Positions 1 to 64,000 of a DNA stretch of 64,000 nt are shown here, piece by piece (positions within the stretch are counted from its first letter, which is position 1; the number at the start of each line of letters is the position of its first letter). Below the pieces are notes generated by a model. The model saw only the letters and a list, made by a program, of their open reading frames with translations, did no database searches and had not been told where the DNA came from. This DNA is from Bugula neritina. Its lineage: Eukaryota > Bryozoa > Gymnolaemata > Cheilostomatida > Bugulidae. The position numbers and the translations under genes are program-made. The stretch is from the NCBI GenBank assembly GCA_964035545.1, contig OZ037767.1, forward strand, positions 62,001 to 126,000, read 5' to 3'.

Positions 1-504
1 ATTGTGGCTTTGCTAACACAATCAAAGTTGAGTTAAGCCCAATTAGTTTGTTTCCCAGTTTGTTAAGGCATAGCTTAGGCAACAGCTGTTATCATTTCTT
101 AATGAAGGACTGGTATCACGAGCCCGTCTTGCTGAGTAATTGTCTGTGGTTACATGGGCAGTGGTGTTGATTACTCGCACTTGTCTACTAACCCATCAAG
201 TAGACAGGGGGTTCACCTAGCTAAAGGCCAACTTCCAACTGCTTTTCCTTAGATATATTTTCTGAAAAACCCACCATGACGCTGGAATAGCCAAGGTTTA
301 GTTACTTGTGTCTAAAAAAGAGGAGTCTTTTTATTTTTATGATGGTGCAACTGTTTGTGATTTCCCCTTTCTATCCACCCCTGATAATTTGCTTAACCAG
401 CTGTGACCACAGAGCCACCACAGAGCTGATGCGTAGAGGAGACAAAATGGCTGCAGGACACACTAAGAGCCCATTGTTTGTTCCGTAGTCCTTTTAGTCT
501 CTGT
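1..504. other. No gene recognised
   Basis: This is mixed-composition sequence without repeats. A 60-codon open frame at 306-488 has no recognisable domain and no supporting splice context. Nothing else is seen. Confidence 0.5.
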
Positions 505-1709
505 TTATTATACTCTATACTATATGATACTCTACTCTATACCTTATAATACTCTATACTATATAATACTCTATACTATATAATACTCCATACTGTATAA
601 TACTCTATACTGTATAATACTCTATACTGTATAATACTCTATACTATATAATACTCTATACTATATAATACTCTATACTATATAATACTCTATACTGTAT
701 AATACTCTATACTATATATACTATATACTTTATAATACTCTATACTATATAATACTCTATACTATATAATACTCTATACTGTATAATACTCTATACTGTA
801 TAATACTCTATACTGTATAATACTCTATACTATATAATACTCTATACTATATAATACTCTATACTATATAATACTCTATACTATATAATACTCCATACTG
901 TATAATACTCTATACTGTATAATACTCTATACTATATAATACTCTATACTATATAATACTCTATACTATATAATACTCTATACTATATAATACTCTATAC
1001 TGTATAATACTCTATACTGTATAATACTCTATACTATATAATACTCTATACTATATAATACTCTATACTATATAATACTCTATACTATATAATACTCTAT
1101 ACTGTATAATACTCTATACTGTATAATACTCTATACTGTATAATACTCTATACTGTATAATACTCTATACTGTATAATACTCTATACTGTATAATACTCT
1201 ATACTATATAATACTCTATACTATATAATACTCTATACCTTATAATACTCTATACCTTATAATACTCTATACTATATAATACTCTATACTATATAATACT
1301 CTATACTATATAATACTTTATACTGTATAATACTCTACACTATATAATACTCTATACTATATAATACTCTATACCTTATAATACTCTATACTATATAATA
1401 CTCTATACTGTATAATACTCTATACTATATAATACTCTATACTATATAATACTCTATACTATATAGTACTCTATACTATATAATACTCTATACTATATAA
1501 TACTCTATACTATATAATACTCTATACCATATAATACTCTATACTATATAATACTTTATACTATATAATACTCTATACCTTATAATACTCTATACCTTAT
1601 AATACTCTATACTATATAATACTCTATACTATATAATACTCTATACCTTATAATACTCTATACTATATAATACTCTATACCATATAATACTCTATACCTT
1701 ATAATACTC
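505..1709. repeat. 17-bp minisatellite, about 70 copies
   Basis: The unit is TATACTATATAATACTC, with variants carrying CTGTATAA, CCTTATAA or CCATATAA. Variants occur in short runs, as expected from local unequal exchange or slippage. The array begins and ends abruptly in unique sequence. No gene is assigned to it. Confidence 0.95.
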
Positions 1710-2061
1710 GTCTCTATTATTCTTGTGGTTTCTTTGTTCTGGTAGTGTATAACTTTGTGGTAAGCTGAGGCCTCTCTTGCAAATTGTTATTGGCAATGAG
1801 GTAGACCACAGTTTCTATAGCCCTTGTTCCTCCCAACAATACAGTAGAGTATGCTGTCACATATACCTAACCCACCCCCCACTCTATGACTGTCTTATAA
1901 AACAACCCCTTAGCTCAGTACATTCAGTATTCAGGACTTTCCACATCAACAAATGTTTCCAAAGAATTTAATGTCCAGCCTGCTTTATAATTGCAGATTT
2001 AGCATAATGAATTAAATCCCATCTTCTCAGTTCTACACAGACCATAACATAAATTATTACT

Positions 2062-2447
2062 TAAAGGCCTGGCCTCACGCTGTGAAAATCACACGAAACT
2101 CATGTGACATTTTAGTGAGTTATCCTCTTGTTATGACCAGCCACACACTCGTCGGACGAAACACATAATAAATAGTCTGTGAATGAGTCTTGCACGAGAT
2201 AGAAACAACAGAAAATTGCCAAATAGAGAAGCATGGTGGAAATGAAATAATTACTGTTGCTAAAATTCTATTGACCAATCAAATGGTGCTTATCGTTGAT
2301 TGTGATTTTTCGTCCATCGTCATCGTTGTGTACACCCAACGAAGACGATTTCGTTTGAATTCCCTCAAATTTTCTCGTACGATTGTTTTTTCCTGTCAAA
2401 TAGACGATTTCGTGTGAAGCTCACGAGTGTGTGGCCAAGCTTTTACT
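2062..2447. mobile_element. Probable non-autonomous DNA element (MITE-like)
   Basis: The left end (TTAAAGGCCTGGCCTCACGC) and the reverse complement of the right end (about TAAAAGCTTGGCCACACAC) match imperfectly. Both are followed inward by TCACACGAAA. Further copies of ACGATTTCGT-type motifs lie in inverted orientation inside. There is no coding capacity, and a clear target-site duplication was not found, so the ends are approximate. Confidence 0.45.
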
Positions 2448-2504
2448 CTTTCATCCCCACAAGTCACCTTTATTGTCCTTAATTCAGTCACCATATAAAC
2501 CAGA

Positions 2505-3134
2505 TATAATATAGACCAGGCATAATATAGACCAGCTATAATATAGACCAGGTATAATATAGACCAGGTATAATATAGACCAGGTATAATATAGACCAGG
2601 TATAATATAGACCAGGTATAATATAGACCAGCTATAATATAGACCAGGTATAATATAGACCAGGTATAATATAGACCAGGTATAATATAGACCAGGTATA
2701 ATATAGACCAGGTATAATATAGACCAGGTATAATATAGACCAGGTATAATATAGACCAGGTATAATATAGACCAGGTATAATATAGACCAGGTATAATAT
2801 AGACCAGGTATAATATAGACCAGGTATAATGTAGACCAGGTATAATGTAGACCAGGTATAATATAGACCAGGTATAGTATAGACCAGGTATAATATAGAC
2901 CAGGTATAATATAGACCAGGTATAATATAGACCAGGTATAATATAGACCAGGTATAATATAGACCAGGTATAATATAGACCAGGTATAATATAGACCAGG
3001 TATAATATAGACCAGGTATAGTGTAGACCAGGTATAATGTGGACCAGGTATAATGTAGACCAGGTATAATGTAGACCAGGTATAATATAGACCAGGTATA
3101 ATATAGACCAGGTATAATATAGACCAGGTATAGG
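2505..3134. repeat. 16-bp minisatellite upstream of the bZIP start exon
   Basis: About 39 copies of ACCAGGTATAATATAG. The array ends about 70 bp before a plausible acceptor (TATGTTGACAG, ending near 3203), so it probably lies in a 5'UTR intron of the bZIP gene. The long minus-strand open frame across it is a by-product of the 16-bp period (48 bp = 16 codons). Confidence 0.9.
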
Positions 3135-3213
3135 TGCTGGGAGGGTATATGCTGTTTAACAAGTGAATGTGTCTGGAACTCACATTGTCATATTATGTTG
3201 ACAGGGAGAGGCA

Positions 3214-6200
3214 ATGGAAACTGCTATGAGAAATGTTTCCATCACTGACAGGACAACTCCTACCCTCAGTCCAATAATTAAGTCAGAACCATGTAGTCAA
3301 CATTTGTCTCACCATAGCTCACCTCAGCCAAACCTGCCCCACCATAGCTCACCTCAGCCAAACCTGTCCCACCATAGCTCGCCTCAGCCAAACCTGCCCC
3401 ACCATAGCTCGCCTCAGCCAAACCTGCCCCACCTTAGCTCACCTCTCCAGGATCAGCCGTTAGACTTTAGTACCAAAGTTAGAAATGCTCCGCCTGATGA
3501 CAGCAGCATCCGTAAAGTCAGCAATGACAGTGCCATAGATGTCTCTGAAGACAGCAACAGAAAGTCGAGTAACCCCGCCCTCCCTTCACAAGACTCCGCC
3601 CTCCCTTCACAAGACTCCGCCCTCCCTTCACAAGATTCCGCCCTCCCTCCACAAGACGCTATTTCTAGCAGATGTCTGCTTAGCCAGCCCAGGTCCTCTC
3701 TTCCAATGCCCAACATTCATAGTCTCTTGCCTCAGGCCTCCATTCCGCCAATCGGTATGTTCTATCCAGGTGCTCCTGTCTTCCCCAACTTCCTACCTCC
3801 TGGCTTCCCGCCTCCACCGATGTGGCCCAATCCGATGGCTGCCATGGTGCACCAACACGAAGCTGCTAGAAAACTCCTATCGCAGGCAACCAGTACTAAA
3901 AATGGTGGCAATGGGTCGCGACCTTCCTTCAATGCTAAACATCTGTTAGGGAATAAAGCCGAGGTGATGGCAGCATCTTCGATATCTCGACCTCTGCACC
4001 CATCGCTGCCACCTGTCTTTCCAGGACAACCTTTGCCGCCATCAAACATGCCAGATCCCAGTGTTTTAGCAGAGGCGTTGAAGTCGCATGAGGAGATGTT
4101 CACAGCATACAAACAGCAGGTGAACACTGTAAAACTGCTGCAGTTTACACTCTGTAGTACTGCTTCAGTTTGCACTCTGTAGTACTGCTGTAGTTTACAT
4201 TTACACTCTGTAGTACTGCTGTAGTTTACACTCTGTAGTACTGCTGTAGTTTGCACTCTGTAGTACTGCTGCAGTTTGCACTCTGTAGTACTGCTGCAGT
4301 TTGCACTCTGTAGTACTGCTGTAGTTTACACTCTGTAGTACTGCTGTAGTTTACACTCTGTAGTACTGCTCTAGTTTACACTCTGTAGTACTGCTGTAGT
4401 TTACACTCTGTAGTACTGCTGTAGTTTGCACTCTGTAGTACTGCTGCAGTTTGCACTCTGTAGTACTGCTGCAGTTTACACTCTGTAGTACTGATTATTG
4501 AATAATGACTATTAGTTGATGTGTTATGCTGATTAAATGTATTATATATTAAACATAATTTGGTTGAATGGGGAGATATTGGATTCAAATGTGATGCACA
4601 ATACAGTCTCACCACTCAAGTCAATTCTCAACTATGTCCAAAATTGAAGTTGCCAGATTCTAACAATAATGAAAAATTATCTTTGCAGCTCCTGCCTCTC
4701 ATACCCTAATCTGTAGCTAACAAGTCACCGTTCAGCACGTAGTGACTGGTGGTAGTTACTGTGCTGGTAGTTACTGTGCTGGTAGTTACTGTGCACGTAG
4801 TGACTGTGCTGGTAGTTACTGTGCTGGTAGTTACTGTAGTGGTAGTGACTGTGCTGGTAGTTACTGTGCTGGTAGTTACTGTAGTGGTAGTGACTGTGCT
4901 GGTAGTTACTGTGCTGGTAGTTACTGTGCACGTAGTGACTGTGCTGTTAGTTACTGTGCTGGTAGTTACTGTGCTGGTAGTTACTGTGCTGGTAGTGACT
5001 GTGCTGGTAGTGACTGTGCTGGTAGTGACTGTGCTGGTAGTCACCGTTCAGCACGTAGTGACTGTGCTGGTAGTGACTGTGCTGGTAGTTACTGATATAG
5101 TTGAGTATTGTTGAAGAGTGTCAGTACTTCAGGTTTTGAATCAAAAGGCTAGCGATGAAGCTAAAAGAGCACCTCGTCGTCAAGTAGCTGCAACAACTAC
5201 CAACGGAAACCACCTGTCAGTCTCACAAAATGGCACCAATTCAATCAGTGTTGCTGAGTCAGCGAGCCTCACCCAGATTGATGAAGACCAAGCGATGACT
5301 TCTCCCAAGGAAGTTCACACCACCACCATGCTCTCTAACCAGGAGGTGGATATGATAGACAATGGGCTGAATAATAGCCAGACTACAGCCATATTCCGTG
5401 AGTTGAACTGACTTTCAGCGAGAGAGTAAGTGACTACTGACTAGTGAGTCACAGTGAGAGAGTGACTAGTGAGTCACAGTGAGAGAGTGACTAGTGAGTC
5501 ACAGTGAGAGAGTGACTAGTGAGTCATAGTGAGTGAGTCATAGTGAGAGAGTGACTAGTGAGTCATAGTGAGAGAGTGACTAGTGAGTCACAGTAAGAGA
5601 GTGACTAGTGAGTCACAGTGAGAGAGTGAGGCCAGTGTATGTGTTGCTGCTCCTGTTGTAGCTGATGTATGTAAAGTCTCGGAGAGTAAAAGTGATCTGA
5701 TGGAAAGAGACTCAGGGAGTCTAATCAACAGGTCAAATGGACATGCAGCTGCTGGTAGTAGCGCCACAAGCTCAGCCACCGCTAGTACTGGCGTCTCTCT
5801 CCACTCATCTGATGAGAGTCTACAGACGAACGATGGAGCTAGGTCTCTCACACCAGCTCATTCTATCAACGGGGAGCTCAGTGATATAGCTAGTGCGTAT
5901 ATTGTGTTACTATACTGATAGTAGTGCTGGTATAATGTACCGGCTTTCCATGTACCGGTCTCAAGTTGTTGTAACATTTCCTTTCCATTACACAACAGAT
6001 ATGAGACCAAGAAGTATGACCCTTCCTACACAGACAACAGAAAATCTCCGTCTCTCCTCATACTCCCCCTCCCCCTCCGTCCTTTCAACTGGCAACAACA
6101 GCGGTCCTGGCACCCCCAACTCTAAGAGTGACCGCGGTTTCAGAAAGAGGGCTAGGACTTTGCCAGACGACCAAAAGGTAAAGAAAAGAGTAAGTTTGTT

Positions 6201-8150
6201 TCAAGTGATTTTCTCTCTACTACATCTACTCTCTCTACTACATCTACTCTCTACTACATCTACTCTCTCTACATCTACTCTCTCTACATCTACTCTCTCT
6301 ACTACATCTACTCTCTCTACTACATCTACTCTCTACTACATCTACTCTCTCTACATCTACTCTCTACTACATCTACTCTCTCTACTACATCTACTCTCTC
6401 TACTACATCTACTCTCTCTACTACATCTACTCTCTCTACTACATCTACTCTCTCTACTACATCTACTCTCTCTACATCTACTCTCTCTACTACATCTACT
6501 CTCTCTACTACATCTACTCTCTACTACATCTACTCTCTCTACATCTACTCTCTCTACTACATCTACTCTCTCTACTACATCTACTCTCTCTACTACATCT
6601 ACTCTCTCTACATCTACTCTCTACTACATCTACTCTCTCTACTACATCTACTCTCTCTACATCTACTCTATACTACATCTACTCTCTACTACATTTACTC
6701 TCTCTACATCTACTCTCTACTACATCTACTCTCTACTACATCTACTCTCTCCACTACATCTACTCTCTACTACATCTACTCTCTCTACATCTACTCTCTC
6801 TACTACATCTACTCTATACTACATCTACTCTCTCTACTACATCTACTCTCTCTACATCTACTCTCTCTACTACATCTACTCTCTCTACTACATCTACTCT
6901 CTACTACATCTACTCTCTACTACATCTACTCTCTCTACTACATCTACTCTCTACTACATCTACTCTCTCTACTACATCTACTCTCTCTACTACATCTACT
7001 CTATACTACATCTACTCTCTCTACTACATCTACTCTCTACTACATCTACTCTCTCTACTACATCTACTCTCTCTACTACATCTACTCTCTCTACTACATC
7101 TACTCTCTCTACTACATCTACTCTCTCTACTACATCTACTCTCTCTACTACATCTACTCTCTCTACATCTACTCTCTCTACTACATCTACTCTCTCTACT
7201 ACATCTACTCTCTCTACTACATCTACTCTCTCTACTACATCTACTCTCTCTACATCTACTCTCTCTACTACATCTACTCCCTGCCAGTATATCATGTATG
7301 CACACACAGGATGAAGCGTATTGGGAACGCAGAAGGAAGAATAATGAAGCGGCTAAAAGGTCCCGTGATTCACGTAGAGCTAAGGAAGACGAGATCGCCA
7401 TCCGAGCAGCTTTCCTCGAGCAGGAGAACATCAGACTGAGGCTAGAGTTGGCTTCCCTCAAAACTCAAACTGCTAAGTTAAGGTTAGATTCCGATTCCTT
7501 CTTTTGTATCTGTGACAGTGTGGGTGTGACAGTGTTGGTGTGACAGTGTGGGTGTGACAGTGTGGGTGTGACAGTGTTGGTGTGACAGTGTGGGTGTGAC
7601 AGTGTTGGTGTGACAGTGTGGGTGTGACAGTGTTGGTGTGACAGTGTATGTAGTGTAGACAATGTATGTAGTGTAGACAGTGTATGTAGTGTAGACAGTG
7701 TATGTAGTGTAGACAATGTATATAGTGTAGACAGTGTATGTAGTGTAGACAATGTATGTAGTGTAGACAGTGTATGTAGTGTAGACAGTGTATGTAGTGT
7801 AGACAATGTATGTAGTGTAGAGTGTAGACAATGTATATAGTGTAGACAGTGTAGACAATGTATATAGTGTAGACAGTGTAGAGTGTAGACAATGTATGTA
7901 GTGTAGACAGTGTATGTAGTGTAGACAGTGTATGTAGTGTAGACAGTGTAGAGTGTAGACAATGTATGTAGTGTAGACAGTGTATGTAGTGTAGACAGTG
8001 TATGTAGTGTAGACAGTGTAGAGTGTAGACAATGTATGTAGTGTCGAGAGAGAGAACAATCTACATGTTCCTACTATTTATTTTAGGAATGAGTTGATAG
8101 TGTTTCAAGGACCAGAAGATCACGCTGGCCCATCCACCGACAACCCTTGA
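3214..8150 (+). CDS. PAR/CES-2-type bZIP transcription factor
   Basis: Six coding exons: 3214-4119, 5133-5397, 5662-5892, 5999-6177, 7310-7482 and 8087-8150. All junctions agree in phase and give 605 residues. The basic region (residues 531-552, [20 protein letters not shown]) and leucine zipper (about 553-590) closely resemble the HLF/TEF/DBP and CES-2 group, which bind TTAYRTAA-type sites as dimers in the nucleus. The join PDDQK|DEAYW places the intron exactly inside the family-conserved stretch before the basic region. The N-terminal half is low complexity: four HHSSPQPNL repeats (about 33-77), four ALPSQDS repeats (about 122-148) and a proline-rich stretch. QPLDFSTK (near 80-87) resembles a CtBP-type PxDLS motif. 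The start is the first in-frame ATG after the acceptor near 3203. Every intron but one carries an array. NFIL3 is a less likely relative because the residues after the basic region are PAR-like. Confidence 0.88.
4128..4494. repeat. 25-bp array in bZIP intron 1
   Basis: About 14 copies of a 25-bp unit containing TTTACACTCTGTAGTACTGC. It starts only a few bases after the donor at 4120, and the first degenerate unit (AACACTGTAAAACTGCTGC) is the intron's own 5' end. Confidence 0.9.
4745..5095. repeat. 15-bp array in bZIP intron 1
   Basis: About 23 copies of GTGCTGGTAGTTACT, with GTGCACGTAGTGACT variants. Because 15 is a multiple of three, several frames are open on both strands. None is a gene. 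Confidence 0.9.
5436..5627. repeat. 25-bp array in bZIP intron 2
   Basis: About seven copies of a 25-bp unit built on GACTAGTGAGTCACAGTGAG. The GTGAGT inside each unit matches the native donor (CC|GTGAGTTG at 5398), so the array may derive from the intron 5' end. Confidence 0.8.
6218..7281. repeat. CTCTACTACATCTA array in bZIP intron 4
   Basis: A compound array of 12-, 15- and 18-bp units (CTCTCTACTACATCTA and shorter forms) fills almost the whole 1.13-kb intron between exons 4 and 5. The 473-codon open frame running from exon 4 into it is read-through with no stop, not a protein. Confidence 0.92.
7515..8040. repeat. 14-bp and 18-bp arrays in bZIP intron 5
   Basis: About ten 14-bp units (ACAGTGTGGGTGTG) switch at about 7643 to 18-bp units (TGTAGACAGTGTATGTAG). 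The 18-bp part shows a higher-order block (a set of units ending TGTAGAGTGTAGACAA) repeated at its 3' side. Confidence 0.9.
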
Positions 8151-8424
8151 TTGGTCAACCATGTATATAATAATCTTCACCATGTTTTGTTTTATAATTT
8201 CACACTGTATCCGCCATCTCATTGACTACTGTACATACTGAGGATATTAGTTCACTTCTGTACATGTAAATATTTATTTTACCATGTAACATTGTTTTAT
8301 AACTGTTCCCACAAGTTTTCATTTCAATTTTGGCCTATCAAAAGGACAAAATAATGTTAATTGCTTATAAGGTGACAATCAGCTAATGTCCACAACCACA
8401 TAATCAATCTCTCAACTGCTCAGC

Positions 8425-8725
8425 TTTATGCCCCCTTTTCTCATGACATTAGGTATCTATATCCACTCAGTCTTATGTCCCCCTCTCCTAATAACATTAG
8501 GTATCTGTATCTACTCAGTCTTATGTCCCCCTCTCCTAATGATATTAGGTATCTATATCCACTCAGTCTTACGTCCCCCTCTCCTAATAATGTTAGGTAT
8601 CTGTATCTACTCAGTCCTACGTCCCCCTCTCCTAATAACATTAGGTATCTATATCCACTCAGTCTTATGTCCCCCTCTCCTAATGATATTAGGTATCTGT
8701 ATCCACTCAGTCTTACGCCCCTCTT
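8425..8725. repeat. 48-bp array in probable bZIP 3'UTR
   Basis: About six 48-bp units, each with CCCCCTCTCCTAATAA and ATTAGGTATCT. The open frames on both strands reflect the 16-codon period. Confidence 0.88.
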
Positions 8726-8980
8726 CTAATGATATTATGTTTTATATCCACTCAATTTTATGCAATGATTTTTTTTTAGTAATTTTTAGAATGCAGTTGT
8801 TCTATAACATATCAACTTTATATGGTTTTTTCATTTTATGAAATTTGTTATCAAACTACTTACAGTGTCTATAGCTATCAGTTGGTGCAATTACTTCATT
8901 TTTTAAAGCTTGTCATTTTCTATTGTGTATTCATTACTCAGTATATTATAATTATCTCTGTATACAATTTAAAGTGCTGC

Positions 8981-8986
8981 AATAAA
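8981..8986 (+). terminator. Candidate poly(A) signal, bZIP gene
   Basis: AATAAA lies 831 nt after the bZIP stop and before the convergent gene's 3' end. It is a plausible cleavage signal for a long 3'UTR that includes the 48-bp array. Assignment rests on position only. Confidence 0.4.
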
Positions 8987-9726
8987 GATTTTAGTCATGG
9001 GTGTTAATATCAACCTACCACAGTTACAGAATTTGGGTTATTTCATTGCATATCAGTTGCTACTAGAGCTACTATAGTATATTACTATAGTTACTATAGT
9101 ATCTTACTGTAGTTACTATAGTAATATACTATAGTAACTATAGTATATTACTATAGTAACTATAGTATCTTACTATAGTTACTATAGTATATAACTATAG
9201 TAACTATAATATATCACTATAGTTACTATAACATATACTACAGTTACTATAGAATATTGCTAGTGATTAAAACCTATTACTATGGAATGACAACTTTTAT
9301 GTGATAATTATAAAGTATCATTGACAGGGCAGTCGCCAGTAGAGTTGAGATAAAATTTCCTTCTATTTACGTAAATATAAACTTTACGAGGTTAAAACAT
9401 TATAATTAATATTCGCACAAAAAATAAAACTGAAAATACTGAATAACTATATTTTATATACAAGTACGGAGACAGTTGCATTGAGACATATAGAAGGCGT
9501 TGGGATTAACGTAAAAAGAGTGTAGAATCACATGCAGGAAGAAGTCCATTGGGGGTGGTTATGACTATAGCAGTTTACAGTGAAATATGTACAACATTAA
9601 TAAATAGCAAAACATCTAGTTATATTGTAAAACACTACAAAAATATTTATGAGGAGAAAAGAGGGTGCATAATGAGCCAATTGGGGGAGGGGGAAGTTAA
9701 ATGAGGCCATCAGGTAGGGGGAGGTG

Positions 9727-9732
9727 TTTATT
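9727..9732 (-). terminator. Candidate poly(A) signal, KLHL20-like gene
   Basis: AATAAA on the minus strand lies 76 nt beyond the stop codon at 9809, a typical distance for a compact 3'UTR. Confidence 0.5.
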
Positions 9733-9808
9733 TAGCTCGTATTGGGTGTATTAACATCATAAAGAGTAGGTTATGAGGCAAATTACTGCAAAGAGAAGGT
9801 GTGTGGTG

Positions 9809-12800
9809 TTACCACGGGACACTGTATTCGTTCTGTGACATTTTGACCACGCCAACCCCACCACCCAACCTTCTGTAGTTCATTCCATTCCAGAGTTTCC
9901 AGCAATCAGAGTCCAGTATTTCTATAGTTTTGAGGTAAGTAGTGCCGTCAAACCCACCAATAGCTATGAGCTGTCCATTAACAACACTCAGTCCCACCTA
10001 AAGTATGTGAGAGTATACAGACAGAGGAATATCACAAAACACCAGATCAACACATAACACCAACACACCACACCAACATATAACACTGACACACCACACC
10101 AACACACCACACCAACATATAACACTGACACACCACACCAACACACCACACCAACATATAACACTGACACACCACACCAACACACCACACCAACATATAA
10201 CACCACCACACCACACCAACACACCACACCGACTAACAAACTACTCACCCCACTCCTCCTTGAAGTCATGGCCACCACTGGCTGCCAGGTATTGATTGAG
10301 GGATTGTAACGCTCAGCACTGCTGAGTTCGGAGGAATCATCCCGCCCTCCGACAGCGTAGATCATGTTGTTGTAGACAGCCACTCCCAGGTGCTTCCTGT
10401 GAGTTCCCATTGGAGAGACTTTGGTCCACGAGTTCAGCCTGGGGTCATACCTTTCCACTGTGTTGAGTGGGGACTGTCCATCAGAGCCCCCAACTGCATA
10501 GAGGTAGCCCGCCAACACAGCCACTCCAACTCCCAGTCTACGACTATTCATAGGAGCGATCTTAGTCCAGCAGTTGAATTGTGGGTCGTATCTCTCCACG
10601 TAGTTGAGACAGCTCACTCCATCCTGCCCCCCGCAGGCATACAGATACCCGTCAAGGACCGCAACTCCAACACTGGTTCTACAGGAAGACGTCGGGGCCA
10701 CATCACAGCTCCATCTGTTCATTTGTGGGTCGTATCTAACAATAAAATACTTGTAATTTAGTCACATCAAAGTGTTACACGAGTTGACAGCCAGCAATGA
10801 GCAATGCTGATTATCTCGGCTACTGGACAAAGTGTGTCTACCTCTCAATGGAGTTGAGATAGCTCTGGCCGTCGTGACCTCCCACAGCGTATAGAAGGTC
10901 ATTCAAAACAGCAACCCCAACTCCGCACCGCCGCTTGTTCATTGAAGCCACCATTCTCCAGTCTTTGGTTATCGGGTCATATTTCTCTACGCTGTTGATT
11001 GCATCGCCTGAGCACCAGCCACCAACTGCAACATATCATATAATATAATATAATATCATATCATATAATAACATATATATTATACAGTTAGTAGAGAGTA
11101 TATAGTTAGTAGAGAGTATATAGTTAGTAGAGAGTATATAGTAGAGAGTATATAGTTAGTAGAGAGTATATAGTTAGTAGAGAGTATATAGTTAGCAGAG
11201 AGTATACAGTTAGTAGAGAGTATATAGTAGAGAGTATACAGGTATATAGTAGAGAGTATACAGTTAGTAGAGAGTATATAGTTAGTAGAGAGTATACAGT
11301 TAGTAGAGAGTAAACAGTTAGTAGAGAGTAAACAGTTAGTAGAGAGTATACAAGTATATAGTAGAGAGTATACAGGTATATAGTAGAGAGTATACAGTTA
11401 GTAGAGAGTATATAGTTAGCAGAGAGTAAACAGTTAGTAGAGAGTATATAGTTAGTAGAGAGTATATAGTTAGTAGAGAGTATATAGTTAGTAGAGAGTA
11501 TACAGTTAGTAGAGAGTATATAGTTAGCAGAGAGTAAACAGTTAGTAGAGAGTATATAGTTAGTAGAGAGTATATAGTTAGTAGAGAGTATATAGTTAGT
11601 AGAGAGTATACAGTTAGTAGAGAGTATATAGTTAGCAGAGAGTAAACAGTTAGTAGAGAGTATATAGTTAGTAGAGAGTATATAGTTAGTAGAGAGTATA
11701 TAGTTAGTAGAGAGTATATAGTTAGTAGAGAGTATATAGTTAGTAGAGAGTATATAGTTATTAGAGAGTAAACAGTTAGCAGAGAGTATATAGTTAGTAG
11801 AGAGTATACAGTTAGTAGAGAGTATATAGTAGAGAGTATACAGTTAGCAGAGAGTATATAGTTAGCAGAGAGTAAACAGTTAGTAGAGAGTAAACCTACC
11901 AGCAAACAAAACCTCTCCACATTTGATAGGTTTACGAGGCCGAGTACGAGGGCCCTGCATGGACGACCTGTCCTGAGGCAAGAGCAGATAATTCTTAGCC
12001 TCATCCACCAGATCTCTGCACGACTCATCAGACTTAATCAACAGGTCCGTGCCAACAGTTCCTACAAGGAACTTGGGCTGCATCTGTGGGAATCGGACAT
12101 GTTGGAGAACCTGGTGAATAAGTCACAGCCAATATAAGTATTACCAGCACACCTCTAACACTATACACACACCAGCACACCTCTAACACTATACACATAC
12201 CAGCACACCTCTAACACTATACACATACCAGCACACCTCTAACACTATACACATACCAGCACATATCTAACACTATACACATACCAGCACACCTCTAACA
12301 CTTTACACATACCAGCACACCTCTAACACTATACACATACCAGCACACCTCTAACACTATACACACACCAGCACACCTCTAACACTATACACATACCAGC
12401 ACACCCCTAACACTATACACATACCAGCACACCTCTAACACTATACACACACCAGCACACCTCTAACACTATACACATACCAGCACACCTCTAACACTAT
12501 ACACACACCAGCACACCTCTAACACTATACACACACCAGCACACCTCTAACACTATACACACACCAGCACACCTCTAACACTATACACATATCAGCACAC
12601 CTCTAACACTATACACATACCAGCACACCTCTAACACTATACACACACCAGCACACCTCTAACACTATACACACACCAGCACACCTCTAACACTATACAC
12701 ACACCAGCACACCTCTAACACTATACACATATCAGCACAGCTCTAACACTATACACATACCAGCACACCTCTAACACTACACACATACCAGCACACCTCT

Positions 12801-14713
12801 AACACTATACACATACCAGCACACCTCTAACACTACACACATACCAGCACACCTCTAGAGTAACTTAGTACTGGATCACCATTAACACTTACCATAGATA
12901 AGTAAGCCTTCCTTTCCTCTAGATTGTTCTTCACCCAAGCCATTGCTGCCACGAAGACCTGCTCTTCATTCTGAACATTCAACTCATCACTAGAGATGAT
13001 GTCTATGAGCTGATTGAGAGGCAGCAACATGAACTCCTCGCTGTCCATGACCTCACTGAAGTGACTCTGCGTAAACTTATCGGCAGCACGAAGCAGCTCG
13101 CGGCAAGCGTGAGTGTCGGCAAACGCACGGATTCCCAGAACATTGGACGGCGCGAGTTGCTGCTTGAGGAACTCACAGCAAATGTTCTGTATTTCCTTGA
13201 GGTGGAGTATGCAGGCAGCGGGCAGCAGTGTCTGTACGTTGGATTCCTCCACCACAACGTGAGCAGTGTAGCAGAAGTCTAGAATATAGAAATCTATAAG
13301 CAGTGTAGCAGAAGTCTAGAATATAGAAATCTATAAGCAGTGTAGCAGAAGTCTAGAATATAGAAATCTATAGGCAGTGTAGCAGAAGTCTAGAGTATAG
13401 AAATCTATAAGCAGTGTAGTAGAAGTCTAGAATATAGAAATCTATAGGCAGTGTAGCAGAAGTCTAGAGTATAGAAATCTATAGGCAGTGTAGCAGAAGT
13501 CTAGAGTATAGAAATCTATAAGCAGTGTAGTAGAAGTCTAGAATATAGAAATCTATAGGCAGTGTAGCAGAAGTCTAGAATATAGAAATCTATAGGCAGT
13601 GTAGCAGAAGTCTAGAATATAGAAATCTATAGGCAGTGTAGCAGAAGTCTAGAGTATAGAAATCTATAGGCAGTGTAGCAGAAGTCTAGAGTATAGAAAT
13701 CTATAAGCAGTGTAGTAGAAGTCTAGAATATAGAAATCTATAGGCAGTGTAGCAGAAGTCTAGAATATAGAAATCTATAGGCAGTGTAGCAGAAGTATAG
13801 AATATAGAAATCTATAGAAAGATGTGAAACAGAAATATCTGAGAATAAACTGACCTATTAGAGTTTGTAGCGCCATTTCATCAACATCTTTGATAGTGAC
13901 TTCCGTTTGCTTGCTTTCAGCCAGTTCACCTGTAAACATAATATTACCTGTAAACATGGTATCACCTGTAAACATAGTATTACCAATAAACATAATATTA
14001 CCTGTAAACATAATATTACCTGTAAACATGGTATCGCCTGTAAACATAGTATTACCAATAAACATAATATTACCTGTAAACATAATATTACCTGTAAACA
14101 TGGTGTTACCTGTAAACATAGTATTACCTGTAAACATAATATTACCTGTAAACATAATATTACCTGTAAACATAGTATTACCTGTAAACATAATATTACC
14201 TGTAAACATAATATTACCTGTAAACATAATATTACCTGTAAACATAATATTACCTGTAAACATGGTATCACCTGTAAACATAGTGTTACCAATAAACATA
14301 ATATTACCTGTAAACATAATATTACCTGTAAACATAGTATTACCTGTAAACATAGTATTACCTGTAAACATAGTATTACCTGTAAACATGGCACAGAAGT
14401 ACGGACTGCAAGCGGACAACACAACTTTATGAGCCGGGATTCTATGATTGCCAACGCAAATGGTGACGTCACAGAGTTCGTGGCGCTTGTAGAGGAGACA
14501 CATGGACTCAAGGAAATGGCGCGGGTGTTTGTCTGAGGTATAGGAGAGGTGGCCAGCTTGGCGTACTTGGCTGGCCAGAGTGTGGTTGTCGTTGAGTAGG
14601 GCAGGGGAGTAGGATAGTTGCAGCCCCAGAGATGAAGCATGACTAGAGGAAAGGTCATTTGAGGAGATCGTATTCGCTGATGACGTTACGTCAATATTCA
14701 TAACTTTTCTCAT
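9809..14713 (-). CDS. KLHL20: KLHL20-like BTB-BACK-Kelch protein
   Basis: Seven exons on the minus strand: 14380-14713, 13855-13929, 12893-13278, 11900-12110, 10842-11025, 10249-10735 and 9809-9997. Phases agree throughout and give 621 residues, close to the roughly 609 of vertebrate KLHL20. BTB spans about 65-175 ([20 protein letters not shown]). BACK spans about 180-300 ([28 protein letters not shown]). Six Kelch repeats follow from about 336 ([33 protein letters not shown]). KLHL20 proteins are substrate adaptors of Cullin-3 ubiquitin ligases, with BTB binding CUL3 and Kelch holding the substrate. The match runs through the linker ([24 protein letters not shown]), so orthology rather than a generic KLHL is likely. 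Introns 1 and 2 are built from repeats that span the splice sites. The gene is convergent with the bZIP gene. Confidence 0.93.
10032..10230. repeat. 39-bp array in KLHL20-like intron 6
   Basis: About five units built from ACACCACACCAACATATAAC and CACTGACACACC fill most of the intron between the last two Kelch exons. Confidence 0.85.
11085..11893. repeat. 18-bp array in KLHL20-like intron 4
   Basis: About 45 copies of GTAGAGAGTATATAGTTA, with shorter 13-bp lapses and GCAGAGAGTAAACAGTTA variants. The array reaches to within a few bases of the donor (GCTG|GTAGGTTTAC on the minus strand, at 11899), and the donor-proximal GTTTACTCTC is itself the unit sequence. Confidence 0.92.
12140..12855. repeat. 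28-bp array in KLHL20-like intron 3
   Basis: About 26 copies of a 28-bp unit containing CAGCACACCTCTAACACTAT. Units alternate between ACACATAC and ACACACAC endings in blocks, indicating block duplication. Confidence 0.92.
13262..13815. repeat. 37-bp array spanning the intron 2 acceptor of the KLHL20-like gene
   Basis: About 15 copies of a 37-bp unit. On the coding (minus) strand each unit reads TATATTCTAG|ACTTCTGCTA, followed by CACTGC: the intron 3' end, the AG and the first bases of exon 3. The true exon starts at 13278. All other units are upstream pseudo-acceptors, some altered. Confidence 0.93.
13930..14379. repeat. 18-bp array that is the whole of KLHL20-like intron 1
   Basis: The intron is 450 nt, exactly 25 units of GTAATACTATGTTTACAG on the minus strand. 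Each unit starts with a GT donor and ends with an AG acceptor. Variants (ATACC, AATATTA, TTTATTG) do not introduce stops in the BTB frame. Confidence 0.95.
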
Positions 14714-16880
14714 TTTTCAACACATGAAACTAAAAAAATATTCTTCTACCATCCGATCATTTCTTCAGATTCTACAAAAACACTATCATAGAACTATTGC
14801 TGATAGCATCAGCTTCAAATATAGCATACCTCATGGCTATCACTAATATCGTATCTCATAGTTACTACCATTAGTATTACCAAATACTAATACCATAATC
14901 ACTTTATCATTCTGTAATTGCCTATAGCTATTGCCTATTGGTAAATCAAATCCCAATATTATAAATAATAATAATTGTAACAGTTCAATTTATAGTAGTT
15001 AATTACATACTGATAGTAATACCAATTAATACTAAAAGATACACCTACACTTACAGTAACAGTTACCGTTAGCAGTACACCTATGGTCTGTGGGCTATCT
15101 TATCCACTTTCAGTATTACTAATACTAACAGTATGACTATGATATCATTATTTTACACCGTAAATAAATTTACTTTAAGTTTATGTTTGGCTTTTACTGT
15201 TTAAAATCTATAACTATAAGACTAAGAGTCAGTTCACTTCCAAGTTTCGGCGTCGAGTTGCATAAGTCAATTTCAGAATTTGAAAATTATAATAAACTTA
15301 AAATAAATAAAAACTTCAACTTTAAGCTTAGAGTGAGAGCAAAACTAAACCCAATCTGTAAAAAGTAAAACTAGTTCCTAGTAGTAGTTGAACTCGGAGT
15401 TAATCATAATGATAATCATAATGTCAATGAGAGCGAGTGACTCGGAGTTAGTGAGCTAAACATAAAGTTAAAATTTAAATTGAAAATAAACCAATAGTAA
15501 TACTAATAGTAATGGTAATAATATTACTATTAATATTACTAATACTAATAGTAACGTGAGTAATGTAATGTCTAATTCAACTTTCAAGTAATTCCAAAAC
15601 TGAAGGCGTAGGCCTAACCATCAAGACTACTAATTGGTGAAAATCATTTAAAACTCTAACACATTGAACAACCTGATTATTGCTAAATCTAGCAGCTTTC
15701 AAATCAAAAATTGAAGCCGACTCTTACTCATAGTGATTATCAATATTTTTTATAATATTAATTACCATTTGATTTATTTAAAACTAATTGTCAAGTTATC
15801 GCTACTTACTCAGCCGGAAACAATAATTATGGTGTACACATACGGTCGTTGTTCTCACGCCATCGAAGCCCTGTTTAATGGCTCTTCACAAAAATATTTT
15901 AAATTAAAAAGACAAAAGCTATGTATATAAATAATATATAATGTAGTACATATATATATATATATATAATCAATTTTCAAAGCATAACTGTCATTTCAAC
16001 TGCCATATGTTTTTCATGAGAAAACAACTCTCATTATATCCGCTGCCGCAAGTCTGGCTGGATAGCTGCGTGTATTATAGCGTACATACCTCTCCTAATA
16101 TCATTACTGTCAACACTTGCTTTGCTAAAAGAGCAAAAGCATGATTGCCACTTGGGGACTATAAAATTTATCTTGCATGCAATACTTTGCCGCATGTTGT
16201 TCTGGAAGATTTGGCTAATATATTAATCTAAAATGGCTTATAGTAGGCTATAGCAATATTTTTTGGTGTCATCATAGCGGATAATTCTAAAATTCTGTTT
16301 TCCTGTGCTATTTCATCCTCAATGTATTTGTAATTTTTTACTTTGTTGACAATAATAGGAGTTGAAAGTAGTCTAACTTGTTGAATTCCTCTGTAAGCAT
16401 ATATATAATAAATATTATAGTGAGTGTCTGATATATTCTGCAGCAGCAGTTCTGGGCTATCTGCTAGAATGTAGCTCATAGTATTATGTTAGTCATAGCA
16501 AATATTCTGGGAGATTTAAATTAGTTAAACTGTAAACTACAGAGTATAGACAATAGCGAAGCTAGCCTAAATGGTATTTTTTAGTTGGGTATACAAGCTG
16601 CATGCAACTTCACCTGACTGCTTTAATTAGACAGACACTTTCCTAGATGCTACATGGTTTACTAGATAACTTCGTTTACCCACACAGAGGCACTGGGCTC
16701 ACTGAGGGTAGCTGATAATTGAATCATTCCATCTATTGATTGCACATCAGAATGAAGTATATCTAGTCTACCACTCAGCTAGCTGATGACACACAGACAG
16801 ACAGGCTATCATCAGTGCTGCAGGTGATGTTTGACGAGTGTAAACACAAGTTGTCATTAGAGATATTCACATGACTCTAC
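14714..16880. other. Divergent upstream region between the KLHL20-like and RasGRP-like genes
   Basis: About 2.2 kb of AT-rich sequence with many short ATTACTAATACTAATAG-like runs near 14820-15560 and a short (TA)n at 15951-15968. No exon, RNA gene or transposon was recognised. It presumably contains the promoters of both flanking genes, inferred from gene orientation only. Confidence 0.5.
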
Positions 16881-17205
16881 ATGATAGAAGAGGTAAGGTT
16901 TGGACATTGCTTCTAGTTCTGTCTCTTTGATAACTCTTCTGTGCTCTTTTCATAAGTTGTCACTCGCTTTCCTTGAATTATTATCACTTTTCGATAAAAT
17001 CAGCCTTTGATACTTTTCACTAGATAAAAATTGTACAACTTTGTGTTATGGAGTTGTGTGATGTAATGATTTTAGATGATTTGTTCAGAAGTAAAAACGC
17101 AACGGTGTAATGTTAGTGCATACACTAGACAGGTATGATAAGGTAAGGTGTATTGTTGCTTCTATAGTTGTAATATCATAACATAACCACACTATTCATT
17201 CCTAG

Positions 17206-20200
17206 AGTAATAGTCAACACATGCTGTCTAAGATGGATCAACATAATATATCTGATTTCCCTCAACAATCAGAGGCTAAGAGAGGACTCTGCACTAATCA
17301 CGTGACACTGGAATGTTTAGTAGAGAAGATGATACTATCATTTGGTAGGTGATGACTTGAGAAAGTGTGAATTGTAGACTATTATATACAATGGTTATAT
17401 ACAATGGTTATATACAATGGTTATATACAATGGTAATATACAATGGTAATATACAATGGTTATATACAATGGTAATATACAATGGTAATATACAATGGTT
17501 ATGTACAATGGTACTATACAATGGTAATATACAATGGTAATATACAATGGTTATATACAATGGTTATATACAATGGTAATATACAATGGTTATATACAAT
17601 AGTTATATACAATAGTTATATACAATGGTAATATACAATGGTTATGTACAATGGTACTATACAATGGTAATATACAATGGTAATATACAATGGTAATATA
17701 CAATGGTTATGTACAATGGTACTATACAATGGTAATATACAATGGTAATATACAATGGTTATATACAATGGTTATATACAATAGTTATATACAATGGTTA
17801 TATACAATGGTTATATACAATGGTAATATACAATGGTTATATACAATGGTTATATACAATAGTTATATACAATGGTAATATACAATGGTAATATACAATG
17901 GTTATGTACAATGGTACTATACAATGGTAATATACAATGGTAATATACAATGGTTATATACAATGGTTATATACAATGGTTATATACAATGCTTATATAC
18001 AATGGTTATATACAATGGTTATATACAATGGTTATATACAATGGTTATATACAATGGTTATATACAATGGTTATATGGACATCTTTGCTTATCACAGACA
18101 TAGAAACTGGAACTTTGCCAGCAGAGAAAGTCTCAGATGTGAGAACTATTCTGTCAGCCCACCAGTGGTTCACCAGCTCCTTGCATCTGTTCAGTGCTAT
18201 TACTAGCCAGGTTGTGTTACATTCTCCCAGGGGAAGACACACTAAGCTACAGTCATATGCAGTAAGTAGATATAATATAAGTTACAGTCATATAGAGTAA
18301 GTAGATATAATATAAGTTACAGTCATATAGAGTAAGTAGATATAATATAAGTTACAGTCATGTAGAGTAAGTAGATATAATATAAGTTACAGTCATATAG
18401 AGTAAGTATATATAATATAAGTTACAGTCATATAGAGTAAGTATATAATTTAATATAAGTTACAGTCATATAGAGTAAGTATATATAATATAAGTTACAG
18501 TCATATAGAGTAAGTATATAATTTAATATAAGTTACAGTCATGTAGAGTAAGTATATATAATATAAGTTACAGTCATATAGAGTAAGTAGATATAATATA
18601 AGTTACAGTCATGTAGAGTAAGTATATATAATATAAGTTACATTCATATAGAGTAAGTAGATATAATATAAGTTACAGTCATACAGAGTAAGTATATATA
18701 ATATAAGTTACAGTCATATAGAGTAAGTATATAATATAAGTTACAGTCATATAGAGTAAGTATATATAATATAAGTTACAGTCATATAGAGTAAGTAGAT
18801 ATAATTTAGTTCTCCAGAAAGCTGCAGTGTGTATGCAGTGACGCCTCGCTGAGGGAGAGACATAACAAATGTCTGCAGCAGTTAGAAAATAAAAACTCAG
18901 TTGCTACTCTTGGCGGCCCAGTCTCAGAGCGGAAGGACTTGACCCCCACCCCCAATTCTCTGGTGAGCAACCAGAGTACCAAAGACTCCAAAAACTCCGA
19001 GAGATGCCATCTGGTGTGCCATGTTTTGAGGTGAATGCTTATACTGAATCCACGACATTTCGAAAATGACAGTTGGAAAACACCAATTGGAAAATGACAT
19101 TTGGAAAATGAAGAATGTTCAAGATGGTCTAGTCCAGAGGGGGCACTTAGTATCTGGTCGGGTTCCAAATAGCTTTTGTAAATGTGAACAATTTAAAATT
19201 AAAACTACTCGGTAACTAATTCTACTTCAATGATAGCCTAACTGATTCAGCCATTATATTTATTTTTAAAAGCTATTTTAGAATTGACCAGATACCAAAC
19301 AACCCTTCAAAACTAGATCATGTTGAATAATTTTCCTTTTCCAAATGTCTATTTTCCAAATGTCTATTTTCTAATTGTCCATTTTCTAATTGTTCATTTC
19401 CCAAATAGCTGTTTTCCAATTATCATTTTCAAAATGTCGTGTCACCGCTTAGACTAGCTATAGTTTGTGTGTTTCAGAGACATTTAGTAGTTTATGGTGT
19501 GCTCTATCATCATATGTCTCAATAGTTGGTTGCTATGGAGATGAAATAGTCTTAGTAATCAACTACAGGTACTGGATGGAGACGTATCCTCACCACTTCC
19601 AATCCTGTCCACAACTATTATCAGCCTTGAAAAAGTTCAGAAAAGCCATTGCCAGCAATAACATGCCTAATCACCTGGTGTCTTCACTCAACTTCTGTGA
19701 GTTGTTTGCTCTCTAGGAATTTGTTTATTGATAGTGCTAACATTGTCTAGTATCATTATTACTCTATACTGCAGTTATTATAGATGCAATGTATGATTCA
19801 TATTCAAATAATTTAATATCAAATCAGCTCCATCTGCCAAGGCTGATATTTCTAAGGTGTATCTTTCACCATCGCTAGGTAACACTTGCAACTTTCCATA
19901 CCCGTTCTTAAAATACCACAGTACTTGCTGTGCGAGGTGTAGGTAATGACTGTCACATCACATGCACCTGCCTGTCACAGCACACCTGCTTGTCACAGCA
20001 TACCTGCTGGTCACATGCACCTGCCTGTCACAGCATACCTGCTTGTCACAGCACACCTGCTGGTCACATGATACCTGCTTAATGCCACATAATACCTGCC
20101 TGTCACAGTACACCTGCTGGTCACAGCATACCTGCTTGTCACATAATACCTGCCTGTCACATGATACCTGCCTGTCACATAATGCCTGCCTGTCACATGA

Positions 20201-23200
20201 TACCTGCCTGTCACATGATACCTGGTTGCCACATAATACCTGCTATCCACTATCTAATTCCAGTAAAATGGCACAAGTGGAAAAGTAGGTAAAAATGTCA
20301 CATTTTCAATATTAGAGTTTGGGGATGTAGGCTTGAGTTTAGGGTTTGGGGTTTGGGAAAACTTTACATCAGCTTGCCATTTTACCTACTTTCGATTTGT
20401 GGCATTTTTACCTAAAATTGTGGCATGCATTAGCAGTGTCAGTCGTTTTCAATAACATTTGAATAACTATTCATTCCTCAAGACAGGCTAAGTTTTAACT
20501 AATGCACTTTGCAAGTGGTAAGCTGTTGTAAAAACTGAATCATTTTGATATCAAATCTAACCATTACTTTGACTATTTGAGGCAGTTTCAGACCGGATCT
20601 ATAAGTTGATTCAAAGCTAAATGCTGGTAGCGAGAAGCAGCGATTCTCTCAAACTAATGATTTACCAGCAGCTTCTGGTTTTATACATTACAGATCAAAT
20701 TCAGTCTGGCTGTTGGGCACAAAAAAGAAAATCAAAAGCTAAGCTCCTAAAGATCTGTCGCGCAGCTAATCAGAGTAAACAAAGAACATCTTTAATCATT
20801 GAAAATCTAAATTGTGAAGAGTTGGCAATACATCTGAGTTACATAGACTACCAAGTGTGCAGTGACATCACTGTGAGTATACCAACTTATAACACCCGAT
20901 AGATAGATATAGATATATTGCATATGCTCAAACTCAATCTCTTGCTTTCATTAGTTTGAAGATTGCAAGAAATATGCCAAGACATCTTCGATGGATGGCA
21001 TCCCTCACTTGGAGAGATCAGTAACTGTTTTTAATGGACTCACTCAGTGGATACAGCTAATGGTACTGTCAAAGAGTAGTGCTAAGGAGAGAGCAATAAT
21101 CATAACAAGATTTCTTCAAACCGCCCAGGTGCGTGTTTTCTCATTTTATTTTATATATTTACACTTTGTTACATGGCTTGTGATCTAAATATTTGATTTA
21201 AAAGTGTTCCCTTTTCAATAGTACATATCAGCACCCTCCCCTTTCAGTAATAAGGATTCATGTTGCTTCTTGCTCATAAAAGGAAAGGATGTTATGTTAG
21301 TATTTTACAACTATGATGAAAGAATACAAATGGTACTTGTTACTGCACATGGTGTAATTTTACTTTGACAGCATCTAGTGAAAATGAGAAGTTTTAACAC
21401 AGCAATGGCTGTAGTTGGGAGTATAACCCACAGTTGTATTGTGAGACTCCATAAAACTTTCAGCCATCTTTCCCCTGCGACACAGAAGGTGGGCGTTACA
21501 AATACTTCTAATTAACATTATATATAATATATGTGTGTGTGTGTGTGTATGTGAGTGTGTGTGTGTGTGTGTGTATATGTATGTGTGTGTATGTATGTAT
21601 ATATGTGTGTGTGTGTGTGTGTGTATCTATACTGTTACTTTGAATGATGACAGATACTAGAAGAGCTCTCAGAGCTGGTGTCAGCGAAAAACAACTACCA
21701 GAACTACAGGAAGTTAATCAACTCGCTGACTGAAGACAGCTCCTTCTACTATCCAATCGTGTGAGTTGTTACTATAACATAGTACTGTATACTCTGTTAC
21801 TATATAACATAGTACTGTATACTCTGTTACTATAACGTAGTACTGTATACTCTGTTACTATAACGTAGTACTGTATACTCTGTTACTATAACATAGTACT
21901 GTATACTCTGTTACTATAACGTAGTACTGTATACTCTGTTACTATAACGTAGTACTGTATACTCTGTCACTGTAACATAGTACTGTATACTCTGTTACTA
22001 TAACATAGTACTGTATACTCTGTTACTATAACATAGTACTGTATACTCTGTTACTATATATACATACATGCATATGCAGAGGCATTCATCTGAAAGACCT
22101 CGTAGCAGTGAACTCGGCTCACGCTGACACAGTAGGAGAGGCAGCACAATGTCTCAACTTTCACAAACTGACCTTGATATCAGACGTAATGTCACGCCTC
22201 ATCTGTCTCCACTCTCTCCCTTTTCTGCACCGAGTGACCCCGGATATCCTGGACACACTCAACTTTGCTATAGACATCTTTTATTCTGATGAGGAAATCT
22301 ACCAGCGGTCTTTATCTAGAGAGCCCCGTGTCAGTCAGCCCAGCAGTGTGGTATTGCAACGCTATTACTATATGATACTGTGTGATACTATACTGTATGA
22401 TATGCTATACTATGTAATACTATATGATGTGCTATATATATGATATTATATGATATTATATGATATACTATGCTATATAATACCATATGATATATTATCT
22501 GATACTATAATTATGATACACTATATGATATACTATATGATATACTATATGATACTATACCATATGATATACTATATGATACTATATGATATATTATATG
22601 ATACTATACAATATACTATACAATATACTATAATGTGCTATGTAATACTATATGATAATTTAGATACCAGTCCCTCATCTCAACTCATCTCAGTTCACTC
22701 TCACTTCTTCTTGGAGAAATGCTTGCAGACCTCCTGATGAGTCTATGATTAACAAACACATATCCAGTATGGTTAAGGTACGTGTACTATATAATATATA
22801 CTATATACTATATACTATATACTATACACTATACACTATACACTATACACTATACACTATACACTATACACTATATACTATATACTATATACTATATACT
22901 ATATACTATACACTATACACTATACACTATACACTATACACTATACACTATATACTATATACTATATACTATATACTATATACTATATACTATGTACTAT
23001 ATACTATATACTATATACTATGTACTATGTACTATATACTATATACTATATACTATACACTATACACTGTATAGAGAGTGTATAAATATATAAATAAAGT
23101 GTGTGTTGAAGGCTATATTTAGGAATGGTGTGTGTTGAAGGCTATATTTAGAAATGGTGTGTGTTGAAGGCTATATTTAGAAACTATGATGATGACCGAG

Positions 23201-25886
23201 ATGGGTTCATATCTATTGAGGAATTGGATCTCATCTCAAGAAATTTTCCTTTCATTGAGTCAATGAGCCTTCTTGGCATTTCAGAGTGAGTGTAATATTA
23301 TATTATATTATATTGTGTTATATTATATTATAATAGATTATATTATTTTATGTTGTATTATATTATATTATATTATATTGTATTATATTATATTATAATA
23401 GATTATATTATATTATGTTGTATTATAATATATTGTATTATACTATTATATTATATTACATTATATTATTATATTGTATTGTATTATATTATATTGTATT
23501 ATATTATATTATATTATGTTGTATTATAATATATTATATTATATCATACTGTATTATATTATATCATATAATATTATATTTATATTATATTGTCTCTCAG
23601 AAACGGGCTGCTGAGTGAGAATGAAGTAAGTCGATACTTCCTGTTAGCAAAGTGTAGCTCCAGTAAACAAACAGCCAGACATAACTTTGAAGAGACAACC
23701 TACTTTAAGCTTAAGTTCTGTGACCACTGCTCGGGGTTGGTGAGTTGGAACATTCTAGATTAATTACGTAGATGTGTGACATCATACTAATGTATACAGA
23801 GTAGTAATAGTTGACCTAGATGTGTGACATCAAACTAATGTATACGGAGTAGTAATAGTTGACCTAGATGTGTGACATCAAACTAATGTATACGGAGTAG
23901 TAATAGTTGACCTAGATGTGTGACATCAAACTAATGTATACGGAGTAGTAATAGTTGACCTAGATGTGTGACATCAAACTAATGTATACGGAGTAGTAAT
24001 AGTTGACCTAGATGTGTGACATTATACTAATGTATACAGAGTAGTAATAGTTGACCTAGATGTGTGACATCATACTAATGTATACATAGTAGTAATAGTT
24101 GACCTAGATATGTGACATCATACTAATGTATACAGAGTAGTAATAGTTGACCTAGATATGTGACATCATACTAATGTATACGGAGTAGTAATAGTTGACC
24201 TAGATATGTGACATCATACTAATGTATACGGAGTAGTAATAGTTGACCTAGATGTGTGACATTATACTAATGTATACGGAGTAGTAATAGTTGACCTAGA
24301 TATGTGACATCATACTAATGTATACAGAGTAGTAATAGTTGACCTAGATATGTGACATTATATTATTACGTTGTATAACTGCAGCTGTGGGGGGCCACGA
24401 AGCAAGGGTGGAAGTGTAAGGACTGCAGTATAAATGCTCACAAGAGTTGCAAAGATAAAGTAGTTATGGAATGTCTGGTGAAGGGGGAGAGGTCCATTTG
24501 TGCTGGCAGTAGTCAACAGAGTGAAATGTGTCAACAGAGTGAACTGAGTCAGCAAAGTGAAATGAATCAACAGAGTGACATGTGTCAGCAGAGTGACATG
24601 TGTCAACAGAGTGATTCCAGAGAAGTGTGTACTTCCTCAGCCAGTGATGGAGCTCCAACCAGTCACCTACTTTCAGAATACAAGAAGATGGTTGCTGACC
24701 TGAACGAGGTTGGTCTTCTCACCTTATCATGATAAACACTAACTTTACAACTTCCTATACTTGTACGTATGCTGTTTGGTAGACACTAGTTCTCCTGTAA
24801 TATACTTGTACGTATACTGTTTGGTAGACAGTAGTTCTCCTGTAATATACTTGTACGTATACTGTTTGGTAGACAGTAGTTCTCCTGTAACATACTTGTA
24901 CGTATACTGTTTGGTAGACACTAGTTCTTCTGTAATATACCTGTACGTATACTGTTTGGTAGACACTAGTTCTCCTGTAATATACTTGTACGTATACTGT
25001 TTGGTAGACACTAGTTCTCCTGTAACATACTTGTACGTACACTGTTTGGTAGACAGTAGTTCTCCTGTAATATACTTGTACGTATACTGTTTGGTAGATA
25101 CTAGTTCTCCTGTAATATACTTGTACGTATACTGTTTGGTAGACACTAGTTCTCCTGTAACATACTTGTACGTATACTGTTTGGTAGATACTAGTTCTCC
25201 TGTAATATACTTGTACGTACACTGTTTAATAGACACTAGTGCTAGAAAGACAAAAAAGCACACAAGTCCTAGAGATGTTGCAGAAGCAGCAGAAAGAAAT
25301 CGAATATTTGAAGTCATGCACAGCTAAACAGCATGAAGTATGTTGATACTGGAGTCCAGTGACGTGATGTGACACTGTCTTTATTATGTGACACTGTCTT
25401 TATTATGTGACACTGTCTTTATCATGTGACACTGCCTTTATTATGTGACACTGTCTTTATTATGTGACGCTGTCTTTATTATGTGACGCTGTCTTTATTA
25501 TGTGACGCTGTCTTTATTATGTGACGCTGTCTTTATTATGTGACGCTGTCTTTATTATGTGACGCTGTCTTTATTATGTGACGCTGTCTTTATTATGTGA
25601 CACTGTCTTTATTATGTGACGCTGTCTTTATTATGTGACGCTGTCTTTATTATGTGACGCTGCCTTTATTATGTGACGCTGCCTTTATTATGTGACGCTG
25701 CCTTTATTATGTGACACTGTCTTTATTATGTGACGCTGTCTTTATTATGTGACGCTGCCTTTATTATGTGACACTGACTTTATTATGTGACACTGCCTTT
25801 ATTATGTGACACTGTCTTTATTATGTGACGCTGTCTTTATTATGTGACACTCTAAGGATGTCATAGTACCAGCTTATTTATATTAA
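17206..25886 (+). CDS. RasGRP-like Ras guanine-nucleotide exchange factor
   Basis: Proposed exons: 17206-17344 (ATG at 17221), 18098-18261, 18810-18962, 19453-19696, 20694-20872, 20955-21128, 21372-21488, 21654-21760, 22080-22350, 22694-22777, 23170-23285, 23601-23739, 24385-24712, 25240-25337 and 25857-25886. They stay in phase and give about 775 residues. Domains in order: RasGEF N-terminal ([30 protein letters not shown]); catalytic CDC25 ([34 protein letters not shown]); EF-hand (loop [12 protein letters not shown]); C1 zinc finger ([25 protein letters not shown], final C); C-terminal coiled coil ([14 protein letters not shown]). This is the RasGRP order: diacylglycerol- and calcium-linked activation of Ras/Rap at membranes. 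An upstream exon ending at 16892 (ATGATAGAAGAG|GTAAGG) would join in frame. Uncertain points: the junction of exons 3 and 4, the ends of exons 9 and 13, and the last two exons. Confidence 0.88.
17378..18076. repeat. 13-bp array in RasGRP-like intron 1
   Basis: About 53 copies of ATATACAATGGTT, with AATATACAATGGT, ATGTACAATGGT and AGTTATATACAAT variants in a recurring order. This implies a higher-order block that has itself duplicated. Confidence 0.92.
18247..18800. repeat. 36-bp array spanning the intron 2 donor of the RasGRP-like gene
   Basis: About 15 copies. The exon ends TACAGTCATATGCA and the intron begins GTAAGTAGATATAATATAAG. Every unit repeats the exon tail as TTACAGTCATATAGA followed by an intact GTAAGTA. 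The array runs almost to the acceptor of exon 3. Confidence 0.93.
19051..19441. mobile_element. Foldback/MITE element in a RasGRP-like intron
   Basis: About 390 bp with long imperfect inverted repeats. The left end starts CACGACATTTCGAAAATGAC, and the right end reads, on the other strand, CACGACATTTTGAAAATGAT. Pairing continues through GACATTTGGAAAA and TAGTATCTGGTC against TGGTATCTGGTC. Short internal repeats (ATTTTCCAAATGTCT type) extend the right arm. There is no open frame and no certain target-site duplication. Confidence 0.65.
19962..20245. repeat. About 18-bp array in RasGRP-like intron 4
   Basis: About 16 units of the type TGATACCTGCCTGTCACA, with CATACCTGCTTG and CACACCTGCTGG variants. 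Confidence 0.88.
20262..20412. mobile_element. Short inverted-repeat element, possible MITE
   Basis: Arms of about 38 bp (GTAAAATGGCACAAGTGG at the left, CCACAAATCGAAAGTAGG on the reverse strand at the right) flank a GGGTTTGGGGTTTGGG spacer. The arms are imperfect and no target duplication is visible. Confidence 0.35.
21531..21627. repeat. (TG)n microsatellite in RasGRP-like intron 7
   Basis: An imperfect TG/TA dinucleotide run of about 95 bp, ending 26 bp before the exon 8 acceptor. Confidence 0.9.
21766..22066. repeat. 28-bp array in RasGRP-like intron 8
   Basis: About 11 copies of a 28-bp unit (GTTACTATAACATAGTACTG plus TATACTCT). The array begins within ten bases of the donor GT|GTGAGTTGTTAC. 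Confidence 0.9.
22360..22660. repeat. Imperfect TACTATATGATA array in RasGRP-like intron 9
   Basis: Variable 10-12 bp units based on TATGATACTA fill the intron between exons 9 and 10. Confidence 0.8.
22789..23077. repeat. 7-bp TATACAC/TATATAC array in RasGRP-like intron 10
   Basis: About 41 copies of ACTATAT or ACTATAC in alternating homogeneous blocks. Confidence 0.9.
23101..23175. repeat. 29-bp triplication across the intron 10 acceptor of the RasGRP-like gene
   Basis: Three tandem copies of GTGTGTGTTGAAG|GCTATAT, followed by TTAGAAATG. Each contains the acceptor and the first exon bases. Only the third (exon from 23170) continues into the EF-hand frame. The first two would be 16-nt pseudo-exons followed by GTGTGT. 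Confidence 0.9.
23290..23595. repeat. TATTATAT-rich array in RasGRP-like intron 11
   Basis: Simple 5-bp ATTAT/TATTG repeats with occasional GTTGTATTATAAT interruptions. The array separates the two halves of the EF-hand region. Confidence 0.85.
23770..24360. repeat. 48-bp array in RasGRP-like intron 12
   Basis: About 12 copies of a 48-bp unit containing GTAGTAATAGTTGACCTAGA and TGTGACATCA. The array splits the C1 zinc-finger exons. Confidence 0.93.
24754..25232. repeat. 45-bp array in RasGRP-like intron 13
   Basis: About 11 copies of a 45-bp unit (ACTGTTTGGTAGACACTAGT plus TCTCCTGTAATATACTTGTACGTAT in two parts). The acceptor used for the coiled-coil exon (AGACACTAG|TGCTAG) lies in the last partial unit, so every unit carries the same AG. 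The frames open on both strands are due to the 15-codon period. Confidence 0.92.
25370..25850. repeat. 19-bp array in probable last intron of the RasGRP-like gene
   Basis: About 25 copies of GTCTTTATTATGTGACGCT or GACACT forms. It ends six bases before the putative acceptor TCTAAG|GATGTC of the last exon. Confidence 0.92.
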
Positions 25887-26354
25887 AACTATGTTAACCA
25901 TGTTATAGAGAACACTCTGATGTAATATATGATTATTTAATATAATATAATATATAAATAATTACTATAATATAATATATAATTAATTACTATGATACAA
26001 TATATAAATAATTACTATAATATAATATATAATTAATTACTATGATATAATATATAAATAATTACTGTAATATAATATATAATTTTTTACTATGATATAA
26101 TATAAAATTAATAAGTGCAATATAATATATAATTAATTAGTGTAATATAATATATAATTAATTAGTGTAATATAATATATAATTAATTACTATAATATAA
26201 TATGTAATTAATTAGTGCAATATAATATATAACTTTATATAGCTATCACTAGTATAAGATAAATAACGCTTTATTTCCCAAAACAATTCCTTTCAAATTA
26301 TTTTCTTACTATTTAGAGAACAATTTACTATATAATATTTCGTAGACATTATAT

Positions 26355-26960
26355 AAGTATACTAACTTACAGTATATTACAGTCAATATACTAACTTACA
26401 GTATATTACAGTCAATATACTAACTTACAGTATATTACAGCCAATATACTAACTTACAGTATATTACAGCCAATATACTAACTTACAGTATATTACAGTC
26501 AATATACTAACTTACAGTATACTACAGTCAATATACTAACTTACAGTATATTACAGTCAATATACTAACTTACAGTATATTACAGTCAATATACTAACTT
26601 ACAGTATATTACAGTCAATATACTAACTTACAGTATATTACAGTCAATATACTAACTTACAGTATATTACAGTCAATATACTAACTTACAGTATATTACA
26701 GTCAATATACTAACTTACAGTATATTACAGTCAATATACTAACTTACAGTATATTACAGTCAATATACTAACTTACGGTATATTACAGTCAATATTTTCT
26801 AGTACAGTATATTACAGTCAATATCATCTAGTACAGTATATTACAGTCAATATCTTCTAGTACAGTATATTACAGTCAATATCTTCCAGTACAGTATATT
26901 ACAGTCAATATCTTCTAGTACAGTATATTACAGTCAATTTCATCTAGTACAGTGATACAC
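26355..26960. repeat. 29-bp array, intergenic
   Basis: About 21 units of a 29-bp repeat with core TACTAACTTACAGTATATTA. The last six or so are a diverged subfamily with CATCTAGTACAG. Confidence 0.92.
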
Positions 26961-27171
26961 TAATGAAAAGCTTGCAAGAAATGCTTGCTTCAAGTAAACT
27001 ATTTATTGCGGTAAGCATTTAGTAATTATCCCATCTCGTCTACAGCGCTATTCTAGTTTCTTACAGCCGATTGTTAAATTATTCCAACTAATCTCTACTC
27101 TGATTTGCCAGTCATGACATCATAGATTTATCCTGTCAACATTTCTTTAGCGGCTCCTCATTTATAACTCC

Positions 27172-27525
27172 GTACACCGTGCAGTTAGTATATTCATAAC
27201 TCTGTACACCGTGCAGTTAGTATATATATAACTCTGTACACAGTGCAGTTAGTGTATATCTAACTCTGTACACAGTGCAGCTAGTGTATATCTAACTCTG
27301 TACACCGTGCAGTTAGTATATTCATAACTCTGTACACCGTGCAGCTAGTGTATATCTAACTCTGTACACAGTGCAGCTAGTGTATATCTAACTCTGTACA
27401 CCGTGCAGCTAGTATATATATAACTCTGTACACAGTGCAGTTAGTATATATATAACTCCGTACACCGTGCAGTTAGTATATATATAACTCTGTACACAGT
27501 GCAGCTAGTATATATCTAACTCTGT
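27172..27525. repeat. 32-bp array immediately 5' of MFS copy 1
   Basis: About 11 copies of a 32-bp unit with AACTCTGTACACCGTGCAGT. It ends 20 bp before the start codon, so it lies in the 5'UTR or core promoter. Confidence 0.9.
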
Positions 27526-27544
27526 ACATTCTTTGAAAGAAATT

Positions 27545-29333
27545 ATGGCTGGTCAGAGTACAGGAGAAAGTTCACACAATATAGACTCTCACAGCCCCCT
27601 ACTTCAGTCACAAGAATACGGGACAGACTCTAACACCCCCCTACTACAGTCACAAGAATACGGGACAGACTCTTATAACACCCCCTTATTACAGTCACAA
27701 GAAGTTTTAGAAGGACAGTCTAATGAACCCACAGAGTCTCTATCTAAAAGAAAAGAGGTGTTTCTCTTTACAGTCATCTTAGGATCTCAGTTTATGTCCT
27801 CTACTATTGACACTTTCTTATTTCCCTTTTTCTCCAAAGAAGCGACAAGAAAGGGGCTGAATCAGTCAGAAGTTGGTCTTGTGTTTTCATCTTTTGAAGT
27901 TTCCAGATTTCTGTGTTCTTTGCTGGTTGGAAAGTTGGTGAGTGGTTTAAGGACAGTTCATAAAGAATCTATAAACAGTCTATAGATAATCTATAAACAG
28001 TCTATAGATAGTCTATAGATAGTCTATAAATAGTCTATAAATATTTTATAAATAGTTTATAAGTAGTCAATATATTGTTTATAGATGATATAAAAACTTT
28101 TGTAAATATCTATAAATAAGTATAGATAATGAATAGTACTAAAATAGAGGATGAATAGTATAAATATAGACAACAATAGTTATATAAAACTCGGTCATCG
28201 CTTCTCTAGCCAATCTGATAACTCAGTGAGTGGATAGTTTACCCATTTTATTATTTCTACATCAACCTCTGTATCACTGAATCCCAGATATTGTTTCTGG
28301 TTTAGATTTCTCGCCTTGCATTAAAAAACTGGTGTCTTGCTGGATCTGCCGTTACAACTCTTTCTTGCATCTTCTTCGGGTTAGTATAGTATAGTATATT
28401 ATACCAACCCTTACAGTATATTATACCAACCCTTACAGTATATTATACTAACTCTTACAGTATATTATACTAACTCTTACAGTATATTATACCAACTCTT
28501 ACAGTATATTATACCAACCCTTACAGTATATTATACTAACCCTTACAGTATATTATACTAACTCTTACAGTATATTATACTAACCCTTACAGTATATTAT
28601 ACTAACTCTTACAGTATATTATACTAACCCTTACAGTATATTATACCAACTCTTACAGTATATTATACTAACTCTTACAGTATATTATACTAACCCTTAC
28701 AGTATATTATACTAACCCTTACAGTATATTATACCAACTCTTACAGTATATTATACTAACCCTTACAGTATATTATACTAACTCTTACAGTATATTATAC
28801 TAACTCTTACAGTATATTATACTAACCCTTACAGTATATTATACCAACTCTTACAGTATATTATACTAACTCTTACAGTATATTATACTAACCCTTACAG
28901 TATATTATACTAACCCTTACAGTATATTATACCAACTCTTACAGTATATTATACTAACCCTTACAGTATATTATACTAACCCTTACAGTATATTATACCA
29001 GCCCTTACAGTATATTATACTAACCCTTACAGTATATTATTATACTAACTCTTACAGTATATATTATTATTATTATTCTGTCAGACATTGAAGGCATGCA
29101 TTTTCATCATGAACAGGTTTTACTACAGTTCTTAAACTGATATATAATAAATGCCTTCTAATTGGGACACAGACTTCAAAACATGATTGATTAGTGAGAA
29201 TATTTCTCTATCAGCTGTGTACATCTTTGAGGTGAACATTGGCGAGGGTAAACAGGATATAACCAGTTTGTACCAGAATAAACCCTTCATGAAATATTGG
29301 CACACGGCCACCACCAACATGTAATTACACACA

Positions 29334-29379
<46 letters not shown>

Positions 29380-32300
29380 CACACACACACACACACGCAC
29401 GCACACACACGCACACACACACATGCACACACACACACACACACGCACGCACACACACGCACGCACACACACACACGCACACACACACATGCACACACAC
29501 ACACACACACGCACACACGCACACACGCACACACGCACACACGCACACACGCACACACACACATGCACCACATACACATTATAGTTTTCTCCAACAATCA
29601 TTTCGTTATTTCAGCTTATCATCAAACGTCAACATTTGATACATACTTTAATTCATCAAGTTATCCATCTGTTATATTTCTTCAGTTTAGCTTCATACGG
29701 TCCTAACGCCATGTTCCTACCAATGTGTATGACACTAAGAATGACAGCTGGCGCAGGTTCTTCTGCACTCACTGTGGCAGGTACTACCATGTTGTTGAAA
29801 GTGTCATCATTCAAAGTTGGCACTGTTACTGTGAGTATATAGTACCGTTACTATGAGTATATAGTACTATTACTATGAGTATATAGTACTGTTACTATGA
29901 GTATATAGTACTGTTACTATGAGTATATAATACTATTACTATGAGTATATAGTACCGTTACTATGAGTATATAGTACTATTACTATGAGTATATAGTACT
30001 GTTACTATGAGTATATAATACTATTAATATGAGTATATAGTACCGTTACTATGAGTATGTAGTACTATTACTATGAGTATATAGTACTATTACTATGAGT
30101 ATATAGTACTATTACTATGAGTATATAGTACTATTACTATGAGTATATAGTACTGTTACTATGAGTATATAATACTATTACTATGAGTATATAGTACCGT
30201 TACTATGAGTATGTAGTACTATTACTATGAGTATATAGTACTATTACTATGAGTATATAGTACTATTACTATGAGTATATAGTACTATTACTATGAGTAT
30301 ATAGTACTGTTACTATGAGTATATAATACTATTACTATGAGTATATAGTACCGTTACTATGAGTATATAGTACTATTACTATGAGTATATAGTACTGTTA
30401 CTATGAGTATTCAATACTGTTTCCAGGGCTTAGCTGAAATGATAATTGGAGCATCTTATGCTTCTGGTCCAATGATAGGCTCCGCCATATACATGGTGAG
30501 TTGCATTCTGGGTAATATATAATACTGTTTCAGTTAGGAGGATATACTAGTGTATTCTGGGTAATATATAATACTGTTTCAGTTAGGAGGATATACTAGT
30601 GTATTCTGGGTAATATATAATACTGTTTCAGTTAGGAGGATATACTAGTGTATTCTGGGTAATATATAATACTGTTTCAGCTAGGAGGATATACTAGTGT
30701 ATTCTGGGTAATATATAATACTGTTTCAGTTAGGAGGATATACTAGTGTATTCTGGGTAATATATAATACTGTTTCAGTTAGGAGGATATACTAGTGCAT
30801 TCTGGGTAATATATAATACTGTTTCAGTTAGGAGGATACACTAGTGTATTCTGGGTAATATATAATACTGTTTCAGTTAGGAGGATATACTAGTGTATTC
30901 TGGGTAATGGGAGGAGTTACAGCCATGCTAACTCTTATCCAAGTATTTGTTGACGTCAAAGTTGGTAAGTTAATATTGTATTGGTTAGTTGTATTGGTTA
31001 GTTGTATTGGTTAGTTGTGTTGGTTAGTTGTATTGGTTAGTTGTATTGGCTAGTTGTATTGACTAGTTGTATTGGTTAGTTGTATTGGTTAGTTGTATTG
31101 GTTAGTTGTGTTGGTTAGTTGTATTGGTTAGTTGTGTTGGTTAGTTGTGTTGGTTAGTTGTGTTGGTTAGTTGTATTGGTTAGTTGTATTGGTTAGTTGT
31201 GTTGGTTAGTTGTGTTGGTTGGTTGTGTTGGTTAGTTGTATTGGTTAGTTGTATTGGTTAGTTGTATTGGTTAGCTGTATTGGTTAGCTGTATTGGTTAG
31301 TTGTATTGGTTAGTTGTATTGGTTAGTTGTACTGGTTAGTTGTATTGGTTAGTTGTATTGGTTAGTTGTATTGGTTAGTTGTATTGGTTAGTTGTATTGG
31401 TTAGTTGTATTGGTTAGTTGTATTGACTAGTTGTATTGGTTAGTTGTATTGGTTAGTTGTATTGGTTAGTTGTGTTGGTTAGTTGTGTTGGTTAGTTGTG
31501 TTGGTTAGTTGTATTGGTTAGTTGTATTGGTTAGTTGTATTGGTTAGCTGTATTGGTTAGTTGTATTGGTTAGTTGTATTGGTTAGTTGTACTGGTTAGT
31601 TGTATTGGTTAGTTGTATTGGTTAGTTGTATTGGTTAGTTGTATTGGCTAGTTGTATTGACTAGTTGTATTGGTTAGTTGTGTTGGTTAGTTGTATTGGT
31701 TAGTTGTATTGGCTAGTTGTATTGACTAGTTGTTTTGGTTAGTTGTATTGGCTAGTTGTACTGGTTAGTTGTACTGGTTAGTTGTATTGGTTAGTTGTAT
31801 TGGTTAGTTGTATTGGTTAGTTGTATTGACTAGTTGTATTGGTTAGTTGTATTGGTTAGTTGTATTGGTTAGTTGTATTGATTAGTTGTATTGGCTAGTT
31901 GTATTGACTAGTTGTATTGGTTAGTTGTATTGGTTAGTTGTATTGGTTAGTTGTATTGGTTAGTTGTATTGGTTAGTTGTATTGGTTAGTTGTATTGGTT
32001 AGTTGTATTGGTTAGTTGTGTTGGTTAGTTGTATTGGTTAGTTGTATTGACTAGTTGTATTGGTTAGTTGTATTGGTTAGTTGTATTGGTTAGTTGTATT
32101 GGTTAGTTGTATTGGCTAGTTGTATTGACTAGTTGTATTGGTTAGTTGTGTTGGTTAGTTGTATTGGTTAGTTGTATTGGCTAGTTGTATTGACTAGTTG
32201 TATTGGTTAGTTGTATTGGTTAGTTGTATTGGTTAGTTGTATTGGTTAGTTGTATTGGCTAGTTGTATTGACTAGTTGTATTGGTTAGTTGTGTTGGTTA

Positions 32301-35300
32301 GTTGTATTGGTTAGTTGTATTGGCTAGTTGTATTGACTAGTTGTATTGGTTAGTTGTATTGGCTAGTTGTACTGGTTAGTTGTATTGGTTAGTTGTATTG
32401 GTTAGTTGTATTGGTTAGTTGTATTGGTTAGTTGTATTGACTAGTTGTATTGGTTAGTTGTATTGGCTAGTTGTACTGGTTAGTTGTACTGGTTAGTTGT
32501 ATTGGTTAGTTGTATTGGTTAGTTGTATTGGTTAGTTGTATTGACTAGTTGTATTGGTTAGTTGTATTGGTTAGTTGTATTGGTTAGTTGTATTGGTTAG
32601 TTGTATTGGTTAGTTGTATTGGTTAGTTGTATTGGTTAGTTGTAATGGTTAGTTGTACTGGTTAGTTGTATTGGTTAGTTGTACTGGTTAGTTGTACTGG
32701 TTAGTTGTATTGGTTAGTTGTATTGGTTAGTTGTATTGACTATTTAAACTTAGTAATATAGTAATATAGTGATATATTAAGATAGTAATATTGCAATATA
32801 GTAATATAGTGTCATTGTTCTACAGCTCCACTTATTGTAGTTTCAGAAGAAAAGTCAGAAAAGAACTTTTTTCAACTCTTGAAGATACCAAGTATTCTCT
32901 TTCTCTACTTTCTCAGCTTCTTCCACAGATTTGTTTCCTATGCCAGGATAACCACATTCGGTGACTTTCTCTTAATAGCTGTAAGTAATATGGAATAAAC
33001 TATATTTAGATTATATATAGCTGACACCTAGTTTGGTTATATATAGCTGATACCTAGTTTAATTATATATAGCTGACACCTAGTTTGGTTATATATAGTT
33101 GACACCTAGTTTAATTATATATAGCTGACACCTAGTTTAATTATATATAGTTGACACCTAGTTTAATTATATATAGCTGACACCTAGTTTAATTATATAT
33201 AGCTGACACCTAGTTTGGTTATATATAGTTGACACCTAGTTTAATTATATATAGCTGACACCTAGTTTAATTATATATAGCTGACAACTAGTTTGGTTAT
33301 ATATAGTTGACACCTAGTTTAATTATATATAGCTGACACCTAGTTTAATTATATATAGCTGACACCTAGTTTGGTTATATATAGTTGACACCTAGTTTAA
33401 TTATATGTAGCTGATACCTAGTTTAATTTTATATAGCTGACACCTAGTTTGGTTATATATAGTTGACACCTAGTTTAATTATATATAGCTGACACCTAGT
33501 TTAATTATATATAGCTGACACCTAGTTTGGTTATATATAGGTGACACCTAGTTTAATTATATATAGCTGACACCTAGTTTAATTATATATAGCTGACACC
33601 TAGTTTGGTTATATATAGTTGACACCTAGTTTAATTATATATAGCTGACACCTAGTTTAATTATATATAGCTGACACCTAGTTTGGTTATATATAGTTGA
33701 CACCTAGTTTAATTATATATAGCTGACACCTAGTTTGATTATATATAGTTGACACCTAGTTTGGTTATATATAGTTGACACCTAGTTTAATTATATATAG
33801 CTGACACCTAGTTTGGTTATATATAGCTGACACCTAGTTTAATTATATATAGCTGACACCTAGTTTGGTTATATATAGCTGACACCTAGTTTGGTTATAT
33901 ATAGCTGATACTGTCACTCCTTATAACATCTTATCTCATCGAATGAAAGTGTTTATATGGTGTTATATTGTGTTACATTGTGTTATATTGTGTTAAATTG
34001 TGTTATATTGTGTTAAATTGTGTTATATTGTGTTAAAGTGTGTTATATTGTGTTATATTGTGTTATATTGTGTTATATTGTGTTATATTGTGTTATATTG
34101 TGCTACGTAGTGTTATATTGCGCTATGTTGTGTTATATTGTGTTATATTGTGCTATTTTTTGTTATGTTGTGTTACATTGTGTTATATTGTGTTACATTG
34201 TGTTATATTGTGTTAAATTGTGTTATATCGTGTTATATTGTGCTATTTTTTGTTATATTGTGTTACATTGTGTTATATTGATCTCCGTATAGTATTATAT
34301 ATTGTGCTATATATTATTATAATGTGTTATAGTGTTATAGTAGTTTATATTTTCTCTTTCAAATTTTTCTAATAAAAACATTGATATTATAGCTCTATAA
34401 TTTCTAGTTTGACCAAGCTGATTGGGTGATTGGACTTTCCTACTCCGTATGGGCTGTGATGTATATGATAGCCTGTCTTATTACTGCCAAGTTTGTCAAC
34501 AAGGTGTGTCGATATGCTGTCTATATTCTGTCTATATACTGTCTATACACTGTCTATACACTGTCTATACTCTGTCTATACACTGTCTATACTCTGTCTA
34601 TACTCTGTCTATACACTGTCTATACTCTGTCTATACTCTGTCTATACTCTATTTATACTCTCTCTATACTCTGTCTATACTCTCTCTATACTCTGTTTAT
34701 ACTCTATCTGTACTCTCTCTGTACTCTGTCTATACTTTGTCTATATTCTGTCTATACACTGTCTATACTCTGTCTATCCTGTGTCCATGCTAGCTTTAGT
34801 TCTGAATGATACACACCTATGCTAAGGAGGGGAACTACCAATGTATCTAGCAGCAACCCTCACCTGATCTGTTTTTGTAGAATTATGTCTATTCCTGCAT
34901 GTTAATGGCGTGGCTAGTAAACAGCCTGATCTATTTGTTCCTTGCCCCTTCACCTTTACTGGATTTTCTGTTTCATACAAACCAGTAAGTTTAGTGATAC
35001 CACGGTACATTGACTGTAATATGTTGTTGATATACTACGGTACATTGACTGTAATATGTTGTTGATATGCTACGGTAAATTGACTGTAATATGCTGTTGA
35101 TATACAATGGTACATTGACTGTGATATGTTGTTGATATACTACGGTACATTGACTGTAATATGTTGTTGATATACTACGGTACATTGACTGTAATATGTT
35201 GTTGATATGCTACGGTAAATTGACTGTAATATGCTGTTGATATACAATGGTACATTGACTGTGATATGTTGTTGATATACTACGGTACATTGACTGTAAT

Positions 35301-38300
35301 ATGTTGTTGATATACTACGGTACATTGACTGTAATATGTTGTTATGATATACTACGGTAAATTGACTGTAATATGTGTTGTATCCTGGCTAAGTGTCCAC
35401 ATCTGTTTTACCAATTATGTGTGAAAGGTTAATGTACTTATTTTATTAGTCATGGTTTTGAGTACAATATTATTATGTGCTTGATTGTAAAGCAGTCAGT
35501 TGTTATAGCGAGTGCAAGCAGTGCAGAATAAACTTTTACTCTCCCTTTACACGAAATTCACATTGTTACAATGGCGACGAGAATATAAACTATATTACCT
35601 ATAACTGGAATATTACTACTCTGGGCAATTTCTAACCATGGCTGTCTCTCTGGACACTAGTACAAGCAACGTGAGGACTTTTTCTGTGTCTACAGATCCC
35701 CTGACTGTTGGATCGAGGTGGAAGAAGTGGAAGAGGGCGTTTGAGTACTTTGTTGTAGGGAGAGGGGTTACAAATGCTGCTCAGAAAAAGGCACTGCTAT
35801 TAAACATGGCTGGTGAAGAAGTGCAAGACATATTTGAAGTACTGCCAGCTGGAGAGGGTGCTAATGAATATGCCAGGGCTATGGCAACACTAGATACTCA
35901 CTTTACACCCAAGACGAACATTCCCTATGAAAGGTCAGTTTTCCGTAGAACAGAGCTGACAAGTGGGGAGACAATCACAAACTACATCACAAGACTACAA
36001 CAGCTTGCTATTACCTGCGAATATGACGATGTGGACAATGTAATTAGAGATCAGGTAATTGAAAAATGTAAGTCTAGTCATCTACGTAGGAAATTACTAG
36101 AGAGAGGCTCAGAATTGACACTGGCTCATGTAATTTCTATTTCTCAAACGGAGGAAGCTGTCAGTATGCAAAGTGCGGACATTCATAGCTCTGGAGCTGC
36201 TGTAAATAATGTGAGGAATGGCAGAAGTAAACCACACAAGAAAGACACACATTATACGTCAAAGGAAAAGAGCTGTTTCAGGTGCAGATCTATAAGGCAT
36301 GTAGCCTCTTCAGAGGAATGCCCAGCTCGCACAAAGATGTGTAGATCATGTGGCAAGAAAGGACATTTTGCCGGGGCCAAGTTTTGCAGAGGAGCTAAGG
36401 GACAGATAAACTCTATGGATAATAGTGCTAAGAAGTATACTGCTGATACTGAGGATGATATTGAAGCCTTGTTTACTGTTAGTGACAATACTGGAGGTGA
36501 GATGTTCAACATCAATGCAGCAAGGTCAACTAAGCTCTCAGTTCAGGTGAACAATACCAATTTATCTGTACTAATTGACTCAGGAGCTTCTAGCAATTTA
36601 TTAGATAGAAATACTGCTAAATTAGTAGGTTGTGTAGTAAAACCAACAACCAAACAATTATTTGCTTATGGTAACAAATCTGCATGCTTAGACTTGATAG
36701 GTGAAACTGATGTAAATGTTTTTGTGCCTTCTACTGGTAAATGTGTGCATGCTAAGTTTTACATATTTAATGGTACTGCTACTACATTGTTATGTAAAAG
36801 TACATCTGAGCAGTTGGGTGTGCTGAGGGTTGGTCCTGTAGGTGAGGGGGTTCACTTTGCTTCATCGGATCTTGCTAGCGATGATGGGCAGTCGTGGTTG
36901 GATATGTTTCCTGAGTGCTTTGCGGGTGTTGGTCTGTTGAAGGATTTGCAGGTCTCTTTACACATAGATCCTAATGTCAAGCCAGTTGCTCAACCAGTAA
37001 GACGCATGCCATTTGGTCATAGGAATAAAGCTAAGGCTAAAATTGATGAATTGCTTGCTGCCGATATTATTGAGCGAGTTGAGGGTCCTACACCTTGGGT
37101 TAGTCCTATTGTCACTGTGCCTAAGGATGGTAATGATATACGTTTATGTGTAGACATGAGACAAGCTAATAAAGCAATAATTAGGGAAAGGCATCCAATT
37201 CCTACAGTCAAAGAGCTGATGTACAATCTCAATGGTGCTAAAGTTTTTAGCAAAGCAGATTTAAAACTTGGTTACCATCAGTTAGAACTTGATGAAGCCT
37301 CTAGGGCTATTACAACATTTGCCACACCATTTGGGGTATTCAGATATAAGAAGTTTAATTTTGGGGTAGCATCTGCTAGTGAAGTTTATCAGTATCACAT
37401 ACAGAGATCTATAGCAGATTTGGAGGGTTGCCAAAATTATGCTGATGACATTGTTATATATGGCAGTAACAAACAAGAGCACGATGCTAGGCTTAGAGCA
37501 TTTCTCAAGCGCATGAGTAAACTAGGGTTGACATTAAATGCTGAAAAGTGCAAATTTGGCTGTAGCAAGATCACTTATGTAGGCTATGATATTTCGGACA
37601 AAGGTATATCAGTAAGTGACAAGAAAGTCAAAGCAATTGTACAAGCTAGGGTCCCAAAGGATGTTACAGAGCTGCGTAGTTTCCTAGGTCTTGTGAACTT
37701 TGTGGGTAAATTCATTCCTAATTTATCTACACATGCTGAGCCTCTGCTGAGGTTAGTAAAGAAAGCAAGTAAGTTTCAGTGGTCTAGTGAGCAGCAAGCT
37801 GCCTTTGATAAAATCAAATCTATGATGGCTCAGAGCAAAACACTAGCTTATTTCAACCCAAATGCTGAGACAACTGTTACAGTTGATGCTAGTCCGTATG
37901 GTTTAGGTGCTGTTCTAAGTCAACGTGTTGGTGGTTGTGAGAGAGTTGTTGCATATGGGCATCGCAGTTTGTCAGCCGTGGAGCGCAGATACTCTCAGAC
38001 TGAGAGGGAAGCTTTAGCTATAGTATGGGGCTGTGAACACTTTGCCATATACTTGATTGGAACTAAGTTTAGGTTAGTGACTGATCATAAACCGTTGGAA
38101 TTTATTTTCAATCGTGTAAACTCAAAACCATCAGCTAGGATTGAACGCTGGGTGCTTAGGCTACAAGCATTTGACTATGAGGTGGTCTACAAGCCGGGGT
38201 CAATGAACATAGCTGACCCACTGTCTCGTTTGTCAGTTGATGAGCATACCCCTTATAATGTGAATAATGTTGCTGATGAGTATGTAATGATGATAGCTAA

Positions 38301-41300
38301 ACTGTCAGTGCCCAAGGCAATGAGTTTTAATGAAATTAAAAATGCTGCTGCTAAATGTTTGGAGATGGGCCAGGTTAGAAAGTCACTAATCAGTGGCCTA
38401 TGGTCAAACTGCCTTCCTGCATACAAAGCTGTCATGACTGAACTAGCTGAAGTTGAAGGAGTAGTCATGAGGGGCAATAGGATTGTAATGCCTGTGTCAT
38501 TAAGGTCAGTAGCAGTGGAGTTGGCTCATGAGGGTCACCAGGGTACAAGTAAGACAAAACAGTTGTTGCGTACAAAATTGTGGTGGCCAGGCATGGATCA
38601 GGACGTAGAGAGGTTTTGTAAAGGTTGCTATGAGTGCCAGCTTGTCAGTGCACCGAGCAGACCACCACCCATGTCCAGTACAAAAATGCCAGACAAGCCA
38701 TGGGAACACATTGCTTGTGATTTACTGGGTCCATTACCCAATGGAGAGAGTATTCTCGTAGTGGTTGACTATTACAGTCGTTATTTTGAAGTAGCATTTC
38801 TGAGGTCAACAGTTGCTACAAAGATAGTTGAAGCTATTGAAACTATGTTCTGTAGATGGGGAGTTCCATCAAGTATTAGAACAGACAATGGACCACAGTT
38901 TGTTAGTCAATCATTTCAGGAATTTCTAAATGAGTATGGTGTATTCTGGATGTCTACCACACCAATGTGGCCGGCTGCCAATGGTGAAGTGGAGAGACAA
39001 AATAGGAGCCTATTGAAAGCACTCAAGATAGCTCACATTTCAGGCAAAGACCATAAACCTGAGTTGAGAAAATTTCTGCTAAGTTATCGTTCAACACCAC
39101 ACTCTGTTACTGGTGTTTCTCCTGCAGAACTCATGTTGGGGAGAAAACTCCAAACGAAGCTTCCTTGCTTAGAGAAGTCAAACAGACTAGATGAAGAGGT
39201 ACGAGACCGCCAAGCAGTTGCACAGGAGAAGAGTAAGAGTTACTTAAGTAATCAGGCTCATATGCCCGATGTCAGTGTAGGAGATGAAGTCTTGATTCGT
39301 CAGAATAAAACTGACAAGCTCAGTGCAACATATGATCCGGAGTCTCAACAGGTTGTTAGCAAACAAGGGTCAGAGGTTGTAGTCCAGTCTAAAGAAGGTG
39401 TTGAGAAACGCAGAAATGTGTCGGATGTCAAACCACTGACTCCAACTTCGAGTCAGGCTATTGCTGTTACTGATAGGCCTTTGAGAAACAGGAAACCTCC
39501 TGATAGATATGGGGTCACAGTGACTCATTAAATTCTTTATTGCTTGGTAGATTAGTTTATTAGTTGTTAGTCTCATTAGTTTGTAGAGTTCATATTGCAA
39601 CTTACAGAGTGACTTGACTGGTTTACTTAGTGTTTGTGTTGGTTCGAGACTTGTGTAATCTGGACCAGTCTGATACTTGCTAGTAGTTGGTTGGCGTGTC
39701 TTGCTGGGGCTGTGTGTTGTGGCTGTGGGATTCGGTGGTGGCTCTGTGTGTCCTTCATTGCAGGTTTGCCCTCAGCTCATTTCACACTGCTCACTGTACT
39801 TAGTTTAATTGCTTTAGTTTGATATTATGCATTTTATGTAAACTATAGCTTTTCAAGGTTCACTGTAATTTGGCTTTACTTAGTTTATTTCAGTATTAAT
39901 TTTATGTTATTATGTTTTTGGTTTACCTGAAGTTTGTTAAATTGTTATAAATTTTTATTATGCTAGTATTAAAGCTTTTTCAAGAAAGAAAGGGTTGTTG
40001 TATCCTGGCTAAGTGTCCACATCTGTTTTACCAATTATGTGTGAAAGGTTAATGTACTTATTTTATTAGTCATGGTTTTGAGTACAATATTATTATGTGC
40101 TTGATTGTAAAGCAGTCAGTTGTTATAGCGAGTGCAAGCAGTGCAGAATAAACTTTTACTCTCCCTTTACACGAAATCCACATTGTTACAATATGCTGTT
40201 GATATACAATGGTACATTGACTGTAATATGCTGCTGATACTATGGTACATTGACTGTAATATGCTTCTGATACTATATGGCACACTAACTGTAACATATT
40301 TGTGATTCTATAGTACATTGACTGTAATATGTTTCTGATACTACGGTACATTGACTGTAGCATGCTTCTGATACTATGGTATATTGACTGTAATACTTTA
40401 GGTATTTTACATTGACATTTTGTTCAGTCCTTGTGATAAACATGGTAGACACAGCTGAGCTGATTCCCTTGTTCCAAGCTACCCTGGACATTCTCTTGTG
40501 AGTATCTCACTCTAACTGTATATACAGCTCTCACTCTATCTAGTATATATGTATATACAGCTCTCACTATACCTAGTATATCTGTATATACAGCTCTCAC
40601 TATATCTAGTATATCTGTATATACAGCTCTCACTCTACCTAGTATATCTGTATATACAGCCCTCACTATACCTAGTATATCTGTATATACAGCTCTCACT
40701 CTAACTGTATATACAGCTCTCACTATACCTAGTATATCTGTATATACAGCTCTCACTATACCTAGTATATATGTATATACAGCTCTCACTATATCTAGTA
40801 TATCTGTATATACAGCCCGCACTATATCTATAGTATATCTGTATATTATACAGCCCACAGTACATTCTGTATAAACTATTCTCTCTCCTATTCCAGAGTA
40901 AATGGCTATTCCCATGGTAGTGCTGGCACATATGGCTTGACTGCAGCTCTAATAAACAGTTCCTTGAGTTTGGGGGGTATGATAGGGCCCACTGTATCCG
41001 GTACACTTATTGACTTATTTGGCTTCCCGTGGACCACAACTATATGCTCGGCTCTTTCACTGGCTATGGCAAGTATTTTCACTATATTCTACTACCTATA
41101 GTGGTCTGTCCACCCTACAGCTAGTGGTCTGTTCACACTACAGCTAATGGTCTATCCACACTACACCTAGTGGTCTGTTCACACTACAGCTAATGGTCTG
41201 TCCACACTACAGCTAATGGTCTGTTCACACTGTACCTATAGTACTCGGTAGTGCTAATTGTTGTTCTGTTTGATTTTAGGTTCTGGTTCTATCAAGTTTC

Positions 41301-41477
41301 CTTGTGATCACAAAAACTACAAACACACCTCTTAGTTTAGTAGATGAGAGCGTGGGAGGCCCACCATCTACGACCTCAACTTCTTTCATAAATAGACTCA
41401 GTCTATACTTTAGAAAGTCAACTAAAGGTTATTTCAAGGTCGCTCCTGTTCAACCCAGCCAATCCCTTGTTAACTAG
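27545..41477 (+). CDS. SLC18B1-like MFS transporter, copy 1
   Basis: Eleven exons: 27545-27937, 28306-28379, 29686-29830, 30427-30495, 30877-30964, 32826-32980, 34408-34503, 34881-34984, 40402-40497, 40897-41068 and 41280-41477. Phases agree and give 529 residues. The product is a polytopic membrane protein resembling SLC18B1, the vesicular polyamine transporter branch of the MFS. Features: an N-terminal cytosolic tail with three [13 protein letters not shown]-type repeats; then TM1 ([20 protein letters not shown]), TM2 with [14 protein letters not shown] and [22 protein letters not shown], a central loop ([17 protein letters not shown]), and a C-terminal half with [20 protein letters not shown]. 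Intron 10 uses a GC donor (CTATG|GCAAGT). Intron 8 is 5.4 kb and contains the gypsy element in the same orientation. Substrate is not predictable. The start is the first ATG; a TTG just upstream is not a credible start. Confidence 0.88.
28384..29065. repeat. 22-bp array in MFS copy 1 intron 2
   Basis: About 31 copies of CAGTATATTATACTAACCCT plus TA, with CCAACTCTTA variants. It begins right after the donor GG|GTTAGTATAG. Confidence 0.93.
29328..29575. repeat. (CA)n with CACGCA and CATGCA interruptions
   Basis: A compound CA-rich microsatellite of about 250 bp in MFS copy 1 intron 2. It is absent from the matching intron of copy 2. Confidence 0.93.
29825..30410. repeat. 22-bp array spanning the intron 3 donor of MFS copy 1
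   Basis: The exon ends GTTACT and the intron starts GTGAGTATATAGTACC. About 26 units repeat this as GTTACTATGAGTATATAGTA. In the repeats the donor GT is changed to AT, so the copies are no longer donors. The matching array in copy 2 is at 45470-45745. Confidence 0.94.
30534..30903. repeat. 49-bp pseudo-exon array, MFS copy 1 intron 4/exon 5
   Basis: Eight 49-bp units. Each has CTGTTTCAG, then 27 nt of exon 5 (TTAGGAGGATATACTAGTGT plus ATTCTGG, coding LGGYTSVFW), then GTAATATATAATA. The eighth unit (exon from 30877) continues into the real exon because GTAATG there is coding. The 27-nt pseudo-exons are in frame with the protein. Confidence 0.95.
30965..32740. repeat. 13-bp array of 1.77 kb in MFS copy 1 intron 5
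   Basis: About 135 copies of TTGGTTAGTTGTA, with TTGACTAGTTGTA and TTGGCTAGTTGTA variants arranged in repeated blocks. The unit resembles the donor junction AAAGTTG|GTAAGTTAAT: each unit keeps TTGGT, with AAGT changed to TAGT. Confidence 0.95.
33010..33906. repeat. 26-bp array in MFS copy 1 intron 6
   Basis: About 34 copies of a 26-bp unit, TATATAGCTGACACCTAGTT plus TAATTA or TGGTTA. Variant order (GCTGA/GTTGA, AATT/GGTT) repeats every three or so units, indicating higher-order amplification. Confidence 0.93.
33957..34275. repeat. 10-bp TGTTATATTG array in MFS copy 1 intron 6
   Basis: About 32 copies of TGTTATATTG, with TGTTAAATTG and TGCTATTTTT variants. It lies directly after the 26-bp array. 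Confidence 0.92.
34515..34785. repeat. 11-bp CTATACTCTGT array in MFS copy 1 intron 7
   Basis: About 24 units starting within 15 bases of the donor AAG|GTGTGTCG. Confidence 0.9.
35376..35570 (+). repeat. 5' LTR of the gypsy element
   Basis: 195 bp, starting TGTTGTATCC and ending CACATTGTTACA. AATAAA occurs within the LTR at 35527-35532 and may serve as the poly(A) signal of the element. Confidence 0.95.
35638..39531 (+). CDS. Gag-Pol polyprotein of a Ty3/gypsy retrotransposon
   Basis: A single 1,297-residue frame with no stop or shift. Gag-like N terminus about 1-205. Two zinc knuckles about 213-250 (CFRC...H...C and [10 protein letters not shown]...C). Aspartic protease about 311-320 ([10 protein letters not shown]). 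Reverse transcriptase with the YADDIVIYG active site at about 600. RNase H from about 748 ([14 protein letters not shown]). Integrase zinc-binding HHCC at about 963-1000 ([15 protein letters not shown]). Integrase core with CDLLGP, TDNGPQF and GEVERQN carrying the DDE residues (about 1025-1120). No chromodomain or envelope is visible. The order protease-RT-RNaseH-integrase is that of Ty3/gypsy. Gag and Pol share one frame, so no frameshift is needed; how Gag excess is achieved is not evident. It lies in intron 8 of MFS copy 1, same strand. Confidence 0.95.
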   Translation: MAVSLDTSTSNVRTFSVSTDPLTVGSRWKKWKRAFEYFVVGRGVTNAAQKKALLLNMAGEEVQDIFEVLPAGEGANEYARAMATLDTHFTPKTNIPYERSVFRRTELTSGETITNYITRLQQLAITCEYDDVDNVIRDQVIEKCKSSHLRRKLLERGSELTLAHVISISQTEEAVSMQSADIHSSGAAVNNVRNGRSKPHKKDTHYTSKEKSCFRCRSIRHVASSEECPARTKMCRSCGKKGHFAGAKFCRGAKGQINSMDNSAKKYTADTEDDIEALFTVSDNTGGEMFNINAARSTKLSVQVNNTNLSVLIDSGASSNLLDRNTAKLVGCVVKPTTKQLFAYGNKSACLDLIGETDVNVFVPSTGKCVHAKFYIFNGTATTLLCKSTSEQLGVLRVGPVGEGVHFASSDLASDDGQSWLDMFPECFAGVGLLKDLQVSLHIDPNVKPVAQPVRRMPFGHRNKAKAKIDELLAADIIERVEGPTPWVSPIVTVPKDGNDIRLCVDMRQANKAIIRERHPIPTVKELMYNLNGAKVFSKADLKLGYHQLELDEASRAITTFATPFGVFRYKKFNFGVASASEVYQYHIQRSIADLEGCQNYADDIVIYGSNKQEHDARLRAFLKRMSKLGLTLNAEKCKFGCSKITYVGYDISDKGISVSDKKVKAIVQARVPKDVTELRSFLGLVNFVGKFIPNLSTHAEPLLRLVKKASKFQWSSEQQAAFDKIKSMMAQSKTLAYFNPNAETTVTVDASPYGLGAVLSQRVGGCERVVAYGHRSLSAVERRYSQTEREALAIVWGCEHFAIYLIGTKFRLVTDHKPLEFIFNRVNSKPSARIERWVLRLQAFDYEVVYKPGSMNIADPLSRLSVDEHTPYNVNNVADEYVMMIAKLSVPKAMSFNEIKNAAAKCLEMGQVRKSLISGLWSNCLPAYKAVMTELAEVEGVVMRGNRIVMPVSLRSVAVELAHEGHQGTSKTKQLLRTKLWWPGMDQDVERFCKGCYECQLVSAPSRPPPMSSTKMPDKPWEHIACDLLGPLPNGESILVVVDYYSRYFEVAFLRSTVATKIVEAIETMFCRWGVPSSIRTDNGPQFVSQSFQEFLNEYGVFWMSTTPMWPAANGEVERQNRSLLKALKIAHISGKDHKPELRKFLLSYRSTPHSVTGVSPAELMLGRKLQTKLPCLEKSNRLDEEVRDRQAVAQEKSKSYLSNQAHMPDVSVGDEVLIRQNKTDKLSATYDPESQQVVSKQGSEVVVQSKEGVEKRRNVSDVKPLTPTSSQAIAVTDRPLRNRKPPDRYGVTVTH
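39996..40190 (+). repeat. 3' LTR of the gypsy element
   Basis: 195 bp, differing from the 5' LTR by one base. It is followed directly by the ATATG target duplication. Confidence 0.95.
40500..40860. repeat. 33-bp array in MFS copy 1 intron 9
   Basis: About ten 33-bp units with GTATATACAGCTCTCACTAT. The first (GAGTATCTCACTCTAACTG) begins at the donor T|GTGAGTATC. Each unit ends TATATACAG, which resembles an acceptor. Confidence 0.9.
41090..41245. repeat. About 25-bp array in MFS copy 1 intron 10
   Basis: About six imperfect units of CAGCTAATGGTCTGTCCACA type between the GC donor and the last exon. Confidence 0.8.
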
Positions 41478-43097
41478 AGTATTTAATATATTTATTTATA
41501 TAACATGGTATATTATATAGTACATAACATAGTATGTTTAGTATATAATATAGAGTACAGTATGATGTAGTATATAGCATAGTATATATTATATAGTTTA
41601 GTACACAATTTGATATATTGTATATATTATATAGTTTAGTACACAATTTTATATATCGTATATATTATATAGTTTAGTACACAATTTGATATATCGTATA
41701 TAGTAATAACAATGCAGCATATGTCTGGTTTTTATCAAAAATGTACTCAATTATTTTTTTACTCTTTCTTACAATTAATTTTATCCCTAGTTGAAATAAA
41801 TGTAGTTGTCTGCACATGAATTTATAAGCTGATGTTTGCAAGATAGCTCTCCCTATCACTAATTGAATGTTATCATATATGTACATACAGACATAATATA
41901 TTAAACTGTAATACTACACTACATTATATACTATACTACATTATATACTATACTATACTATATACTATACTATACTATATACTATACTATACTATATACT
42001 ATACTACATTATATACTATACTACATTATATACTATACTACATTATATACTATACTACATTATATACTATACTATACTATACTATACTGTACTATACTAT
42101 ACTATACTATACTATACTATACTACACTATACTATACTACACTATACTATACTATACTATACTATACTATACTATACTATACTATACTATACTATACTAT
42201 ATACTATACTACATTATATACTATACTACATTATATACTATACTATACTATATACTATACTATACTATATACTATACTATACTATAGTATACTATACTAT
42301 GCTATACTATACTACACTCTACTATACTATACTATACTATACTATACTATATTATACTATATACTATACTATACTATACTATACTATACTATACTATACT
42401 ATACTATACTATACTATACTATACTGTACTATACTATACTATACTACACTATACTATACTATACTACACTCTACTATACTATACTATACTATACTATATT
42501 ATACTACATACTATACTATACTATTTCACACAGTTCAGTGTTGGTATAAGTTCAGTGTTGGTATAAGAGTCACTTCTAGGTGGAAGTACAACTGAAAGTG
42601 CTATAATTTCATTTGCAAATAGAAGAAAATAAGTAACTAACAGCTGTAAATGACTTGAACTATGACCTCAGTTCATACAACTCTGATTGGTTGATGGCTG
42701 CTGGAGGCTAGCAAACCAATTATTACATAATGTTATAGCCAGATTTCTCTAGAAGTAAATGAGTTTAGTTTGAAGGCCATGAAGGATTCAGTGAAGGAAC
42801 GGAGGTTAAACTGAATCATGGGTTTACATTGTTGTACTCTACCCATGCGTGAGGTAGTCTAGTCATGCGTAGCAAATCGTACGTCTAATTATGACACAAA
42901 TTAGTAAGGCAGGGCCGTCCAAGACACCCAACACGAGGCTAAGATACTGAGTTTGGAACTATGGTTTATGTTGATGGTAAGGCAGGTCCTTGCTTCTAAA
43001 TAACTAATAGTGTGTGTGTAGACTCGGTGAAAGTCAAACCTTCAGTTTCAGCTCTCGCAGCCAAGCATCTGCTTCTTAGAGCTCAGAGGTTAGAATA
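41478..43097. other. Intergenic region between the two MFS copies
   Basis: AT-rich 3' flank (to 41900), then a 5-bp TATAC array (about 41925-42525), then about 500 bp of unique sequence holding the presumed promoter and 5'UTR of MFS copy 2. No additional gene is seen. Confidence 0.65.
41925..42525. repeat. TATAC pentanucleotide array
   Basis: About 600 bp of ACTAT/TATAC repeats with ACTACATTATAT and ACACT variants in blocks. Confidence 0.92.
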
Positions 43098-46000
43098 ATG
43101 GAGTCTAACACCCCCTTATTGCAGTCACAAGAATACGGGACAGACTCTAACACCCCCCTACTACAGTCACAAGAATACGGGACAGATTCTAACACCCTCT
43201 TACTACAGTCACAAGAATACGGGACAGACTCTAACACCCCCTTATTGCAGTCACAAGAATACGGGACAGACTCTAACACCCCCCTACTTCAGTCACAAGA
43301 AGCTGTAGAAAGACAGTCTAATGAACCCACAGAGTCTCTATCTAAAAGAAAAGAGGTGTTTCTCTTTACAGTCATCTTAGGATCTCAGTTTATGTCCTCT
43401 ACTATTGACACTTTCTTATTTCCCTTTTTCTCCAAAGAAGCGACAAGAAAGGGGCTGAATCAGTCAGAAGTTGGTCTTGTGTTTTCATCTTTTGAAATTT
43501 CCAGATTTCTGTGTTCTTTGCTGGTTGGAAAGTTGGTGAGTGGTTTAAGGACAGTTCATAAAGAATCTATAGATAGTCTACAGATAGTCTATAAATAGTC
43601 TATAGATAATCTATAGATAGTCTATAAACAGTCTATAATTAGTCTATAATTATAGATGGTCTGTAAACAATATTATAATACACTGTATTTATATACTATA
43701 GTACTATACTGTATACACTATATACACCATACTACTATACTACACTGTATATATACTATACTATTATACTATACTGTATATATACTATACTATTATACTA
43801 TACTGTATACATACTATACTATATTATACTATACTATTATACTATACTATTATACTATACTGTATATATACTATACTATTATACTATACTGTATATATAC
43901 TATACTATTATACTATACTGTATATATACTATACTACTATACTATACTGTATATATACTATACTATTATACTATACTATATATATACTATACTATTATAC
44001 TATACTGTATATATACTATACTATTATACTATACTGTATATATACTATACTATTATACTATACTATATATACTATACTATTATACTATACTGTATATATA
44101 CTATACTATATTATACTATACTATTATACTATACTATTATACTATACTGTATATATACTATACTATTATACTATACTGTATATATACTATACTATTATAC
44201 TATACTGTATATATACTATACTACTATACTATACTGTATATATACTATACTATTATACTATACTATATATACTATACTATTATACTATACTGTATATATA
44301 CTATACTATTATACTATACTATATATATACTATACTATTATACTATACTATTATACTATACTGTATATATACTATACTATTATACTATACTGTATATATA
44401 CTATACTATTATACTATACTATATATATACTATACTATTATACTATACTATTATACTATACTGTATATATACTATACTATTATACTATACTGTATATATA
44501 CTATACTATTATACTATACTATATATATACTATACTATTATACTATACTATTATACTATACTATATAATATTATACTATTCACTCTAGATCGCAGCACTT
44601 CCCTTAAGAATCTGGTGCCTCATTGGTTCAGCTGTGACTGCCATATCCTGTGTATCATTTGGGTAGGTAAAGGTCACTTGGGTAGGTGAAGGTCATTTAG
44701 GTAGGTGAAGGTCATTTGGGTAAGTAAAGGTCATTTGGGTAGGTAAAGGTCACTTGGGTAGGTAAAGGTCATTTGGGTAGGTGAAGGTCACTTGGGTAGG
44801 TGAAGGTCATTTGGGTAGGTGTACATCATATTATATTTGTTGTATTCAACAGTTACAGTTAACATCTTCCAAGCAATCCTAATCAAGTTTTTTTTGAATA
44901 ATAAACAATAAAATATAATTAGTAATTTGACTGTGTGCTTATGGAAAGAAATACACTTAATAAATCTGGATATTTACCGTCCGTAGCCATCTTAGCAGTT
45001 CTGATAGGCCAATGTACTTTTCTCAAAGGTTATTTAGTAGTAATACACAAATCTTATGTCTGCATGACTCCATAGCAACCTGTAAACAATACTCCATAGC
45101 AACCTGTCTGCAGCCAACATTTCTGATGCCCAGTTGGTATTAGAAGTTGTGCTCCCTGTAATGTTACATCATTTAACCTAATTGTTAAGAGCAGCTCGGC
45201 ATAGAACTTACAGTTTGTCACATCAAGTAACGCTGCTAGATACATATCAAGTGTTATCTGTTTATAAAATCCATCAACATTTGATACATACTTTAATTCA
45301 TCAAGTTATCCATCTGTTATATTTCTTCAGTTTAGCTTCATACGGTCCTAACGCCATGTTCCTACCAATGTGTATGACACTAAGAATGACAGCTGGCGCA
45401 GGTTCTTCTGCACTCACTGTGGCAGGTACTACCATGTTGTTGAAAGTGTCATCATTCAAAGTTGGCACTGTTACTGTGAGTATATAGTACCGTTACTATG
45501 AGTATATAGTACTATTACTATGAGTATATAGTACTGTTACTATGAGTATGTAGTACTATTACTATGAGTATATAATACTATTACTATGAGTATATAGTAC
45601 TGTTACTATGAGTATATAGTACTATTACTATGAGTATATAGTACTATTATTGTGAGTATATAGTACTGTTACTATGAGTATATAGTACTGTTACTATGAG
45701 TTATAGTACTGTTACTATGTGTATATAGTACTGTTACTATGAGTATTCAATACTGTTTCCAGGGCTTAGCTGAAATGATAATTGGAGCATCTTATGCTTC
45801 TGGTCCAATGATAGGCTCCGCAATATACATGGTGAGTTGCATTCTGGGTAATATATAATACTGTTTCAGTTAGGAGGATATACTAATGTATTCTGGGTAA
45901 TATATAATACTGTTTCAGTTAGGAGGATATACTAATGTATTCTGGGTAATATATAATACTGTTTCAGTTAGGAGGATATACTAGTGTATTCTGGGTAATA

Positions 46001-49000
46001 TATAATACTGTTTCAGTTAGGAGGATATACTAGTGTATTCTGGGTAATATATAATACTGTTTCAGTTAGGAGGATATACTAGTGTATTCTGGGTAATATA
46101 TAATACTGTTTCAGTTAGGAGGATATACTAGTGTATTCTGGGTAATATATAATACTGTTTCAGTTAGGAGGATATACTAGTGTATTCTGGGTAATGGGAG
46201 GAGTTACAGCTGCTTTGACATTCCTTTTATCACTGCTACACGTGACAGTTGGTAAGTACATTGTATTATGACTATAGTAAGGATCATAACAATGGCCGAC
46301 ATACTGTGGTTGTCTCTTCCTGTATTGAAGAACTCCTTCAGCTGTAACTTTATAGAATTTAGCTGCAGAAACCAACTCTACAAAAGAGAAACACAGTTTG
46401 GCTTTGCTGAAGACCAAGAGCATTCCTTTTCTGTATCTCCTCACCTTTGTACACAGATTTGTTTCCTTTGCCAGGACCTCCATGCTTGGAGCTTTCCTTA
46501 TTAGTACGGTAAGAGTGAAATCATCCACTCTCATCTCTCAGCCTGTTCTTTATTCTCCATGCTATATGCTAAAGATTTAATAATAAACTAGAGGATAGCA
46601 GAGCTTAGTGTTTGAGATACTACCTATTATTAGCTACTAGTCCTGGCAATGCAATGCAGGTCATATTTCTGTTCAGCTGTCACTATGGAAATCACCTGCA
46701 GGCATTTGTTCAACATAATGACCAAAAGCATGGAAAACTGTCTCTTGTAACAAATGAGGCTGGTGCAGATATTTGGTGAAAGTATTTGAAAAATGACATC
46801 AGCAATGTGGCATTTACCAATCTCCAATAATTACAGTTTGACCAAGCTGATTGGGTGATTGGATTTTCCTACTCCGTATGGGCTGTGATGTACATGGTAG
46901 CCTGTCTTTTCACTGCCAAGTTTGTCAACAAGGTGTGTCCATGCGTAAATTTGTATTTTCTTAATCTATTTTAAATTTTGATTGATTTCAGTTGAGTTTC
47001 ATAGCATAGCAGTTCAACAATGTTACCATGTCGTAGGGCATAATCATGTGTCAACAGATTCTCTCACGTGTCAACAGATTCTTTCACGTGTCCACAGATT
47101 CTCTCATATGTCAACACATACTCTCATGTGTCAACAGATTCTCTCATGTGTCAACAGATTCTCTCACGTGTTAACAGATTCTCTCACGTGTTAACAGATT
47201 CTCTCACGTGTCCACAGATTCTCTCATATGTCAACAGATATGCACTACATAGTAATGTATATATTGTAGAACTATTTATATGTATATACCACATAGTAAT
47301 GTATATATTGTAGAACTATGTATATGTATATACTACATAGTAATGTATATATTGTAGAACTATTTATATGTATATACTACATAGTAATGTATATATTGTA
47401 GAACTATGTATATGTATATACTACATAGTAGTGTATATATTGTAGAACTATTTATATGTATATACCACATAGTAATGTATATATTGTAGAACTATGTATA
47501 TGTATATACTACATAGTAATGTATATATTGTAGAACTATTTATATGTATATACTACATAGTAATGTATATATTGTAGAACTATGTATATGTATATACTAC
47601 ATAGTAGTGTATATATTGTAGAACTATTTATATGTATATACCACATAGTAATGTATATATTGTAGAACTATGTATATGTATATACTACATAGTAATGTAT
47701 ATATTGTAGAACTATGTATATGTATATACTACATAGTAATGTATATATTGTAGAACTATTTATATGTATATACCACATAGTAATGTATATATTGTAGAAC
47801 TATGTATATGTATATACTACATAGTAATGTATATATTGTAGAACTATGTATATGTATATACTACATAGTAATGTATATATTGTAGAACTATTTATATGTA
47901 TATACCACATAGTAATGTATATATTGTAGAACTATGTATATGTATATACTACATAGTAATGTATATATTGTAGAACTATGTATATGTATATACTACATAG
48001 TAATGTATATATTGTAGAACTATGTATATGTATATACCACATAGTAATGTATATATTGTAGAACTATGTATATGTATATACTACATAGTAATGTATATAT
48101 TGTAGAACTATGTATATGTATATACTACATAGTAATGTATATATTGTAGAACTATGTATATGTATATACCACATAGTAATGTATATATTGTAGAACTATG
48201 TATATGTATATACTACATAGTAATGTATATATTGTAGAACTATGTATATGTATATACTACATAGTAATGTATATATTGTAGAACTATGTATATGTATATA
48301 CTACATAGTAATGTATATATTGTAGAACTATGTATATGTATATACTACATAGTAATGTATATATTGTAGAACTATGTATATGTATATACTACATAGTAGT
48401 GTATATATTGTAGAACTATGTATATGTATATACTACATAGTAATGTATATATTGTAGAACTATGTATATGTATATACCACATAGTAATGTATATATTGTA
48501 GAACTATGTATACTCATGTATGCTAGTTGCGTGGCTCTTCAACTCATTCTGCTATCTGTTTCTCGCTCCCTCCCCGGTGTTGGATTTCATATTTCATGGC
48601 CACAAGTAAGTGGATTTTACTGTAATTTATATACTATCTATACTGTTGATATACCCGCTATACTGTTGATATACTATCTATACTGTTGATATACTATCTA
48701 TACTGTTGATACACTCTCTATACTGTTGATATACTCTCTATACTGTTGATATACTATCTATACTGTTGACGCTATACTTCTGCAGGTATTTCCCGATGAC
48801 CTTTGCTGCCTTGCTGCTGGTGAATGTGGTGGATACCGGGCAACTGATTCCCCTGTTTCAAGCTGTGCTCAACATTCTTATGTGAGTATATCTCAGCTTG
48901 CACCTCTACTAACCACGCCCTCCCCAATAATCCCCCCTCCCCCCCCCCCCCCCCCCAGTAACCACACCCTCTCCAATGTGGTGACTATATAGTCAATATT

Positions 49001-51385
49001 CCAAAGGTGCATTGCTCCGAAGGTGCATTAGTCCGAAAATTAGTAGAAATAGTATTATATCACTGAGAATATTATAAATTTCACTCACAATCTTGCTATC
49101 CTATTGCTAGCTGTGGGTGGCATGCATGTGGCCTACTTATAATTTTTTAGCCTGAGATTACGCTATGACCCTGCCTCAATTAAAGGCTGCACCATCTATC
49201 AACATTCCATTGTGGCTGCTCCATAAACTAAGTACACAGCAAGCTATTCACTAGCCTGTCAGCTAGCAAGCCTGTAATTGGTAATTTATGCATTAGTTTC
49301 TCCTCATCTTTAAGTGTTGAAGCATGAAGTGTTGTGCAAAGGTGATTTAATAAGTATTTTTTATTTCACAGTTCATATAAAAAACGACAGCCATATAGGC
49401 AATGAATTTAAAATATCCAGTTCAATGGCTATAGAGTGACTGCAACTCTATTCTAGCTACAGTCAGTCAGCTTATATAGGCCCTTCATATGTTGACTATT
49501 AACTGAAAAACTTAAGTAAAAATATTAAAGCCAAGCAAACATTTTAGGTCTACTATACTGTATTTATGATAAGCTTGGTAAAAGTTTACCTCATAGTTTA
49601 TAAAAAATAGTGTGCATTTGAAGTTGGCGTCAAAAAATTATTGGTATTGAATGAAATAGCAAATTTCTGGCTTGGCAGTTAATTATTTGATATCACATTT
49701 AATCTCTAAAATTATCTGTAAGTTGCTAAACTGCATTATTCTATGCTATTATTCTTAATATCAGTAAATACAAGCATTAAAGAAAAAAAAAAAAACATCT
49801 TGGACGCTACTCTAAAATTAAATAACCAAAGCTGCACGCCATACACCAAACCAAACAACTCCACAAGATATGTAGATAAGGGCAACATTATTAGTATAAT
49901 ATACTAATAATGTTGCCTTCATCTACATATCTTGTGGAGTTGTTTGGTTTGGTGTATAATTATTGTATTATAATAATTCAGTCCTGCCAAATAAAACCTC
50001 ACCTAAACTAAAATTTAAAAACTATGTTGTAGATTTTCCTGCTGCTCAAAGCAACTTTTTGAAATGTTCAAAAAATAATTTTAATTCTAATAATAATTCT
50101 ACTAATTTTCGGACTAATGCACCTTTGGAACAATGGGCCTTCGGAATATTGCCCCGTCCCCATCCAATATCCCCCCTACTATCTCCCCATACCACCCCTC
50201 TCTACTAACCACACCCTTCCCAATACCCCCTCTACTAACCACACCCTCCCCAATACCCCCTCTACTAACCACACCTTCCCCAATACCCCATCTACTAACC
50301 ACACCCTCCCCAATACCCCCTCTACTAACCACACCCTCCCCAATACCTCCTCTACTAACCACACCCTCCCCAATACCCCCTCTACTAACCACACCCTCTC
50401 CAATACCCCCTCTACTAACCATACACCCTCCCCAATACCCCCTCTACTAACCACATCCTCCCCAATACCCCCTCTACTAACCACACCCTCTCCAATACCC
50501 CCTCTACTAACCATACACCCTCCCCAATACCCCCTCTACTAACCACACCCTCCCCAATACCCCTTCTACTAACCACAACTTCCCTAATACACAGTATTTC
50601 CTTACAACTTATACTCAATCTAATCTGTACTGACTTCAGAGTGAATGGCTACCCAAGTGGTAATGCTAGCACCTATGGAATAGCCACGGCTCTAATAAGC
50701 AGCTCTCTGAGTTTGGGGGGTGTGATAGGCCCCACCGTATCTGGTGCTATGGTGGATCTCTTTGGCTTTCCCTGGACCACAACAATAACTTCAGCTCTCT
50801 CTCTAGCCGGGGTATGTTGAGTCTTATAGGAGTACTTAGTCTTAGTTCTAGAGGAATAGTAAATACTTAGTCTTAGTTCTAGAGGGATAGTGAATACTTA
50901 GTCTTAGTTTTAGAGGAATAGTGAATACTTAGTCTTAGTTCTAGAGGAATAGTGAATACTTTGTCGTAGTTCTAGAGAAATAGTAAATACTTAGTCTTAG
51001 TTCTAGAGGGATAGTGAATACTTAGTCTTAGTTCTAGAGGGATAGTGAATACTTAGTCGTAGTTCTAGAGGAATAGTGAATACTTAGTCTTAGTTCTAGA
51101 GGAATAGTGAATACTTAGTCGTAGTTCTAGAGGGATAGTGAATACTTAGTCTTAGTTCTAGAGGAATATCTGTAGCCTCAGCTCCTATACTCTATTTTGT
51201 AGTTTCTGATGCTGTCAAGTTTTCTTGTGATAATGAAGAGTACTAGCACCCCACTAAGCACAGACGATGACTGTGTAAAGGGCGTGTCCTACACACCCCC
51301 ACCATCTTTATTGAGTAGACTCAGTCTATATTTCAGAAGGTCAACGAACAGTTATTTCAAAGTCTCTCACATACAACCCAGCTAA
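43098..51385 (+). CDS. SLC18B1-like MFS transporter, copy 2
   Basis: Eleven exons with the same phases as copy 1: 43098-43535, 44589-44662, 45331-45475, 45763-45831, 46164-46251, 46363-46508, 46837-46932, 48502-48605, 48786-48881, 50640-50811 and 51203-51385. They give 536 residues. The N-terminal tail has five [14 protein letters not shown]-type repeats against three in copy 1. TM1-TM2 (exon 1), exons 3 and 4 and the start of exon 5 are nearly identical to copy 1 at nucleotide level, including flanking introns. Exons 2, 6, 8, 9, 10 and 11 are clearly diverged but keep all reading phases. Intron 10 here has a normal GT donor (GCCGGG|GTATGT), unlike the GC donor of copy 1. All exons are open, so both copies look functional. 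Substrate is unknown; a vesicular or plasma-membrane proton-coupled exporter is a family-based guess. Confidence 0.88.
43680..44570. repeat. TATACTATACTGTATA array in MFS copy 2 intron 1
   Basis: About 890 bp of TATACTATTATACTATACTG-type units, with TATATATAC endings, in a 24-bp average period. Copy 1 intron 1 has no such array although the first 40 bases of both introns are nearly identical. Confidence 0.92.
44655..44820. repeat. 19-bp array spanning the intron 2 donor of MFS copy 2
   Basis: About eight copies. The exon ends ATCATTTGG and the intron begins GTAGGTAAAG. Each unit reads GGTCATTTGGGTAGGTGAA: exon tail TCATTTGG plus a complete GTAGGT donor. The array follows the exon directly. 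Confidence 0.93.
45470..45745. repeat. 22-bp array spanning the intron 3 donor of MFS copy 2
   Basis: About 12 units of GTTACTATGAGTATATAGTA, the same family as 29825-30410 but fewer. One unit near 45650 keeps GTGAGT; the others have ATGAGT. Confidence 0.93.
45870..46190. repeat. 49-bp pseudo-exon array, MFS copy 2 intron 4/exon 5
   Basis: Seven units at exact 49-bp spacing (45870, 45919, and so on to 46164) with the same CAG|TTAGGAGGATA...TGG|GTAATA structure as copy 1. The first two units have ACTAATG in place of ACTAGTG. The last is the true exon start. Confidence 0.95.
47045..47240. repeat. 20-bp array in MFS copy 2 intron 7
   Basis: About nine copies of TCTCTCACGTGTCAACAGAT, with TTAACAGAT and CATATG variants. 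Confidence 0.9.
47240..48512. repeat. 44-bp array spanning the intron 7 acceptor of MFS copy 2
   Basis: About 29 copies of a 44-bp unit. Each contains TATATTGTAG|AACTATGTAT, which is the true acceptor of exon 8 (exon from 48502, AACTATGTATACTC) plus the first exon bases. Only the last copy continues as coding sequence. Early units alternate between TATTTATATG and TATGTATATG in an 88-bp dimer. Confidence 0.94.
48994..50151. mobile_element. Terminal-inverted-repeat element in MFS copy 2 intron 9
   Basis: The left end (CAATATTCCAAAGGTGCATT, about 55 bp long) pairs with the right end read on the other strand (CAATATTCCGAAGGCCCATT). Both continue inward to AGTCCGAAAATTAGTAGAA. The 1.16-kb interior has no transposase frame and holds a second, near-perfect 117-bp palindrome. 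The element splits a 30-bp minisatellite (fragment at 48900-48975, main part from 50205). No target duplication is evident. Confidence 0.75.
49841..49957. repeat. Near-perfect 117-bp palindrome
   Basis: Arms of about 58 bp start ATACACCAAACCAAACAACT and meet around TTAGTATAATATACTAA with only about two mismatches. It could be a small nested foldback element or a cruciform-forming tip of the surrounding element. Confidence 0.8.
50205..50582. repeat. 30-bp array in MFS copy 2 intron 9
   Basis: About 12 copies of a 30-bp unit with CTCTACTAACCACACCCTCC. A fragment plus a C-only run lies at 48900-48975, upstream of the TIR element. The poly-C there (about 48938-48957) may be length-uncertain. Confidence 0.9.
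50815..51165. repeat. 31-bp array in MFS copy 2 intron 10
   Basis: About 11 copies of a 31-bp unit with CTTAGTTCTAGAGGAATAGT, running to the polypyrimidine region of exon 11. Confidence 0.9.
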
Positions 51386-51575
51386 TCTCCAGGTTGACCT
51401 TGACATAGTAGAGTCGGTTAGTCGAAAGACAAGACAGAATGAGACTAGAACCTTCCATCTTATAAGTGTTGAACTGCAGCAAAAGTCAACATGATTTATT
51501 AATAATAAGATATATTAATTTTGGCAATTGTCAAATAAGTAATATTTATACACTTTTGTGTGAAATGTTTACCAC

Positions 51576-51581
51576 AATAAA
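51576..51581 (+). terminator. Candidate poly(A) signal, MFS copy 2
   Basis: AATAAA lies 191 nt after the stop codon, before the satellite arrays. Confidence 0.5.
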
Positions 51582-51729
51582 TCAGCCATAATAAGCTAAA
51601 TATATAAGGGTAAAACTATTTCTAATACACAGTTTGCACACAGATTCTGCTTGTTACTGATACTAATACAACAATATATAGTTTCTTACAAAAATAGACT
51701 AGTTGAGCTATATGATATAGTGTAGAGTG

Positions 51730-52350
51730 TAATGTCTATATACTACATAGTACATACTGTATACTCACTATATACTGTATACTATATACTATATACTGTA
51801 TACTATACACTATATACTATATACTATATACTGTATACTACATAGTACATACTGTATACTCACTATATACTGTATACTATATACTATATACTGTATACTA
51901 TACACTATATACTATATACTATATACTGTATACTACATAGTACATACTGTATACTCACTATATACTGTATACTATATACTGTATACTCACTATATACTGT
52001 ATACTCACTATATACTATATACTATATACTCACTATATATACTGTATACTATATACTATATACTCACTATATACTGTATACTACACTATATACTATATAC
52101 TGTATACTCACTATATACTGTATACTATATACTGTATACTATATACTCACTATATACTGTATACTATATACTGTATACTCACTATATACTGTATACTATA
52201 TACTATATACTGTATACTCACTATACACTGTATACTATATACTGTATACTATATACTGTATACTATATACTATATACTGTATACTATATACTGTATACTA
52301 CACTATATACTGTATACTATATACTGTATACTCACTATATACTGTATAAT
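51730..52350. repeat. TATACTGTATAC/CACTATA array, intergenic
   Basis: About 620 bp of 7-bp TATACTA/TATACTG units with CACTATA interruptions. Blocks of about 95 bp recur near the start, showing higher-order duplication. Confidence 0.9.
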
Positions 52351-52975
52351 ATATACTGTATGCATGTAGATGTGATACACACTGTAGCTGTAGGTTAACA
52401 TGTAGATGTGATACACACTGTAGCTGTAGGTTAACATGTAGATGTGATACACATTGTAGCTGTAGGTTAACATGTAGATGTGATACACATTGTAGCTGTA
52501 GGTTAACATGTAGATGTGACACACACTGTAGCTGTAGGTTAACATGTAGATGTGATACACATTGTAGCTGTAGGTTAACATGTAGATGTGATACACATTG
52601 TAGCTGTAGGTTAACATGTAGATGTGATACACACTGTAGCTGTAGGTTAACATGTAGATGTGACACACACTGTAGCTGTAGGTTAACATGTAGATGTGAC
52701 ACACAGTGTAGCTGTAGGTTAACATGTAGATGTGATACACACTGTAGCTGTAGGTTAACATGTAGATGTGATACACACTGTAGCTGTAGGTTAACATGTA
52801 GATATGACACACTCTGTAGCTGTAGGTTAACATGTAGATGTGACACACACTGTAGCTGTAGGTTAACATGTAGATGTGATACACACTGTAGCTGTAGGTC
52901 AACATGTAGATGTGATACACACTGTAGCTGTAGGTTAACATGTAGATGTGATACACACTGTAACTGTAAGCATAC
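52350..52975. repeat. 36-bp array, intergenic
   Basis: About 17 copies of a 36-bp unit with TGTAGGTTAACATGTAGATG. The two overlapping minus-strand open frames of over 220 codons are produced by the 12-codon period. Confidence 0.93.
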
Positions 52976-53059
52976 AGCATAACAGACCAGGAGAGTAATA
53001 ATCAATATAATTGCAGTCAGCCACTCTGCAGTCTCAAGTATCAGTTTCCTACAGCACTT

Positions 53060-55645
53060 GACATAACATACACCTTCTCTCTACATGTAATATATACACC
53101 TTCTCTCTACATGTAATACATACACCTTCTCTCTACATGTAATATATACACCTACTCTCTACATGTAATATACACACCTTCTCTCTACATGTAATATATA
53201 CACCTTCTCTCTACATGTAATATATACACCTTCTCTCTACATGTAATATATACACCTTCTCTCTACATGTAATATATACACTTTCTCTCTACATGTAATA
53301 TATACACTTTCTCTCTACATGTAATATATACACCTTCTCTCTACATGTAATATATACACCTTCTCTCTACATGTAATATATACACTTTCTCTCTACATGT
53401 AATATATACACTTTCTCTCTACATGTAATACATACACCTTCTCTCTACATGTAATATATACACCTACTCTCTACATGTAATATACACACCTTCTCTCTAC
53501 ATGTAATATACACACCTTCTCTCTACATGTAATATATACACTTTCTCTCTACATGTAATATATACATCTTCTCTCTACATGTAATATATACACTTTCTCT
53601 CTACATGTAATATATACACCTTCTCTCTACATGTAATATATACACCTTCTCTCTACATGTAATATATACACCTTCTCTCTACATGTAATATATACACCTT
53701 CTCTCTACATGTAATATATACACCTTCTCTCTACATGTAATATATACACTTTCTCTCTACATGTAATATATACACCTTCTCTCTACATGTAATATACACA
53801 CCTTCTCTCTACATGTAATATATACACCTTCTCTCTACATGTAATATATACACTTTCTCTCTACATGTAATATATACATCTTCTCTCTACATGTAATATA
53901 TACACTTTCTCTCTACATGTAATATATACACCTTCTCTCTACATGTAATATATACACCTTCTCTCTACATGTAATATATACACTTTCTCTCTACATGTAA
54001 TATATACACCTTCTCTCTACATGTAATATATACACCTTCTCTCTACATGTAATATATACACCTTTTCTCTACATGTAATATATACACCTTCTCTCTACAT
54101 GTAATATATACACTTTCTCTCTACATGTAATATATACATCTTCTCTCTACATGTAATATATACACTTTCTCTCTACATGTAATATATACACCTTCTCTCT
54201 ACATGTAATATATACACCTTCTCTCTACATGTAATATATACACTTTCTCTCTACATGTAATATATACACCTACTCTCTACATGTAATATACACACCTTCT
54301 CTCTACATGTAATATATACACCTTCTCTCTACATGTAATATACACACCTTCTCTCTACATGTAATATATACACCTTCTCTCTACATGTAATATATACACT
54401 TTCTCTCTACATGTAATATATACATCTTCTCTCTACATGTAATATATACACTTTCTCTCTACATGTAATATATACACCTTCTCTCTACATGTAATATATA
54501 TACCTTCTCTCTACATGTAATATATACACCTTCTCTCTACATGTAATACATACACTTTCTCTCTACATGTAATATATACACTTTCTCTCTACATGTAATA
54601 CATACACCTTCTCTCTACATGTAATATATACACCTTCTCTCTACATGTAATATACACACCTTCTCTCTACATGTAATATATACACCTTCTCTCTACATGT
54701 AATATATACACTTTCTCTCTACATGTAATATATGCACTTTCTCTCTACATGTAATATATACACTTTCTCTCTACATGTAATATATGCACCTTCTCTCTAC
54801 ATGTAATATATACACCTTCTCTCTACATGTAATATATACACCTTCTTTCTAAATGTAATATATACACTTTCTCTCTACATGTAATATATACACCTTCTCT
54901 CTACATGTAATATATACACTTTCTCTCTACATGTAATATATACACTTTCTCTCTACATGTAATATATATACCTTCTCTCTACATGTAATATATACACCTT
55001 CTCTCTACATGTAATATATACACCTTCTCTCTACATGTAATATATACACTTTCTCTCTACATGTAATATATATACCTTCTCTCTACATGTAATATATACA
55101 CCTTCTCTCTACATGTAATATATACACCTTCTTTCTAAATGTAATATATACACTTTCTCTCTACATGTAATATATACACCTTCTCTCTACATGTAATATA
55201 TACACTTTCTCTCTACATGTAATATATACACTTTCTCTCTACATGTAATATATATACCTTCTCTCTACATGTAATATATACACCTTCTCTCTACATGTAA
55301 TATATACACCTTCTCTCTACATGTAATATATACACCTTCTTTCTAAATGTAATATATACACTTTCTCTCTACATGTAATATATACACCTTCTCTCTACAT
55401 GTAATATATACACTTTCTCTCTACATGTAATATATACACTTTCTCTCTACATGTAATATATACACCTTCTCTCTACATGTAATATATACACCTTCTCTCT
55501 ACATGTAATATATACACTTTCTCTCTACATGTAATATATACACCTTCTCTCTACATGTAATATATACACCTTCTCTCTACATGTAATATATACACCTTCT
55601 CTCTATATGTAATATATACACCTTCTCTCTACATGTAATATACAC
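53060..55645. repeat. 26-bp array of 2.6 kb, about 100 copies
   Basis: The unit is CTCTCTACATGTAATATATA plus CACCTT. Variant letters (CACTTT, CATCTT, CTACTC, TATACC) recur in the same order over stretches of several units, so the array grew by block duplication. It is the longest array in the window and lies between genes rather than in an intron. Confidence 0.96.
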
Positions 55646-56035
55646 AGAAGTAAAGGAAGTTGGGTGTTTGACCTGAGTACATTCACATCAACCCACAGGG
55701 ATAGAAGCTCTTTACTGTATACACATTATGAGCTCTTGAATATATACAATGAAATGAATCCACCATGTTGAGGGTCCTATTCAGAATACTCGAGGGTCCT
55801 ATTCAGAATAGTCGAGGGTCCTACTTAGGATAGCCTAGGGTCTTGTTGTTTCAGCAGAGCTGTAAACTTTGAGCTAGTAATGCTGTGCAAACTGAAAGAT
55901 CAGGAAACTCTATGAATTGATTATTTAAATAAAGTTGGCTGTTTTCATATAAAACTTGTTGAAAATCTGAAGAGTTTACCATTAAAACTCTTTACTTGAA
56001 ACAATCAGGAGGAAAACATAATATTCTGGCAGCAG

Positions 56036-56140
56036 TGATACTCTGGTAGCAGCAATACTCTGGTAGCAGTAATACTCTGGCAGCAGTGATACTCTGGTAG
56101 CAGTAATACTCTGGCAGCAGTGATACTCTGGTAGCAGCAA
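56036..56140. repeat. 17-bp array in the DEG/ENaC 5' leader
   Basis: Six to seven copies of ATACTCTGGTAGCAGCA or AGCAGTA forms, ending about 25 bp before the start codon. Confidence 0.88.
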
Positions 56141-56162
56141 TAAAGCCAAATTGGGAAATAAT

Positions 56163-56682
56163 ATGAATTTCTCAGCAGAGGAAAATGAAAAATCTGACAA
56201 GAAAACGCCAACATGGGAGGAGTTTACACAAGAAGTTACAATGCATGGTATTCGTTACGTACATCTAAGTCACTTACACCCTGTGATGAGGTAAGTAACT
56301 TACACCCTGTGATGAGGTAAGTAACTTACACCCTGTGATAAGGTAAGTCACTTACACTCTGTGATGAGGTAAGTCACTTACACTCTGTGATGAGGTAAGT
56401 CACTTACACCCTGTGATGAGGTACGTAAGTTATACTATTAGTATGATGATATGATATAGACACTGTTTTAGCTTAGAGCCCTGATATGAAGTGAGTATTT
56501 CTAGCTTTGGAACCACAAATTGTGTCAGTACGTATGTTTTCAGGGTGGTGTGGCTGCTAGCCATTCTGGCAATGCTCACTATCGGAGTATACGGCTCATG
56601 GGAACTTTTTGAAAGTTACTTGTTGAAAGAAACCTCGACTAAGTATAGAAATGTCAGAACCACTGAGTTGCAGGTCAGTTTT

Positions 56683-56772
<90 letters not shown>

Positions 56773-59700
56773 TCATAATATGATATTCTCACATACACTC
56801 TTACAGTTCCCCCATGTAATAATATGCAACAACAATGCCTTTCCCAAAAGCCAAATTCAGACAGCCATAAACACCTACAACGTCACTGGACTGGATGTCC
56901 TTCTGAAAAATCTCTTCAGTCGCGGTATTTCTGTCACTCACCTGTAAGTTATTATATACAGTATATACACTAAGCTGATTCCACAGTAGTATATACACTG
57001 TAAGTATCTGCACTGTAAGTATATACACTGTAAGTATATACACTGTAAGTATCTGCACTGTAAGTATATACACTGTAAGTATCTACATTGTAAGTATCTA
57101 CACTGTAAGTATATACACTGTAAGTATCTACATTGTAAGTATATACACTGTAAGTATATACACTGTAAGTATATACACTGTAGGTATATACACTGTAAGT
57201 ATCTACACTGTAAGTGTAAGTTATATTGTGATCTACTCTAGCAACTGGAGCTCCCCCGAGTACAAGAATCTAGGTCGGATAATTGAGGAGGATTTTCTGA
57301 GTTCCCTGTTTGACTTGTCGTCTGAAGTGACGGCTTCCATACTCTTCCCGCACTTTCAGAATGAACCTCTTGATGTCAGAGAGAACTTCCTGCCAATCAT
57401 CACGGATATTGGTATGACATCATCACTATTTGCTGTGCTATGTGATTCAGTCAAAAGTTACTATTGGTATGACATCATCACTATTTGCTGTGCTATGTTG
57501 TTCAGTCAACAGGTACCATTGGTACGACATCATCACTATTTGCTGTGCTATGTGATTCAGTCAAAAGTTACTATTGGTATGACATCATCACTATTTGCTG
57601 TGCTATGTTATTCAGTCAACAGTTACTATTGGTATGACATCATCACTATATGCTGTGCTATGTTATTCAGTCAACAGTTATTATTGGTATGACATCATCA
57701 CTATTGGTATGACATCATCACTATTTGCTATGTTATTGTATGCAGTCTACAGTTGCTATTGGTATGACATCATCACTATTTGCTGTGCTATGTTATTCAG
57801 TCAACAGTTACTATTAGTATGACATCATCACTATATGCTGTGGTTTAAGGGGTCTGCTACAGTTTCAATGCAGATGGTAAATACAAAGTCAAGACTGCTG
57901 GTCTCTACAGTGGACTCTTGGTCTATCTCAATGCAGACGTAGACTCTTACTTTGTGGGGCCGGCATCTGATTCTAATGGCTTCTCAGTGAGTTATATGTC
58001 AGTGTGCTTATATTACTAGTCAGTATGCATATATTACTAGTCAGTATGCATATATTGCTAGTCAGTATGCATATATTACTAGTCAGTGTGCATATATTAC
58101 TAGTCAGTATGCATATATTACTAGTCCGTATGCATATATTGCTAGTCAGTATGCATATATTACTAGTCAGTATGCATATATTACTAGTCAGTGTGCATAT
58201 ATTACTAGTCAGTATGCATATATTACTAGTCCGTATGCATATATTGCTAGTCAGTATGCATATATTACTAGTCAGTATGCATATATTACTAGTCAGTATG
58301 CATATATTACTAGTCAGTATGCATATATTACTAGTCAGTATTCATATATTACTAGTCAGTATGCATATATTACTAGTCAGCATGCATATTATATTGTCGC
58401 TTGTGTTTCTTATACTTTATTATCAGATTGCTGTTTACAAACCTGGAGAAGTACCAGTGATGAATAACGATGCTATTATAGGGGTTTACCCAGGAACTAA
58501 CACTAAAGTCTCTCTAGAACTCACCAAGGTAACCTCCCCTCCCCATAAAATACCAATTATGATCTCAAGCTATTAGCTAGCAGCAGTTGCATTAATTCAT
58601 ACAAATTTTATTACTTTTAAGAATCGAATTGACACAAGCTTCTATATAATATTACGTGTTTATATGCTACATGCACAAGTTGCAACTAATAGACTTATTA
58701 ATTGCTAACAGATAAAGAGGCAGCCGCCTCCTGCTGACAACAATACTGCTGACTGTTTTGATACTGAGACTAAACCCAACCCCCTCAGCTTCTACCCAGA
58801 GTACTCTTACAACGCTTGTTACATGGAGTGTGCTTCAAATATCTCTGTGGAGAGATGCGGGTGTCGCCATTTCTTTGAGCCTGGTAATACTGTATATACT
58901 ATACCTCTATACTGTATATATTATACCCCTATACAGTATATACTATACCCCTATACAGTATATACTATACCCCTATACAGTATATACTATACCCTACACT
59001 GTATATACTATACCCCTATACAGTATATACTGTGTATACTATACCCCTATACAGTATATACTATACCCCTATACAGTGTATACTATACCTCTATACAGTA
59101 TATACTATACCCCTATACAGTATATACTATACCCCTATACAGTATATACTATACCCTACACTGTATATACTATACCCCCTATACAGTATATACTATACCC
59201 TATACTGTGTATACTATACCCCTATACTGTATATACTATATCCTTATACTGTATATATTAAAATATACTCCTACACTGTATTTATCATACTCTTACACTG
59301 TATATATTATAATCTTATACTGTATATATTATACTCTTATACTGTATATATTATGATAATATACTGTAAAATTTTATTAAAAGCTGTGAATGGAGCCAAG
59401 ATCTGTGACCCAGAAACTTTTTCCACTTGCATCCTGAATGTTGGTAAGTCTATCTACACATGTGCTAGTATATAATATACACATGTTAGTATATAATATA
59501 CACATGTTAGTATATAATATACACATGCTAGTATATAATATACACATGTGCTAGTATATAATATACACATGTTAATATATAATATACACATGTTAGTATA
59601 TAATATACACATGCTAGTATATAATATACACATGCTAGTATATAATATACACATGCTAGTACATAATATACACGTGCTAGTATATAATATACACGTGCTA

Positions 59701-60857
59701 GTATATAATATACACATGCTAGTATATAATATACACATGCTAGTATATAATATACACATGTTAGTATATTATAATATATACGCCTTAGTATATAATATAC
59801 ACACGCTAGTATATAATGCACACATGCTAGTGTATAATACACACATGCTAGTATATAATACGCACATGCTAGTATATAATATACACGTGCTAGTATATAA
59901 TATACACATGTTAGTATATAATATACACATGCTAGTATATAATATACACGTGCTAGTATATAATATACACATGCTAGTATATAATACGCACATGCTAGTA
60001 TATAATATACACATGTTAGTATATAATATACACATGCTAGTATATAATATACACATGCTAGTTAGTATTCTACAGGATTTTCAACTCTACGTGAAGCACT
60101 GGAGAAGAAGTGTGGATGTCGGAGTGCATGTGAAGAGGAGAAGTACTCTGCCCACTTGATGGTGCATCAGTATCCAAATATAAACTTCCTTGCAGAACTT
60201 TACCAGGATGTCTGTGAGTGTTCTCTCTCTCTTTCTCAAACTCACACACTCACACACAAATATACACACTCACACACACACGCACACGCACACGCTCACG
60301 CTCACACACACACACACACATTTGTTTACATGTTTTAGTAACGAATGAAATTATAGAATCCATGAAAAAGAATACGATGCTGGTTTACATATCTTTCAAT
60401 TCCATAACCTACAACTTCCTGGAGGAGTATCTTTCATACACGGCGATTGACGTGTTGGGTAAGTCTATATATATATAATAGAATCTTAAAGGCATTATAT
60501 AATGAAGGTACAGCTGTTTGCGAATCATTGCCTGTGGTATTATGTATATTGTCTGTGGTATTATCTATATTGCCTGTGGTATTATATATATTGCCTGTGG
60601 TATTATATATATTGCCTGTGGTATTATATATATTGCCTATGGTATTATATATATTGCCTGTGGTATTATATATATTGGCAGCTAATTTTGGAGGAACTCT
60701 GGGTCTGTGTATTGGAGCCAGTCTACTGACAATCTGTGAGTTTATACAGTTTGGAGTATTCAGTCTCATCAGATGTATCAACAGGAAGAGAGAACAGGAG
60801 AGTAGAAAGAATGTAATACACGTACAGGTGGAACCTACCAAGGCTAGAGTCGGATAA
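56163..60857 (+). CDS. DEG/ENaC-family ion channel subunit
   Basis: Eleven exons: 56163-56290, 56544-56673, 56807-56943, 57242-57411, 57850-57986, 58427-58528, 58712-58883, 59384-59443, 60076-60213, 60339-60458 and 60682-60857. Phases agree and give 489 residues, a normal family length. Cytosolic N terminus with the gating HG motif (MHGIRYV, about 29-35). TM1 about 43-62 (VVWLLAILAMLTIGVYGSW). Family signature FPHVIICNNN just after TM1. Extracellular region with GVCYSFN and the cysteine motif YSYNACYMECAS...CGCRHFFEP, then CGCRSACEEEKY. TM2 with the selectivity-filter GAS (GGTLGLCIGASLLTICEF, about 435-452). A basic C-terminal tail follows. Such channels are trimeric, amiloride-sensitive cation (often Na+) channels gated by acid, peptides or force; gating here is unknown. 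Every intron except 6 and the short ones carries an array. Confidence 0.92.
56273..56430. repeat. 26-bp array spanning the intron 1 donor of the DEG/ENaC gene
   Basis: Six donors at exact 26-bp spacing (56291, 56317, 56343, 56369, 56395, 56421). Each copy repeats the exon tail CTTACACCCTGTGATGAG and then GTAAGT (GTACGT in the last). Only the first donor keeps the frame without an early stop. Confidence 0.95.
56689..56768. repeat. (TA)n microsatellite in DEG/ENaC intron 2
   Basis: About 40 uninterrupted TA dinucleotides. The length may be unstable or collapsed. Confidence 0.95.
56955..57215. repeat. 15-bp array from the intron 3 donor of the DEG/ENaC gene
   Basis: About 16 copies of CACTGTAAGTATATA. 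The native junction is CACCT|GTAAGTTAT, so each unit carries the exon tail CAC and an intact GTAAGT. Confidence 0.9.
57405..57840. repeat. 55-bp array spanning the intron 4 donor of the DEG/ENaC gene
   Basis: About eight units. The junction GATATTG|GTATGACATC recurs as CTATTGGTATGACATCATCA in each unit, and most units end GTCAACAGTTAC, with an AG. The donor sequence GGTATGA is intact in nearly all copies. Confidence 0.93.
57990..58395. repeat. 21-bp array in DEG/ENaC intron 5
   Basis: About 19 copies of AGTCAGTATGCATATATTAC plus T, beginning within 15 bases of the donor TCA|GTGAGTTATATG. Confidence 0.92.
58885..59360. repeat. About 20-bp TATACCCCTATACAGTATAC array in DEG/ENaC intron 7
   Basis: About 24 units of TATACTATACCCCTATACAG type with shorter ACCCTACACTG forms. 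It starts two bases after the donor. Confidence 0.9.
59455..60062. repeat. 21-bp array in DEG/ENaC intron 8
   Basis: About 29 copies of ACATGCTAGTATATAATATA plus C, filling the intron from donor to acceptor. Confidence 0.93.
60233..60322. repeat. CA-rich microsatellite in DEG/ENaC intron 9
   Basis: An imperfect (CA)n with CTCACA and CGCACA interruptions, near the exon 10 acceptor. Confidence 0.88.
60528..60677. repeat. 21-bp array in DEG/ENaC intron 10
   Basis: About seven copies of TGTGGTATTATATATATTGC plus C. The last one ends as the acceptor ATATTGGCAG|CTAATT, so the array abuts the exon. Confidence 0.92.
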
Positions 60858-61140
60858 CAACTTATACTCACCCTAATATGTTTGACGGTGAAGTTAAGAG
60901 TATTGAGTGTGAAGAGTGTTGTGTTTGGGGTTGATATCACTTTCATATGCATATATTAGTGTCTGTCTTAGCACCATATCAACATAGAGTGTAATATTAT
61001 ATGATATGACAGTATATTATATACATATGATATGACAGTATATTATATACATATGATATGATATACTGATAGTATATATGCTTCAAATTATATGTCTTTT
61101 TGTTGAACTACGCTATGGTATAGGTGGTGGTTATTTATTA

Positions 61141-61146
61141 AATAAA
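61141..61146 (+). terminator. Candidate poly(A) signal, DEG/ENaC gene
   Basis: AATAAA lies 284 nt after the stop codon, just before a 24-bp array. Confidence 0.45.
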
Positions 61147-61149
61147 TCA

Positions 61150-61410
61150 AAATAGAATGCTACTGTGTACTACATTGACTATATAACCTAGTACTACATT
61201 GACTATATAACTGAGTACTACATTGACTATATGACTGAGTACTACATTGACTATATAACTGTGTACTACATTGATTATATAACTGTGTACTACATTGACT
61301 ATATAACTGAGTATTACATTGACTATATAACTGAGTACTATATTGACTATATAACTGAGTACTACATTGACTATATAACTGTGTACTACATTGACTATAT
61401 AACTGAGTAC
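61150..61410. repeat. 24-bp array
   Basis: About 11 copies of TACTACATTGACTATATAAC plus TGAG or TGTG. The open frames on both strands reflect the 8-codon period. Confidence 0.92.
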
Positions 61411-61609
61411 TCCTACATATAGAAAAGCAGTGAGCACCATTGGTTCCTTTATTCTAAAAGTATTAATTATTATTACAGGTATAGTTATTATAGGACAAAA
61501 TTGTATAAAACACATATATGGTATGTGACTAAAAGCAATTATTATGCTCCATGAATATTGTATTACAGCATATAAATATAATGTGTAAACTCACTAATGT
61601 AATGTAACA

Positions 61610-61755
61610 TATTCTGTGTGTACTGTAATATGTACTGTAGTATGTACTGTAGTATACTGTAGTATATACTGTAGTATATACTGTAGTATGTACTGTAGTA
61701 TGTACTGTAGTATACTGTAGTATACTGTAGTATATACTGTAGTATATACTGTGTG
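61610..61755. repeat. TACTGTAGTATA array
   Basis: About 12 short units of ACTGTAGTATGT or ACTGTAGTAT. Confidence 0.88.
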
Positions 61756-61865
61756 AGTGGTGACTCTAGTTCTACCTACTCACTGTAAGTGTGAGTGGTG
61801 ACTAGCTCACAGTTTGGTACACAATTGTCTTCCTGGAATTGGGGTGTGGAAGCCATTTCTGACTG

Positions 61866-62085
61866 ACTCCAGATGGTACTAGCTGCTGTGACCTCAAAGG
61901 TCAGATGGTACTAGCTGCTGTGACCTCAAAGGTCAGATGGTACTAGCTGCTGTGACCTCAAAGGTCAGATGGTACTAGCTGCTGTGACCTCAAAGGTCAG
62001 ATGGTACTAGCTGCTGTGACCTCAAAGGTCAGATGGTACTAGCTGCTGTGACCTCAAAGGTCAGATGGTACTAGCTGCTGCTACT
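61866..62085. repeat. 32-bp array, highly homogeneous
   Basis: About seven copies of a 32-bp unit with GATGGTACTAGCTGCTGTGA. The units appear identical, so the expansion is recent. Confidence 0.93.
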
Positions 62086-62184
62086 CTCGTAAACTTCTAA
62101 GTCAAGGTTGCTCTGCTTCGCCGTCAACCGGCTGAGCAACTAAAAGCCAAAGTTTCTTTTAGCGTCAAAGAAATTCTTATCAAT

Positions 62185-62385
62185 TGTATTTACATGTTCA
62201 CATTGTTGAGCTAATGTAGCTAGCTAGATGACATAATCTGGAGTAATGTGCCCCTGTATTTACATGTTCACATTGTTGAGCTAGCTAGATGACATAATCT
62301 GGAGTAATGTGCCCCTGTATTTACATGTTCACATTGTTGAGCTAGCTAGATGACATAATCTGGAGTTATGTGCTCCTGTATACTT
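62185..62385. repeat. About 61-bp array, three copies
   Basis: Three units with GTATTTACATGTTCACATTG and GATGACATAATCTGGAGTAA. The first is a few bases longer (ATGTAGCTAG insert). Confidence 0.9.
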
Positions 62386-64000
62386 ACTCAGAGCAGATGA
62401 TAGTCTGGTTACTCGGCGCTCCAACTCTATAAGAGAAACAGACATCCTCATATATTAAAAGCCTGTAAAAATCTTATACGCAAAGTTGTAAGTAAAATAT
62501 CTAATTGTTATCTCAACATGCACTGCATAGATTAGAAATTATAAAATTAGCCAAAATATTCCAACATAATTGTTTACAACTGGCCTCTACAGATTTGAGT
62601 CTTAAGATACCAAGGCTTTTATGGTATGGAGGTTTTTTGGAGAAATGTTGTTTTTTACACAACATTAAACAATAACTTTGTTACGCAACTTAAAAATGCA
62701 ATTGTCTTAAATTCTAGAGACATTGAAGTTCTGGTAGCTATTAAATTGCTTGTTGCTAATTCATACCATTTATTTTTCCGTTTAACTCATGCATTTTTCT
62801 GTAAACTTTATCCCATTCTCTGAGAGGTTCACCAGGTAATTCACTGCTAGAGAGTCCATCGTGTAACTCATCATGAATCTTATTCACTAAAATATTATAA
62901 TTGGCTTGAATCTATTTGTAATTCTGCATACTTAAAAAATATACTGAATAGTTTTTTCACAAGAAATCCTTTTTTTATCATAATCTTGGCTCAAGCAAAA
63001 ATATTTTCAGTCTATGACAATATAATACTCATTATTAAGGCATCACTTAATGCATTTTCGGTTCAGTTCAGTTTCAGTTCTATAAATTACCCAAACAATT
63101 GTATACTAGTTATTATTCTAGCAGTTTTCTTCCACTCAGCACTTTGTATATTATAACTAATACTACTCTAAAATTTATCACAGTAAATGAGTAAACGATA
63201 TAGTCCCATGAAGACAATAGTAGATTTAAGCATATAGCAACAATACTGTTATAATGAGGTTTTTAACTAGCTGACTAAATAGGTAGGCTATGAAAAGAGT
63301 TTTCAACTGAGCCAAATTTTGTTTTAGATGACTTGAAGTAGGAAATTTTAATTAGTCCAGTGGTGAAAAATAGTTGAGTTTAAAATGCTGAGCAGCTATA
63401 GAGTTGCCGGTGAAGAAAGTTGAGTCAGGGGCATAATCTTTGTTATTCAAAGACAAAAGTAAACATTTTAAGGATGATGCCAAAGATAAAAGATTTAAGC
63501 TCAATAGCAAAAATGCCTGACATGCTTTTTTAGAAAATCTAGGGATTTAAGCTACTGCATCTAATAAGGTGTTATTTTGATACATTTCATGTTTATGGCA
63601 GATTCCTTGGCCAAACCTTGTGAAGGTACTACAGATAGTTTACGTATGTGACAGCATTCAAAATGGCTTCCTATGCTGCTGAGAGTTGATTAGATGGTTT
63701 CAAAGAGATATGAAGTCGTATCAGTAATGTTTAATAAAATGTATAACACTAAATGTCTTAGTTTTATGTTCTATGGATAGTCTAAAGGTTAAGTGGTGTT
63801 GTAACGTCTGCCCCAGTTTATTTATAATAGGTTGCACTGCTGGATTTATGCTGATGTTTATTGAAACTAACTGGTAACCAACGTGAAACTACAATAATAC
63901 AATAATACGATTTGATAAGAAAAGACATTATTGAAAGAAAAATGAAACATACAAAAATTACAAAATTGTTGCAAAACAATGTTTGACATACCTCTATTAC
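62386..64000. other. AT-rich sequence, no gene recognised
   Basis: About 1.6 kb of unique AT-rich sequence after the last array. An open frame of 65 codons at 62626-62823 has no recognised domain. No splice-linked exons, RNA gene or transposon ends were recognised. Confidence 0.5.

Follow-up and report, generated by a model that had tools for sequence, protein, structure and literature searches.

Results

Gene models of the window

Six genes were modelled in the window (the whole 64-kb stretch of Bugula neritina DNA analysed here), namely bZIP, KLHL20, RasGRP, MFS copy 1, MFS copy 2, and DEG/ENaC, with 53 introns and no internal stops. Pfam domains are present in the five proteins searched (for bZIP, the last 158 residues only; MFS copy 2 was left out), and the models are backed by RasGRP1 for RasGRP, by the KLHL20 kelch for KLHL20, and by ASIC1 for DEG/ENaC. 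Moreover, KLHL3 aligns without gaps across KLHL20 introns 1 and 2, and a spliced aligner guided by a Watersipora ASIC recovers 10 of the 10 DEG/ENaC introns. The top matches of the DEG/ENaC and RasGRP proteins both belong to the bryozoan Watersipora subatra (40% and 51% identity, respectively). For the MFS copy 1 protein, there was no match among the 7995 candidates scored, and no Rfam match reached gathering scores. According to these predicted models, most introns of the examined genes are enlarged by short tandem repeats.

Tandem arrays that extend across splice junctions

An array reported by TRF was considered as crossing when its overlap with an exon is 5 nt or more. Such arrays occur at 13 junctions of the 53 introns, with exon overlaps of 5 to 32 nt (Table 1). 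Introns 3 and 4 of the two MFS copies lie within near-identical tracts and each was counted once, leaving 11 independent cases, 6 at donors and 5 at acceptors, with one unsettled border in each group (RasGRP intron 2 and bZIP intron 2, respectively). In 100 trials of swapping exon flanks, the mean was 0.64 crossings and the maximum 2, compared with the 13 observed, which confirms that the junction-crossing geometry is real and beyond chance matching.

Table 1. Tandem arrays at or near exon-intron junctions, in window coordinates
Intron	Array	Strand	Repeat unit	Position relative to the junction
bZIP intron 2	5438..5629	+	25/50-bp period	~7 exon nt over a loosely placed acceptor
KLHL20 intron 2	13263..13817	-	37 bp, 15 copies	acceptor, 16 nt into exon 3
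KLHL20 intron 1 (14379-13930)	13928..14389	-	exactly 25 x 18 bp	donor, 10 nt into exon 1
RasGRP intron 2	18243..18805	+	35 bp, 16 copies	donor crossed if at 18262, 19 exon nt
RasGRP intron 9	23099..23183	+	29 bp, 2.9 copies	acceptor, 14 exon nt
MFS copy 1 intron 3	29822..30410	+	22 bp	donor, 9 exon nt
MFS copy 1 intron 4	30505..30908	+	49 bp	acceptor, 32 exon nt; 9 intron nt non-array
MFS copy 1 intron 5	30976..32738	+	13 bp, 135.6 copies	non-crossing, starts 11 nt inside intron
MFS copy 2 intron 2	44655..44821	+	19 bp	donor, 8 exon nt
MFS copy 2 intron 3	45467..45757	+	22 bp, as MFS copy 1 (shared tract)	donor, 9 exon nt
MFS copy 2 intron 4	45841..46195	+	49 bp, as MFS copy 1 (shared tract)	acceptor, 32 exon nt
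MFS copy 2 intron 7	47244..48512	+	44 bp	acceptor, 11 exon nt
DEG/ENaC intron 1	56266..56423	+	26 bp, 6.1 copies	donor, 25 exon nt
DEG/ENaC intron 3	56988..57215	+	15 bp	non-crossing, starts 44 nt inside intron
DEG/ENaC intron 4	57407..57842	+	55 bp	donor, 5 exon nt (smallest overlap)

A first-pass annotation of this DNA had proposed that, in several genes, both exon bases and the splice site are part of the tandem unit, and that one geometry is shared by apparently unrelated units and genes. Both observations stand, and 12 of the 14 junctions it listed are retained; the two that fail are MFS copy 1 intron 5 and DEG/ENaC intron 3. Its RasGRP intron 10 is taken here as intron 9, and the bZIP intron 2 crossing was absent from its list. 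By eye, the repeat units appear unrelated from gene to gene. Kinship among the introns of many genes would be the mark of introners, which are dispersed elements that make introns.

The donors have a median score of 8.5 bits, and low values at crossing arrays are found for the KLHL20 intron 1 donor (4.3 bits), the RasGRP intron 9 acceptor (-1.1, yet located there by both guides), and the bZIP intron 2 acceptor (-5.9). RasGRP intron 2 is the least settled among the longer overlaps. One guide places its donor at 18262 (7.0 bits), and the other at 18211 (-2.1 bits), which would put the array wholly inside the intron; the second donor copy, at 18297, scores 7.7 bits, and with the border of the original model the overlap would be 23 nt instead of 19 nt. 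In MFS copy 1 intron 3, the exon tail recurs in 25 inner copies, none of which is followed by GT.

Also, the DEG/ENaC paralogues 3 to 6, whose exon borders derive from the DEG protein of the window as the only guide, show 9 crossings among 76 junctions (38 introns), with a flank-swap mean of 0.51 and a maximum of 2. The paralogues DEG2, MFS3, and MFS4 (near copies or partial) were omitted, as were aligner introns at protein ends judged spurious (DEG3 introns 1 and 2, DEG5 intron 1, DEG6 intron 1, and DEG2 introns 7 to 11). Array counts omit MFS copy 2 introns 3 and 4, the first array of MFS copy 2 intron 1 (common to MFS copy 1), and the second half of the MFS copy 1 intron 8 array. In the combined set, about one-fifth of the arrays (20 of 99) takes in neighboring exon bases and the splice site.

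Regarding the reading frame, the period is a multiple of 3 in all five exonic arrays (four independent; median 4.5 copies) and in 19 of 62 intronic arrays (13.9 copies), whereas among crossing arrays this is the case for 1 of 11 in the window and 2 of 9 in DEG3 to DEG6. Frame constraint acts on exonic arrays, and crossing arrays need not keep frame.

Frequency of crossing under evenly distributed starts

The fit of a model in which arrays start evenly along introns hinges on the ancestral intron length. For the combined set, the expectation is 23.5 crossings at an intron floor of 82 nt, 20.5 at 106 nt, and 17.0 at 140 nt; for the window, where 11 of 57 arrays cross, it is 16.8 with the measured intron lengths and 11.7 with a floor of 106 nt. 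The measured lengths give a significant deficit of crossings (P = 0.009). An excess appears only if ancestral introns above ~180 nt are assumed, and with introns of at least 243 nt, 11.2 crossings are expected versus the 20 observed (P = 0.004). The array-free introns of the window measure 82, 106, 106, 111, 183, 243, and 328 nt. Moreover, among window arrays with units of at least 10 bp, 11 cross and 28 begin inside the intron at a distance of up to one unit, and crossing would be expected for ~43% if starts were even. The crossing rate matches even starts for introns of ~80 to 140 nt, and a targeting of junctions is not needed. The locus-independent process that had been invoked to start arrays at splice junctions is not borne out by these numbers, there being no excess for introns of this length.

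On the other hand, the density of arrays in introns is about three times that of intergenic DNA (7.3 versus 2.35 per collapsed kb, P = 1e-6). Intron status therefore matters for births, and array birth linked to transcription may occur given this density. Unannotated constrained intergenic sequence may account for part of the density gap. Of the 62 intronic arrays, 43 have more T than A on the coding strand (P = 0.003), and 37 have more G than C (P = 0.16); with a G skew this weak, slippage at R-loops, also suggested in the first-pass annotation, was dropped as a source of the arrays.

Comparison between paralogues

One array birth by junction-spanning tandem duplication is visible between two DEG/ENaC paralogues, where an acceptor-spanning unit of 44 bp is present 2.8 times in intron 1 of copy 2 and once in copy 1. 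The join of this duplication, read by eye, shows a 2-bp match (TG). Junction-spanning duplication, as originally proposed, is supported, but a start process tied to junctions is not supported by the combined counts (20 of 99 versus 20.5 expected). The 26-bp array of the same intron has 6.1 copies in copy 1 and 2.2 in copy 2, and MFS intron 4 has 8.2, 7.2, and 21.2 copies, all in comparisons of paralogues. MFS copies 1 and 2 have common intron positions, but the arrays differ or are missing in one copy at 7 of 10 introns; in intron 1, an older short array is common to both. Across the DEG/ENaC paralogues, crossings are distributed over 8 of 10 intron positions, two of which, 42 and 345/348, are crossed in more than one copy. 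Finally, of the 11 introns counted as independent crossings in the window, 6 occupy positions shared with paralogues and are therefore not recent gains.

Anatomy of KLHL20 intron 1

The entire KLHL20 intron 1 is array, with the unit ATGTTTACAG/GTAATAYT (the slash marks the splice site), and is open in frame. Its 450 nt are a whole multiple of the unit (25 x 18), the unit is itself a multiple of 3, AGGT is present at both ends, AG/GT is found in 22 of the 26 listed unit copies, and there is neither an in-frame stop nor non-array sequence. All 11 other listed same-genome matches that span query residues 53 to 77 are uninterrupted where introns 1 and 2 lie, their numbers of codons and residues differing by no more than 11, and a direct reading of the one with the highest identity (C2) also finds it unbroken there. 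These paralogous matches are scored candidates only; 7 of the 11 are without stops, 4 contain 1 to 4 stops each, and 3 have E-values above 1e-7. KLHL20 intron 2 also carries a junction-spanning array.

Discussion

We consider, with a probability of roughly 70%, that minisatellites are born readily in this genome, with starts spread about evenly along introns, and that selection retains what splicing at the outer junction tolerates. Slippage or microhomology-mediated repair would probably turn a short segment (about 10-55 bp) into a tandem pair, which would then expand. If the introns were originally ~80 to 140 nt long, units would represent a sizeable share of them, and, for geometric reasons alone, about one-fifth of the starts would take in a splice junction. 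Exonic arrays would persist only if in frame and short, whereas crossing arrays would survive because the outermost copy of the junction (the upstream-most donor or the downstream-most acceptor) is the one spliced, leaving the mRNA unchanged. Here, we infer how the segments are duplicated, how long the introns originally were, and that the outer splice sites are used. Selection for a working outer junction had been advanced in the first-pass annotation as its alternative, and it fits better than junction-targeted starts. Against the explanation, KLHL20 introns 1 and 4, RasGRP intron 10, and MFS introns 3 and 4 collapse to 6 to 32 nt, too short for an ancestral intron; with so little non-array sequence, either the flanks would have been deleted or the intron would be new.

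A splice-site-linked process (R-loops, nearby breaks, or slippage at splice-site motifs) that starts arrays preferentially at junctions seems unlikely. It would account for a single geometry in 11 independent cases with apparently unrelated units, for the richness of introns in arrays, for the excess under ancestral introns of at least 243 nt, and for the DEG/ENaC positions crossed in separate copies; also, the unit of DEG/ENaC intron 1 begins at an exonic TAAGT equal to the TAAGT of the donor. However, the excess is absent with introns of 82 to 140 nt, the arrays starting just inside outnumber those that cross, the DEG/ENaC crossings are scattered over most intron positions, and the G skew is weak. 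That the arrays only simulate exon entry, through misplaced exon borders or chance matches to the splice consensus, is very improbable and largely refuted. The flank-swap null led us to drop the consensus artefact, overlaps reach 8 to 32 nt, several of them within codons aligned to solved relatives, and the DEG/ENaC introns were all recovered using another guide, although two borders are unsettled (RasGRP intron 2 and bZIP intron 2) and small overlaps, such as that of DEG/ENaC intron 4, are weak.

It is also quite doubtful that some crossing arrays are new introns, formed from a tandemly repeated coding segment bearing AG/GT whose extra copies are spliced out. This corresponds to the Rogers model and to dual-specific splice sites, and its best candidate is KLHL20 intron 1, with its exact 25 units, its AG/GT copies, its stop-free frame, and the listed spanning matches without a break where introns 1 and 2 lie. 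Nonetheless, 4 of the 11 matches contain stops, 3 have high E-values, and all are scored candidates only; intron loss in other KLHL genes is possible, the 18-bp array could stay in the protein as hexapeptide repeats, and more than half of the independent crossing cases (6 of 11) are at paralogue-shared positions. For the KLHL20 gene itself, we tentatively propose, at somewhat less than even odds that the stops in 4 matches reduce, that minisatellite birth is frequent enough in this lineage to create introns, intron 1 having perhaps been born from a repeated coding segment and intron 2 being possibly a second case. The candidate source segment for intron 1 is ATG TTT ACA G/GT ..., now 25 units, all in frame. 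If this were true, splicing between any two of its AG/GT sites would yield a readable protein.

Minisatellites of the junction-spanning type are already known from amphioxus, where "mirage" minisatellites are described in Adh3 and the globins BflGb6 and BflGb9, with Adh3 units of 10 to 72 bp, as quoted in the same article, and with RT-PCR suggesting normal splicing (PMC3087553). As in amphioxus, the units reported here span the exon-intron boundary at donors and acceptors, many copies retain AG/GT, and unit lengths overlap. In contrast, the present data comprise 12 of the junctions listed in the first-pass annotation within a single 64-kb bryozoan window, a test of the crossing rate under evenly distributed starts, and one birth visible between paralogues, the splicing being predicted. 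A literature search for the phrase "mirage minisatellite" gave no match, the papers found on bryozoa and minisatellites, judged from title and abstract start, are on other topics, and the part of a C. elegans study considered here (PMC4039745) deals with minisatellites and splicing and not with junction-spanning units.

Intron gain by tandem duplication of AG/GT, the Rogers model, is reported for potato RdRp (PMC4974935), and this type of gain also for human segmental duplications (PMC2812944) and Cryptococcus (PMC2395259). The likeness is that the tandem duplication includes splice signals, and KLHL20 intron 1 has the expected anatomy, whereas the crossing introns at paralogue-shared positions set the present case apart. 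Dual-specific splice sites are described in the tandem-repeat genes UBC and VCX3A (PMC10809524). The length of KLHL20 intron 1, a whole multiple of its unit with AGGT at both ends, resembles these genes, although its 18-bp unit is shorter than the ubiquitin monomer and the dual use of its sites is putative.

Finally, what has been described in a few amphioxus genes can be commonplace in the genes of another, repeat-rich genome, and the even-start model offers a simple quantitative null for deciding when a special mechanism is needed. Close paralogues in this genome allow the growth of introns to be followed, and perhaps also their birth through tandem duplication. Moreover, introns full of intact decoy splice sites provide a test of how the spliceosome chooses the outermost site.

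Arrays that run across splice junctions

Tandem arrays make up 52% of the window, a stretch of animal DNA at C3:62001-126000 of a 215.8-Mb assembly. Across six hand-built gene models (bZIP, KLHL20, RasGRP, MFS copies 1 and 2, and DEG/ENaC), they cover 65% of intron bases versus 8% of exon bases, and 46 of the 53 introns hold an array. Thirteen junctions are crossed by an array with an exon overlap of 5 nt or more, and 11 by one with an overlap of 8 nt or more; when the exon flanks were exchanged among introns (100 trials, 5 nt), the mean was 0.64 and the maximum 2. Twelve of the 14 junctions listed as crossed in the first-pass annotation were confirmed, and two are withdrawn, the array beginning 11 nt inside the intron in MFS copy 1 intron 5 and 44 nt inside in DEG/ENaC intron 3. 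MFS introns 3 and 4, common to both copies, lie within tracts about 97-98% identical and were therefore each counted once (exons outside these tracts are 60-95% identical). Independent crossing cases number 11, or 9 without bZIP intron 2 and RasGRP intron 2, which are both uncertain.

Such arrays are called mirages in amphioxus (PMC3087553). In human segmental duplications, introns are reported to form where arrays end (PMC2812944). Further literature concerns intron gain and repeat expansion in Cryptococcus (PMC2395259), the potato RdRp as a case of intron gain by tandem duplication (PMC4974935), and TRF calls of 13% of the Hormiphora genome as repeats (PMC8527503).

Support for the gene models

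No internal stops occur in the six models, and Pfam domains were found in all five proteins submitted (MFS copy 2 being left out), for bZIP in part only. RasGRP is alignable to RasGRP1 across 27-578, KLHL20 to the KLHL20 kelch structure and DEG/ENaC to ASIC1. The nearest named relatives of DEG/ENaC (40% identical across 98% of its length) and RasGRP (51% across 71%) are a DEG/ENaC channel and a RasGRP of the bryozoan Watersipora subatra, and the genome is accordingly described as bryozoan-like. These two Watersipora relatives (P0001 and P0005) are both on a contig of 66,307,180 bases, which suggests a conserved linkage.

A purpose-written spliced aligner guided by Watersipora ASIC reproduced 10 of 10 DEG/ENaC introns. 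For RasGRP, each of two guides returned 8 of the 12 modelled introns, in runs giving 22 and 19 introns in all, the extra ones not being accepted. The guides conflict in the REM region, where the intron 2 donor would be at 18262 (7.0 bits) or at 18211 (-2.1 bits); at 18297, in the second copy of the array, the score is 7.7. A donor at 18211 would place the array wholly within the intron; 18262 is the most likely position.

Frame and splice signals within the arrays

Exonic arrays have periods that are multiples of three in 5/5 cases (4 independent), with a median of 4.5 copies; for intronic arrays the figures are 19/62 and 13.9 copies. Among crossing arrays, only 1/11 in the window and 2/9 in DEG/ENaC paralogues 3-6 have such a period. 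This absence of a frame limit fits splicing out at the outermost junction copy. Inner repeats often retain the splice dinucleotide, AG preceding 7/7 exon-head copies in MFS copy 1 intron 4 and GT following 5/6 exon-tail copies in DEG/ENaC intron 1; it is kept in 0/25 inner copies in MFS copy 1 intron 3. Weak-scoring modelled sites at crossing arrays include the KLHL20 intron 1 donor (4.3) and the RasGRP intron 9 acceptor (-1.1).

KLHL20 intron 1 consists of exactly 25 18-bp units, ATGTTTACAG|GTAATAYT with variants, and no other sequence, and AG|GT is present in 22 of the 26 unit copies when the exon-end copy is included. The array is open in frame, and the repeat might instead be retained in the protein; the alignment of KLHL3 with KLHL20 is ungapped at the first two intron positions. 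Among the 20 matches listed for the N-terminal part, 16 lie outside KLHL20, and 11 of these extend across the sites of introns 1 and 2. In 11/11, the codon count is within 11 of the residue count, leaving no room for an ordinary intron; seven have no stops and four have 1-4. The closest listed match (at C2, sequence read) is unbroken at both positions and has introns elsewhere. Intron 1 is a candidate intron gain; the intron-free state of the paralogues at its position could also reflect loss there.

Array differences among paralogues

Sequence flanking the window holds more MFS and DEG/ENaC copies. A donor-spanning 26-bp array in DEG/ENaC intron 1 is common to copies 1 and 2, with 6.1 and 2.2 repeats, respectively. 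Only in copy 2 is a 44-bp acceptor-spanning unit, including 25 exon bases, repeated (2.8 copies); in copy 1 it is present once. Read by eye, the joint of the copy 2 array carries a 2-bp match (TG), which would suit slippage or microhomology-mediated repair and is proof of neither. Considering all DEG/ENaC copies, crossing occurs at 8 of 10 intron positions; at two of these, 42 and 345/348, it is seen in two or more lineages of copies. Between MFS copies 1 and 2, 7 of 10 introns have different arrays or lack an array in one copy.

MFS copies 1 and 2 also form a mosaic, suggestive of gene conversion as judged from sequence identity. The LTR element in copy 1 has Ty3 Gag-Pol as the best PDB match of its ORF and is flanked by two arrays with similar 33-35 bp units.

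Coordinates of features in the window and its downstream flank
Feature	Position	Remarks
Coding minisatellites	window 3310-3445, 3575-3657, 24512-24614, 27583-27703, 43104-43301	all periods divisible by 3
MFS and DEG/ENaC paralogue run (L012-L023)	C3:131216-237765	downstream of window; DEG/ENaC on both strands
MFS1/MFS2 mosaic tracts	window 27578-28051, 29629-30923, 34397-34510	~94-98% identity, between exons at 60-88%
Ty3/gypsy-like LTR retrotransposon	window 35380-40190	MFS copy 1 intron 8; open 1308-aa ORF
Apparent GC-AG intron	window 41069	MFS copy 1 intron 10, ATG|GCAAGT; copy 2 with GT
Inverted repeat, perhaps a small transposon	window 49830-49955	MFS copy 2 intron 9; arms ~40 bp around caccaaaccaaacaactccacaagatatgtagat (by eye)

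Whether arrays start preferentially at junctions

The first-pass annotation had proposed that array birth is targeted to junctions. The observed crossings were compared with an even-start model, in which every array is equally likely to start anywhere overlapping its intron and intron lengths are collapsed to one unit per array. In the window 11 of 57 arrays cross, against 16.8 expected at measured lengths and 11.7 with ancestral introns of at least 106 nt. In DEG/ENaC paralogues 3-6 (38 introns), 9 of 42 cross, against 12.3 and, at a floor of 106 nt, 8.8. The combined 20/99 compares with 29.1 if measured lengths are used (P=0.009 for a count this low), and with 23.5, 20.5 and 17.0 at floors of 82, 106 and 140 nt. 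Introns some 80-140 nt long thus require no targeting. With longer ancestral introns a modest excess is possible, the expectation falling to 14.0 at 183 nt (P of so many 0.052) and 11.2 at 243 nt (P=0.004). Seven introns in the window carry no array; they are 82-328 nt long (median 111), a sample in which array-free status may itself favor short introns. Near junctions (window, units of at least 10 bp), 11 arrays cross and another 28 begin no more than one unit inside the intron. With even starts about 43% would be expected to cross, and the one-sided P for a count this low is 0.04.

Two observations speak against fully blind array birth. Array density per collapsed kb is 7.3 in introns but 2.35 between genes (P=1e-6), and the coding strand is richer in T than in A for 43 of the 62 intronic arrays (P=0.003). 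An excess of G over C, seen in 37 of the 62, is not significant.
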